Shown piece after piece: positions 1-64,000 of a DNA stretch of 64,000 nucleotides. The DNA is taken from positions 14,112,984-14,176,983 of the forward strand of contig BTRK01000005.1 of NCBI GenBank assembly GCA_036245805.1, in the 5' to 3' direction. Both the position numbers and the translations under genes were made by a program. The notes below the pieces were generated by a model. It did not search any database, was not told the origin of the DNA, and saw only the letters and a list, made by a program, of their open reading frames with translations. The stretch's first letter is position 1; each line of letters starts with the position of its first letter. The stretch is from Pristionchus mayeri. Its lineage: Eukaryota; Nematoda; Chromadorea; Rhabditida; Neodiplogasteridae.

Positions 1-2
1 TC

Positions 3-104
3 GAATCAATTGAGACGGCTAATTTTCAATGGAAGATCACGAAGATTCCTTTTGATCTGCCTGATACTCGGATCGGGTGGCTGAAGTGGAACAAGAAGGC
101 ATAA
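3..104 (+). CDS. Last exon of F-box-like family gene, copy 1 (cut by window)
   Basis: Reads ESIETANFQ...LPDTRIGWLKWNKKA then TAA at 102-104. The same exon closes three more copies downstream (5028-5152, 9351-9476, 15490-15615), each with the pattern SFxSIxTxN...ITxAPFxLPDxPI followed by a Lys-rich end. The rest of the gene lies left of the window. I do not recognise this C-terminal region as a named domain. The family is placed by its F-box-like exon, which is visible only in the later copies. The 400 bases after the stop resemble the 3' flanks of the other copies and hold no exon I can support. Confidence 0.55.
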   Translation, partial: ESIETANFQWKITKIPFDLPDTRIGWLKWNKKA

Positions 105-842
105 GAAACTGTAGTTTGCTGACATTCCTGTCCATTCGAAGTTGTATCCCACAATTTCTGGTCTGTTCACTTACAATTCTGTTTCTGAGGTTAAGTTGTT
201 TTCTAATCCTGTGGTAAAGCCATATGCCCAACATGTTCCATTTGTGTCAATATTGAAATGTTTTAATACGTTGACTGAATACCGTTCCATTCGCTTTCAT
301 TCGTGATGAAACTCTACACAAGGTTCATTTACTCGTGGACTGTATCGCATTATCACGTGATGATACGTGTTGCGTGTGACCTCTCTCGATTCCTTTGCGA
401 TTTCGTAATCCTGTCAGACGAGACAACGTCATATATAATAATTGATAATATTATATATTATGCTTTTATTCGATACCACCGTGTTCGCAACTAATTGATT
501 ATCAGATGCCCGTCAACGGTGATCGTCCCTCTGGATTCATGTCATCTTCGATGTTGTCTTGTCGCTACTCCCCGTCCGATTCTGAGAAGCCGTGGATCGA
601 GGCCTTCTGTCGAGTGAGTTTTCACTGTTTTAATAAATCTGCCCCCAACATCCGGATGTACCATTCAATTATTTGCACTTACATCTTGTAGTCAATAATA
701 ATTTTAAATTTACACATTGAATGTTATGAAAAAAATTCCTCTATCCTACTTTCACCCATAATCATTTTCTCAATGTCAGGACTTCTCGTCTCAGTGTCGT
801 CGGTTCAATCTCGTGGACACGCAGCTCGCATGCAAAGAGTAA

Positions 843-1053
843 TGCCGTGGAAAAAGTCGAGGAGAAGAGGAATATTTGAATTCCCGCAATTCCATATCTC
901 GGCTCCCAGTAGAGATAGCTACTTGAAAATTGGAATGTGAATGGATTTTCCACCTCATATTCCAAATTTCAAGTAGCTATTTCTACTCGGAACGAGATAT
1001 GGAATTGTGGGAATTCAAGTACTCCCTTTTCTCCTCGACTTTTTCCACGTCAT
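843..1053. repeat. Foldback, about 210 bases
   Basis: The left arm (about 843-930) reappears inverted at about 960-1053; both hold the GAATTCCC...CAATTCCATATCTCG block and the AAAAAGTCGAGGAGAA block. It lies between the second and third exons of F-box-like copy 2. Confidence 0.7.
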
Positions 1054-1460
1054 AAGTCCACATTGATAGGAAGTGAAGTTTTTCCCTTGCTCGCACTGTG
1101 TGAAATGGTGTTCCGTGCTTCTTCTGTATAGGAGAAGACGATTTCAAAAAAATTCCATTTTAAAATTTCATTTTTTCCCTTCGATTATAATTTTCATAGT
1201 TGCGAAAATTTGGGATTGCATGAGAAATCGCAATGATTAATTAATTATACTTAAAAATCATCTCAAAAAGTTCTCAAAAAGTTGTGCCCAAAAATGTACC
1301 GGCAGATCTTTGAATAACTTTTTTCAGCTGGGAATCTCTTCCTTGGCCGGCTTCCAAGCGTATCTACTTCCATCTCAGAACCGACGAGGAATGCAAGGAC
1401 CTGGCGAATCTTGCCAAGGTATGGCACTGTAAAACTAACTACTGTAGTAGGCAGTGAAAC

Positions 1461-1863
1461 GTATATCGGGACTTTCCCAGCTCCGCGCCAGGCTCCACTC
1501 CGTTGATCCAGCCCCCGAAGGAACGGGAGGGGGGTGGAGCCAGAATACCCCAAGAATGGGGTCTGGCATAGGGATGGAGTCTGGCATTTGCCAAAAGGTT
1601 TCCCCCCTCGAGCATGGTAACGCCATGGCTTCATGTGGGGGCAGGAGTTAAAACGGCTATGTGGAGGGCGCGCTCTGGTCACGCCGGGTGAGAGAATGCG
1701 GGGAGAGGCAAGTGCGAGAGGCGCGGGGGAGAGAGAGGGGAGGGGCAGAGCGAGCGCGCGGTCTAGGGAGAGGCTAGGGGGGGGGACGTGGGGCGCGCAA
1801 AAGATAGAGCGGGGGAGGGGAGGGGGAGGAGCCTGGCGCGGAAGTAGGAAAGTGCCCGTATAT
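1461..1863. repeat. Foldback with purine-rich, GC-rich centre
   Basis: Arms 1461-1496 and 1827-1863 are inverted copies (GTATATCGGGACTTTC against GAAAGTGCCCGTATA, and CGCGCCAGGCTCC against GGAGCCTGGCGCG). The centre has a G/A-rich tract at about 1690-1850, unlike the AT-rich surroundings. The right arm ends three bases before the acceptor of the exon at 1867. Confidence 0.65.
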
Positions 1864-3196
1864 CAGGTTTCCCCTCACTTCTACAATGGAGTACACGAGT
1901 TCATGCAGAAGAATCGAGTGGGATTTAAGAATGTGGAGCTGTGGAAGAATGACGTGAGTGTATACATATGCGACAACCGTGAATTGACTTTATAATATAC
2001 ATTTCTATAAGTCGCGTTGTTTTAGGATGGTCTGCACATTCGGATTTACCTTTTTCCTACCAATCTTTCCTTCTATCGTCTCACCACTCTGGATGCGATG
2101 CGGTTCAGGCGTACTGGCTATTCCATCCGCCTCATCTAACTAGAAGTAACTCTGAATGGTGAAGAAGATGCCGTCGTCGAGCAGGTAGATCAGTCTTGCA
2201 ACTTCTAATAATTGTAATTTAAATTTTCATGAAAATTTAAATTGTCCCTTTATTCAGAAACACTATTTTTTCCTCAAAAATTGAAGTGCTATGGCTGTTC
2301 CAATTTGAAAGTGACATTGCGGCAATGAGATTATATATTTTTATAATAAGAACAACGTTTCTCTTTGCGCCGATAAAAAAGCGAAGAATGTATTTTTGAT
2401 TCATTTACAATTCAGACTTCCGACCTACTCTCGTCTAGCATCAATGTTGTTAGAATCTATGGAGGCGATTGCACTCCCACGGATCTATCCTTGTGCGCAC
2501 ATATTCTGCGTAATACCGTCATCGGTTTTCTTGGAATAGGCATTTCGAGTCTGGATGACAATTCTGCGTGAGTTCATAATTTAGCAAGTTTAAGAGCTTC
2601 ATTGATTGATCAAAAAATTCAAATGATATGCTCAGTCCCCATATCATCTCGTTGGCTTCTCACACCAAGGAATTCGAGTTAAGCTGCGGCGTAACACAGC
2701 TCGTCGATCCGGGTGGGCCTCCATTAATTTATTTCATTATAGATCCACCCAGACCACGGGGGTTAAGAAATAGGTGAGAAATCCCTCACCACGTGCACAC
2801 AGCACGGGCGGTAGCCTCACGCATTGGTCGCTGATAACCTCAGGACAGACTGAAAGCAGAATTGGCGCGGGGGTGGCAAACCCGCCTTGCATGGATGCCT
2901 CAACTTACGTTATTATAAAACAATTTCTTCTGTCACAATATTTTTTTTCTTTATTTCCTATCTTATTAGATAATAAAAACATAGATATTTCAGTATCAAT
3001 AAAATTTTGTTACTCTAACATCAATAAATGTTCTTCAGAAACCTTCATCATTTTGATGGATTCTACCGTCTCCTCTTCTCACTCCATTAGACATTCATCC
3101 TATGATAAGAATCCTTTTTTCGCACTCCCCCACTCATTCTGGGAGACATTTCTCAACGAGGTTTCTTTTTTCTTGTATTTATGTTTCCGCCACTTA

Positions 3197-4645
3197 CAGT
3201 ACCGGACAAAAGTTTCGCAACAAAATTGTCATTGTCATAACTTCGTTCAAAATTGAACTTGAGACTTATGGTTGGCAGCATTCGATAGGTAAATATCAGG
3301 AGAAAATAGTCATATGGTATATGGTCTGAAACACATTTATCGCGGGTTTCTGAATTTAATTTTCTGCATCACAATTTTCATGTATTTTTTAAAACTGAGC
3401 CGAAAGTCGGTGTTATATCGCACGAACTGTGATGAAAGTATCACCATTGATGTTTACAATTCACTATCCGGCTTGCGCGTAGCACATCGGAAAGAGCTAA
3501 TATATCGATATTCCGAGACTTCCGAGATGTGTTTGAACGGCTATATCTTCGCTCCCAGTTGAGCGATAGGGCCCCTATTTCGCAGCTACTATACACTAGT
3601 AATGTAGAAACATTTTACCAAGTTTGATAGTGATCAGACAAGAAATTACAAAAATCAAAAAATTTTGGACATACATTTTCATACACGTGGAAACAACCTT
3701 TAACGCTATCGAGAAAATCCGATTTCTTCCAGCTTTGCGCAGAATCTATTAGTGAACAAGTGTGCGAAATTGCAAAGTGAGACGATTTGTCCAGAACATT
3801 TTACAGCCCAATAACCACAGAGAGTCAGTTAGTCATGAGCCTAAAAACACGGTACAATGCAAAATTGAATCTTATTCAAATCACATAAAACAAACCTATC
3901 GGCTTTGCAAGTTCTAGATATGCACATTTCTCATTGCATTGGAGCCAATTTTAAAGAAACTCTCCCGATATACTAGGTCGACTTTTGCTACGGAACATTT
4001 CTGACGACTTTGGCCGTTATGACTCTCTGTGGTTTAGTGGGATGTAAAATGTGCTCGAGAAATCTTACCACTTTGCAATTTCGCACACTTGTTCATTAAT
4101 AGATTCTGCGCAAAGCTGGAAGAAATCGGATTTTCTCGATAGCGTTAAAGGTTGTTTCCACGTGTATGAAAATGTATGTCCAAAATTTTTTGATTTTTGT
4201 AATTTCTTGTCTGATCACTATCAAACTTGGTAAAATGTTTCTACATTACTAGTGTAAAGTAGCTGCGAAATAGGGGCCCTATCGCTCAACTGGGAGCGAA
4301 GATATAGCCGTTCAAACACATCTCGGCGGAATATCGATATATTAGCTCTTTCCGATGTGCAACGAGCAAGCCAGATAGTGGATTGTAAACACCAATGGTT
4401 ATACTTTCATCACAGTTCGTGCGATATAACATCGACTTTCGGCTGAGTTTCAAAAAATACATGAAATTTGTGATGCAGAAAATTAAATTCAGAATCCCGC
4501 GACAAATGTGTTTCAGACCAAATACCATATGACTATTTTCTCCTGATATTTACCTCTCGAATGCTTCCAACCATACGTCGCTAGCTCAATTTTGAACGAA
4601 GTTATGACAATGAAAAATTTGTTGCGAAACTTTTGTCTGGTACTG
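3197..4645. mobile_element. Long-arm foldback with Tc1-type ends
   Basis: Ends are CAGTACCGGACAAAAGTTTC and its inverse, flanked by TA on both sides (3195-3196, 4646-4647), as for Tc1/mariner insertions. Each arm is about 700 bases and the element is almost entirely palindromic. No transposase is encoded, so it would need one in trans. It occupies the last intron of F-box-like copy 2. Confidence 0.75.
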
Positions 4646-5911
4646 TATCTCAATTTTTTTGTATTATTTTCTATTTAACGCACAATATGAATGCGTAAAT
4701 TTAAAAAAAAACATCATTTCTGTGCTAGTAAGCAAACAATTAAAGTAAATTATGATTTGTTGTGGTGGTCAATGTAGAGTTCGCCGCTGCTTCCGGTGGA
4801 CTGACTTGAGCGATGGTGATATCGAAGAAATCGAGAGAGATAGGATAAAATATCGAAATATTAGAGGAGATACGACACAGGAACAGTACAGGAAATTCAT
4901 TCTCATTTTTCATTACATATCGATTTTTTTTTCTTCATTTTCGTCATTCTTCATTACATATCGAGATATTTTAGGGAGTGAATTTTTAGGTGGAATTTAA
5001 GAGCGAATGGGTGCGATACATTTCAGAAACTCGCGAACGGCTCGTTCGAATCGATCGTGACGGGAAACATGAGAGAGGAGAAGATAACCGAGGCACCTTT
5101 CGTCCTTCCTGACACTCCCATCGGAGTACTGAATTGGCGGAAGATGGTCTGAGAATCCAAGCTGATCTATAATCCCTTTTCTATGCGAAGTTGTTTCCAA
5201 ATATCACCGATCTAACCTATTGTGTTCTTGTGTTTATTCTGATTCGAGAGGATATATCAGGAAAGTCTCTTTTGTCCTTCATGATAGTTTCCTGAAGCGT
5301 TCTTCCTTTTCTATTTGAAGCTGAATAGAAAAGAAATATCTAAATACTCCCACTCACGCATTTGTAATCATTTTCAGTCATTTCATCTTTTGATAAAGAT
5401 TTGAAGCGAATATTTGTTTTGGTCAAATTCGTGAAATGTTTACATTCGTTCCTTAAATAACTTGAAATCGAAGTATACGATTTTCAAAAGAACGTGTTTT
5501 TTATTCCTATTGAAGGTTGTGAGCACTCCTCTCTCTTCTAATCAGATGCCAACAATAATCGTCCTGCTCCCTTCACCTCATCCCTCCCTCGGGCATCTGA
5601 TGCTGATTCCGAATGGATGGATTCCTTCTGTCGAGTAAGTGTTCCCTCTATTATTCCATCTCTCTTTCCCCTTTCTCCTTCTCTAATCCAATCAATTCTT
5701 CCCAGGCATTCTCATCTCAGTGTCGTCATCTCGATCTGGACTCGCCTAAGAAGTGCAGTATTTCTTTTTTTAAATTTATATGAATACATGCATGTCTCAT
5801 CGGTGGCCCATATGTGTTCAGAAACTTTTCCTAGAGTAGAAAACATTATGTGCTGCAAAGAATGTTTCCGCTCCGACTTTAACACAGTTGCTACAATCTA
5901 CAATCAGAGAA

Positions 5912-5937
5912 TTAGCCCCGGCGCGAAGCGCCGGGGC
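5912..5937 (-). repeat. GC-rich hairpin with GAA loop, possible Helitron end
   Basis: A perfect 10-base stem (5915-5924 with 5928-5937) closes a GAA loop. On the minus strand the stem runs straight into CTAA followed by T, which resembles the hairpin plus CTRR that ends Helitrons. No Rep/helicase gene or matching 5' end was found, so this is only a candidate. Confidence 0.35.
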
Positions 5938-6956
5938 AATTTTGGCCGGGAAACGAGAAATTCCCCCAGTCGGAAAGGTTCCTGAGAGGGTAGGGTATCG
6001 ACATCCCTTCAAACTTAAATCCAAGTATCCAGCTTTTGGGGATCTTAATCGGGAACCGAGGGGATGCTAAATCCGAAATTTCAAGTCTCTATCACAACCG
6101 GAAGTGCCTCAGGCTGACTCCGATTTTTGTCGGTTTCGCGGTGTCAAGGATTTTGCGATGTTGGTCGCGAGCATCATAGAGAGACGTGCTATAGCTCATT
6201 CGATAGAGCGTACACGGTTGCCCGCCTAGAGACTTTTCAGAATTGTGAAATTCCCCCTGCAAAGGTGCGAAAAGTGGCTTCAAAGTTCGAAATTTTGACC
6301 CCTTTGGCGGTGCGGCCACATTTTCGGCTATCCAAGCTCTCAATGGAAAATCCAAGTTCCTACCGGCCTACAGTAGATTAATATTGACACGGCGAATCCA
6401 ATGAGCCTAATTTCAAAACGATTGGTTTCCACCTGTAGGTGCTGACGCCTTTCAAACATTTTCCCGCGCGAATTTATCCCTCTTCCTTCCCCTCCTCTCA
6501 CCCTCCCCCGCGCCTCCCTTTCTCGGCCAGGTCAAAGGTCGTAAACGCGGCGAGTCGTCTCAAGTTGTCAACACTCTGCTTACTATGAAAAACAATGTTG
6601 AAGTTAATGTAAAACTAGTATCATTTAAGGAATCAGCGGGTGAAATTACCCCTGGTGGAATCATTGGTTGGGGTCGAGCAGGCACTTTCATTGTTGTACC
6701 CTCTGGGTGAGGAGGGTGAGGAGGAGGGAGTTGAAAGCTTCCGACTTGAGCTATATGGGTATTACGATGTTGGTCGGCGACTTTCAATCAGAGAAGGATA
6801 CTTTCGTTCTTAAGCCAGTCGATTTACGCTCCCTCACTCACTCACCTGTCAAGTACCAGGAAAACGGACAACGGTCTTGAAGACTGCGCGGTCTAGTTGG
6901 ATATGGCGGGGGAAATTTAAAAAATAAATCGCTCCGCGTCAATAAAAGTCCCGAGA

Positions 6957-7348
6957 TCCACCTTCCGTGGGAAGGTGGCGTATCCTGGCTTTGCAAGCAA
7001 AGTCAACAGCTAAGTGAATTTTGGCAAATTCTCAAATCAATAAAAGGAGTGAGATCTTACTGTTCAAAACAATCAGTTCAATAAAAGTCCCGGTATCAAA
7101 AGCCAAAATTCGCTCTATATTTTCATGCTTAAATATTTTAAAATTCGTACCTTAATTGTTCAGATTTCCGAAACCACAGACAATATAGAGCGAATTTTGG
7201 CTTTTGATCCCGGGACTTTTATTGAACTGATTGTTTTGAACAGTAAGATCGCACTCCTTTTATTGATTTGAGAATTTGCCAAAATTCACTTAGCTGTTGA
7301 CTTTGCTTGCAAAGCCAGGATACGCCACCTTCCCACGGAAGGTGGATT
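6957..7348. repeat. Foldback, about 390 bases
   Basis: Arms of about 160-170 bases: CCACCTTCCGTGGGAAGGTGG and a CAATAAAAGTCCCG block on the left return inverted on the right. The outer tips are themselves a small hairpin. The right end touches the acceptor of the F-box exon of copy 3. Confidence 0.75.
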
Positions 7349-8380
7349 TACTTTCAGCTGGGATTCGCTTCCTTGGCCAGCTTTGAACCGTATCTTCTTC
7401 CATCTTCGAACAAACTAGGACTGTGCCGATCTGGCGAATCTCGCCCAGGTACGGTATATACAAACTGAATACTGCAGTTGTTACAGTACAGTCACTGAAT
7501 GTCCATAATTTATTTTATTGAAATCGGAACATATCACTCTGAATTTACACTGATTTCCCTTCATTGCAGGTTTCAAATCACTTCCGTGGCGATGTGAAGG
7601 AGTTCATGAAGATATCAAACAATCGACCAGGATTCGCAACAATTCATATCGAGAAGAATCGTGTAATTTTTATTTTAAGAAGGCTATCAGTAGTGAAGGA
7701 AATGAGAGATATCATTAAAAAGGAAGGGCACTAAGAAGACTTGCAAAAAATAACTAAAACTAACTGTTTTCATACTAAAAAGCTAAATAAACTAAATAAT
7801 ATCAGTTGTACGCGGTTCCACTATTTGAAAGTATAGAATACGAATAATCACTTATTTTGAGGATCGACTGATCTTGAAAGTGTTGCTCTATCCGTCTAAT
7901 CTTCCCTTCTACGATATGAATACTTTGAATTTCGGACGATTCTCTCGATGGGGCAACTCTCTCGAGCCCAGAATGAGCGTGAATCTGAACGGCCACGAGG
8001 ATCCCATACTCAAGCTGGTTAGAGTTTTAATTTCAATTTACATCTTAGAGGACCGCATTTGCAGTAATTATCATGATTCTCATCGGGTAGATAAATATAT
8101 GAGTAGGGTAGTCAGTGGTCACCTTTTCAGTTTATTCGTTTTCTCTCCCGATTCTCGTCTTTCATCAACTTTGTGCGTGTCGATGGATGGACACTCACTC
8201 CTGCTGATTTGTTGTTGTGTTCACAGCTGATGAACAATTTGACCATCGGCAGAATGGAAATCAATACTGGTATTCTGAATGACGTAACCACGTGAGTCAA
8301 ATAAAAGAAGCAATTTCGATCCCGATTTTTTAAAAGTCGAACAATATCGCACAGGATCTGGTACAGCGTTTTTACGAAAA

Positions 8381-8970
8381 CTTGCGAAAAGGGGGTTCTC
8401 GAAGGTGCTTAACTCCATTTTGCGTAATCGGCACCATCTACATTTGTTATCATAACTCGAGAACCGGCTATATAATCTTCTTGAAACGTTCACAGAGGCT
8501 GAATTAGTTGGCTATAAGTCGATAACAAATTTACATATTTTAAGATATTATAAAAGCATCACAAATTCAGTTCGCGAATATAACTCAAAATAATTCAATC
8601 GAACGAATTACATAGGCAAGATCGTCTCATTCTGACGATCATTTTTCGAATATATAGTATGATATTTTACCTCCGCTCCTTAAAGTTGCATAATCTGTAT
8701 GACTCATCTTTTGGCATCTGAGCCCCGCACCTTTCCGCGAAGTGTGATAAAAGGGACGAGATTCACTTTTGCCGTTTTTTTCTATTTTTATCTTGGACTT
8801 TTGCAAAATCGCAGATTGTTAAAACGGTTCTCGCGATATGATAAGAAATGTAAGAAATGTTGATGGTGCCTACGTGCAGCCTGACTCAACCGAACGAGAT
8901 GACGCAAAATGAAGTTGGCCACTGTGCTCAGCATCCTCGAGAACCCCTGTTGACAAGTTTTAGTGTGGAC
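8381..8970. repeat. Diverged inverted repeat
   Basis: Segments around 8381-8470 and 8820-8970 match in opposite orientation (GGGTTCTCGA, CATTTTGCGT, GGCACCATC, GAGAACCG). It lies in an intron of F-box-like copy 3. No coding sequence is seen in it. Confidence 0.5.
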
Positions 8971-10054
8971 GATGTGCCACATTTTGTTCTACTCTTAGAG
9001 AATCGAGCTCTTAGATGTATTTGCATGCTCAGCTCATTCATTCTCTCGTTCACTGCTCACACCAAGAATATCGTGATTGATTGCGATGATACGCTGCTTT
9101 CCAATCCGGGAGAATCTCCTTATATTTCATTTTTTTAAAGAAACCTATTAATTCTACTCCATATTTTCATTGCACGCTCTTCAGCCGCCTTCATTACTCA
9201 GCTGGCCTCAGATTTCTCCTCTTCTTTCTTAAGTGATCGCTCTATCTCCTCATCCTCCTTCTTCGGACTCCCCAACTCATTCTGGAAGAAATATTTCAAC
9301 GAGGTTGACATTTTCATTGTGTAGCCCGAATAAGAAAATGTTATTAACAGAAACTAGCGGACAGATCATTCAAATCCATCGAGACGTCAAACATTCGAGG
9401 AGAGAAGATCACGAAGGCACCCTTCGTTCTGCCGGATATCCCCATCATATGCCTGAAGTGGGATAAGAAGAAGTGAGATCCCATAGTAAACCTATCATCC
9501 ATTCTCCATTTCAAGTTGTTTCCCAATATCTCAGATCTATTGATACTCCTCTCTCTAGCATTTACCACTTTTTTCAGTTAATTTGTGGTCTTACGATAAA
9601 GATTTGAAAGCAACAAGTTATTGTTGTTGATTCTTTAGATTAACGTTCTAATGCGTTGTTCTAATATCTTCCTTCAAATCTCTTTTTTTAAATAACAGTA
9701 AGTGATTCCCTACAGCAGATGGAGCAGTTACAACAGCCCGGCACTAACATTGATGAGGTAAATAGGGATATTGTATTGTGCACTGGAAACGGCACTAGAA
9801 ATTGATGAAGATTAGGTCTCCTTTTAACTGACATGCACTTTTTTCGATTATTTTTCCGTTCTTTTTTTTTGCGCCATTGAAATCATAATATTAATTGCGT
9901 CATTCAGCAAATTACAATATTTGTTTTCAGTCTGCCTCTCGAAAGCGCAACCTCAACACCGAAGCAACGATGATTTCATCGACTGACAGTCCATCCGTAG
10001 GAATCAAGGTGATGTGTGTTGGCTTCCACGGAAGAAAGTTATTACTGTGAGCAA

Positions 10055-12425
10055 ATAATTCGTAGTCAGTGGTGTGGTGTCGAGTGCCGAGAAAAATTCA
10101 CAAATCTGTGTGTTGTGTCCTTGTCCCTTGTTGGTGTCCACGTAGACGGGAGAGGACGGATAAACGAACCGTTTATCCACGAATAAATAATTAGAAGAAA
10201 TAAATACAAAAGAGCCGTCAACCAGCTAGGGTGAGCGAGCGAGAGAGAACTGACAACTTAGGGCGAGGCAACAATTGCATAAATATAAGCTGAGTATATT
10301 TGCTGCGCGTCAACCCCATTTGAATCGCTATTTATGGGAATACAGCCTTAACTACGGTAAGCGCGTTTTGCGGGCGCACGGAGTGCGCTGGGTCACTTAC
10401 ATGAAATCTGTGATAGGAGTTATTACTAAAAGGTTATTACAAATTCCTAAAAAACACTGTGCGATTTGGACAACACAAGCGTAACGATTTATTCGGGCCC
10501 AAACCGGTGGGGTATTAAAGTTAGCTCCAATGGTACTCATCTATGTTTCTCAATGAGCAAATGGGAAAAAAACTACAACTTCGAAGTTACTTAGAATTCT
10601 AAAGAAAAAAATTGATGAAGAAAAAGATAGGCTGCTTGAACGAATCATTGATAATCCTGACTGAATACTTTTGCGAGAAGAGGGCTTTCCACTCTGGTTT
10701 CTCTTCACATCATGCGAAGTTACTGTAATGATTACTGATTCGTACGCGACGCATTGCTCAATGACACGGAATTTCGGAATTACACAAACGTGAATGATTA
10801 CGACAACGACAATTATACAACGTGAACAATGAAAATATCACAAAATATAAAACAACGAAATTAAAGTGTTGAATCTAATTAGATTCATTCAAAAGTCATA
10901 AAATTCCTAATTAGATTCAAACAGAGTTATCAGAGGGGTGTAGTTTGTAGTTTTAGCGTCAATTATCGCCATTTTGCGCTTATTTATTTATTTCCGTTTT
11001 AATTTCATGTCGAGCAATTTCAAATCGATTTTTTATTGTTATATGAGACCGTTCGCGATAGATTCAATAAATCACCATTGTGATTTGGCACAGCTCAAAT
11101 GAAATTGCTGCAAACTTGCTCCTAGGGGTAGTTTTCGATTCTGAACAACATAGCGTCTTCCGTTTTTTTCGATATTCCGCCTCTGGGTTTCGATATGGTA
11201 CCGGGACTGCTGGTACCAAGATTGGTTTATTTGTCATTTTCAAAATAAAGGTACAGTCACGAAAATTGGACTATACGGGCAGTTGTTCGAGGCGAATTCA
11301 ACTATCTAATTCCTTTTGGATGAAACTCAAAAGCATGGGTGAAAAATCGATTTTTTGAACCAGAAGAGTGCAAGGGTCGAGATGTAGATCATTCGATTCG
11401 CCATTAAATTCTGATATTTTCTTGTGTTAGGCGTTTTCCAGTATAAGCGGGGGAAGTCGATTTTAGGGTAAAAAAATGCATAAAAACAATGAAAATATGA
11501 AAATTTTCATGTAAAAATATTAGAATGGCCTACGAATACGTTCTATATGGGATTTCACATTATTTCCATAAGAAAGTCTACCATCCGATTACCTCGGGTT
11601 CGAGTCCCCTCCGTGACGTCATCTTTTGCCAAATTTTTTTTTGTTGTTTATGATATTTTTGATTCAATTTCTATTGTTTGGCTATTTATTCTCAAAAATA
11701 CCCTACAAGTGCCATATTAAACATAATATATGGGTTTTTATGAATTTATTTACCGTGAAATCGTGTGCAACATCTTTTCCCCCGCTTGTACTGAAAAACG
11801 CCTGACAGATAAAATTATCAGCATTTCATGACGAATCGAATGATCTACATCTCAACCCTTGCACTCTTCTGGTTCAAAAAATCGATTTTTCACCCGTGCT
11901 TTTGAGTTTAATCCAAAACGAATTAGATAGTTCAATTGGACTCGAAAAACTGCCCATATAATCCAATTTTCGTGACTGTACCTTTATTTTGAAGCTTTCT
12001 CTGAGAAAAAAATTCCAAATTTGGTACCAAGAGACCAGGTGCCATACCGGAACCAAGAGGCCGAATTTCGAAAAACTGACGACGCTATGTTGTTCAGAGT
12101 CGAAAACTGTCTCTAGGATCTAATTTGCATAAATTTCATTTTTTGAGCTGTGCGGAAAGCTTATTGAATCTATCGCGCACGGCCTCATATAACGTTACAC
12201 AGCGATAAACTATTATAAATATGACTTAAACACGGCCAAATGATAGTTGGAAGCATTCGGCATGATAATGAAAAGGAAATATATTAATAAAAGCCAAAGG
12301 GCGAAAATAATATGCGACAACTACAAACTACAGCCTGAATACTAAGTTCCGCTTGTGCTGTCCCAATCGTACAGATTTGTGAATTTCCCTCGCACTTTAC
12401 ACCACACCACGGACTATGAATTTTC
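10055..12425. repeat. Large foldback, 2.4 kb, with pol III B-box at the centre
   Basis: Outer arms pair a GTGGTGTGGTGT...AATTCACAAATCTG block near 10070-10110 with its inverse near 12365-12415. Inner arms pair 11085-11400 with 11860-12160 and 11430-11480 with 11765-11810. The left arm is longer by several hundred bases, so something was inserted or lost. The centre holds GGGTTCGAGTCCCC (11596-11609), a perfect RNA polymerase III B-box. It fills an intron of F-box-like copy 4. Confidence 0.7.
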
Positions 12426-12920
12426 CTTTCCCACAGTATTATAGCAGAATTTATAAGCTCTTCTTAAACCGTATTAGTTATTTATTTCGAGTGTATTAAA
12501 TATTAATTTCAGCAGAATAAGCCAGACATTCTCCCCCTCGATAATTCCATGCAGCAGATGGAGCAGCCCCCGCTGCCTGGTACTCCAGCTTATGAGGTGA
12601 GCAAATATATATTACTATTGCTCATATGATGACTTTTTTCAACACTAGAACAGTCCACCACTGGAATATGGATTATGCATATTAACGTTTTCTCTCCCTT
12701 TCAGACCACTGATGGAAATTTCCTCGTTGACGTCCAGACGAGCAATGAGGATAACGCCTTCGAGAATGACAGAACTACTGTCCTCAATGAGCCGCCGAGG
12801 TACACTTCATTCCTCCCATTATCGCAACCTGTATCATCGTCAATATATATCTTCATTAATTTCAAAAGGGGGCGAAAATTACGTTCCATCACAGACTTGA
12901 AAAGCAAAAAGCTAAAGTAT

Positions 12921-14179
12921 TAGGTTGAGCATAAAGTTTTGCGCGATTTTGGTACTCAACTTTGAGTTCGTGCAGTTTCTTTTGCTAAAATAACCATCTG
13001 TTGTCCTGATGCCGATATATAGGTACATGTTCATCCTTTAGTATAATATATTTTAACTAGAGCAATTATCTCTACTTTGCGAGAAATCAAGGTCTGCGTG
13101 ACTTTGGATTTTTGATAAAAATATTGATTTTCTTTAAAATAGCTGTACTTTGCCGAGACATTTTTAGATAGAAGCTCATAAAGTTTATTCAGAAGCCCGA
13201 GGCGTGCACTACCTAGTGCCAAAAAGAGATAGCTGTGGAATTCAGTATACGCTTTGTATAGGTCAATGAATCACCGGTACTTAGAAAAATGAGAGTTGTC
13301 TCGAACAAATCTCCTGTTTCGCGGATTAACGAGACTGACAGCTACCTATGGGCGCTGTTATCACTACTTATAAGGTTCTTTATTGCAACGATATTTAAGA
13401 GCCTACTTGGCTTTCTCATCTAAAATAGTGAAATTTGCACTTAAATTATTTTTCAATGAACGAAAACGCTGATATGGAGGGTCTTCAGGCACAGCTCACC
13501 CTAGAAAAAGTAGCGACCTCCCCAATATTCCTAATTAGTGAGTGATAGGGTAAGGGTTGTTCGTTAATTTTAGCACGAAAAAACCGCACTTCAAACCACG
13601 TGGCTAGCACAAAAAAGGCAAAAGTGTGCATTTCGATGGTCTACATTGGACACCTAAAATCTGAAAAACCCTATTCACGAATGGAGATCCGCATTCTCTC
13701 CCAAATGGAATTTTGACTTCTAATAGAAAGGTAGTTCACATTCATAAATAATTGAAATCCCAAGAACTATCTGTATGGATACATTACCTCAAAAACTTAT
13801 ATTGACAATCGTCATGAAAACTCAAATTCTGATTCCGCGCCTATTTCTAATAGGCCCTTTACGGCTGATCAGTCTCAACATTACCAGTACAATATATGCA
13901 AGTCATGCTTTACAACTGTGGTCAACATAGGGTCCTACCTTCGTTCTAAAAGAAATTGTAATCCTTTGAAAAGTCATGTCGTTGGTTAGCCACATGAGGT
14001 TTGCTGCATCGCTGTTTTATTTCCCTTGGTCGGACAGATCGATGATAGTGTGCGCTAAAGAGAGTGTAAATGCCCCTATCTAGCACCAAAAGATCTGAGT
14101 TTATTCGGCAACAACGAACGATGGTAGATGTCAGGATGCACTTTAGTCAAAATCGCGCAAAACTTTATGCTCAGCCTGA
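12921..14179. mobile_element. Mariner-type element without recognisable transposase
   Basis: Terminal repeats TTAGGTTGAGCATAAAGTTT and the inverse (with small differences), flanked by TA at 12919-12920 and 14180-14181. Its 1.26 kb length is that of a full mariner, but I see no transposase motifs on either strand. It sits in an intron of F-box-like copy 4. Confidence 0.65.
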
Positions 14180-15632
14180 TAATATATTCATAATTCATCT
14201 CGGAAGCATTTCATTTGGAAATTAGTATTTACTCAGAAACACTTAAAGTTTCACGAAAGGAAATGTGTTTACTATTTTTTTCCGATCATAGGTTGCCTTT
14301 TCAGTTGGGGCACACTGTCGGCCATCTCTCGACCATTTATCAAACGTCTCTGCTACCATCTCCGAAATGACGAGAATTATGCCGATCTGGGTAATCTCTC
14401 AAAGGTACGGCAATGTTAGATTCGCTACTGTATTTGTGACTAGACAATTATAATTCCTAATTTCTTTTTGGAAAGCATTATTGATTTTCAATTTTGAACT
14501 TTATTTCCATACTGGCCCTCACATCGTAGGTTTCCACTCATTTCCACAACGGAGTCCACCAGTTCATGAAGATAGCCGACAATAGAGCAGGAATCAAATA
14601 TGTGAAGTTGGTAAAGATTGATGTGAGTAATTTATTGTGTGGTTACGTATTATGTCCTTTCATAAGGTGCTTTACGTCACATCAAATTTAATTATCACGC
14701 GTTTTAGAACGGAATACTGGCTATTTTTCACCTCTATCCCTCCAATCTTCCGTTCTACGGAGTAAGCACTCTGGATTCGGGAAGGTTCACGCGATTGGGT
14801 CATTCTATCGATCCCGGACTGAGAGTGATTCTGAACGGGCCAGAAGATTCTGTCGTTGATCAGGTTAGAACAGGCTTCTCTCCTGATTCCATGTTTGAAA
14901 CGACTGTCGGATGATTATAGCAGATTGAGGATAATCAGTTTGTCTTCCATTCCTCATATAATTTTATTCAGGTATACGACCTGCTTTCCTCAAGCATCAA
15001 TGATGCAGTTATCCTTGGCATGGATTTTGCCGCCCCAGCTGATTTCTCATTCTGTGCACATCTACTGCGCAATTCGACTATCTTCAACCTTCAATTGATT
15101 AACCCACGTCTGGATGACACCATCTTGTTAGTACTATCACAGTTTAACATGATTAATATTTAAAGATTGTCTAAATAGTACGATATGGAATCTCCAAGTT
15201 TAGTCCCCACATTCTCTCGTTGGCCGCCCACACAGTCAAGGAATTCTATATCGAAGGCAAGGCGACTGGACTATCCAATCCTGGTTTGTATCCATTGAGC
15301 TTCCATCGAGTAATCTCTCTTCAGCCTCATTCATCTCTCAACTGTACTCCACTGTTTCTTCCTTTGGTATGGCTGAACACTACTCAAACTCCACCTCTTT
15401 CTTCGGGCTTCCTTACTCATTCTGGTAGGAATTTCTGAACGAGGTGAGAATGTTAAAGAACTTAGATTTTTATGATTGCAAATTGGTAGAAACTTGCGGA
15501 TGGCTCGTTCGAATCCATCGAGACTGGAAACATAAGGGGAAAGAAGATTACGACGGCACCATTCATCCTGCCCGATACTCCAATCAGATGGCTCGAGTGG
15601 ATTAAGAAGGTTTAAAAACTATGATCCATATA

Positions 15633-16529
15633 TTAGGTTGTTGCAAAAGTCCTGTGGTTTTTTGTGTCCGCACTTTGAACAATCATAACTCGCGTGTCTC
15701 AAATCTTCATCGCCAACAAACATAACATTGTTTAGGGGTATGCTTGAACTTTGTTCACATATATTTCAATCAAACCGATCTTGCCATCAACGCAAGAAAT
15801 TATGATTTACCCAAATGCAAACAGTTGACCAAATTTTGCTTTAAATTTATTTCCCTAGATATTTGGAAGGAAAATCCAAGAAACAACTTCATATTGTTAG
15901 CTGAGAAGTAGCATTGATATTCTTTCAAAAAATAGGTTAGACCTGTCATGTGAGTGGGTTTGAACCAAATTTCATGATTGCAAAAATATGAGCAGACCTC
16001 GGCTGCATGTGACTTGTACCTTCTTTTCTGAATGGAAGACCAAGCATACAGGCTCCGTCATCTGTGCGCTGTATGCACCCGAGAAGAGGCTATATTCTCA
16101 TAAAAAATATTGGAGCTTGCTTCTTCTCCGTTTCAGAAAATTTGAATTTCTTATTTTTCAGAAATATGCAAAATCAACACCGAAATGCAACAATGTAGTC
16201 ATGTCTAGAAAGGGTGTAACTTCCAGCATCCATGAGAAAAAGTGTTTATAGGGTAAAGGTTGGGGCTTCATATAACCACCATAGTTTGAGCATTCATGCT
16301 TCAGAGAAAACAGAAAATTGAGAAATGTTGCGTTTTCGATGGATGAATTTTCGTAATTTTAACTGGATCCTGTTCTCGCCTCTCTGATTGGGCAATGCTG
16401 ATAGGGTGCGCATATGAAAGAGTATGCAAGGCCTCATTAGTAATCAATATCCCGAAGTTCATCTATCAATCCAACAAGAAGATGGAAGGCAAAATTTCAA
16501 AATTCCACAGGACTTATGCAACAACCTAA
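15633..16529 (+). mobile_element. Mariner-type non-autonomous element, copy a
   Basis: Ends TTAGGTTGTTGCAAAAGTCC and its inverse, flanked by TA. Near-identical copies lie at 34209-35121 (+) and 40938-41834 (-), with a diverged one at 51079-51989. The interior is not a transposase. Inserted into the 3' flank of F-box-like copy 4: the flank conserved in the other copies resumes after it. Confidence 0.8.
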
Positions 16530-17470
16530 TACAATGCTTTCTCTATTCGGAGTTGTATCTCTTTTCCTTAATCTATTCACTTCGTGCACCACATTCATTT
16601 TCATTTTTCTAAAAATCATATGATAAAGAAGTTAATACACCAATTTTTTAAGTTATTTTTTGCTGAGCAATTGCAGATTATCTGACGACTGGTTTACTCC
16701 CAGTGGCATATTTCCAAAAGCTTATCATGCATTCATTAGTGATGGTCATTTAATTCGGTAACTACAAATTTCTTGATTATTTTGTAAACATATTTTTAAT
16801 GGCAAAAAAAAAAAACTATTTTCAGATGAAGTTGCATCTTGCTCGTAGAAAGAACGTTATTAGTGACTTTTAGCAGAGCTTGGAAGAAATGAAGAACAAG
16901 CGTCAAAAAGTATCTCCTGGACTAGCATGGGGTTAGAATGAGATTAGGGAATGTGCTCGAAGGATAATTGAAGTAGTAACGATAATAAATGCTATTATAC
17001 TAGTCAACTAAGTTTCTAAGATTTCAGATTTGTTTTTTTAAAATATCTATTTTTCGAATATCTATTTTTAAAATATCTATTATTCAAGTTCCCTGCTTAT
17101 ATACATCTGAAATACGACTTAAGTTATTATTTTACCCTCTCTCTTCGTGCCACATCTCAAATGTCTACTCCTCGTAAAATCGGGAATAAGATAAATCGAG
17201 CAAAACATGCGAAGCGAGCTGCGACCTCCGGATTGAGGGACAAAGCCACTATCCAGTATTAGTTTAGTAGAAACATGAACGCACGCCTTCGGCGTGCGTT
17301 CATGTTTGAGCGAGCCGCTGCGCGGCTCGCGAACTAAGTTTCTAAGATGAAAATATTTCTAAAATCTTAAATTTTAAATTACTGATTCCGGTTACATCGA
17401 TTAAAACGTGCTCGATAAAAGATTTTTGGACGCGTCGATAAAAATGAAATGAGCTACTCACATTTCTATA
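16530..17470. other. Intergenic stretch with stray exon-like pieces and two hairpins
   Basis: A possible exon (about 16679-16757, acceptor TTGCAG, donor GTAACT) could not be joined to anything in frame. Two adjacent perfect hairpins follow: 17271-17307 (17-base stem, TTC loop) and 17311-17331 (9-base stem, TGC loop). Bases 17218-17253 repeat the 3' end of the reverse-transcriptase fragment at 17478-17516, so an insertion seems to have split or duplicated that end. Confidence 0.5.
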
Positions 17471-17810
17471 TTAAGTAAAGCTGCGACCTCCAGATTGAGG
17501 GACAAAGTCACTATCCGTAGTGCAATGGTCTGAAAAGGATAGATTTTTCTGAATAACAAAACCGAGGTCTTTTACTGTATCTTTTTGTTCTAGAGTTGTG
17601 GTTCCTATAGCATATGTTCGCTTTGTATTTGCCCTGCCCAGGTGTAATGAGTTGCATTTATGCGCAGTAAGGGGGAGTTGCCACTCTTCTGACCAGTTTA
17701 CGATCGTGTCAATAGCAGCTTGTAGAGGGGTAGGTGAGTTTCCCTTCCTAAATGACCGATATATTTTTATATCGTCGGCATACATTCTTGCAACGATTTG
17801 GTTGATTCCA
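17471..17810 (-). pseudogene. Reverse transcriptase fragment (non-LTR retrotransposon)
   Basis: The minus strand encodes GINQIVARMYADDIKIY, with the YADD catalytic box of reverse transcriptases. After it come WSEEWQLPLTAHKCNSLHLG and KDLGFVIQKNLSFSDHC, the thumb-side motifs usual in Jockey/CR1/RTE-like elements. Only about 110 residues remain; the N-terminal part and any endonuclease are missing. It is a dead fragment between the F-box-like array and the zinc-finger genes. Confidence 0.75.
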
Positions 17811-18011
17811 CTCCTTTTCCACTATTACCACCATTGTAGATGCTAGTTGATATCCATCTCTTTATTAATCGTTTTTGTTGCTCTATCGTATTTGAAGTAT
17901 CGAATAAAAACTTTTCATCGCATGTATTTAAATGTCTATTATTAATACCGTTTGGATCGGTGAATGTACCTGAATCAAATTTGTATTTAATGGACACCTT
18001 TTTATTCAGAA

Positions 18012-21000
18012 ATGGGTGAGCGAAGAGAATTGTGGCAGAAATTCGAGAACTCGATTGCTTCGGTTCAGTTCCACACCCGCACAATCGATGGATTCGTTGG
18101 AGAGCACCTCAAGCAGTATGACATTTTAAAGTTACCCAACACCCTTGATATTATTTGAATTTCTACGCGTACCAGATCAAGGCAAATGGAGTGAGAGAGT
18201 ATTTAAAATGAGAATGCGGGCGTGATCATGAACGCGATCAAATTCAATTAATTTGAAAGGTGTTTCGTAACGTTAAGCGAAAATCGCCAGAGTAAGAAGG
18301 AGAGTACTATTGTTTTCAGAATGAGTAAACTGATGTTCGACCTTGGCAACGGTTTACACACAAATTTCTTGGGTTCCTGGGAAAAGCGAATCGGAGGGAA
18401 ATCGATTGCTTTACAACTATCGTTTGCTATTGTGAGAATATTTTAGAATATTAGAGTTAATATACAGGGTCTCCCAAAAGTATTGACCAATTTTACTATT
18501 ATTCAACTAATGTAATTTTGTCAACTTGCATGCTAAATATTAGAGGTTTAGTCCGAACATTTCAAGAGGTATTCATTCTGAGAATTTTTTTTACAAAAAT
18601 CTGGTTAGTTTTCACAAGAATTGCGATGCTGAACCATCATGAACAAAATTACAAAAAAAAATGATTTTTTTTCCGTCAAAAGTATGCCATCGCAAATTGA
18701 CTACTTCTCGGCCTCTAAAATTCGTGGAGCTATGTCGTCATAAGTGCCTTAAAGTGTAATAGTTGCCCTCTATGACCTGCTTGAGCAACGATTGCTTAGT
18801 ATTGCTTATCTGGTCTTGGTTATGGATTGCTTATCCGGTCTTATTTTCCAACGACTTTTTCGGTAAAATCACCTGCGGGTCAAGGTGCCCCCAGCATATA
18901 TTCATTTGTCTCTGCTACAGATTTTGTAATGAATCGATTGGGATCCAATCCAAGTATCATGCATGCATGGTGTGGAGGAGTATGCAGACCAGAGTAGAAG
19001 TTCTCTCTCTTAGAAGTTAGTGCGATATTCGAGGTAACATGTGGGTCAATACTTTTGGGACACCCTGTAGTTAAAACTTAATATAGTAATGAGAGAAATG
19101 ACGACAATGATTTTGTTTCAGGAGGCCTTCAGAGAACTCCGAAATTCTCTCTATCTCATTGAGAACATTCATCGTGGTGGTGAAAGGAATGCACCTCGAA
19201 CGATGTTCGAAAGGGTGAGTAACCAAGAAAATGTGAGCACGCATTTCTAATTCTGTTTCACAAATCACTGTGAAATCGAGCCACATAATAAGTATTTTCA
19301 ACCAAAACTGAAAAAATAGGCATTCTGGATGAGAGAATAAGGGAATCGTTCTAAAATTATATAATCAAGGGATGGACCCACTAATACCCCTTTAGCATCT
19401 ATTTCAGGAAATTCCCAAAGGTTTTCGAGTAGCAACTGCCGCTGACAACCAAATCAATGTCCAGGAGATTACCGGATTCAAGCAGAAACCTCTGACAATC
19501 GCGATAAATTCGAAACCTCCTCAACTATTTCACAATGATACACCGATCAAAGAAGAACCAGTGGAAGTGAAGGAAGAACCGATTGAAGACCTCAATAAGA
19601 TCAAGTTGGAAGAGCCAATTGCAGATGTGAGTTTGTCAGCTCTGTTTTTTTGTTTTTTTTATTGTTTTGGACTTCTTACCCTTAATTTGCAGATGTTCTG
19701 TCCTTCCACTGGCAATGCTCGTCCGATAGATAAGAAGGACGCCCAGGTTTGTCCTCTCGAAATTTTGGTGTTATTGATTGACCATTTCGGGTTTCGTTCA
19801 ATAAATGTGAACATAAAATTCAAAATAGTATGATAAAGAAGCATTCTATTCGTCGCATTCATTCTGTTTTTTTTTTCACTGAGTGAAGCTTTGCAGCTTG
19901 CTGAATTTCCATCAGAGACGCAGGCAAATGCCAAAGGCTATGCTGAGGAGCTTACAACATCGAATCTTCGCACTGTTCCACAAGCAGTTCAACTGTCAGT
20001 TCCTCGGCGCTTTCCTGCGAACCCTCAGGTGAAAAGTACAACCTATCACAACTGTAATTATCGAACAATATTCATAAACTAAATAGCTCTATAGATACAA
20101 TTTTCTATCTTGTTGCTTTCCTATAAAATATCGAAGAGAGGCATTTTTTTAGATAGTAAAGTGCAGTATGTGTGGCGTATGGACGCGATATTTCATCGAC
20201 TCTCCTTCTGATCCATCTCAACGAGCGGAACTATTGAAGAGGGTGATTGACTACTCCAAGAATAGCTCGGAGCCAATTACGGTCGGTAATTATATTTGCA
20301 AGAGTGCGTATGCATTTGTCAGTTTCGATGAAATCTAATAATAATAATTGTTTATCATGCGATAGAGTAGGAGATATAACAATAGATGCTACAGGGAAAA
20401 TTAGTAGCATGATAATTACGATGTCATTTCTAGATGGCAAATGGAATAGGGAATATGAGAATCAATTACAAGTGAGAGATAACTGGAGATAAATTTTAAT
20501 TAATTGCAGCATTTAATACGCGGAAATGATCTTCTCTTCTTCTGTGATAAACACCCCCAGATCGCACGCATGAAATCACAAATTATTGTAAGTGTTTTTT
20601 TCCTAAATTTCTTAAGAACCAGAATTGTTTCAATGCATAGCTGCTAGATTGACCATGCTAATGGCCAGGTTTATCTTTAATGGTTTGAGTGAGATTAGCA
20701 GGGACTGCGTAATAATTGCTAATATTTTTGTAAAATCTTAAACTTGAACGACACGCCGTGCCTACGTTGGGAAGTGTTTGTGCATTTTAGGAGAGGAATG
20801 TTTGTGCATTTTAGGAAATAAAGGGGATACTCGGAGATTCTTGTCATGACGTGGTGGAACTGTTTGTATTATCCTCTATGCAGGTTGGGAGTCAAGAGTG
20901 ATGCAAATTCTAGGAGGAAGATCAGAGACGCCGGAATCGGGCAAAACGAGTATCGCTGATCCAGCCACAAAAGTGTTACCTGTGCGGAGAGATGGCTTTT

Positions 21001-21866
21001 CCTTGGCTGGCGACGCCTAAGGATCCTCAAGCAACGGACATCTTCTTCAAGAATCTAGTCGAGGTCACCAAGATATGATATATTTCATATTTCTAGACCC
21101 GTAGGACTTTACATTGCCTCTCTCGCTATACAAACTAGCTCGCCTATCTCAGAGAAGTGCTAGAAATTACAGAGGGGGAGATAAAATAGAGAAAGTTTTT
21201 TGCGCCTGCCGATAATCGCTCAGATCTAATCTTTTGTATCACCAAAATTACACTATTTCAAATGAATTTTTCAAAATATGCGCACCAAAGTACGCGTACA
21301 ACTCTATGATTTTCTTCAGCTAAACGAGTTCCAACTCGAGCGGATTCAGAAGTTGGTCAATTCGAATGCTCGTGCTGCTATCTGCAGAAGACACTACAGA
21401 GATACGACGGTTTGTACCTAGTATTCAACTAAGAAAATATCAGCCATACTGACTAGAGATGGTCATTCAATGCGAGGTAGCGTTTCCTCTACGACTCTCA
21501 TTCCTCTAATTGCGAAATATGGCTAGGGAGAAGAGTATCGGATTCGTTACCTCGCATCGAAAGGTAGTTCCTAATATTGACTCGTTAGAATCGCACTCTG
21601 GCGGGAAACAATACGGGCGCCGTTGAGCTGGGCGTTGAGGTAAGATTTTAATACTCATGTTCAATGGATGCCTATTTATCTCGGTCTTTATTTATTATCG
21701 CTGAGAAACAATTTTTTTCCGATAATACATTTGTTTGTGAACAGAATTGAATGCGAAGTCATTGATAATTAAAACTATACATTTCTCTTAGAAATCGCCG
21801 TCGGCTCCAGAAGAGAAAAGAGCCAGAACTGAGCCAATCGACTTCGAACAGGCAGGTGGTCAATGA
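18012..21866 (+). CDS. LIN-15/THAP-like double zinc-finger protein, paralog 1
   Basis: Exons: 18012-18115, 18320-18431, 19122-19214, 19408-19626, 19693-19746, 19897-20028, 20153-20281, 20510-20587, 20914-21063, 21320-21409, 21589-21639 and 21792-21866; all junctions stay in frame, giving about 428 residues. Two zinc-finger modules are seen: Cys 242/245 with Cys 293/His 296, and Cys 328/331 with Cys 379/His 382. Both have the form C-x2-C-x47-C-x2-H, each with CG after the second Cys, as in the C2CH fingers of nematode LIN-15A/LIN-56 and THAP proteins. A likely role is nuclear, in DNA binding or transcriptional repression (inference). Before the fingers lie IKEE, VKEE and IKLE, which fit the sumoylation consensus. 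Against paralog 2, the end is frame-shifted by a short deletion near 21852, so the conserved NEEPVDEPGPSH tail is lost. A 603-base element sits in intron 2. Confidence 0.7.
18465..19067. mobile_element. Small non-autonomous element with maT-like ends
   Basis: Ends CAGGGTCTCCCAAAAGTATT and inverse, flanked by TA (18463-18464, 19068-19069). The terminal 21 bases differ at only about two positions from those of the intact maT element at 26563-27853. It has no transposase. It fills intron 2 of paralog 1; the same intron in paralog 2 is only about 47 bases. Confidence 0.75.
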
Positions 21867-22114
21867 AGAACCAGTTGATGAACCCGGCCCATCTCATACT
21901 CGTTAGACTTTAGAGCATCGTCACGGACCTCTTCATTCTTTTTTCTATTCCGAATAATTTTAACTGGTCTATTATGATAAAGATTTGTGTTCAATTGCAA
22001 AATTTTTATTGAATCTTGAAACGTTTGATGCGTTCGTTGGTTATCTTTCTTTGTTCTTTCTTATATTAATTCCTTATTTATGAAATATTTGTATGAATAT
22101 TTATTGGGGGCAGT

Positions 22115-22360
22115 CGTTCTTGAATGCTTACAGAAGACACGCTTTATCGATTATTTCAACTTCAGAGCGATCGATAGTTGTTGTAGAAATGATCGACAAA
22201 TAGTCCGGCAAATGGTTTTGTCTTACAAACGTTTGCCCGGCAATGATTTATTCGTGCATCCAACAACATTTTTTCCCGACGAATGATGTTTGCCCGACAA
22301 ACCTTTGTCGGACAAATCCATTTGACGTCTGTTTGCCGGCAAAGGTTCAAGCATATGTCC
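22115..22360. repeat. Foldback built of TTTGCCGGCAAA-like motifs
   Basis: Between the two zinc-finger genes. It carries GTCCGGCAAATGG, TTGCCCGGCAAT, TTGCCCGACAAA, TTTGTCGGACAAA and TTTGCCGGCAAA within about 140 bases, set in a larger inverted repeat (TTGAATGCTT... / ...AAGCATATG). No coding potential. Confidence 0.6.
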
Positions 22361-22706
22361 TCAGATTGTTCTTCCAGCGTGAATTGCAATCTGATCCACT
22401 GAAGTAATACGAGATAAAAAACTGAATTGAATGTTTATTTAGACAAGATATAATTTTTCTTGTTTCGTATTTCGCATTATGGTGCGCGGACCTGCTAATG
22501 ATACCTATAGACGAACAGTATGATCCTTCTAGATACTAGCTGAATGGATGACTTCCATCTCTTTATGTTGTTGTTGTTGGTCAATTGAATTATTGGATAC
22601 TCTTCATAGCATATATTTCAATTTCTATAATTAATGCCTTTCGAATCAGTGGATGTATACCTGAACCAAATCAATATTTTAAGGAAAATTTCATAATCGA
22701 GAAGAA

Positions 22707-25700
22707 ATGGATGAGAGCAGCGAATTGTGGCGTAAATTCGAGAGCTCAATTACTTCGGTTCAGATCTTCACCCGTGTAATCGATGGAATCGCCGGACAGC
22801 ACCTCAACCAGTGCGATATTTTTAGTGTCGATAAATACTTTTCCTATAAAGTTATGTTTTCAGAATGAGCAAACTGGTGTCCGAGCTTGGCAACGGTTTA
22901 CACAGGAATTTCGAGGGTTCATGGGAAGCTCGAAGCAGTGGGAAATCGATTCCCGAACAACTAACGTGTGCTATTGTAAGATTTTACAATATACTGTACT
23001 TGCTGTAATGCTTTCGTTTCAGGAGGCCTACAAAGAACTTCAAAAATCTCTCGGTATCATTCTGGAAATTCACCGTTGTGGTGAAAGAAATGCACCTCAA
23101 GCATTTTTCGCAAGGGTAACCACAAACAAAGTGAGCACTCATTTCAAATTCTCTCTCAAAATAACTGTGAAGTAGAAGTTTTTTAAATTTATTGCTACAT
23201 ATGCTATTAACACTTGGCACGTGATCCCCTTTTGCCCCATTTTTCTACCGCTAGCTATAATCAGAGAATAAAGGAATCGTAATAATAGATATAATGTGAT
23301 AGAGAGCGAGGAATCCCTTGTAATCCATTATATTCTGCCTTTCCCCTATTTAATTCATTGCAGGTAATTTACAATGGTTTCCGAGTGGTAACCGCCGCTG
23401 ACAACCCATTTAATACCCGGAAGACCATTGTTGTCAAGCAGAAAGCTCTAACAGAAGCGGGAGATTCGAGTCGTCCTCAACTATTCCACAATGATACTCC
23501 GATCAAAGATGAACCATTGGAAGTAAAGGAGGAACCGATAGAGGACCTCAATGAGATCAAGATGGAAGAACCAATTGCTGACGTGAGATTGATAGCTTTT
23601 TGTGTTGTTTGATTATGTTTACGTTCATGTTTTGTTGTTTACTGTTTTTAGAAGCTTTCATCTTAATTTGCAGGTGTTCTGTCCTTCCACTGGAAATTCT
23701 CGTCCGATCGATAAGATGGATACCCACTTTGGTCCTACAACGCAAGGCATTCACCAAATACACCATTCGGTAACGATTGCCGTTTTTCTGTAACAGAAAC
23801 TGCTAATAATTCTGTGTAAATTTCGCTGAAGCAGACATGTTCTTTTTGGCTAGAAAAATCCTTACTCTCATTACATCGATTTGATATTTCGCAATTTTGG
23901 GTTATTGTTGTCAGACATATATAAGGGGAAGTAGGGCCCATTCGAGAAACAACGAACTAAAATTTTGTAATAGTTACACTTCGTTTTATTATTACGAGTA
24001 ATATTTGGTCGCTCGTTCGATTATTACAAAAAAATATTGATACCTTTAAAAATGCTGTAAAATCATTTCAAATCATTTTTAAAGGTAACAAAAGAATTTG
24101 TAGTAATCGAACAAGCGACACACAAATATTACAGTGTAAATATTGTATGAAGTCAACTTTAAAAAACTCACAAACTTGTTCGTTGCTTCTCGAATGGGTT
24201 CTTACCGCCCCCTCCATCCTTCAATAAACGTGAAGCTCGTAATCGAAACAGTATGAGTGAGTTTCCCCCGAATAATTACATCTTTTTGCAGCTTGCCGAA
24301 GTTGCATCTAATAGACAGGGACAGTTCATTTGTTATCCTGAGGAGCTTACAACATCGAATCTTCGCGATGCTCCACAGGCAGCTAAACCTCTAGTTCGAC
24401 GGGGCAACCCTGACAAGGAAATCGCAAAAGTGCGCGTAAGTCAAACATAAATCTGTGTTGCCCAGTCGAAACTGACCCCTAGGGGAAGTACATTCCATAT
24501 CTAACTTCATTGGATAGTTGATTCTTAAGACCTTAATTCTAATTATTGAAATTTGGCCTAGACTACCGATTCTTGAAGGCTCTCAACCATCACCTCGAAT
24601 GGCTTAGGCGGTAGTGCGCCCTCACTTTTTGCAGAAAGTTATGGGTTCAACCCCTGACAGAGGAGGCATTTTTTTCATCTTTCATTGACTCTTCCCATGA
24701 CTGTATTTCCTCGATTGACATATTTCACGCTAATTTAACAATTGTAATGCTTCATCTGAAGAAGCGCATATACTTCCGAGTCTCTCAGTGAGATAATCTT
24801 CTGAAATTTGCGAACCAGTACCGCTGGTGCTTGGGAGCCGATTTTTTTCAGAGGATTCATCCAGTACTGTTTCTACAAGATATGATTCAACACGACGAGT
24901 CCCGTCCCCTTCGAAGCACCCAAGGACTTCTGTTTGTATTGGATGAGTCGCTAGATTACAATTACATATCATTACAATTGTCAAATTAGCGTAAAAATAT
25001 GTCAATTGAGGAAATACAGTCATGGGAAAAGTCAATGAGAGGTGAAAAAAATAGACAAAAGATGCCTCCTCTGTCAGGGGTTGAACCCGCTACTTTCTGC
25101 AAAAAGTGACGGCGCACTACCGCCTGAGCCATTCTAGGTGATGGTCGGGTGCCTTCAAGAATTGGATACGAGTCTAGGCCAAATTTCAATAATTAAAATT
25201 AAGGTCTTAAGAATCAACTATCCAATGAAGTTATATATGGAATGGACTTCCCCCAGGGTCAGTTTCGACTGGGCAACACAGATTTATGTTTGACTTCCGC
25301 GCACTTTTGCGGTTTCCTTGTGAGGTAGAAAGTTCAGCAATTGAGCAACTCTAATTTTCGAAAAATATTTCGATAAGGAAGATACCATTGTCTATTATGT
25401 CTTATTACTTTATCAAATATTCTCAAAGTGATGGCAACTACAAAATTCCATCGTTTTTAATTCGGTATATTTTAATTTGGTTTTAGATCGTAAAATGCAG
25501 CATTTGTGGTGTAATGACGAGAGATTTCATCGACTCTCCTTCTGATCCAACTCTACGGTACCAACTACTCAAAAGAGTGTGTGCCAACATCAAGAATGGC
25601 TCGACTCTAATTTCGGTAATAATTTGCAAGAGTGCGCACGCATTTGCAGCACCTTTGACTTTAGATGAGTTAATTGCAGAAGTTGCGACGCGGAAATAAT

Positions 25701-28067
25701 CGTCTTTACTACTGCAATAAGCACGCCGTCGCAAGCATAAAAGCGCAAATTATTGTACGTTTTTTCGTAATTTCTTCAGAACTCGATTTTATTCAATTCA
25801 AACGTTCAAAATTGATCTTTCGAATCATAAGATCGTTTAATTGTTTGACTGAGAATAACAAATTAACCAGGGGGTGTGCAATAATTTCGTCTCAATTAGT
25901 TCTCCAAATCTTAATCAAGTTTGGGCGTCAGAACTTGCTTACATTGGGACGTGCGAGTGAGTGAGCATTCTAGGAGGAAGATCTGAAACGTCTGGAGCAG
26001 GCGAAGATTCAGCCGCGTATGTGTTACCTGTGCGGAGAGATGGCCTTTCCCTGGCTGATGACGCCTAAGAATCCCCTCATGACAGACTTCTTCTTCAAGA
26101 ATCTAGTCGAGGTAAGTTATGCTACATTTCGTATTTCTAGCGCTATAGGACTTTCTCCCGCCTCTCGCTCTAAACACGAGCTCGTCTTTCTTCCAGAGAA
26201 AAGCTGACTAGTGCGCATTGCGAGGTAAACTAGAGAAAGTATTTTGCACCTGGCCGCATTATCGTTATTCTACGTTATCCATCATTTTTAATCATCAAAT
26301 GGCTTGATTTTACCTGTATGGTTTTTCAGCTAAACGGGTACCAGCTTGAGCGGGTTCAGAACTTGATCAAAGCCAATGCTCGTGCGATTATATGCAGAAG
26401 ACACTACAGAGATACGACGGTTTGTTCTTTATATTCAGATATTAAAAAGATAACCTTACGACTTTCTAGAAGCGCACTCTCGAGCGATACAATAAGGGTT
26501 CCGGTGAGCCGGAGGATGAGGTATGATGTTAATGCGAACGCACTTGTATATGCAACACTGTACAGGGTGTCCAAAAAGTATTGTTACACTTTTGAAACGC
26601 GAATTTTTTTAACATGTAGGTCGAGTTGTCAAAACCTGTAATAACACGTTTGAGCCCACCCTTCGGTGCGTTGAGGGAACCTACTAATTAGTTTCCCATA
26701 GTCATGGTTCGTCCAAATCGCTATCGTCAAACTATTATCAACCTTTGGACCCTCGGCGACCCCCCAGATTCCATCAGGAGGAAGCTTCGTATTTCCCGAA
26801 TGACAGTCTATCGCACCATCTCCCGTTTCAAGCAGTTGGGCACTGCGAAGGACCGTCCAAGATCAGGAAGACCCAAGACCGCTCTCACTCAGAAGAACAG
26901 GAGAATCGTGGAGAAGAGAGTGAATCGCAATGCCAAACGATCCATCAGGAAGATGGCTAAGGATCTCAAGATCTCCAAAGGATCCGTGTGTGCCATCGTT
27001 CATTCTCTTCTCAAGTCCTACCCCTACAAGATGAGAAAGGGCCATGGCCTCACTGATGTCCACAAGCAGAAGCGCCTGGAGAGATGCAAGCTGCTCCTTC
27101 AGCGGGCCGATCGTGGGGAGCACTTGACTACCGTTTACTCTGACGAGAAGCTGTTCTCAGTCGAGGAGGTCTACAACAGTCAGAACACCAGGATCATCGC
27201 CAAGTCTCCTCAGCAAGCTGACGCCAGAGGTAGAACCATCTCTCGCATTGCCCACCCCCAGGCACTGATGGTTTGGGCTGGTGTGTGCTCGACGGGCAAG
27301 ACTCCTCTCGTGTTCGTGGATCCTGGGGTCAAGATCAACAAGGAGTACTACACCAGGGCAATTCTCCAGAAGGCCCTTCTCCCCTGGTCCCGCTCCCACT
27401 TCAAAGGGGCTCGCTGGACCTTCCAACAGGATTCAGCGCCTGCTCACTCGGCAAAAGTGACGCAGGCATGGTGTCGCGCCCATCTGCCCGACTTCATCTC
27501 GAGTGAGGAATGGCCCTCGAACTCCCCCGATCTCAACCCTCTGGACTTCAGCATTTGGTCAGTGTTGGAGAAGGAGGCCTGCTCTACTCGCCACAAGAAC
27601 CGCGATTCCCTCAAGGCAGCCCTTCTCAAGGCATGGGAGAAGATCGACGTCCCTTACCTGCGGGCCGTCATCGACTCGGTCCCTCGTCGTCTCAGAGAGG
27701 TCATCGCGGCCAATGGAGGCCAGATCGAGTGATCGTGCATTGTTATGTTCATATGGTCACTGATAAATACTGTGCCCCGTTTGAGTTGTCTATGTTGCTT
27801 TTAAAGAAAGATACATGGTTTTATCCGTGTAACAATACTTTTTGGACACCCTGTATATATCCGATTTTATATATTTATGTGAACAAAAATTGAATTCCGA
27901 CTCAGTGATTTTTGAAACAAACGAGATGGTTGTTTTAGAAATCGCCATCAGCTCCGGTAGAGAAAAGAACGAGAACTGAGTCAATCGGCTTCGAACGGAA
28001 CGAAGAATGGGATAATGAAGTCAATGAAGAACCAGTTGATGAACCCGGCCCATCTCACCCTCGTTAG
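22707..28067 (+). CDS. LIN-15/THAP-like double zinc-finger protein, paralog 2
   Basis: Exons: 22707-22810, 22864-22975, 23023-23115, 23364-23582, 23674-23769, 24292-24435, 25487-25615, 25680-25754, 25974-26111, 26330-26419, 26470-26520 and 27939-28067; the frame is kept throughout and gives about 459 residues. Zinc modules: Cys 260/263 with Cys 311/His 314, and Cys 341/344 with Cys 392/His 395, both C-x2-C-x47-C-x2-H. IKDE, VKEE and IKME repeat the sumoylation-type triplet of paralog 1. Exon 5 has lost the donor used in paralog 1 (CAG|GTTTG has become CACTTTG); the next in-frame donor, 42 bases on (TCG|GTAACG), extends the exon without a stop. Foldbacks lie in introns 5 and 6 and an intact transposon in intron 11. 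The order of parts matches paralog 1, so this is a tandem duplicate and the better preserved of the two. Confidence 0.75.
23932..24200. repeat. Foldback, about 270 bases
   Basis: Left and right ends pair CCCATTCGAGAAACAACGAAC with its inverse; the inner halves pair ACCTTTAAAAATG with CATTTTTAAAGGT. It lies in intron 5 of zinc-finger paralog 2. Confidence 0.7.
24412..25322. repeat. Foldback of inverted tRNA-like units that includes an exon end
   Basis: Arms of about 300 bases. The left arm begins inside exon 6 of paralog 2 (ACAAGGAAATCGCAAAAGTG), and the same bases return inverted at 25299-25322. Each arm holds a tRNA-like unit: A-box-like TGGCTTAGGCGGTAGTGCG and B-box GGTTCAACCCC at 24600-24654, with a cleaner inverted copy at 25076-25140. 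Confidence 0.75.
26563..27853 (+). mobile_element. Intact Tc1/mariner-superfamily transposon, maT-type (DD37D)
   Basis: The 1,291-base element has ends CAGGGTGTCCAAAAAGTATT and inverse, flanked by TA (26561-26562, 27854-27855). It carries one uninterrupted transposase. It lies in intron 11 of zinc-finger paralog 2, same orientation, 42 bases past the donor. The clean ends and intact ORF suggest a recent insertion. Confidence 0.9.
26704..27732 (+). CDS. Transposase, maT clade, DD37D
   Basis: A 342-residue single-exon protein that would cut and rejoin the element's ends at TA targets. Residues 10-50 and 65-105 look like paired helix-turn-helix units, with the linker SGRPK (54-58) matching the GRPR-type hook. 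Catalytic acids: D147 (VYSDEKLF), D243 (QQDSAPAHS) and D281 (NPLDFSIW). The 37 residues between the last two give DD37D, the signature of maT elements, as opposed to DD34D (mariner) or DD34E (Tc1). Length is normal, there are no stops, and codon use is more GC-rich than in the host gene, suggesting recent arrival. The only intact transposase seen in the window. Confidence 0.92.
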   Translation: MVRPNRYRQTIINLWTLGDPPDSIRRKLRISRMTVYRTISRFKQLGTAKDRPRSGRPKTALTQKNRRIVEKRVNRNAKRSIRKMAKDLKISKGSVCAIVHSLLKSYPYKMRKGHGLTDVHKQKRLERCKLLLQRADRGEHLTTVYSDEKLFSVEEVYNSQNTRIIAKSPQQADARGRTISRIAHPQALMVWAGVCSTGKTPLVFVDPGVKINKEYYTRAILQKALLPWSRSHFKGARWTFQQDSAPAHSAKVTQAWCRAHLPDFISSEEWPSNSPDLNPLDFSIWSVLEKEACSTRHKNRDSLKAALLKAWEKIDVPYLRAVIDSVPRRLREVIAANGGQIE

Positions 28068-28940
28068 ACTTTGTCGGATCGTCTAGGATTAATTTCTAGA
28101 ACTGTATTTTCTCGTTCACGAATATTTTAGTAATTGTTTGAGTGTTTTTGGCACATATGTTAACTTTGTCGTTACTGAAGTTTATTACTATTTCTTGCTA
28201 GCTTTTGAAATTTTCTGATAAAGCATGATGTTGTTTCCGCATATTCATAACCAATATCGTCCGAATAAATAAGAAACATGATTTTCGAAAAATCGAAAGC
28301 CATCTGAAAACACTTATTTGTCCCAATTCTCTCGCTAGAGTGTAATATAAATTCACAATATCCCGAATGCAACCTCCAGAATCGCAATTTTTTTATCCTA
28401 AGCAGCATTATGAGGAGAAATGTGCGGGGATTGATAATTTCTAATGGCAAAAACTTTCCACTGCTTGGGACAGACTGAAAACGAAATGAAGAGGTTGTTT
28501 AGTTGATCAACAGATGAACATGATTTGTAGAGCTGACGTAGAATAAAATATCATCGAAACACAATTGCGCAATGCGAAGTTCTCCCGCTTTGTCACCCTC
28601 GACTACCGCGCCTTCCGTCAGGGTGCGAAGTAGCTTTGACAAATCTGCTCATCTCATTTCACGTGCTCTGTTACTCTGTCTCGCCTATGAGAGAGCATGG
28701 TAATAGAAGAGAGTGAAGAGATGTGAATGGAGCGAGATTAGGGCGTCATAATGGCAGTGATAGCAAGAGTGTGAGCATCTTATCAGCATGGGGGAGAGGC
28801 GTGAAGACCCTCCTCGTTTTCCGTGCTCTGTATTCTGCCATGGGATTAAGTGAGAAGGGAGAAGCTTCCGCCCCACTCTTCAGTCGATTGGTCACCCTAC
28901 CCTCCAATCCTGAAACTCACCAATAACTCATATCCTGCTG
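28068..28940 (+). promoter_or_regulatory. Intergenic region with GATA site upstream of first CTLD-kinase
   Basis: No exon is seen here. CTTATCAG at 28779-28786 (TGATAAG on the other strand, followed by A) matches the site bound by nematode intestinal GATA factors such as ELT-2. It lies about 155 bases before the ATG at 28941. Upstream positions of the sister genes have GATAAG too. Function inferred from motif only. Confidence 0.45.
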
Positions 28941-31900
28941 ATGAAACACCTGTTGCTCTTGTCCATTTCGTCTGCAGCCTATAGCCAATGTAAGTACAGC
29001 TTGTGCATTCCCTTTCCAAGCTTATTTTCAGATCAACGGGTGTGCCCCCAGCAGCAGACATCAGCAGAAGAGATTTGCGTCGACATTTTTACGGATTCGA
29101 ACGGGGCTTTTGATTTCAATGCGGCGAGACTTTGATCTTTGACCTCCTTTCACGTAGAGCGAAATTTTAAAAACCATTTCATCCTCTCTCACTTCCGGTA
29201 GAGAGACTGGAAGGAATGAACAGAATGGCTGTCAAGTTTCTAATATTATTTATTTTCAGGCACAGCAAGGATGTCTACACAATACCCTGTCTGGAGACAA
29301 ACTTTTGACGATATTGGACAGTGAGGTGTGTGAGTTGTTGACACTCGTTAATTGTATCGCCGTAGGATACTAACTATCCGGATTCTAAGTAAAAGAGTAC
29401 GCTTCTCCAGATTTATCATTGTAGATTAGCACACTGACAAAATCCAACAAAAGTCCAGGGAAGCGGTACTTTTTTATTCTTGTCTGAAATTGTGTGATAC
29501 AACAATGACCCCTAGTTGCGTTTGAAGATGTAATTAAAGGAAACTTCGAGATACAACCAAGTGGTGCTTACAGTAGTGGAATCTTCTTTCGCGCCCTGAA
29601 TTCAATTGTAGATTTATTTCAGCAAAATTACTTCATTGTAAGCCAAGCGAAACTACACACCCAGGAGACCCTCTTCTGGCTCGGTCTGCACTGTTACAAA
29701 GGTTCACTCTTGTTTTAAACGTATTCGCATCAAAATTATAATATAAATAATGTTGTGCTTATCAGGAAAACTGTTCTGGACGGAAGACTGTGCAGTTGAA
29801 TACACCAACTTCAATGATAGTAAGTGAGAAAAGAAATTATTAAAATGGTCGGAAAACATTTCAAGCGAAATCTTGAGCTATATCTCGCAATCGAACAACA
29901 TAAGTGCGCAATGAGCGTGTAGCAAACACTAAAGTTTACCGTCAAAATATAATTCGTTTTCAGCAACTGATGCATCAACCATTTGCTCCATGACCAATAA
30001 TAATGCTCACGTCGTAATCGACATCAAGGATGGACATTGGAAGATCGGCGATCCTGCATTTGTTTCACAGACAATCTTCTGCTCTCATAGGTACATGAAC
30101 ATATCTTAGAACCGTTAAACCGAGTGAAACACTCCACATTATGCGCATTAAATGTGCAACTCTTCGAGTTAGGCATATCAAGTGCACTTTTATCAATCAC
30201 ATTTTTCAGTACTGCGCTGGACATCTGCCATGAAGCAGATCCCGAGTAAGCGATTACTGGTTGACAAAAGCAATACAAATTATCCACAATTATATAGAGA
30301 TAACGAAATTTCGGATCCGTGAAACCCTTATTAACTCAAATCTTAACGAGTGAAATCAACTTCAGCAATGTCTTCATAATGCAAATCACCGAGTTGATTA
30401 TCCTCGCAGTCTCACTGCTCGTTGTCGTCGTGATTACAATTGTTGGTGAGCTGCATTTTCGAAATATTAAAAAAAATCGCATCATGAAAAATGTTGATAA
30501 GCACATTCTTGTTGGTCAGCGATTGAACAACTATTGGAGGTTAGTTTTTAAAACGACAAGGGATCTCTAAAAATTAAGAGAAGAAAAAATTGCAGTTTGC
30601 GGATGCGTCGCAATGGTAAGGAAACAGCAGATTGAAAAAGAGAAGAAGAAAGCTGAGGACGATCGGATGAAGCAAGAGTGTGTGAGTGAAACTTTTAAAC
30701 CAAAGACTTGGGTTGGCAATACGAGGGGAGGTTACGAGCTCGATATCCTTCCCTACTCTTATTTCGCAATCCAAGAAGGGGGGGGCGTAGCGTCTCGTAA
30801 TCTCCCCTCATATTGCCAACTCTATCAAAGAACAAATCAAAAATGCCGTGGGACTAATTGATGACGCTCGCAATGTGCCTGTAACCGACAGAGTGTGAGA
30901 AAGCTGGATGAATTATCTTGCCATCGCATTCTCTCGCTGACTGGGACATGTTCAGTGACCTAAATTAACACCAAAGCTTATCAAAATCACTAAATACTGC
31001 ACATAGTCAGTCATGTACATATACAAGAATACGATATCATAGTCTAATTGAAGGAAATTTCCAGGCCGAATATCTGCAGAAACAAAATGTTGACTTCAAC
31101 GTCGAGGAAGGACAATACAAATTCAAGGTTAGAACCAAGATTGGGACTTCCTCTCATTTTGTTGCATTCATACTGCTCTTGTGGTGCTCTATGTCGGATG
31201 AGAACTATCGCGTCATGCTGAATTATATGACGCCCTAGTTCTCATCCGGCCAAGAGCTGATTTTAGTGAGCTTAATAGCGAGGTGAAAATAAGACCATGA
31301 TAATCAATATTATCCAGTCACGAAATGCACAGACCCGATTTCATGCAACTATTCCAGACAGACAAAGCGACTGCTTTCGCGGCTGGAGGTGCTGAACTCG
31401 GCATGGCGATAGAGCGCACGCCGAGCAATCGCTACACTGCATTCCCGAGAGCGGAGGGAGCCGGGAAGGAGTGCGTTATTCTCGTTCCCTAAAAGTTTTT
31501 AATGCAATTACAAGCATACATTAACTAGCTTTTTAAGAAAAAAACTTTTAGTTTCGATGAGTGGGAGATCGACCGTCGTCACGTCAGCATTGACTACACT
31601 ACGAAGCTCGGACAGGGAGCATTCGGGAGTGTTTACTTGGGTATGTTCTCGTTTTTTTCTTCTTCCTTTCTTGTTGCGTAATTAATTGGATCAGTGAGAA
31701 AATGCTGCATTTTGAATGTACATTCCTTAGAGATCATAGGGATCACTGGATCAGTTATCCTCGTGCAATATCGAAAAGTATGCATTCCATCTCCATTTCC
31801 CGATTTTAGTGGTAATTTTTTCTTCGTAATTATCAGAAGCAATGAAATAAAGCCGAAAACAAACTTAACCTCGGATTTGATCCAGCTGCAATACTCACTT

Positions 31901-34900
31901 CTAATCAGGCATCATCGACAACTCGAACATTCCCTCTACAACTGGCAAGTCGATCATCGAGCAATCGGCACTCAAGAAGGACAACAATGCAGCGGCCATC
32001 AAGATGCTGCATGGTATTCATTAGATTATGAAATACGAGTCATCGTCCGTCCATTAATTTCCACTACTCTTCCATGCCTCTTCTACTCTTACAGGCCGAG
32101 AGAGTGTGAAATGAAGAGGCGATTGCCTGGATTTTGAGCATGAGCATGCAAGCAATTCCGAAATGCGTTGAAATCAATATCTATACCTATATATGAAAGG
32201 AATCGCGAGAAAATCACCCATTTGAGGGGTTTCGCGGCGGTAAAAACAAACGTCATCCAATCCTGATCTAAACTGGGTGTAAGGTATTTCGGATGATGCT
32301 CTTTCAAACTGCGTCGTCAGAATTTTGATAACTGCCGTCACCTTCGAGATTCAGAAGGCCAAACGTGGGACAATCACTTTTTAGGGGTCAAATCGAGCCA
32401 ACTTAAACGGTCATAAGTCGGTTTGAAATTTAGATAGAAACTCGTTCTTTGTTTAGAAAGAAATCTGAGAACATTCTCTATAACTTTTCTGTTGAACATG
32501 TCATTCGTTGTGTACATCCCAATTCGGGGAGGTCGGGTCGACCAAAAATTCAGGAAATCGGAAAAACTCGGCTGAATGAATACGCGCGATTGGTAGACAT
32601 TATGAGTGACTAAGTTGACGCTAAAAATTAGCCAAATCGAAGGTAGTAAAAAAAATGCGCGTGACTTTTTGTCCGGCGACGTCAGAATGAGTCCCAGACC
32701 AAAGTACCCTGGTAGGTCCAACTGGCAGCTATTAGACTTAAACCTGTCCAAAATCATCCAAAACGACATTTAGAATTGTTTCCAAGCAAACTACAGAACT
32801 CCCATTGGGCACAAATTATGACCGGTCCAGAAAATTGAAATCGATTTTCAGATCCTTCTCAACCTGGGAGCTTGGCCCATATGTGCCAAATCTCATTGTA
32901 ATAAAGTACTAATGTCCCTCTAAACGTATTGGAGAAAGGGCTCTCCAATACATGCGAATTTTCGTATCAGGGATCCAAGAAAAGGCGCAAAACTGCACTT
33001 CAGGTCATCATCGTCCTAGGGACCCGATTCATAGCTAGGAATGTAGAGCACGATGAGCTAAACATTTCGCGCTTTTTTCCGTCGTTTTTGCTAACTTGTA
33101 GGCACTGTAACTCGCTTCTACGAAAAGATAGAGACTCACTTTCAACAGATGACATGTTGGTTAAGGTGCAAAAGCGTACACCAAAATAGATATACTGGTC
33201 CCCAAAAATCGTTAAAAATACTGGTCCCAATCAGAAAGAGCTTGTTCAGGCAGTTGTTGTTCGTGTAGAAGCGAATAAGCATGTACTGGGATAGGAACGA
33301 TGGCAGATCATCTGTTTCGAAGGAGGTATTATTCTTGCTCATCTTTTTCGCTGTTCTCCCCTTGTGCTCTCAATGCCTCTTCGAGTTTGACTCCAGTCCC
33401 GTAGGATGAGGTCACGAAATTGAACGGCATGAAGCTCTAGAAGAGGCTTTCATAGCCTCTTCTAGAGCTGAGCCGAATCGCGCGAGTATCCTCTTTTCTT
33501 ACACTCGCCATCCATTCTTTTAGAACGTTGCTTCTCCCCTAAATTCAATTCATTGTATAAAAACAAAGAAAACATAGCTAAAATACAAAAAAATCAAGGA
33601 CCAGTATATTTTCAACATTTGGACCAGCATTTTTATGCTGTGTATTTGGGACCAGTATATTTTCAAAAATTGGGACCAGTATACTTATGTCAGGACCAGT
33701 ATTTATATGGGTCCGAGCGGGACCAGTATTTTTTATTTTGGGACCAGTATTTCTTCTGGGACCAGTATATCTATTTTGGTGTACGCTTTTGCACCTTAAC
33801 CAACATGTCATCTGTTGAAAGTGAGTCTCTATCTTTTCGTAGAAGCGAGTTACAGTGCCTAGAAGTTAGCAAAAACGACGGAAAAAGCGCGAAATGTTTA
33901 GCTCATCGTGCGCAACATTCCTAGCTATGAATAGGGTCCCTAGGACAATGATGAGCTGAAGTGCAGTTTTGCGCCTTTTCTTGGATCCCTGATACGAAAA
34001 TTTGCATGTATAGGTGAGCCCTTTCTCCAATACGTTTAGAGGGACATTAGTATCAGGTTGTAGGGAAAGTCTTTGTCACTGGATTTGTTTTCACACTGCT
34101 CGCCACAAATGCACTTTGATTTTCCCATGTTCCTGGTGAATAACAATCAGTGATGGGACTTTATAGTAAACAACTCCCCATTCCCTTTCCTTCAGTCAAG
34201 CTCTAGTATTAGGTTGTTGCAAAAGTCCTGTGGTTTTTTGTGTCCGCACTTTGAACAATCATAACTCGCGTGTCTCAAATCTTCATCGCCAACAAACATA
34301 TCATTGTTTAGGGGTATGCTTGAACTTTGTTCACATATATTTCAATCAAACCGATCTTGCCATCAACGCAAGAAATTATGATTTACCCAAATGCAAACAG
34401 TTGACCAAATTTTGCTTTAAATTTATTTCCCTATATATTTGGAAGGAAAATCCAAGAAACAACTTCATATTGTTAGCTGAGAAGTAGCATTGATATTCTT
34501 TCAAAAAATAGGTTAGACCTGTCATGTGAGTGGGTTTGAACCAAATTACATGATTGCAAAAATATGAGCAGACCTCGGCTGCATGTGACTTTTACCTTCT
34601 TTTCTGAATGGAAGACCAAGCATACAGGCTCCGTCATCTGTGCGCTGTATGCACCCGAGAAGAGGCTATATTCTCATAAAAAATATTGGAGCTTGCTTAT
34701 TCTCCGTTTCAGAAAATTTGAATTTCTTATTTTTCAGAAATATGCAAAATCAACACCGAAATGCAACAATGTAGTCATGTCTAGATCAATGCATTCCTCG
34801 AAAGGGTGTAACTTCCAGCATCCATGAGAAAAAGTGTTTATAGGGTAAAGGTTGGGGCTTCATATAACCACCATAGTTTGAGCATTCATGCTTCAGAGAA

Positions 34901-37900
34901 AACAGAAAATTGAGAAATGTTGCGTTTTCGATGGATGAATTTTCGTAATTTTAACTGGATCCTGTTCTCGCCTCTCTGATTGGGCAATGCTGATAGGGTG
35001 CGCATATGAAAGAGTATGCAAGGCCTCATTAGTAATCAATATCCCGAAGTTCATCTATCAATCCAACAAGAAGATGGAAGGCAAAATTTCAAAATTCCAC
35101 AGGACTTCTGCAACAACCTAATAGATCAACGATTTGTGTTCCTGGTGCCACACACTTCCGACATGTTTTGATTTACCTCTCTCTATTCTACACCACGATG
35201 AAGGATTTGGAGACCCTACTGAAGAATGTTTATGACATACATTCCCCTCTACAACACCTTCAGGAATTGGATCCACTTTTCCCTCAATGAATGGGGTCGA
35301 TCTGGGAGACCGCGTTAGTTACATTTTGAAACTTTGTAGAAAGCTGCTGAAACGGACCCATTTCAAATTGCTAGTGAAATGACTATTGCACTTAGAGTCC
35401 ACCATAGCACTGTCAGAGAAGGCTTGAGATCTCTTGAAATGAGGAAATATATAGGTCGATTCATATCCAATTATCTGAGCCAAGCCAGCCGAGACCGTCG
35501 AGTCGATGATTTCATTACTCTCCTCATTCTCCGAGGTGGGGTTCGATGGCTGGAACGGCTCATAACGGGGAATGAGACGTGGGTCCTCTACGATAACAAC
35601 CACATAAGAACCCAGAGGGTTGGAGAAAGAGACACTCCACAGGATGTCTCCAAACTTGACCCGCACCCCGAGAAAAAGAAGCTGTCCATGTGGTTGGGAG
35701 TGGACGGCGTGTTCTACTCGGAGCTACTCCCTGAAGGCATGGCAATCATCGGGGGCAAGTACGTCCCACAACTACAGAATTTTAAGTTCGAAGTCGATCG
35801 TTCAATCGAAAAGGGCAAAAAAAGTGAATAATCAGTAAAATAGCCCTAGTCCCTAGGTCTCCAATCAAATCAAGCAGGAACTGGCTGGATACAGATGGAT
35901 GGTTCTCCATTACCCCCCGTATTCTACTGACTTGGCCCCTTCCAATTAGTGGCTTTTTGCAGACCTGGCCCATGCCGTTCAAGGTAGGGTTTCAATTCAC
36001 GTGGAAGTCTCGAGGTTGAACTCGAACAATACTTTCATTCACACCAACGCGGGTTCTAAAGGGAGGGGATCCATACATTGCAGGTACGTTGGGCACATAT
36101 TTACAATAATGAGGACAAGTATAATTGAACTCATGATTTCCCTTTGCCCAAGAAATAACGTTTTGAAAAAGTGACAAAGACTTTCCCTACAACCTAATAC
36201 TTCATTACAAAGAGATTTGGCACATATGAGCCAAGCTCCCAGGTTGAGAAAGATCTGAAAATCGATTTTCAATTTTCTGGTCCAGTCGTAATTTGTCCCC
36301 AATGGGAGTTCTGTATTTTGCTCGGAAACAATTCTAAAAGTCGTTTTGGATTATTTTGGACAGGTTTGAGTCTAATAGCTGCCAGTTTGACCTACCAGGG
36401 TACTTTGGTCTGGGACCCATTCTGACGTCGCCGGACAAAAAGTCACGCCCATTTTTTTATCCCCTTCGATTTGGCTAATTTTTGGCGTCAACTTAGTCAC
36501 TCATACTGTCTACCAATCGCGCGTATTCATTCAGCCGAGTTTTTCCGATTTCCAGAATTTTTGGTCGACCCGACCTCCCCGAACTGGGATGTACACAACG
36601 AATGACATGTTCAACAGAAAAGTTATAGAGAATGTTCTCAGATTTCTTTCTAAACAAAGAACGAGTTTCTATCTAAATATTAAACCGACTTGTGACCGTT
36701 TAAGTGGGCTCGATTTCACCCCTAAAAAGTGAGTGTCCCAAGTTTGGCCTTCTGAATCTCGAAGATGACGGCAGATATCAAAATTCTGACGACGCAGTTT
36801 GAAAGAGCATGATCCGAAATACCTTAAACCAAGTTTAGATCTGGATAGGATGATGTTGTGTTTTCCGCCGCGGAGAAGGTGATTCTCTCGTGATGTCTCT
36901 CATATAAAGCGCTATGTGATTCCGTCTGTCCGGATCATAGGTGTCCACGCCGGCGGCGAGGGGGGGTACTGCGCAGGGCCCCACTGTGGGGCCCTGCGCA
37001 GTACCCCCCTCGCCGCCATTCCTGGACACATATGGTCCGGATTGCGAAACAGTTGCGAAACGGTTACGAAATGGGGAGGGAGAGAGATCGCGCGTCAACA
37101 AGTTGCGAAACGAGTGATTGCGAAACCTACTCCGCTAGGACGAGGCACCCCGCCGAAGGCGTGGGGCAGCCGGAATAGTAATTAATAATTATTTAAATAA
37201 TAATTTAGAATCCGCTGACAAGCTGCAGCAGATGCAGTTCTTCGAGGAGATCGATCTCATGAAGCGACTGGGATACCACGAGAGACTTGGTAATGGAGAA
37301 ATTAATCGTAGTGTTTTTAGTGTTCAATCCTCATAGTGCTCTACCATTGGTCTGATCGGAGAGACATAATACTGAATTAACAGACCATTTCTAGCGAAGC
37401 CGTCCATGTCTCCGGACCAATACTAATATATTATCAGGTTGATGCAAAAGTTTCTTTCCAAAATTAATTCCGGAGTTTATATCTTGCGTAGCTCATGAGT
37501 AAACCTCATATGGGGTTTGCTATTATTTTAGTGGATCTATACTATACAAATCGCCCATATGATACAGAACCATTGTTCCTCTCAAGAGCCGCACACTAAG
37601 TGCTGATCTCGAAATTTCATCGACGAAATCGGTCTTTTCCTCCTCATACGATTTATGCGAGATTACGGAGGTACCATTTCAAGGGTTCAGTGGAAGCAAC
37701 AGCTTCTAAATATTAGTTTTCCAAAAGACCGACAGTGACATGCCTTGAAATGAAAGTTTATGGGTGTTTTTTTTCGACGAAAACAGGTATTTTGCAAATT
37801 TTCGGATAACATTATTTTTCCGACGATCGACATCAGACCGATTCGATTTAAACTGATGGTTGTGGTACACCAATACTGCGTCAAATACTACCAGAAGGGT

Positions 37901-40900
37901 TTTTGGCACAAGTTAAGCATTAGCGAGAAAACTTGAAAAATACCTTGGAAAGAAACTTTTGCATCAACCTAATACAATCAATGAAAATTAAATTATTTGC
38001 AGTGAACATGCTGGCATGCGCCACTCAATGTGAGCCGGCGATGCTCATATTCGAATATTGCGCACACGGAGACCTGCTGAACTACATGAGGGAGCGGTAA
38101 GTTCCCGTTCACAACCTTCAAAAACTGAATCACTCTCTTCATTTCCCGTAATCTGGCTGACTAGCTGACCGATGAGAGTGGGCAAGAAATGTCGAAAATG
38201 ACCCTCAGCATTTGGAAAATATTTAAAGTTCGAAATTCGAATGATCACATATTAACATTCTCTCTCGACTAGCTGCGCTGTGAGAAAATGAAGAGATAAT
38301 TACCCGAGACCATAGTACGCATGCAATGCCGCCATTCTTGAACATGTGGAACAAAATGCCGATCAAAAGCGTCTATTTTCCCTCTATTTGGATAAATCGC
38401 ATTCATTCGTCAGGAGATAATCAAATGCTATGCTAATCGTGAACAGTCGGGCACAAATAAAAGCACGACGCGAAAATATTTCTGCTATTTTGATAAATCG
38501 CTTTAATCGCTCATATCAGGAGGGAGATAATGCTGGGCGCAGCAGAGGCCATCTCTTCCATGGATCGATCAAAGATCATCACACAGAAGCAACAATTGAT
38601 GTTTTGCGTCCAGATCGCCTATGGAATGGTGAGTTATAAGTATTTTTCTGAAAGTTTCAATTTTCTAATACGTTTCACAATTCTGGTTAAGAAGAGCGAT
38701 TTATAATTTTGATAATCCCAATGTCATTTCGTTGTAATAATGTTTCAAAAAAGTTTCATATTTGCACTCTGCATTTAAGCATAGATGTGCTGCACCTAAG
38801 GAACAGTTAAAAAGCAGAACGAGTTGTGATGAATTGTGATTGCTGTGAAAAAATGTCAGGAATACCTGAGCCAGCGCGGATTCGTGCACAGAGACATTGC
38901 CGCGAGGAATATTCTCGTAGATCAGGTATTATCACCGTTTCCACTTGACTATTCATGATTCTATCATGTGGACTTGGTGAACTTTGTAGGGGTGATTTTG
39001 AAAAAAAACACAATATTTTCCAGCACGAAAGCTGCAAGATCGGCGATTTCGGACTGTGTCGCGAGGTGGAGAAGGAGGACGAGCACTACCATTCTAGGGT
39101 GAAAGCATTTCTTCTAGCATAGATCTGTAATTACTTTTCAATTCCCGCCTGACAATCTACAGAATTATTTAGTACGAATGAGAAGTTTAGCTTCCTTCTT
39201 ATCAAACACCTTATCTTCATCGGTATTCACATTTTACAATAGATGAAGAATCCTAAACGATATAAAACACACAATCATGCATACAGGGTGGCCGCCTTCC
39301 ACTGAAGTGGATGTCGCCCGAGGCAATCGAGCGATACGATTTCTCCATCGCGAGTGATGTGTACGTTTCCAGTTTGACATTTATTGTGCTCCTCAATGTT
39401 CTCTGCGTCTTCAAACGAAGGAGAAATGCTTCTCTGTAGTTCTACGAAACTCGAAATAACTTTCGAGAAGATCACCTTTCAGTTGGGCATTCGGTGTGCT
39501 TCTCTTCGAGATCATCACATTGGGCGGTAATCCCTACCCGGACTGGCCCGCCGCCGAGGTTCTATTAATATTTTATATTGTTTTCTCCTCGTTGAGCTGC
39601 TGTTATCTGAATCCCAACTGGTGAAGCATATCTAGTCGAAGGGAAATTAAATTTGCGAAACGACTTGTCAACTGTCAATTCAGATTCTCAATCGACTCAA
39701 GCGCGGTCGTCGAATGGATCGACCTGATAATTGCACTGATCACATGCAAGTTCTAAATCGTATTTCTCAAATAATTATATTATTTTGAAAAATTTACATC
39801 TAAAAATATACAAAAAAATGCAGGTTCACCGTGATGAATTCGTGCTGGAAGCTGCTGCCTGACGATCGTCCCTCGTTCTCCGAACTGAGAATGAAGATGG
39901 GTATCGCGCTGGAAGAGGTGTGCCATTTCTATTCGTCGTTAGGTCGGATGATCACCGTCGAAACTTTCCGGAGGAAAGCCAACAATAGTATTCTTCTGAA
40001 ATATGTTCGCAGAAGACTTATTGACAATGAGAACAAGCTGTGATAATCCTATTGAATGCTACTTTTTTGCCATTCGGAACGTTATCATCCGACCTAGTGC
40101 CGCTATTCGCATTATCGATTTACACAGTATGAGTTTCTAGGTATGATGCAAGAGAGATAATGCCAGGAGGTTAGGGCGTGACTCATAATAGGGGAGAAAT
40201 GGTAATAGAAGGGGGAGGGCACATTTCTCCCGTTTTTCAGTTCTAATTTCCAAGATATGATCTATCCCAGATAAAAGATAAGAGATGATATCTTCCGCTT
40301 ATCCAGTTCCAGCGCTATGTATTTGCAATGCAGAATGATCAAAAGTCGCCCACATCTTCTTTTATTCCACTCTATCAATTCCATTTCTCCATTTCTTAGT
40401 GTCTACTTAGCAAGGGGAACGTAGGAATTGAGGAAAGAAAACAGAGAATATGATTTATCGGAGAATATTTATCCATCGGTGAAAAGAACACCGTCAAGGA
40501 AGGGACACGAGGCCGGTCAATTCTAAATACCAGATATGAAACAATTGAGAACTAAGTGTCATTCGTTACAATCAACTTCAGTCCGGGAGAATAGAGTCAT
40601 GGAATCGATGGGCGGGTGACGAGAAACTCTAGTCGAGAAAGGCAAAGAATGCAGGAGATGCTCTGAAGTATTTCGGGCGTATGTCTTCAAAGTTATTCCG
40701 TGGAGGATCAGGCGCTGAATAGCGCATTTAAATAATAACTAATCCATAATCATTCGTATACCTTATCGTATACCTGCGAAGAGAGTCCGCCTGAGCGAAT
40801 GACATATTGATACGATCTTTAACATCACCAAGAACATCTTCCGTGGCACGGGAATGTAACGACGTCTAAATTGGTCTGGCGTGGTTTCATCGTCATTCCC

Positions 40901-42690
40901 TCAGATAAATACAGGTCCGATTGTTCTGTAAAACATATTAGGTTGTTGCAGAAGTCCTGTGGAATTTTGAAATTTTGCCTTCCATCTTCTTGTTGGATTG
41001 ATAGATGAACTTCGGGATATTGATTACTAATGAGGCCTTGCATACTCTTTCATATGCGCACCCTATCAGCATTGCCCAATCAGAGAGGCGAGAACAGGAT
41101 CCAGTTAAAATTACGAAAATTCATCCATCGAAAACGCAACATTTCTCAATTTTCTGTTTTCTCTGAAGCATGAATGCTCAAACTATGGTGGTTATATGAA
41201 GCCCCAACCTTTACCCTATAAACACTTTTTCTCATGGATGCTGGAAGTTACACCCTTTCTAGACATGACTACATTGTTGCATTTCGGTGTTGATTTTGCA
41301 TATTTCTGAAAAATAAGAAATTCAAATTTTCTGAAACGGAGAATAAGCAAGCTCCAATATTTTTTATGAGAATATAGCCTCTTCTCGGGTGCATACAGCG
41401 CACAGATGACGGAGCCTGTATGCTTGGTCTTCCATTCAGAAAAGAAGGTACAAGTCACATGCAGCCGAGGTCTGCTCATATTTTTGCAATCATGTAATTT
41501 GGTTCAAACCCACTCACATGACAGGTCTAACCTATTTTTTGAAAGAATATCGATGCTACTTCTCAGCTAACAATATGAAGTTGTTTCTTGGATTTTCCTT
41601 CCAAATATATAGGGAAATAAATTTAAAGCAAAATTTGGTCAACTGTTTGCATTTGGGTAAATCATAATTTCTTGCGTTGATGGCAAGATCGGTTTGATTG
41701 AAATATATGTGAACAAAGTTCAAGCATACCCCTAAACAATGATATGTTTGTTGGCGATGAAGATTTGAGACACGCGAGTTATGATTGTTCAAAGTGCGGA
41801 CACAAAAAACCACAGGACTTTTGCAACAACCTAATACGCTGTGGAATAATTACGTAAGAAGACGTACCTGTTCACACCAGTGAGTGAGTCCTTGAAGTAG
41901 TTATTATCCCGGGAAGGGAAGTGCAAAAGTTGAATGTGGAGACATTATCACTCAAATATTCCTTGTTCCAATATTGCTTCTCACATATGACGCAATCATG
42001 CATACGTGTAGAGTATGCAGAACTGAAATAGTGATGGTGAAATACAAAAATGCAAAGAGATGAAGAAAGACAAAATATCATAAGAAAGGACTGAATCAGC
42101 ACGAGAAAAGGCGCGTAACAACTGGAACATTTTCTTTCGTGCGACACCTCACGGAAGAGTGAACCTTGTCTCAAAGAAAAGAAAAAAAGAGAGAAAAAAA
42201 GACCCATACTGGGTGATTCATATTTCTCTTTTTTCTTTTATCTGTAATGGATCGCCCTTTGGTAGCTGGATCTGAATAGACGGGAGAGATGAGGGAGAAA
42301 TACAATAGCTCTTTCCCTTCTCCTCTATTATTAGTCACTCCCTAAACCCTTGGAATATTCGTAGATTTTAAGAAAGGAATGTATCCAATTTTCCATAAAA
42401 AAATATGTTAATTAATGGATGCAGAAATAACTCGCAGGTTTCCGAAAACCATTAAAATGGCTGTAGAGCAAAATCAATTCAAATAGCATCTCATGCATTT
42501 CTAGCTATGATGATATCACGCAATCTTTCTGCAACAATAGAGTAATTCATTATTGCAATCACAGGTCTCCGAGGACGACTACTACCTCAAGTTGAACGCG
42601 CGTGCGATGTACTACTGCACTCAGAGTGATATCGACGAGGCGAATGAGATAGTGGACGAGGAGGAGGGCGATGAGAGCATACGATTGTGA
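28941..42690 (+). CDS. Receptor tyrosine kinase with one extracellular C-type lectin-like domain
   Basis: Exons: 28941-28989, 29032-29123, 29260-29325, 29623-29701, 29766-29819, 29964-30090, 30210-30245, 30366-30539, 31043-31127, 31358-31470, 31552-31640, 31909-32013, 37209-37289, 38003-38096, 38520-38628, 38860-38925, 39024-39098, 39287-39360, 39483-39558, 39684-39745, 39824-39917 and 42565-42690; in frame throughout, about 641 residues. Signal peptide [19 protein letters not shown] about 20-165 (AQQGCLHN...[13 protein letters not shown], late Cys pair); membrane helix about 178-195; kinase about 292-590 with GQGAFG (312-317), Lys353, HRDIAARN (461-468), DFG (481-483) and SPE (508-510). All catalytic residues are present, so it should be active. 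The tail has DDYYLKL. No EPN/QPD sugar-binding triplet is seen. The juxtamembrane exon 31043-31127 is the least certain. Intron 12 (5.2 kb) holds nested repeats. The kinase resembles nematode KIN-16-like receptors (recalled, not tested). Confidence 0.8.
30711..30820. repeat. Short foldback in juxtamembrane intron
   Basis: GGTTGGCAATACGAGGGGAG at the left pairs with its near-inverse at 30795-30820. Upstream, 30613-30681 could read as a Lys/Glu-rich coiled stretch, but no splice pair puts it in frame with the kinase gene. Confidence 0.6.
31186..31257. repeat. Short foldback of the CGGATGAGAAC family
   Basis: GCTCTATGTCGGATGAGAAC pairs with GTTCTCATCCGGCCAAGAGC across a 30-base centre. Related pieces lie at 42824-42907, 53157-53326, 62163-62333 and 62728-62910. 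It is in an intron of the first CTLD-kinase. Confidence 0.65.
33598..33780 (+). repeat. Degenerate minisatellite of GGACCAGTAT
   Basis: GGACCAGTAT or a one-base variant occurs about eight times at irregular 15-40 base spacing, in the loop of the large foldback. Two further copies in opposite orientation lie at 33190-33235. Confidence 0.7.
34209..35121 (+). mobile_element. Mariner-type non-autonomous element, copy b
   Basis: Near-identical to copy a at 15633-16529, but keeps 16 extra bases near 34786. TA at both sides (34207-34208, 35122-35123). It is inserted within the decayed mariner, making a third level of nesting. Confidence 0.85.
35319..35831 (+). pseudogene. Decayed mariner transposase
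   Basis: Open part from about 35340 reads [13 protein letters not shown]...[11 protein letters not shown], the second helix-turn-helix of mariner. Then come [32 protein letters not shown] and ELLPEG. In active mariners the first block is TGDE(K)W with a catalytic Asp; here it is Asn, so the enzyme would be dead. The C-terminal third, with the remaining acids, is out of frame. Confidence 0.8.
36952..37017. repeat. Near-perfect 32-base-stem GC-rich hairpin
   Basis: GGCGGCGAG...CAGGGCCCCAC is followed after one base by its inverse, differing by one G. Outer flanks GTGTCCA and TGGACAC also pair. It lies in intron 12 of the first CTLD-kinase, just past the large foldback. A smaller hairpin with a GAA loop is at 37145-37167. 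Confidence 0.8.
37434..37972. mobile_element. Mariner-type short element
   Basis: Ends TCAGGTTGATGCAAAAGTTTC and inverse (second base differs), flanked by TA; 539 bases, no transposase. It lies in intron 13 of the first CTLD-kinase. Confidence 0.75.
39918..42564. other. Last intron of first CTLD-kinase, 2.6 kb
   Basis: Contains the inverted mariner-type copy c (40938-41834) and, near 40082-40101, a lone TTATCATCCGACCTAGTGCC end of the CCTAGTG repeat family. No exon was found elsewhere in it. Confidence 0.6.
40938..41834 (-). mobile_element. Mariner-type non-autonomous element, copy c
   Basis: Reverse orientation of copy a, almost base for base, flanked by TA (40936-40937, 41835-41836). Nearly identical sequence over 900 bases suggests recent spread. 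Confidence 0.85.
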
Positions 42691-42823
42691 GAGTGATCGA
42701 GAACAATGCTTTTGTTATTATGATTGTCATGTGATGCAACAAACTCTGGAGAATTCTGTGCTTGTTTTATAAAATTGTACTAAATTGTTGATTTGGTACA
42801 AACAATCACAAGGGAGTGTGAGT

Positions 42824-42907
42824 ACTAGGTAGGATGAGAACGATGACGTCATGCCGTCTTTGATAGGTCAAATGCGGTATGACGCCATAGTTCTCATCCA
42901 ACCTAGT
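42824..42907. repeat. Short foldback with ACTAGGT ends
   Basis: ACTAGGTAGGATGAGAACGATG pairs with CATAGTTCTCATCCAACCTAGT. Same family as 31186-31257 and 62728-62910. It lies between the first CTLD-kinase and the kinase-less CTLD gene. Confidence 0.7.
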
Positions 42908-43210
42908 GTCGGGATTGTAACCTATAATCTGATCTGATCCATGAAAGATCATGTATCTTTTGATAGACTTCCAAAATGAAAAGGTGCAAAGCCAGATTAG
43001 TCACCTATTGAAAACTCGATGATTCAATCATTTCTGAGCCGCACAATATAATACTTCTCTTCGCGATTCTCATAGTCATTGAATTATCGAGTAAAAGGAT
43101 CAGACAATTATTCCATTGTTGCATTTTATCTTGATCAATACCTTGCGTTAAGGGAATAAAGTCATTCCTCAGTCAGGCCGCACCTTGATTTGGTTCCCTT
43201 TCTTGCCAGT

Positions 43211-43285
43211 AATCGGCTCACTCGATAAGATTGACGTTTTGATCCGCTTTTCCATTCTCTTGATTCCATTTGCCATTTTGTGTCC
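43211..43285 (+). promoter_or_regulatory. Conserved upstream block with GATAAG, short CTLD gene
   Basis: AATCGGCTCA..GATAAGA, then TTGATTCCATTTGC, in the same order as upstream of the genes at 47303 and 61957. GATAAG is at 43224-43229, about 233 bases before the ATG. Conservation among paralogs suggests a shared control element, though common descent alone could explain it. Confidence 0.45.
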
Positions 43286-43456
43286 TCACAGATTTCAAAT
43301 CATCGACAATTTCTTTCAATAATTTCACGTTTCACTTTCCTTTATTAGATCACTAATCTGGATTGAAACTTTTCGTTTATTGCAATAGATTTGTCATTTA
43401 AATTCAATTCAATTGCACGTCAAATGCACTCATGCCAGCGCATCTCAGGTTCCAGA

Positions 43457-45866
43457 ATGTCGCTGATGCGTCACGGAGGCAGATCAATTGTCGCTCTTAT
43501 TCTGAGCTGCTTGGTGACAGACTGCGTTGCTAAGGCGATTTCGGGCTCCGAAATCCTCGATAGCGACGCTCCATGTACCGGGAAATGGACGAAGTTACCA
43601 GATGGGATGTGCTACCGAGTGGTGAGAATCGTAGAAAATTTTCATTGATTCTTCGAATGCCACTGATCATTGTAGGATAATTCACTTTTAGATGATAAAA
43701 AAAACAGTTCCGCATTGTTTTCACTTCTTTCTCTACTGTGAAGGAATATATTGCGAAATTCTGCAATAACATGTTTGGTTATCATCCGACCTAGTGCCGT
43801 TCGATGACGCTCGTAGTCATTCCTCTTTGTTACAGGTCTAGGGTTTTTCTTGGAATTTTAGAATTCCTGAATTGTTGGTAATGCAATCTTCTCGATATAT
43901 TCGTTATCTTGTTTAGAATTCATTTTTAGTCAACCGAGCCCCAAATGAACATCTATGATGCTGAAATGCTCTGTCGCAACTATGGCGGGCATCTGCCATC
44001 CATCAGTAGCTCTGAGGTTAGACGAGTTGATGTGCATGTAGTTTTAAAGAGGAGATAAGAGAGCACAGAGAAAGAGAGCAATTTTTTAGTTAGACGATTT
44101 AGTTCGTAATTTGGGCTTTCTCTCTCGGCCGCTCCATCGGCGTTTCAGTAAATGAAGAGACGCTGACCCGAATTACGAACTATATTAGACGAGTTGATGC
44201 TTACAAATTGTAAGAAGCAATTAGCAAGATTGATTTGAACACAGTGATTCAATGATCAAATACTCCTTTATAATAAAAAAAAACAATAATACAATTTCTA
44301 TATTACTTTGCATGAAAAATAATGCAAAAATAAGACTAAGCCGCCCTCATTTTAGCAGTCCGACATCATCCAAGCCTATCTGGCCGGGAAGAACTATCAA
44401 AATCAAATATTCTGGATAGGACTGTACTGTATGTGGGAAGGTCAGATACGATCGGGAACTAACGTTCTTCGAGTTCTTGGAAGCCTAATGTTGTAGATCG
44501 TTCGCCGGAAGAAGCACGCCCAATTGCAAAGCGAGCGTGGATCGATGGCACATTGTACGCAGACTACTCAAACTTTTTGAACCCAGACGACGGTAAGGAA
44601 GGCGATCAAAATTGAGTACTGCATAAATTGACCTTAAATCCGCATTTATTTAGACACGGATACGTGCTCGAATCCGATAGATAATGACTCCTTTGCTTAC
44701 AATGGAGCCTTGAAAGGTGTGACAATAGTAATATTCAAACAAGTAGGCTATATTTTGGGGTATCCACAATTTCGAGTGAAATTATATTTATCGCTTCCCA
44801 ACGGAAAAGAAAAATTCAAGCGATAAGCAAATTAATAAAAATTCAGGTAAATGGCAGAGGCAAATGTTCAATTGGACGATGACCACGCTAATGTGCACCA
44901 GACCGTGGGTTATGCATGCATTTTTTTGTCCTAGAATAATATTTTGCTACCTCCATGGAAATAGAGTGTACGATCTTATGAAAAAAAATACATCATACAA
45001 TCTATTTGTAAATTCGTTGCACCGGTGAAGATAACAGTACGCAATGACAACAATTGTCACTGTAATCCTTTCTGATCATCGGAATTCCAAAGATCCCGAG
45101 TCTCAGCCCACCCAGGTATCGACAACAACTGATGGAACAGGTGGTATGATCCCAGAAACACGCTAATGCACATCGAGTTTGCAAGTACTTTCTATGAAAC
45201 TTCGTGCCCCCCCCCCCTCTATCGCCAATCTATTTCGCAATCATGATGTTCATTATCTTTATTTCATCAGAAATGCCAGAGCAAACGACTGAGTCTTCAT
45301 TCGACCTAACTACTGTAGTTGATGTCGAATCAACTACCACTGTTGCTAAGACAATACCAGATGAGAATGATAACGGTAATTTTAATGGCTTAGGAGGGCT
45401 TTTTAGAACTGGTCATTTTAGCACTTTAGATAGGGTTGGGAGCAATTTATTTTCTAAATACATCGCTGAATGCGTCCAAAATATTTATAGAATCGACCAT
45501 TGAGCACACGACCAGTTCCCTTACAATCAGTACCAGTGGACAGCCGACCACGACTTCTTCCGCGCCGAATCGGTAATTGATTTACTTAATCGATGCTAGA
45601 ATTCGGGTTAGCGCATGCTTAACATTATCTCTATCGTTTGAGTGATGAGGGAATAGATAGAGTGAAGTGACCGTGATATCGTTTCTCCAACTCAATGCTC
45701 AAAACTGGAGTGCGAAAATAATCTGACTTTCTGAATCGGTATCTTTCAAATGTACTTAAAAATGGGGATTTTTTATCATTTTACAAATGCTTTCCCATTT
45801 TTCAGCCACACCGAAGTGATGCTCGTTCTGATTATCTCTCTGGTGTCCATCGCCTCCATTGACTAG
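43457..45866 (+). CDS. C-type lectin-like protein with Ser/Thr stalk and cut-short membrane tail, no kinase
   Basis: Exons: 43457-43621, 43930-44016, 44359-44440, 44497-44592, 44654-44716, 44847-44904, 45093-45115, 45271-45375, 45491-45572 and 45806-45866; 822 bases in frame, 273 residues. Signal peptide (MSLMRHGGRSIVALILSCL...), then a CTLD: PDGMCYRV, EMLCRNYGGHLPSISSSE, FWIGLYCMWE, WTMTTLMCTRP. A Thr/Ser-rich stalk follows, then RHTEVMLVLIISLVSIASID and stop. The last exon matches the start of the membrane exon of the gene at 47303 but ends halfway, so the protein lacks the cytoplasmic kinase. The short hydrophobic end after a polar stalk could be a GPI signal or a minimal anchor. The CTLD is closest to the second CTLD of the next gene. 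The start at 43457 is chosen for the signal peptide; an in-frame ATG at 43424 is an alternative. The exon at 45093 rests on a weak acceptor. Confidence 0.7.
44018..44199. repeat. Foldback flanked by a 15-base direct repeat
   Basis: TTAGACGAGTTGATG occurs at 44018-44032 and again at 44185-44199. Between them, TTAGTTCGTAATT (about 44098) pairs with AATTACGAACTA (about 44171). It lies in an intron of the short CTLD gene and begins at its splice donor. Confidence 0.6.
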
Positions 45867-46925
45867 AACAGGGAAACAAAGAAAAAGATACAACATGATT
45901 GGGACATCACTTAGCATGTTCTGTTCACGTTTGCCATGAGTGTCTATTATGTTAATCAATGATCCTTTTCAATTCGAATACAATGACATATTTATAGTCG
46001 CTAAAAAGTCTATGCACAACTCTAGTGCGATTCAATATTACCAAGCAGGTTTTCTCACATATCATGTCATTATATTGTGCCTTTAAATCTTCTGTGATTT
46101 TAAATTGTAATGCACCTGTCCGAAACACATGCTTGATTGATTGATTGATTAGTCACCAATATACGCAAGAGACTAGTGACTCAATCCTCCTCTGGCGGAG
46201 ACAATGGCCATTGCATCTGCACTATACTCTTAGTCATCTAGAGGAAAAGAGGAAAGGATCAGTAGATCTTTCTGCAGATTTCGCTTATCGGAAGCGGTAA
46301 GAAGAAGAAATGGTGCAAAAGTCTAGGCGACATGTCGGGGCCTAGACTGAACCCGCTCAATTTAAAACTAGCCTAATATTCTTCTCCCGCAATCATCTCG
46401 ACTTTTAGAAGAACGCATGTGAATCATACCTACTGAGTTCACTATGCGCAACAAAGAGTTATCTGAACCGTGAAAATGCCTTGAAATATTGCTCAAAATT
46501 CAGCAGACAAAGCGGAAACAAAGCGGTTGTGAGTCAACCCCTTTTTATACATCGAAAGCATTGAAACGGGCATGTGCGGGTCGAGTCGGTGAGTTGAAAA
46601 AGAAGAGTTATCACCCAGGGGTACATGCTACTTTACGACGGAGATAAGATCCAGTGTAGTCCGTAGTAGTCAAACACTTCCCTGTAACCTTATGGGTCGA
46701 TCCGTGATTTTCTACCAAATTTTCCCTTACCATATGATCAATAACTTTCGCTTTCATCATTCGAAATGGGTACACGAGCACTCAAATCGATTTCAGGAAT
46801 TATTTTGTCTTGCTGTTGACAACGTTCACGAACCTGAACTATGGTTGATCAAATGCTTCCAGCCTTACTCGTCTTCATATTTTTTGTCTGATCGGCGAGA
46901 TACAACACAAAATCGTGAAAATGAT
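45867..46925. other. Intergenic stretch, no kinase exons
   Basis: Searched for the conserved kinase exons found in the neighbours ([13 protein letters not shown]); none is present. No other gene is evident. Confidence 0.5.
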
Positions 46926-47090
46926 TCCTCCCACTGCAAACAAGAGTCCTTCCCTCCATCCTCACGAGATTTGCCTCTTCTCCTTCCCTCTAATCGGCTC
47001 AGGCGATAAGAATCAGGGCAGTGATCCTCTTTTCGACGCCTTTCTAACGCCCAATTGATTCCATTTGCTATTACGTGTCATCTCAAGAAG
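46926..47090 (+). promoter_or_regulatory. Conserved upstream block with GATAAG, two-CTLD kinase
   Basis: 165 bases nearly identical to 61563-61728, starting CCTCCCACTGCAAACAAGAG and including TAATCGGCTCAGGCGATAAG (GATAAG 47005-47010) and CCAATTGATTCCATTTGC. About 300 bases before the ATG. Confidence 0.5.
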
Positions 47091-47302
47091 TTTCCCATGT
47101 GCTCAATTTTGCTAGTTTTGCTCACGTATTCTTTGCTCGTGCTCACTTACTCTGTATGTTTTTGTTCGGCATAGAATTGATTTAATTAGCACTATTCTGA
47201 ATGTAGCACTCTGTTGAAACTTACATTTAACTGAAAATTTGATGCCGTTTCATGCAAGCAAGATGTGTCCCTGTATTTCTAATGAGTGCTTCAGATCCAT
47301 GA

Positions 47303-50300
47303 ATGTCGCTGCATATTCAATTCGGTAGCTCCCTTCTCCTCCTCCTCCTCTACGCGCTGGTGATGGGCAGTGCTTGCACCCAAGACACGACCAGCACCGC
47401 CTCAATTTTCGGGTACAGTTTGGAATTCGAGCTCTCTTCATTCTGCACACTCTCTCACCATTGGAGAGAGTGTGCAAAATGATTAGACCGTAACCCGAAT
47501 TGGCCTTATAGTTTTGGGACGTCACCGGCGTCATCTTATGATCCATCGGATTATTCAACCACAGCCCAACCGAATGACAAATTCGATCAAGACAATGGTG
47601 CGGATCCTTGCCTTTGCTATTGCAGGAAATGGAAATTTGTTCACTAAAGTGCAGAAAAAAAGAGCACGTGGAGTAACCAACTTTTGATTCCAGTGAGTGT
47701 TTCCTCCACAACAACCAACGATTACTTCCAGACTACGACTGAGGATCCCGAACGGTAGTCCTAATAGTATTTGACGAGCCATTCTAAACATATCATCAGT
47801 ATATTATTAAGAGACCGTCCACGAGAGAACGGGGCAACTGGACAGGGGCCACGGTTGGTCAAAAAATGAATAATTCCAATACTTTTTTCTTGAAGTGACC
47901 ATCCAAAGTTAGGAACACAGGCACTATTAGCTAAGGTTCTAAGTCGATTTTGAAAAAAGTTACAGTACCCCTGCATATTGCGGGTCGAAAATTTTGATAT
48001 CTCAGAAGTTAACGAGATATATATTTTCTGGCGTGTTTTCACTCGTAGAAAACGAATTTCGACATTAAAGAAGCAGACGATGTGAACCAAAAAATCTACA
48101 ACCAAAAAACCGATTTTTTCGAACGAAATCGCTATATTTCGCTCTCACAAAAATTTACTTGGTGATGGGGGCATCTCTAGATAGTATTTTCGGAATCTAC
48201 ATGTCTTTCTGAGTTTTTCCACACAATTTCAGAATTTTAAAAATAGCCCTTTCCTCTTTTCTATGGGCCTAAATGCCGCCAACTATGCAAAATTCGCAGG
48301 CTCGATAATATAAAATTGTCAATTTTGCGGCGGATTGTGCTACTTTAAGCATGACATTCCATGTTTATGCTTAATTCAACATTGTTAGCGTCTTAGTGAA
48401 CCTTTTGAAGCAATATTTCTTAAAATTTCAAACCTTGAATGTCGAATTTTAGATTTCATCAGTCCAAGGGGTTCATTTTCGAGATTTACGATCGGATTGC
48501 ACATGTATTCACTTATAATTAAATAACTTGCTCATTTTGTCATGTATAGTGTTGTTGAGCAGTAATACATGTAATATACGATACACAGCTAACTGAAAAG
48601 ACAAAAAATATCAGCTTTGTCATACGTTCACGTTATAAGGACTGTATAACAACAGCTAATCATAATTAATTTTGCATATGTTAATGAATAAAATCAATGG
48701 AGATGATTAAGTGTACTTGGTTAAAGATAAAATGTGTCAGTGCATGTGCAATCCGATTGTAAATCTCGAAAAGAAAAGCTATGAACTGATGAAATGTAAA
48801 CTTCGATATTCAAGGTTTGAAATTTTTTAGAAATATTGCTTCAAAAGGTTCACTAAGACGCTAACAATGTTGAATTAAGCATAAACATGGAATGTCATGG
48901 TTAAAGTAGCACAATCCGTCGCAAAATTGACAATTTTATATTATCGAGCCTGCGAATTTTGCATAGTTGGCGGCATTTAGGCCCATAGAAAAGAGGAAAG
49001 GGCTATTTTTAAAATTCTGAAATTGTGTGGAAAAACTCAGAAAGACATGTAGATTTCGAAAATACTATCTAGAGATACCCCATCACCAAGTAAATTTTTG
49101 TGAGAGCGAAATATAGCGATTTCGTTCGAAAAGTCGGTTTTTTGGTTGTAGATTTTTTGGTTCACATCGTCTGCTTCTTTAATGTCGAAATTCGTTTTCT
49201 ACGAGTGAAAACACGCCAGAAAATCTATATCTCGTTAACTTCTGAGATATCAAAATTTTCGACCCCAAGATGCATGGGTACTGTAACTTTTTCAAAATCG
49301 ACTTAGAACCTTAGCTAATAGTGCCTGTGTTCCTAACTTTGGATGGTCACTTCAAGAAAAAAGTATTGGAATTTTTTGACCAACCATGACCCTACCTCTT
49401 TTTCTCATGGACGGTCTCTTAATATGAACAACGATTACATATTTGCATAGTTTTTACGTCCTTTTATTTGTGATACGAATTTTGTTAATCAAAACAAATT
49501 GATTAGGTACGTGTGCCCAGATGGATTCAAGCAGCTGACGATCGATTGGTGCTTCCATTTTCGCTTTGACATGGACAACAGACTGAATTTCGAGGTAAAT
49601 TATCATCGCTAAAAATTAAACGATTCGCTTTTAAAATTGAGTCTTAACCAGTCGTTCATTTCAGGAATCCCAGGACTATTGCGAGAAGAAAGAGGCGATA
49701 TTACCGGCGATCACTTCAGTCGATGTCAGTTTACCTCATAGTTTATTGTTTCTTCAATACTCCTATGAACCAATTTGCATGATTCCAAATGTACTCAGGT
49801 GACGTCAGCGTTGATGCTGGAGCGTACGAACAAGATGGGCCTCTCACCCTTTGAGGCATTCTTCATAGGATTGGGATGCAATGTTACTGGGGGTAGGACA
49901 TTTGCGCAACGGAGCGCCGTTCGATGAATAGGTGGAGTTAAAACTTGGGAGTAGTTTCATTGTAACTAGTATGTGATACTCTACAATTAAATGTTAAAAT
50001 CTCAATGTCAGGCGATCACGAGTTTCACTCGTCACTAGAGTGCGCAATTCGGGGCGGGTAATTCGGCATTGGACCGCTACCCGCGAGCGGTGAACGACGA
50101 ATGAGATTACCCGAGAACTCTCTCAGAAAGCAATCAATTATCCGACATCTCTCTCTGAAATCGATCAATTACCCGAGATAGTCGACGAAAAAAATGTACA
50201 AACGTTCGCTTTCTCTGCTAAATTAGATTGTTTAGCAGCAACACAAACTCCGCTAGCAATGATATTGAATATTTGTTACTTCTGTAGACTCTTTTCCTAA

Positions 50301-53300
50301 AAAATATAAAAATGAGAGCAAAGCCTAATGGTTGTAACCACTCGGACATAATTATGCTAACAGCTCTCTTACTTCCTCGCATCATAGGTGGAGATGTCAG
50401 TGCCCTTATACGTCAGAATCTTTACTATAGCTTCATTGAAGTCGAGTGATATCTAGATATGATAGTGGTGTTGCGAGCATGCTTTCCATCGCTAGATGAT
50501 AGAGGAAATATCTATGAGATCCCAAAGAGAACCAATAAGTTGCAAATAGAATCCCAACTGCGTAACCATTTGCGAATATTCTGCGATCGAAACAGTGGTG
50601 AAGCGCGGGAAGAGCGGAAACCGACATTCCCCCCCCCAATGACCTACCAGTTATGGGGGCGGTCAAAATCACTTAGGGACATAACAGTAACTATCGTAAC
50701 ATATCGTATTCCTGGCTACGGTATATTCATTTGAGATTCATTTGAAAACTCATAAAATATTTGACCCACGAAACTGAATATGGAACTTCGATACGGTCGT
50801 TAGTTTATTGTCTTTCTCATGTTCCGGTCGGTTTTTGTCCACATGCCTCTTACGTCAAACCACAATTCAAAGCCTTTTTCTGAGCTAGTCGAGAACATGC
50901 TCGACTTATTTACAAGGCTGGAGTACCGTAATATTACAATACCCCATCACCTACCGTAACCAGATCACTGGGTCAAATATTAGAATTATCTGAATCACAA
51001 AATGATGACGACATAGTCATGGGGAATAACAATTTACGGCAGAATCAGTTTAACATCGAATGGGAATTTTTTTAAATATCAGGTTGGTGCAAAAGTCTTG
51101 CGGTTTTTTGTGTCCGTACTTTGAACTATCATAATTCTTTTGTCACAAACACAATGACTAACAAACGTAGCAGTGTTTAGAGGTATGTTTGTACTTTACG
51201 TCCATACATTTCAATCAATCCGATATTGCGATCAACGCGATAAATTATAATGAACACAATTGCGATTGATTCTCAAAATTTTGCATTGAATGTATTTTAC
51301 TAGATATTTGCTTGCAAAATTCTCGAAACCTGATAATACTAATGTCTGGGAAGTATCTCGTATACCCTTTCAAATAATATGTTTCAACTGTGTCTCGATT
51401 AAGATTGGACCGAATTTCATGCTATTGAAAAAATGCTGTCGATTCTGGTTACATGAAACTTGTTCAGATTTTTTGCATCGACGACCAGGCATATAGGCTC
51501 CACTATGAGTGCGCTTTATTCACCCACCAAGAGGCTTCATACACAGAAAAAATATTGGCGCCTTCATCTTTCTCGTTTCAGAAAATTTGAATTTCTAATT
51601 TTTCAAAAATATGCGAAATCAACATAAAAATTCAAAATGTAGTCATTTACAGTTCAATGCATTCCTCGAAAGGATGCAACTTCCATCACCCATGAAAAAA
51701 AGTATGTATAGGGTAAAGATGGGAGCTTAATATAACCACCAGGAGTTGAGCATTCATGCTTCAGAGGAAACAGAACATTGAGAAATGTGTCGTTTTCGAT
51801 GGATAAATTTTCGCAATTTTAACTTTATCCTGCTCTCGTCTCTCCGATTGGGCAATGCTGATACGGTGCGCATATGAAAGAGTATGCAAGGCCTCATTAG
51901 TAATTAGCATACGGAAGGTCATCGGTTAAACTGAAAGGAGGATGGAAGGCAAAATGTCAAAAAACCGCAAGACTTTTGCACCAACCTAATAATTGGGAAC
52001 TGAACCCAAGGAACTGAATCTGACCCAAGGAACTGGTTACGATTGATGATGGTGGTAATTTAGTAATGATTGAATACGGTAGTCCCAACTTGTAAAAAAG
52101 TCTCATAAGCGAGTTATGCTCTGTTGCCGTTTTGGTCGGTGCCCCTTTGTCCTTCATCCAGCTCAATACGTCATTAGCCGGCTTCTCAACGAAATGGGAA
52201 TGCCTAGGAAACCGATTAAGATTAGGGAAAATCGAAATCGTTGAAGAGTAAAACAAAATCAGCAAAGCAATTCGTATCTGAAAGGCGGAAAACGGACGAT
52301 CCACCCACAATAAACGCGAGCAACCGTTAGGCGAGAGCGAGAGCAGTCGAAATGATGAGAAAATGATCTCACGATCTCAATAAAATGGAAAGGAATAGTC
52401 AAAATCGAGCATTAACGCGACAATGCACATTCACTATCTCGGGTAATCGATCATTTTGCACGATTACCCGAGATAATTCTCCCTTTCATTCTTCATTCGC
52501 GGGTACCCGCGGTGTCGGGTAGTGTTGGATTTCGAACTCTACTCGTCACCAACGACCAGGGGGTCATGGTTCAAAATTGAGAATTTAAGTAAAAACCATG
52601 ATTAGATAAACACCAAATGACGAAGCCAATATATACCCATGTTACCGGGATACATTGGGTACAGGGGCATTTGAATCTCAATTGGTCACGGTGCTCTGTG
52701 CTTATCTAGCCATGAATATCAGCTCAAATTCACAATTTTGGACCATGATCCCCTGTTCGTTCGTGACGAGTAAAATTCATGATCGCATGGCAAGGAGATT
52801 TGTATATGTAATTGTAGAGTAGCACACATTAGTTACAATGATACAAATCCCAAGTGGCTAGGTTAACTTCCCATCAAACGGCGCTCCGTTGCACAAATGT
52901 CCTACCCCCATGTTACTCGCTATGGTGAGTAGAAGAGATCTATTGTGTCACGTTTTGGCCATCATATGATCAAAAAAGTCATGAATGGAGCACTATAATC
53001 TACAACGATGATCAGAAAATATTAGGAAATACACAACTTCAGTGTTTCCGCATACTTGGATGTGGATTGACGGGCCCGATTACGACCCGAGCGATGCATT
53101 TTTTGGCAGACAAGGAACGGGTCAGAATCGAAAACTATTCATAAATTCCGGAACTATGTCGGATGGTAACCTACTGGACGATAACCAAAAATGGACCCTT
53201 CTGTAGAGCTTTCGCATAATCATTTTTGACACATGGGGAACCTACTGTGAAAGTACTACAGAAGGGTCCATTTGTTAGTTATCATCCAGTAGGTTACCAT

Positions 53301-56300
53301 CCGACGGTGATCATCCGACCTAGTGGATAAATTCCATACGGCACTTATGCAGAATACAGGACCAAGGTAAGTTAGTCATTCGGACGTTACTCATCTAAGA
53401 TAAGGATCAAAACTAAATGGGGCTGAGTACTCCTCCCTAATTCTAACCATAGTTTACTGCAACATCCAAAAAGAAGGTACTACAGCAAGTCTATAGCATG
53501 TCTACCGTTAGTCTGCTTCTTCATCTACCGACTATTTCAGACTCCGAGTACTGCGATCGTTTCCAGCCTCCCTACGTCTTCGACAATTTCGGGACTTGGC
53601 AGGATCAAAGCAAGTACTTCGAGCAGAATCTCGTCGTGTGTGCGCAAAGGTTTGATGTATACACTACTTACTATGGTTGGCCAAACGATGTTGAGTTGTT
53701 AATCGTTACTTGCCTCTCTAACGCATATTGCGAAATTAGGGGAAGGGGGCAGCGAATAGCTACGCGGCACCGTATGGCCTACCCTATTATACTCCTCACG
53801 TAATATACTCCCAACTATAGTACTATACTCCTCACCTACTATACTCCCTACTATACTTCTCACATGGTCTACCCTACTATACTTACCATATGAACAAAAT
53901 CCTTCTGATATATACGCTTGTTACCACAGACATTTTTGCTTTCGATGCATATCTTTACTCTTATTTGGACCTGTTGTAAATGTGTTTCGGTAAAATACCA
54001 AATACAATTATTTATCACTTCAGACAGTAGTGCATAGGCTGAGATCCACCAATGGGGCCCAACCGGCAGATATCGCTTCGAAATATCTTTGCATTTTTCC
54101 AGACCGAGAGGCTACTCCCCGCCCGCTCCGATCAATTCACCCTGCATCGACGATTGGACACAACTGCCCGGAGGACAATGTTACCGACTGGTGAGAACCG
54201 ACTTCTCTTCTCACATACGCAATCGCTACGTACACAAATGTGACTGCGACATCGTTTTTATTTTTATTTATAGTCATTGTCAGAACAAAGTTCTTATCCA
54301 GACAAGCGAGTTCCAAGAGAATATTTACTCCGCGGAAATGGCATGCCGCAACAACGGAGGACATCTGCCATCTATCCACAGCGCAGAGGTTAGCTTTTTT
54401 TGTATCACAATATTTCATTCCGTACTGATACTGCAAGTTCATAAAATGACTCAATTTATTACAACTTTTATCTATATAATTTCACTATGATTTGAAGAGA
54501 AAACTGTTACAAAATATTCAGAAATGCGAATCCAATACGATTGCAGCAGACCAATATCATCCAGGGCTATCTAACCGGAAGGAAATATCAGAATACTCAG
54601 TTCTGGATCGGACTGTACTGCACATGGGACGGTATGTCTCATATTCGCACAACTACAGCACCTCCCATGCACTCGCCACTATAACACAGTGCAAGAGGTT
54701 AATGCCGCAAATCGTTTCTACGGAAACATGAGCAAGTTTCAAGCTGCGAAACATCGATTTTTCTCGAAAATGGTTCTCACCCGATCGGGTGGCCCGACTT
54801 CGAGAGTGAATGGTCGAGGGGCTCGACTGGACCGCCCGACTCAGCCCTAGTTGTCTGGCGAATGCATTAGAGCAATTCCAATGTCTTTCTTTCCATTGTC
54901 AATTCGGTGGAGAAATATAAGCTACCGGATGGTGAAGTTGTATTTTGCGCCTGTTAGTCATAATCCGCTGGCTCGATCACGCATGATGAATTTATGTTTC
55001 TGTGCTATTTCGTTTCGCTTATTTACTTTTTATGTTAGATTTCGAATACAAATTTTCATTTAAATGAAAATTTTTTACTACTAAAGTTGTAAATTGAAAA
55101 GCAAATAATAACCTCATCATGCGGGATCGAACCAGAGGCTTTTGTCAAACAGGTGCAAAACACAACCACTTCACCATGCGGTAGCTAGCAGTAGCGCACC
55201 AAAATGACAATGGAATGTAGGACGATGGAATTTCCCTAGTGAAATCACAAGACAAGTCGGGCCGAATCGGGCTTAGTCGGGCCGTGTCGGGCCAGTCGAG
55301 CCGCTCGACTCTTCACTCTCGATGTCGGGCCACGGGTTTCGAACCAACTCGGGTCAACATGCGATGTTTCCCGAGTCGGGCCCTCGAATACCGGCCTGGC
55401 TCGATTTTACCAACCGTAGGACACACTCTCTTTAAGTCGCGTGCTATCCCCCTTTCCCTGTGCTTTCCCTGATATGGCTCCAGTCAACTAGCTATAACTC
55501 GGTTCGGATGGAAGATATCAATGTGAAAATTTCGGAGCTTCTTATCGTTGTGCAGCTCTAGGTCATGAATATGACATCTTCAAAAAATGAATGTTGTCTT
55601 TACTCCTCCTTTAACTGGCCATCGACAACAACCATCCGTGCTCCATCTCAACGCAGGCGCAGTGAACGCAATGTATTTGCGATTCCTGGGTGATGAAAAA
55701 CCATATTGACGGACCAGCTCAAATTGGTCAACTTTATTTCCGTGTGAGAGAGAATTGTAAGATTCCTATCCTATCATCGTAGAAAAAATGCAAAAACATA
55801 TATATTCCGTCCGGGAACAATGCGAAGAACATGAAAATCGATATCTTGTTACTTGAAACTTGCTCGTATTTCCACAAAAGCGGCCCGAATGCCGCCTTGG
55901 CCGCATATGGGCAATGCGATTAGCATGTTATGTATTCCACACATGGAATTTGCATAAAATAAGTTCTAACAGAAGATTACGAGACAGTAATGGGCCGGAT
56001 CGGCAAGCGCATATGGAGTGACGGGTCGCCGTATGATGCTGATGGCTACACCAACTTTTTGTCGCCTGATGATGGTGAGAATGTATTGTCCTTAGAGTTC
56101 AGGAAAATTCATAGGTAACTGGGCAACGAACAACATATAAATGACGTTGGACTAATTTAAAAATGATCAAAAAATAAAGTTCGTCGCTGCCGGGAGTTGT
56201 TAGTAGCATCGGAAATTTTTAGTTTTTGACTATGATCTACGCTATTACTTCAGGGGCAAGAGAGCTATGAGCTGGTACAAAAATTTAGTTGAGATGCCAC

Positions 56301-59300
56301 AAAAAATGGAGAATGTTATGCATGATTTTTTTTCTATAAAGGATGCATGGTTTGTTTTCCAAAAAATGGTGATCGTTCATTGTACTTGTAGTTCATCGTT
56401 TATTTTCTAGTTTGTTAGCCAACAAATATGAACTAAAGACGAGCACAAATCGGCTTATTTTTAGATACGGACAGGTGTAATGTTGGCTTGGTCGACACAT
56501 TCGTCTACAATGGAGCCCTCAAAGGTGCGATACTAGCATTACTACGAACTTTATAATGGAGTGGAACTACATTAATCCCAGTTGATTCAAAAGTTAAATG
56601 TGTGGTAATGATAGTTCGGCCCTTTCCAAGCTCAAAAAACATTGGATTAGCCAGATAAAAGATGAGTTATTTCAGGTAAATGGCAGAAACAGAAGTCCAA
56701 CTGGACTGTGTTAACATTGATGTGCATTAGACCGTGAGTTTCAAAGAATCACGCTGGAAGAGCAGGCTCCAACCCAATCACAGACATTTCAGAGACCCCG
56801 AGCCCATACCATCCACTACACCCACAACTACCAAGAAAACCAGTAAATCCGAATACTGAATTCATTTAAATTGTATTTTTTCTCAGCAACAACGGCCCGA
56901 AGGACTACTCAGCCCATTGAAACCACAACCACATCTGTCGATGATGAAAGGAATTCTGATACGACTGATGACTATAGTAGGCCCTATGGAAGTAGAATGG
57001 TGCAATTGGTAGTATCTCAGCTGATCCAACTACTGAATCAGCCGACCATACTACCGAACACACAACCGTAGGTACTACGACGACTACCAGTGAGCCGACG
57101 ACAACCTCTCACATCAGTCGGTAATGCTCAACGACGATAAAAATATCACCTTTGATTTGAATATTTCGAAGTCAAATTTTCGTACATCTACAAAAATGTA
57201 ATATACTAAACAATTTTCAGGAAAACGTTTCCGGGGTGAGTAATACTAAGAAATTACTGAGGAAAAATGTTACTTTGGTGTTAACCCTCGCAGAAGCTGC
57301 AAATCCGTTATTTTCAGTCACGCGCTAACCCAACTCGAGCTGATTCTGATCATCATGCTCGCTTCGATTACTCTCACTGTAATCATCGTGATTATGCTAT
57401 ATTTTCTGTGCAAGCGGATCAGAAAAGAGCGAGTTCAGGAGATCGTCAGCAATGTGAGTGATTCTCTTTCGGAAAATTAAATTTAGTTGCATCACGAATA
57501 TGAAATATCCAATTACAGATGCAGAAATTTACAGATCTTTCTGAAAATTCGATTTTGATCGTGTCTTGAAGAAAAGAACAATAAATTAAAATACAACAAA
57601 ATCAATTTACAGATGCAAAAGCGCTTCTCCCGCTCGAACACGAACGCAATTGTTCGGTAACGAAATTCATTCTGTGTTGATAAAAAATTCTTTTAGAACG
57701 GACGAGTGGGAGATTAAGAGGCAGTTCGTTGGCATCGATTACAGTCGACAGTTGGGCCGAGGCGCATTTGGAAGCGTATATCTAGGTAACGATAAGGCCC
57801 GAAGGCGGTCAAAAGCATATCCGTTAATTCCAGGCAGAGTCTTCCCCGGGAACATCCCCGACATGGCAGTGCGAACTATTCTTCAGCTGAACACACTGAA
57901 GAAGGGCGACAACTTCGTAGCTGTGAAGATGCTTCATGGTTAGTTTTTTAAAGGATTAAAAAATTGAATGTTTAAAAAAATTGCAGAAACAGCCGATCGT
58001 CAGGCCTCTACTGAATTCATGGAAGAGATCGAGGTTATGAAGCAGATCGGATTCCATGAACGATTGGGTAAAGCTTATTGTTGTGAAATAACATAAACAC
58101 GGGAAAATAGTAGAAAACGGATATTTAACGGCCAAAAGACTAGTACAAAGTAGAGTACAAAGTACAGGTATATCGAAGAGATAATAAGGGAAACAAGGAT
58201 AATTCAAGGGGATCATTTTTAATAATTTCTTTGTTATTTAGTCAATTTGCTTGCCTGTGTGACAGAAACAGAGCCACTTCTTCTAATCGTCGAGTACTGT
58301 TCGAATGGAGATTTGCTCAAGTTTATGAGGGGAAGGTCTGTTGCTATTCTATTATGGGCCCTTTATGGTCGCAAAAAGCTGAGGGGTCACTCTTTTCATT
58401 TCCCGAACTCTCTCGACCGGTTAACCGGTGTCTAAATTACTGGGAAGACATATGTTTCTCAACATTTCGATTGACTTCTTGATCATACCCGATTTGTTTT
58501 ACTATCTACTCAGCATCGCGCAAGAACAAAATTAGAAGCTCAAAACTGCAGGAGGGCCTTCATGCTCAAGCTCAAGGACACAGTTGGTGACTCGATCGCC
58601 GGTCGTCACTCGATCATCACCCAACGACAACAGTTGATGTTCGGCATCCAGATCGCATATGGAATGGTTAGGATTTTAATGAACTTGTAATTGTTGGTCT
58701 CGATTGGCATGAGTGTTCATGAGGAATTGGAAAATTCGATTGTTTTTCATTGAAATGTGTGAAAAATCAATTTTTCGCAAATTTACCACAATAAATCCGT
58801 GATACCAACGAACTTTTTACTGTTTGGTTTGTTTTTAAGAGAAAACCCTAGCGTATAGTCTACACCACAACGTTAAGTTATAACTCAAGTCATTTTTACT
58901 CTGCTGCTCTTTTCAGGAATACCTATCACAGCGTGGCTTCGTCCATCGGGATCTCGCCGCGAGGAACATTCTCGTTGATCAGGTATTTATTTCACAATTA
59001 TTTTCAATAAATTGCGCATTTTAAAGAACGAAACGTGCAAGATTGGCGACTTCGGACTGTGCCGAAGGATGGGAGAAGATACAGAGCAATACATCTCTCG
59101 AGTGAGCATGGCAAAGCAATTCTTAGTTTTTTTTAAAAACCGATGTGAACACGTCATTATAGTACACACTAGCAACTAATTATTTATTATTAATTACTCA
59201 TTAATTACTATTGATCTCTTCCAGGGCGGTCGTCTACCGTGGAAGTGGATGGCTCCCGAGGCACTCGAACGCTTCTACTTCTCCGTTGAGAGTGATGTGT

Positions 59301-61270
59301 GAGTGAACTGACAGATAGAGAGATCCACAAATTTCATCAGCATCTAACATTTCAGTACTTCTTCAATCTAATATTTAAGGTTAAACATTCTTTGATTGGG
59401 ACCCATTTTCTTAATTTCCGAGAATGCTTCTAAATGAAGTTATTGCCTCTTATGGATCAATAATAAATCAAAATCACAGGTGGTCCTTCGGCGTTCTTCT
59501 CTTCGAGATAATAACACTCGGAGGCAATCCTTACCCGGACTGGCCAGCTGTCGAGGTACATCTCTTTTTGTTTGTTTTTGTTTGTTTTTCATTTTCAAAA
59601 ACGTCATCAAACTGCCATAATTCAGAATCGTATGATTTTACAGTGCAACATACTCAACTTTGAACTTAAATTTAAATTCAGTTGCTGCATCGACTGAAAA
59701 GCGGCGAGCGTATGCCAAAACCGGAAGGATGCGGAGCTGCTTAGTGAGCCCATTCTTGATCTTCACCAAATGACATCAAGTCATGAAATTTTACTTTGGC
59801 ATGCGGGAGTTCAAAGTCATTTGAAATGTTTATTTACTTTGATGGCTACTGAAACCCTCATTCTAGCTACGAGTTGATTATAACCACTCATACAGTGAGC
59901 GATTCGAGTGTGGAAGAGTCATATGATTGCCCGAATTACAAGCATTGTCACAAATACAATTCCAGCTACGAGCTCATGCTGAGTTGCTGGCGCGGGATTC
60001 CCATGCAAAGATTTTCCTTCGAAAAAATTCGACGGAAGCTGGCTCAAGAACTTGAAGAGGTCAGATAGAATGCTTTGAACGAAGTAAGAAAACGAAGTTT
60101 CAGACGCAAAGCGACGACTACTATTTGAAACTGGATGCTGCAGCTAAATATTATCAGGCAAGTTCAAATGTGCATTTGTTTAAGAGACCATCCGCGAGAG
60201 AACGTAACACCTGGGCAGGGGTCACGGATGGTGAAAAAATGAATTCCCGCCATATTTTTTTTCTTGAAGTAAGGGACCAAAGTTAGGAACGCAGGCACCA
60301 TTGACTAAAGTCTGAGGTCGATTTTGAAAAAGTTACAGTAACCCCTCATTTTTGGGGTCGAAAAAATTATTTTCCAAAATTCTTGAGTTTTATAGATTTT
60401 CTGGTGTATCGAGAAAAAGTCGGATTTGTTTTGATCATAGATTGCGTTTAAAGTGTTCAATGACTTTCAAAATTTGCACAAGAGTCATTATACAGCACAG
60501 GAACAAGTTCCTAATCAAAAACACACAATAATTCAAAATTTTAAAATTTTGATTTTCTCAGTCAAAATGATCAAAAAATCGAATTTTTAAAATTTTAAAA
60601 TTTTGGGTTTTTTTTTACTTGAATCTTGTTTATATACATCAGAATGACTCCTATGCAAAATTTGAAGGTCATTGGACACTTTAAACGCAATCTATGATCA
60701 AAACAAATCCGACTTTTTCTCGATTTTACCCCAACTGTCCAAGTTTGGATCCAAATTTATGAATGATAACCCATTTTGAAAATTCTGCAAAAATTTCTAT
60801 TGATTTAGCATATGATGAAGTATAGAAAAATGCTAAAAACCCAAAGACTTATTTTTCTAAGAAAAGTTATGTCCATTTATGTGTCATTTTGGATCGCAAA
60901 AATCGGTTTTTCGGCTCTAAGTTTTTTCTACCGCACTTATGATCATTCTAACATAGAAATTCGGAATCTACGCGTGGAAATACACCAGAAAATCTATAAA
61001 ACTCTAGAATTTTGGAAAATAATTTTTTCGACCCCAAAAATGAGGGGTTACTGTAACTTTTACAAAATCGACCTCAGACTTTAGTCAATGGTGCCTGCGT
61101 TCCTAACTTTGGTCCCTTACTTCAAGAAAAAAAATATGGCGGGAATTCATTTTTTCACCATCCGTGACCCCTTTCCGTTTTCTGGTGGACGATCTCTTAA
61201 AAAGGACTAGTATTTTTTAAAGGAAAGCATCGAATACGAGCGTAACGCGGCTCGCTTCAACTCCTTCTAA
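47303..61270 (+). CDS. Receptor tyrosine kinase with two extracellular C-type lectin-like domains
   Basis: 33 exons, 2,616 bases, in frame at every junction, 871 residues. Ectodomain: 47303-47412, 47512-47597, 47694-47754, 49507-49594, 49665-49724, 49799-49892, 53043-53120, 53541-53649, 54103-54190, 54302-54388, 54550-54631, 55988-56074, 56465-56524, 56676-56733, 56793-56842, 56887-56976, 57021-57120, 57221-57235. Membrane and kinase: 57318-57453, 57613-57656, 57697-57785, 57834-57938, 57987-58067, 58242-58335, 58552-58666, 58917-58982, 59027-59101, 59225-59298, 59480-59555, 59682-59743, 59966-60059, 60104-60157, 61223-61270. Signal peptide to about residue 24; CTLD1 86-229 (ends VVCAQR); CTLD2 235-383 (FWIGLYCTWD); Thr/Ser-rich stalk to about 463; membrane helix about 475-495; GRGAFG 548-553, Lys589, HRDLAARN from 699, DFG 719-721, APE 746-748. 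Expected to be catalytically active. The tail repeats DDYYLKL. The last intron has a GC donor. Confidence 0.85.
47807..49422. mobile_element. Long-arm foldback with TTAAGAGACC ends
   Basis: 1.6 kb, arms of about 700 bases, ends TTAAGAGACCGTCC and inverse, TA on both sides (47805-47806, 49423-49424). A shorter relative is at 60180-61200 in the same gene. It lies in intron 3 of the two-CTLD kinase. No transposase. Confidence 0.8.
49893..52912. repeat. Composite foldback region, 3 kb, in intron 6 of two-CTLD kinase
   Basis: Outer arms: GTAGGACATTTGCGCAACGG at 49893 against its near-inverse ending near 52912, pairing over about 150 bases. Inside are smaller inverted repeats (CGAGTTTCACTCGTCAC blocks; 52545-52775), GGGTAAT/ATTACCC hairpins and the mariner-type copy d. 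The left arm starts at the splice donor. Confidence 0.7.
51079..51989 (+). mobile_element. Mariner-type non-autonomous element, copy d (diverged)
   Basis: Ends TCAGGTTGGTGCAAAAGTCT and inverse; TA on both sides. Aligns along its length with copies a-c but with many substitutions, so it is an older insertion or a sister subfamily. Confidence 0.75.
53157..53326. repeat. Foldback of the GGATGGTAAC/CCTAGTG family
   Basis: TCGGATGGTAACCTACTGGA pairs with TCCAGTAGGTTACCATCCGA; inside, GGACCCTTCTGTAG pairs with CTACAGAAGGGTCC. It ends CCGACCTAGTG. Close kin at 62163-62333 and 62728-62910. Confidence 0.7.
53781..53890 (+). repeat. Short tandem repeat, CTACTATACTCCTCAC-like
   Basis: CTATTATACTCCTCAC, AGTACTATACTCCTCAC, TACTATACTTCTCAC and similar units repeat about six times. 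It lies between the exons of CTLD1 and CTLD2 in the two-CTLD kinase. Confidence 0.65.
54765..55350. repeat. Foldback of inverted tRNA-like units
   Basis: Outer arms hold GTGGCCCGACTTCGAGAGTG and TCGAGGGGCTCGACTGG with inverses at 55285-55340. On the minus strand, about 55188-55118, a tRNA-like unit shows TGGTGAAGTGGTTGTG (A-box) and GGTTCGATCCC (B-box); a decayed forward copy is at about 54905-54990. It lies in intron 11 of the two-CTLD kinase. Confidence 0.65.
60180..61200. mobile_element. Foldback with TTAAGAGACC ends, second member
   Basis: 1.0 kb; the terminal 150 bases resemble 47807-49422 (AAGTTAGGAACGCAGGCAC; GTCGATTTTGAAAAAGTTAC) but the middle differs. It fills the last intron of the two-CTLD kinase, between the DDYYLKL exon and the final exon. 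Confidence 0.75.
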
Positions 61271-61562
61271 CCTCACCCTCACTTGTATATTTGTCGATCT
61301 CACCTGTGTTATCTGTACATAAAGCGTATTTATGATAAACCAGTTATTTTATACCATACTTTAGCAACATGATAGTGTGAGAGTTATCTAAGAATGGACT
61401 CTTCGTAAATAGGGTTGACAATTCAAAGACGATTGTAAAAATTAAATAACTGTGTAGAAGTCAGTTCTTGCCAAAAAACGTGTTCACGACATCTAGAAGC
61501 TCATGTCTAAGCATAACTAGCAGGGGTAACACATTTAATTCGCTTAGCATCTTCGAGTTGCA

Positions 61563-61728
61563 TATTACTCCCTCTGCAAACAACAGTCCTTCCCTCCATC
61601 CTCACGAGATTTGCCTCTCCTCCTTCCCTTTAATCGGCTCAGCAGATAAGAATAAATGCCGTGATCCTCTTTTAGACGCCTCTCTAACGCCCAATTGATT
61701 CCATTTGCTATTACGTGTCACCTCAATA
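61563..61728 (+). promoter_or_regulatory. Conserved upstream block with AGATAAG, fourth CTLD gene
   Basis: Near-copy of 46926-47090. GATAAG at 61645-61650, here within AGATAAG, a full WGATAR match. About 310 bases before the ATG at 61957. The rest of 61271-61956 shows no gene. Confidence 0.5.
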
Positions 61729-61956
61729 ATTGTCACATGCGCTCAATTTTGCTAATTTCGCTCATGTTTCTAACTTGTTCTGAAACATTCATCGATACGT
61801 TACGTGAATCACATTTTCTCGTGTGAACGCTCTTCTATGTTACATAAATCCTGGGTTGAATGTAAAACGCTGCTGAAGCTCAAGCGAACATTCGATTACG
61901 TAATTGTGCACGCTTGCATTATTTACCACAGTATGTTTTTAGATCCATGAATACAC

Positions 61957-63009
61957 ATGACTACTCAATTCGGTAGCTCCACGCTCCTTCTTCTCCTCTA
62001 CTCTCTGGTGATGAGCAGTGCATGCACCCAAGAGACTATCAACACATCAATATTTGGGTAGCGTTCGAAATTCAGGCCACATTTTCTCCATGCTGCTTAT
62101 AATCTCACTCATCGGACAGTTGAGATAGCGTGTAGAATGAAGATGATGACCCGAATTAAGGTCCCTAGATCTGACGATCACAATCGGATGATTACTTTCC
62201 GGATGATAACCAAAAATAGTACCCTTCTGCTGTATGCTCACAAAAGAAGAGAGACTTCTTTACAAGGGGTGAACATACTGTGGAAATTCTACAGGAGGGC
62301 ACCTTTTTCGGTTATCGCCCTACCTAGTCCCTAATTTAGCCTTATAGTCTGGGGACGTCACCAGCGTTATATGATGATCGATCGGATTATTCGACTACAC
62401 CCCAAACGAATGGCAAATTCGATCAGGATAGTGGTGAGGTTCCTTGCCGTTCATATTGTAGGGAATGTAAATTTGATCAATTACACCATGCAAAAATAAG
62501 AGCCCATCAAGTATCCAACTTTTGATTCCAGAGAATGTCTCTTCCTCAACAACCGATGATTACTTCCAGACTAGTACTGTGGATACCGAAAGGTGATTAC
62601 ATTTTAAAATAAATTTTAATTTAATACGCTGATCAGAATAGGCGGCGAATCAACAATTGCGCATTATCGGATTATTTAGTTTTGTCTGAATTTTTCTCTT
62701 GAATATTTCTTTCAATCAACTGTTACACCGGATGAGAACCGTCGGATGAGAACCCACTGGATGAGAACCTAAAAATGGACCCTTCTGTAGGACTTTCACA
62801 GACGCATTTTTTACACTTTGGGAACCTACTGCGCACATGCTGGAGAACGGTGATTTTTTTGGTTCTCATCCGGTGGGTTCTCATCCGACGGTTCTCATCC
62901 TACCTAGTGCCCAACTGCTAGGTATGCGTGTCCGGGAGGCTTCAAGCAACTCACAGTCGACTGGTGCTTCCATCTACGCTATGACACAGAGAATAAACTG
63001 AATTTCAAG
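61957..63009 (+). CDS. N-terminal part of a fourth CTLD gene (runs off the window)
   Basis: Exons 61957-62057 (signal peptide MTTQFGSSTLLLLLYSLVMS...), 62348-62433, 62532-62592 and 62922-63009 (YACPGGFKQLTVDWCFHLRY). These match exons 1-4 of the gene at 47303 one for one, with the same intron phases, so this is its tandem duplicate. Whether it has a second CTLD and a kinase cannot be seen. Foldbacks lie in introns 2 and 3, and the right end of the second stands about ten bases before the exon-4 acceptor. After 63009 only repeats are visible to the window end. Confidence 0.75.
62163..62333. repeat. Foldback of the CCTAGTG family
   Basis: ATGATAACCAAAAATAGTAC and AGTACCCTTCTGC pair loosely with the right half (GCACCTTTTTCGGTTATCG); ends CCCTACCTAGT. 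Intron 1 of the fourth CTLD gene. Confidence 0.55.
62728..62910. repeat. Foldback of the CCTAGTG family with repeated CGGATGAGAACC
   Basis: Left: GGATGAGAACC three times in a row; right: GGTTCTCATCC three times; centre GGACCCTTCTGTAG shared with 53157-53326. It ends CCTACCTAGTG, next to the acceptor of exon 4. Confidence 0.75.
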
Positions 63010-63052
63010 GTAAATTTGGAATTCATTTTTCTTGAGAACTTCGGAAATCACA

Positions 63053-63124
63053 TACGCTTCACCGGGTTAAAACGCTGTCTCCCTAAGATCGGAGGGAGAC
63101 AGCGTTTTAACCCGGTGAAGCGTA
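63053..63124. repeat. Perfect 32-base-stem hairpin
   Basis: Arms 63053-63084 and 63093-63124 are exact inverses around an 8-base loop (starts TACGCTTCACCGGGTTAAAA). Inside the last visible intron of the fourth CTLD gene. Confidence 0.9.
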
Positions 63125-63269
63125 GGGTGGCGCAATGCCTTAAACTTATCGTTAGGAGTTCAAACTTTGGTGATAGAGTCTTTATGGTCAGAGAAAACTT
63201 TTCCAGAAATTTTGACCTACCATTTGCATATTTTTCAAAAACTGCCATTTTTGATATTGACCCATTGTG

Positions 63270-64000
63270 TTATATACCATTCGAAAGAGCATCAAAAGTT
63301 ATGTCAGAATCCAAATTTACGAAGAAACTGATCAACATCTGTTCGTGAAACATGATATTATGTTAGGAAAAACATTATGTTGAAATTTCGATAGTTCAGG
63401 AGAACGTGTTCCAATAATTTCTTATTTCTGAAAATATTACTCTAGATGTAAAATGATATAAGGAATTCAGAAAAAAATATGCCGAGGACGAGCGAGGTGC
63501 CACAAATTAAGTTTTTCTCAAAAAACAGATAGGGTTCTTAATTGAGTTTTTCTCAAAAAACCGATAGCGTTCGATAGGGTTTCCTCCCGAATGCATACAT
63601 TTTTGCAAGCAAGTTCTGCAGAATTTTCTACCTCTAATGTGCTTCCAATTCGATAATATGCTATTTTAAGCAGATTCTATAGCAAAATGTGTTCAATGAG
63701 TACCTGCAAAAATGTATGCATTCGGGAGGAATCGAACCATCGTTTAAGAACCCTGTCGGGTTTTTTTTTGTGGCACCTCGCTCGTCCTCGGCATATTTTT
63801 TTCTGAATTCCTTATATCATTTTACACCTAGAGTATTATTTTGGGAAATAAGAAATGATTGTAACATGTTCTCCTGAACTATCGAAATTTCATCATGCTG
63901 TTTTCCTCACATAATAAATAGCATGTTTCACGAACAGGTGTTGATCAGTTTCTTCGCAAATTTGGATTCTGATATAACTTTTGATGCTCTTTCGAATGGT
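63270..64000. repeat. Large foldback continuing past the window end
   Basis: The end of the window (GTTCTCCTGAACTATCG...ATCAAAAG inverse) mirrors 63280-63420 around a centre near 63640. The left arm probably starts before 63270 and the right arm ends beyond 64000. Confidence 0.75.

Follow-up and report, generated by a model that had tools for sequence, protein, structure and literature searches.

C-type lectin-like domains joined to HIR-1-related tyrosine kinases in a predicted tandem receptor array of Pristionchus mayeri

Introduction

Pathogen recognition in nematodes is largely open, and a review of the field names few receptors in its available sections (PMC12919956). C-type lectins and kinases are both described as Pristionchus-specific expansions in the available part of another paper (PMC9526060). 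Exons for both kinds of domain lie in tandem in a 64,000-nucleotide stretch of the Pristionchus mayeri genome (the window), which raises the question of whether sensor and kinase belong to one protein, where the kinase came from, and what such a receptor would be for.

Results

Gene models

The window holds an array with genes A, C, and B in full and gene D in part (Table 1). The exon chains of A, B, and C were assembled by hand from three-frame translations. Gene A (28941-42690) combines one C-type lectin-like domain (CTLD) with a complete tyrosine kinase in 23 exons and 631 aa, and its 22 introns have 20 GT and two GC donors and AG acceptors throughout. Gene B (47303-60157) combines two CTLDs with a complete kinase in 31 exons and 857 aa up to the last resolved exon, with no stop and with GT-AG borders in 30 of 30 introns. 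Gene C (43457-45868), of 274 aa, is a CTLD protein without a kinase, and gene D, whose exons were traced through the next 8 kb because its 3' end lies beyond the window, is a complete two-CTLD kinase. All four reading frames are free of internal stops.

In A, B, and D, the membrane-helix exons join the CTLD and kinase halves in phase at canonical sites. Both A and B thus follow the order signal peptide, CTLD(s), membrane helix, and tyrosine kinase in one open, splice-consistent chain, as an earlier note on this DNA had proposed for two genes, and the joins it had named, at 30090-31640 and 56733-57785, coincide exactly with exon edges of the present models. At the sequence level, a polypeptide that carries a signal peptide, an ectodomain, a single membrane helix, and a kinase has the layout of a receptor tyrosine kinase. 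The models also agree with the note in placing sensor and kinase in one predicted protein within a tandem array, and in placing a kinase-less CTLD gene (gene C) between the two kinases. The fourth gene that it saw beginning after B does begin in the window, but is more than a beginning, with a full kinase downstream.

Two features of the first models were discarded, namely a juxtamembrane exon of gene A at 31318-31388 after comparison with P0009, and an additional 15-base exon in the gene B stalk after comparison with P0001. The introns carry repeat insertions, and long ones lie inside B CTLD1 (3150 bases) and the A kinase (5195 bases). An Rfam search gave no match at gathering scores.

Table 1. 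Positions of the features of genes A to D in window coordinates
Feature	Position	Strand	Basis or remark
A exon 1, signal peptide	28941..28989	+	in frame with CTLD exons
A CTLD, 5 exons	29032..30090 (29032-29123, 29260-29325, 29623-29701, 29766-29819, 29964-30090)	+	Lectin_C 19.3 bits (below cut-off); 46/130 identical to P0009 CTLD; first donor GC
A short stalk and membrane helix	30210..30445 (helix exon 30366-30445)	+	19-residue hydropathy peak 3.44
A juxtamembrane exons	30596..31470 (30596-30681, 31065-31127, 31358-31470)	+	stretch also in deposited P0124
A tyrosine kinase and C-terminal tail, 12 exons	31552..42690 (stop 42688-42690)	+	PF07714 292 bits
C, whole gene: signal peptide, single CTLD, stalk rich in Thr/Ser, and hydrophobic C-terminal tail before the stop; without kinase	43457..45868	+	10 exons, 9 GT-AG introns; Lectin_C 36.4 bits
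B signal peptide and N-terminal exons	47303..47754 (47303-47412, 47512-47597, 47694-47754)	+	identical in deposited P0001
B CTLD1, 5 exons	49507..53649 (49507-49594, 49665-49724, 49799-49892, 53043-53120, 53541-53649)	+	Lectin_C; block pLDDT mostly 70-94 (P0001 model)
B CTLD2, 6 exons	54103..56733	+	best Lectin_C stretch of B; Foldseek CD23 lectin domain
B Thr-rich stalk, 3 exons	56793..57120 (56793-56842, 56887-56976, 57021-57120)	+	
B membrane helix and juxtamembrane exons	57318..57656 (57318-57453, 57613-57656)	+	hydropathy peak 3.08; protein 61/61 identical in D
B tyrosine kinase, 12 exons	57697..60157	+	PF07714 281 bits; C-terminal residues past 60157 outside model
D start	61957..63009	+	signal peptide 61957-62057; N-terminal exons 62348-62433, 62532-62592; first CTLD1 exon 62922-63009
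D remainder: CTLD1, CTLD2, stalk, helix, full kinase	beyond window, to about 71875	+	

CTLD fold

Pfam Lectin_C scored 61.9 bits over two stretches in B (from an 875-aa model with a stalk longer than in the 857-aa one), 36.4 in C, and 19.3 in A, the last below the cut-off of 22.6; P0009, the P. pacificus orthologue of gene A, scored 33.2 bits. The marks of the CTLD fold are present, including a WIGL-like motif in all 24 CTLDs compared, conserved cysteines, and Foldseek matches. The latter were obtained with the predicted structure of P0001, in which the CTLDs are confident, overall mean pLDDT is 60.2, pTM is 0.31, and the kinase is partial; among them is the lectin domain of CD23, with a TM of up to 0.77 when scaled to target length, and the best rows are fragments of Endo180/uPARAP and the mannose receptor. 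Sugar-binding C-type lectins carry EPN or QPD as their calcium/sugar motif, and neither was found in the alignment of the 24 CTLDs (0/24); WND/FND string matches in A and in the first CTLD of P0003 fall elsewhere in it. Thus, "lectin" here denotes a fold and not a demonstrated function, and the sugar binding that the word implies is not fully supported. A whole-genome Lectin_C search listed 7 places at E 0.001 and 112 at E 10 (116 candidates) and recovered from the window one exon of gene C only; this search is weak because the CTLDs are split over five or six small exons.

Kinase constraint and origin

The GxGxxG motif, VAxK lysine, HRD, and DFG are all present in A, B, and D (gene A reads AAIK instead of VAVK, with the lysine retained), and HRDxAARN was found in 29 of 29 family proteins examined. 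Between B and D, dN/dS is 0.024 in the kinase (bootstrap 0.011-0.040), 0.009 in the helix plus juxtamembrane part, and 0.26 in the ectodomain (0.19-0.35; below 1 in every segment), while dS is even (0.54, 0.80, and 0.57, respectively). We rejected a recent gene conversion over the kinase part as the source of B/D similarity, since dS is no lower there. To judge from this pattern, B and D have retained function, with the kinase under very strong constraint. The array had been called diversifying, and its ectodomains do change much faster than its kinases; however, a ratio below 1 does not demonstrate positive selection and is also compatible with relaxed constraint. For gene C, dS against B and D is saturated or near-saturated, so no rate is claimed.

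In the kinase tree, 26 Pristionchus kinases form one clade (100/100), which joins four Pristionchus HIR-1 proteins (99/99) and is nested in a nematode HIR-1 group (100/100) holding 18 of 19 HIR-1 rows, with a Trichuris row outside. By this phylogeny, the array kinases are of single origin and sister to Pristionchus HIR-1. Only P0012 bears the name hir-1 among the listed rows, and the others we take to be HIR-1 from similarity. Rows were chosen from 196 listed proteins; besides A, B, and D, the tree took in 23 of the 29 listed Pristionchus non-HIR-1 kinases, the six left out being P0001, P0003, P0124, P0132, P0135, and P0177. In a quick tree, 14 rows were lost to a motif cut, and another cut restored 13 of them but not P0178; for the careful tree, P0054 came in, while Porites and Saccostrea were taken out. 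The kinase had at first been taken as KIN-16-like, and this was dropped when the tree, which held no KIN-16 rows, grouped the array with HIR-1.

Relatives and copy number

The same CTLD-kinase joins occur in the deposited P. mayeri models P0001 and P0124, in P0002 of P. entomophagus, and in P0003 and P0009 of P. pacificus; together with the constraint on the B/D kinase, this argues against chance as the source of the joins. The orthologous genes of P. pacificus carry the identifiers A0A2A6BT77 and PRIPAC_85103. Homology may be part of the basis of the deposited models, and P0001 looks like a chimera of B and D: it has the D version, GRHSVITQ, at a place where B has GRHSIITQ. Gene A and P0009 are identical at 286 of 318 kinase positions, as against 46 of 130 in the CTLD. 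A genome search gave 49 catalytic-loop places among the matches listed, 37 of them in 10 clusters. CTLD exons lie upstream on the kinase strand at seven of 10 sampled kinase loci, and the other three did not pass this test. Many six-frame matches elsewhere contain stops, for which introns could account. Among the nematode matches listed, a Lectin_C plus kinase label was found in Pristionchus alone, and family proteins are labelled "hypothetical" or "C-type lectin" in the databases.

Discussion

In this study, sequence and phylogeny show that CTLD and kinase share one frame, that the catalytic motifs are conserved, that the kinase group has a single origin, and that a fast ectodomain sits on a slow kinase. 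The array probably encodes HIR-1-derived receptor tyrosine kinases with CTLD sensors, whose likeliest job would be surveillance, either of microbes or of other signals from the environment. Each protein would be a single-pass receptor with a stalk outside that bears one or two CTLDs and an HIR-1-descended kinase inside. An extracellular ligand would bind the CTLD part and bring two chains together, the HIR-1-type kinases would phosphorylate each other and tyrosines in the tail, and a conserved output pathway would then fire. Copies would preserve the kinase and vary the sensor, so that many inputs could feed one output. Gene C, with its CTLD and hydrophobic end, may be a co-receptor or decoy. 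A role in microbe sensing or immunity, which the earlier note had suggested, is plausible.

Alternatively, the receptors may have kept an ancestral HIR-1 role and sense the worm's own matrix, cuticle, or tissue state (e.g. damage), with CTLDs that bind host molecules and an expansion that mirrors body-surface or tissue diversity instead of microbes. The nesting of the kinase within HIR-1 fits this, as do the best Foldseek rows, and Endo180 binds matrix protein. However, the rapid ectodomain change between A orthologues and the high copy number would, in our judgement, be unusual for housekeeping matrix receptors, and we consider this account rather unlikely. Pristionchus is known for predation and self-recognition, and receptors for signals of worm origin that mark self, kin, or prey would suit both the restriction of the combined label to this genus among the nematode matches listed and the fast divergence of the ectodomains; we regard this reading as improbable.

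It is still harder to believe that the CTLD and kinase genes are separate neighbours joined by a modelling artefact. The models do rest on genomic sequence and cross the two long introns, but the in-phase helix exons of A, B, and D, the same joins in two further Pristionchus species, and the upstream CTLD exons at most sampled loci all stand against it. Least credible of all is that the copies are decaying without function. Repeat-invaded introns, and stops in matches elsewhere if these are not intronic, would fit decay, whereas A to D are open throughout, and for B and D the substitution pattern of the kinase already contradicts it.

Ligands could be hunted directly, since sensor and kinase are in one molecule: express, stimulate, and read phosphotyrosine. 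The array is likewise a clean example of receptors that arose through ectodomain change on a known kinase, HIR-1; it has orthologues throughout a genetically tractable genus and an internal contrast between slow kinase and fast sensor.

The nearest relative is HIR-1 (C. elegans P0147, 903 aa; P. pacificus P0012; P. mayeri P0138): the array kinases branch beside its Pristionchus copies, and both have YLKL in the tail. P0147, however, shows a weak match to fibronectin III, of 24.9 bits against a cut-off of 25, and none to Lectin_C, so the array consists of HIR-1 paralogues with another ectodomain rather than of HIR-1 itself. HIR-1 is cited in connection with hypoxia and with injury to the matrix rather than with pathogen recognition. 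The KIN-16 family (OLD-1, FLOR-1) resembles the array as nematode receptor kinases, several of them clustered, and is described in the available text of PMC10523662 as triggering the oomycete response in C. elegans immune signalling; the word "lectin" is absent from that text. The KIN-16 name occurs in neither list of 120 matches, in which many rows are unnamed. The pairs CLEC-27/35 and CLEC-26/36 are C. elegans receptors with CTLDs that reportedly detect oomycetes, and unlike the array they are mentioned without a kinase in the available sections of PMC12919956.

The architecture had been thought undescribed, and this holds for nematodes in the literature searched, where we found no publication on the family, but not for animals at large. 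Hydra Sweet Tooth, compared here by description in the available text of PMC3531485, likewise has CTLD-like domains outside and a tyrosine kinase inside one protein; that the Pristionchus kinases fall with HIR-1 points to independent assembly of the two. P0110 of the coral Porites lobata also has Lectin_C and tyrosine kinase Pfam domains in one protein, but its branch in the quick tree is very long and falls outside those of the nematode kinases. Plant lectin receptor-like kinases fuse a lectin-type sensor to a kinase in large families, an analogy for which no common descent is claimed. More tentatively, one hir-1 duplicate in Pristionchus might have captured CTLDs and given rise to dozens of one-piece surveillance receptors, each with a fast CTLD sensor of its own, with one nearly frozen kinase output, and with array neighbours that have CTLDs but no kinase as their partners, that recognise microbes or other organisms as an animal counterpart of these plant kinases.

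The gene array and its surroundings

The exon chains of genes A to D were rebuilt on the plus strand. Genes A, B and D encode a C-type lectin-like domain (CTLD) with a tyrosine kinase. The earlier note had placed a kinase-less CTLD gene between two kinase genes and a fourth gene after them, and both were recovered: the former is gene C, and the latter, gene D, continues as a complete B-like gene.

Features of the array and its surroundings (window positions)
Feature	Position	Strand	Description
Gene A	28941-42690	+	631 aa: signal peptide, one CTLD, helix, juxtamembrane, kinase, stop
Gene C	43457-45868	+	signal peptide, CTLD, Thr/Ser-rich stalk, hydrophobic C-terminus then immediate stop
Gene B	47303-60157	+	857 aa up to last resolved exon: signal peptide, two CTLDs, Thr-rich stalk, helix, kinase
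Gene D	61957 to about 71875, past window end	+	856 aa, architecture as in gene B
GC donors of gene A	29123; 39745		GCG/GCGAGA; AT/GCAAGT
YYLKL with acidic residues	42565-42690; 60104-60157		kinase tails; EDDYYLKL in A
Inverted repeat pair 1	34206-35123 with 40936-41837		extra copy at about 15606-16526
Inverted repeat pair 2	32242-32911 with 36195-36864
Inverted repeat pair 3	48105-48512 with 48736-49143
Open frame	26692-27729		346 aa; HTH and sub-threshold DDE_3 matches
Upstream duplicated stretches	1-10000; 14183-15612; 17974-28083		possible genes

Two of the 22 introns of gene A have GC donors, the first of which joins FDFNA-AQQGC at the place of LNFTEAQKYC in the P. pacificus orthologue P0009, and all 30 introns of gene B are GT-AG. 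The Pfam Lectin_C score is 61.9 bits in B, 36.4 in C and 19.3 in A, the last being below the cut-off of 22.6; the kinases score 292 (A) and 281 (B) bits. P0124, the deposited protein for A, starts within the CTLD. The deposited model of gene B, P0001 (PMAYCL1PPCAC_22417; a 97% protein match), seems to be a B/D chimera that follows B's exons and switches to D at kinase exon 5 (GRHSVITQ as in D), and the array's public annotation may be chimeric. In tblastn searches at E 0.01, which small divergent exons might escape, no other match to A, B or C turned up in the 50 kb preceding the window, nor, beyond gene D, in the 50 kb following it.

Gene C ends at 45491-45868 with APNRHTEVMLVLIISLVSIASID and a stop, leaving no cytoplasmic tail, and its C-terminus resembles a shortened gene B membrane exon. 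This end is similar to a GPI-anchor signal and the product may be lipid-anchored, possibly a decoy or co-receptor for the adjoining kinases.

Closely upstream of gene A lies an open frame which we take to be a Tc1/mariner-like transposase. The long inverted repeats in the introns of A and B (85-100% complementary) are probably transposable elements. Among the duplicated stretches farther upstream, 19396-19830 and 23295-23609 share 66.7% identity across 84 aligned residues, and eight tested fragments gave no Pfam match.

A probable single protein and its changing ectodomain

Three indirect lines favour a single protein from CTLD to kinase. Frames and splice phases are continuous across the helix and juxtamembrane exons of A, B and D, with no stop, so that the one-piece chain claimed earlier stands at the sequence level. 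The same CTLD-kinase joins occur in deposited proteins of P. mayeri (P0001, P0124), P. entomophagus (P0002) and P. pacificus (P0003, P0009); the PPCAC software is described as drawing on transcriptome data and protein homology for the related Parapristionchus genome (PMC9526060, in excerpt), and hence its deposited models are not independent of homology. Finally, dS between B and D (Nei-Gojobori, 853 codons, 500 bootstraps) is 0.57 in the ectodomain, 0.80 in the helix plus juxtamembrane and 0.54 in the kinase, and the bootstrap ranges overlap, whereas the corresponding dN/dS values are 0.26 (0.19-0.35), 0.009 (0-0.037) and 0.024 (0.011-0.040). By these rates the two halves look equally old and both retained, the kinase nearly frozen.

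Genes B and D are identical at 110/141 and 111/147 CTLD positions, 61/61 in the helix plus juxtamembrane and 318/327 in the kinase. The corresponding CTLD and kinase values are 81/134 and 74/144, and 220/258, for B and P0002, and 46/130 and 286/318 for A and P0009. The array had been called diversifying; ectodomains do diverge more than kinases (B/D, A/P0009), but dN/dS never exceeds 1 in any segment.

Domains and fold

Lectin_C was surveyed in 14 Pristionchus non-HIR-1 receptor kinases of at least 580 aa from the protein lists. It lies above cut-off in nine (P0001 via a precomputed label), just below in two (22.4 and 21.0 bits) and is absent at E 0.01 in three, among which P0008 and P0127 are CTLD-like by eye and were taken into our CTLD profile. 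An AlphaFold2 model of P0001 (12-row alignment) is poor overall (pLDDT 60.2), with both CTLDs mostly at 70-94. Its best Foldseek PDB rows are the tandem-CTLD endocytic receptors Endo180/uPARAP and mannose receptor (E down to 6.2e-16; TM at most 0.26 because two domains are aligned together), followed by the lectin domain of CD23, where TM reaches 0.77 by target length at an rmsd of about 3 to 4. A PDB sequence search with the second CTLD of B was weak (best E 2.7e-6), and the 60 matches listed are CTLD proteins, judging by their names; the B kinase matched best an entry labelled EGFR and, for the rest among the matches listed, FGFR. All 24 family CTLDs have a WIGL-like motif. None of the 24 contains EPN, QPD or either of the similar motifs EPD and QPN, and the two WND/FND strings that occur sit at other positions of the alignment. 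Calcium-dependent sugar binding of the classical kind is therefore not predicted.

Origin and extent of the family

Among the matches listed, the nearest CTLD-less kinases are HIR-1 proteins from many nematodes, of which P. pacificus P0012 alone carries the name hir-1, the others being assigned by similarity. The careful tree comprised 62 kinase rows, midpoint-rooted and without topology test, and did not include KIN-16 kinases such as OLD-1 and FLOR-1 (so classed in the excerpted PMC10523662). One clade (100/100) holds 26 Pristionchus kinases from P. fissidentatus, P. entomophagus, P. pacificus and P. mayeri; four Pristionchus HIR-1 copies adjoin it (99/99), and a nematode HIR-1 group (100/100) encloses both, with one HIR-1-like row, from Trichuris, outside. 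KIN-9-like kinases form a separate clade. Since some of the 26 are partial, ectodomain-less models, what this shows is a single origin for the kinase group. CTLDs occur on either side of the deepest split (P0008, P0130 and P0153 versus A, B and others), which suggests that CTLD capture preceded the spread.

A six-frame genome search with the B kinase gave 160 matches at E 0.01. Among the matches listed, at least 49 places cover the catalytic loop, a number that includes D alone of the array genes (A and B are additional), may take in any matching HIR-1 or other kinases, and contains some near-identical copies, e.g. on contig C3. The 49 listed places form 22 groups within 60 kb, and 37 fall in 10 groups of two or more. 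CTLDs were sought in 10-kb stretches upstream of 10 non-randomly chosen loci (five high-ranking, five lower or odd) by summing profile matches of at least 6 bits per strand, with a profile made from family proteins, some perhaps encoded at these loci. Seven of the ten (L019-L023, L025, L028), with 33 to 372 bits on the strand of the kinase, beat the highest-scoring of 11 control stretches (19.7 bits); L024 (17.8) and L026 (17.3) stayed below it, and L027 had zero matches on the kinase strand. Array genes A, B and D scored 70, 187 and 190. L020 (C5:11726200-11736199, on the contig of the window), upstream of another kinase, has 24 CTLD matches with six C-terminal exon types, about six CTLDs, and is perhaps one many-domain receptor or more than one gene. 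Tag numbering suggests that A-type and B-type genes adjoin in other species (PENTCL1PPCAC_21503/21511, PFISCL1PPCAC_18723/18726).

Function and comparison with known systems

Every step beyond a surface receptor kinase is inferred, the most likely role being surveillance of microbes or environment. Surveillance receptors would be expected to show sensor turnover with a fixed output, although relaxed constraint would give a similar picture. Against oomycetes, C. elegans employs other receptor kinases (PMC10523662) and also CTLD receptors (PMC12919956), according to the excerpts. The main rival is a tissue-state role like that of HIR-1, which is cited for hypoxia and matrix injury (PMC8959602, in excerpt).

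Mammalian Dectin-1 and CLEC-2 tails have an acidic YxxL motif, and the YYLKL sites in the array's kinase tails have similar spacing. This motif is likely ancestral, because C. elegans HIR-1 reads TEDYSYLKL.

The literature searched, outside which most subscription papers lie, yielded nothing joining Pristionchus, receptor tyrosine kinase and C-type lectin, nor Pristionchus with hir-1. C-type lectins and kinases are described as Pristionchus-specific expansions in PMC9526060, whose excerpts leave fusion unmentioned; a fusion family would add to both counts. The architecture had been thought undescribed, which holds for Pristionchus within that literature but not more widely, given an architectural precedent. 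The Pristionchus CTLD kinases are new and genus-wide, and their architecture is of a kind already known from Hydra Sweet Tooth (PMC3531485, in excerpt).
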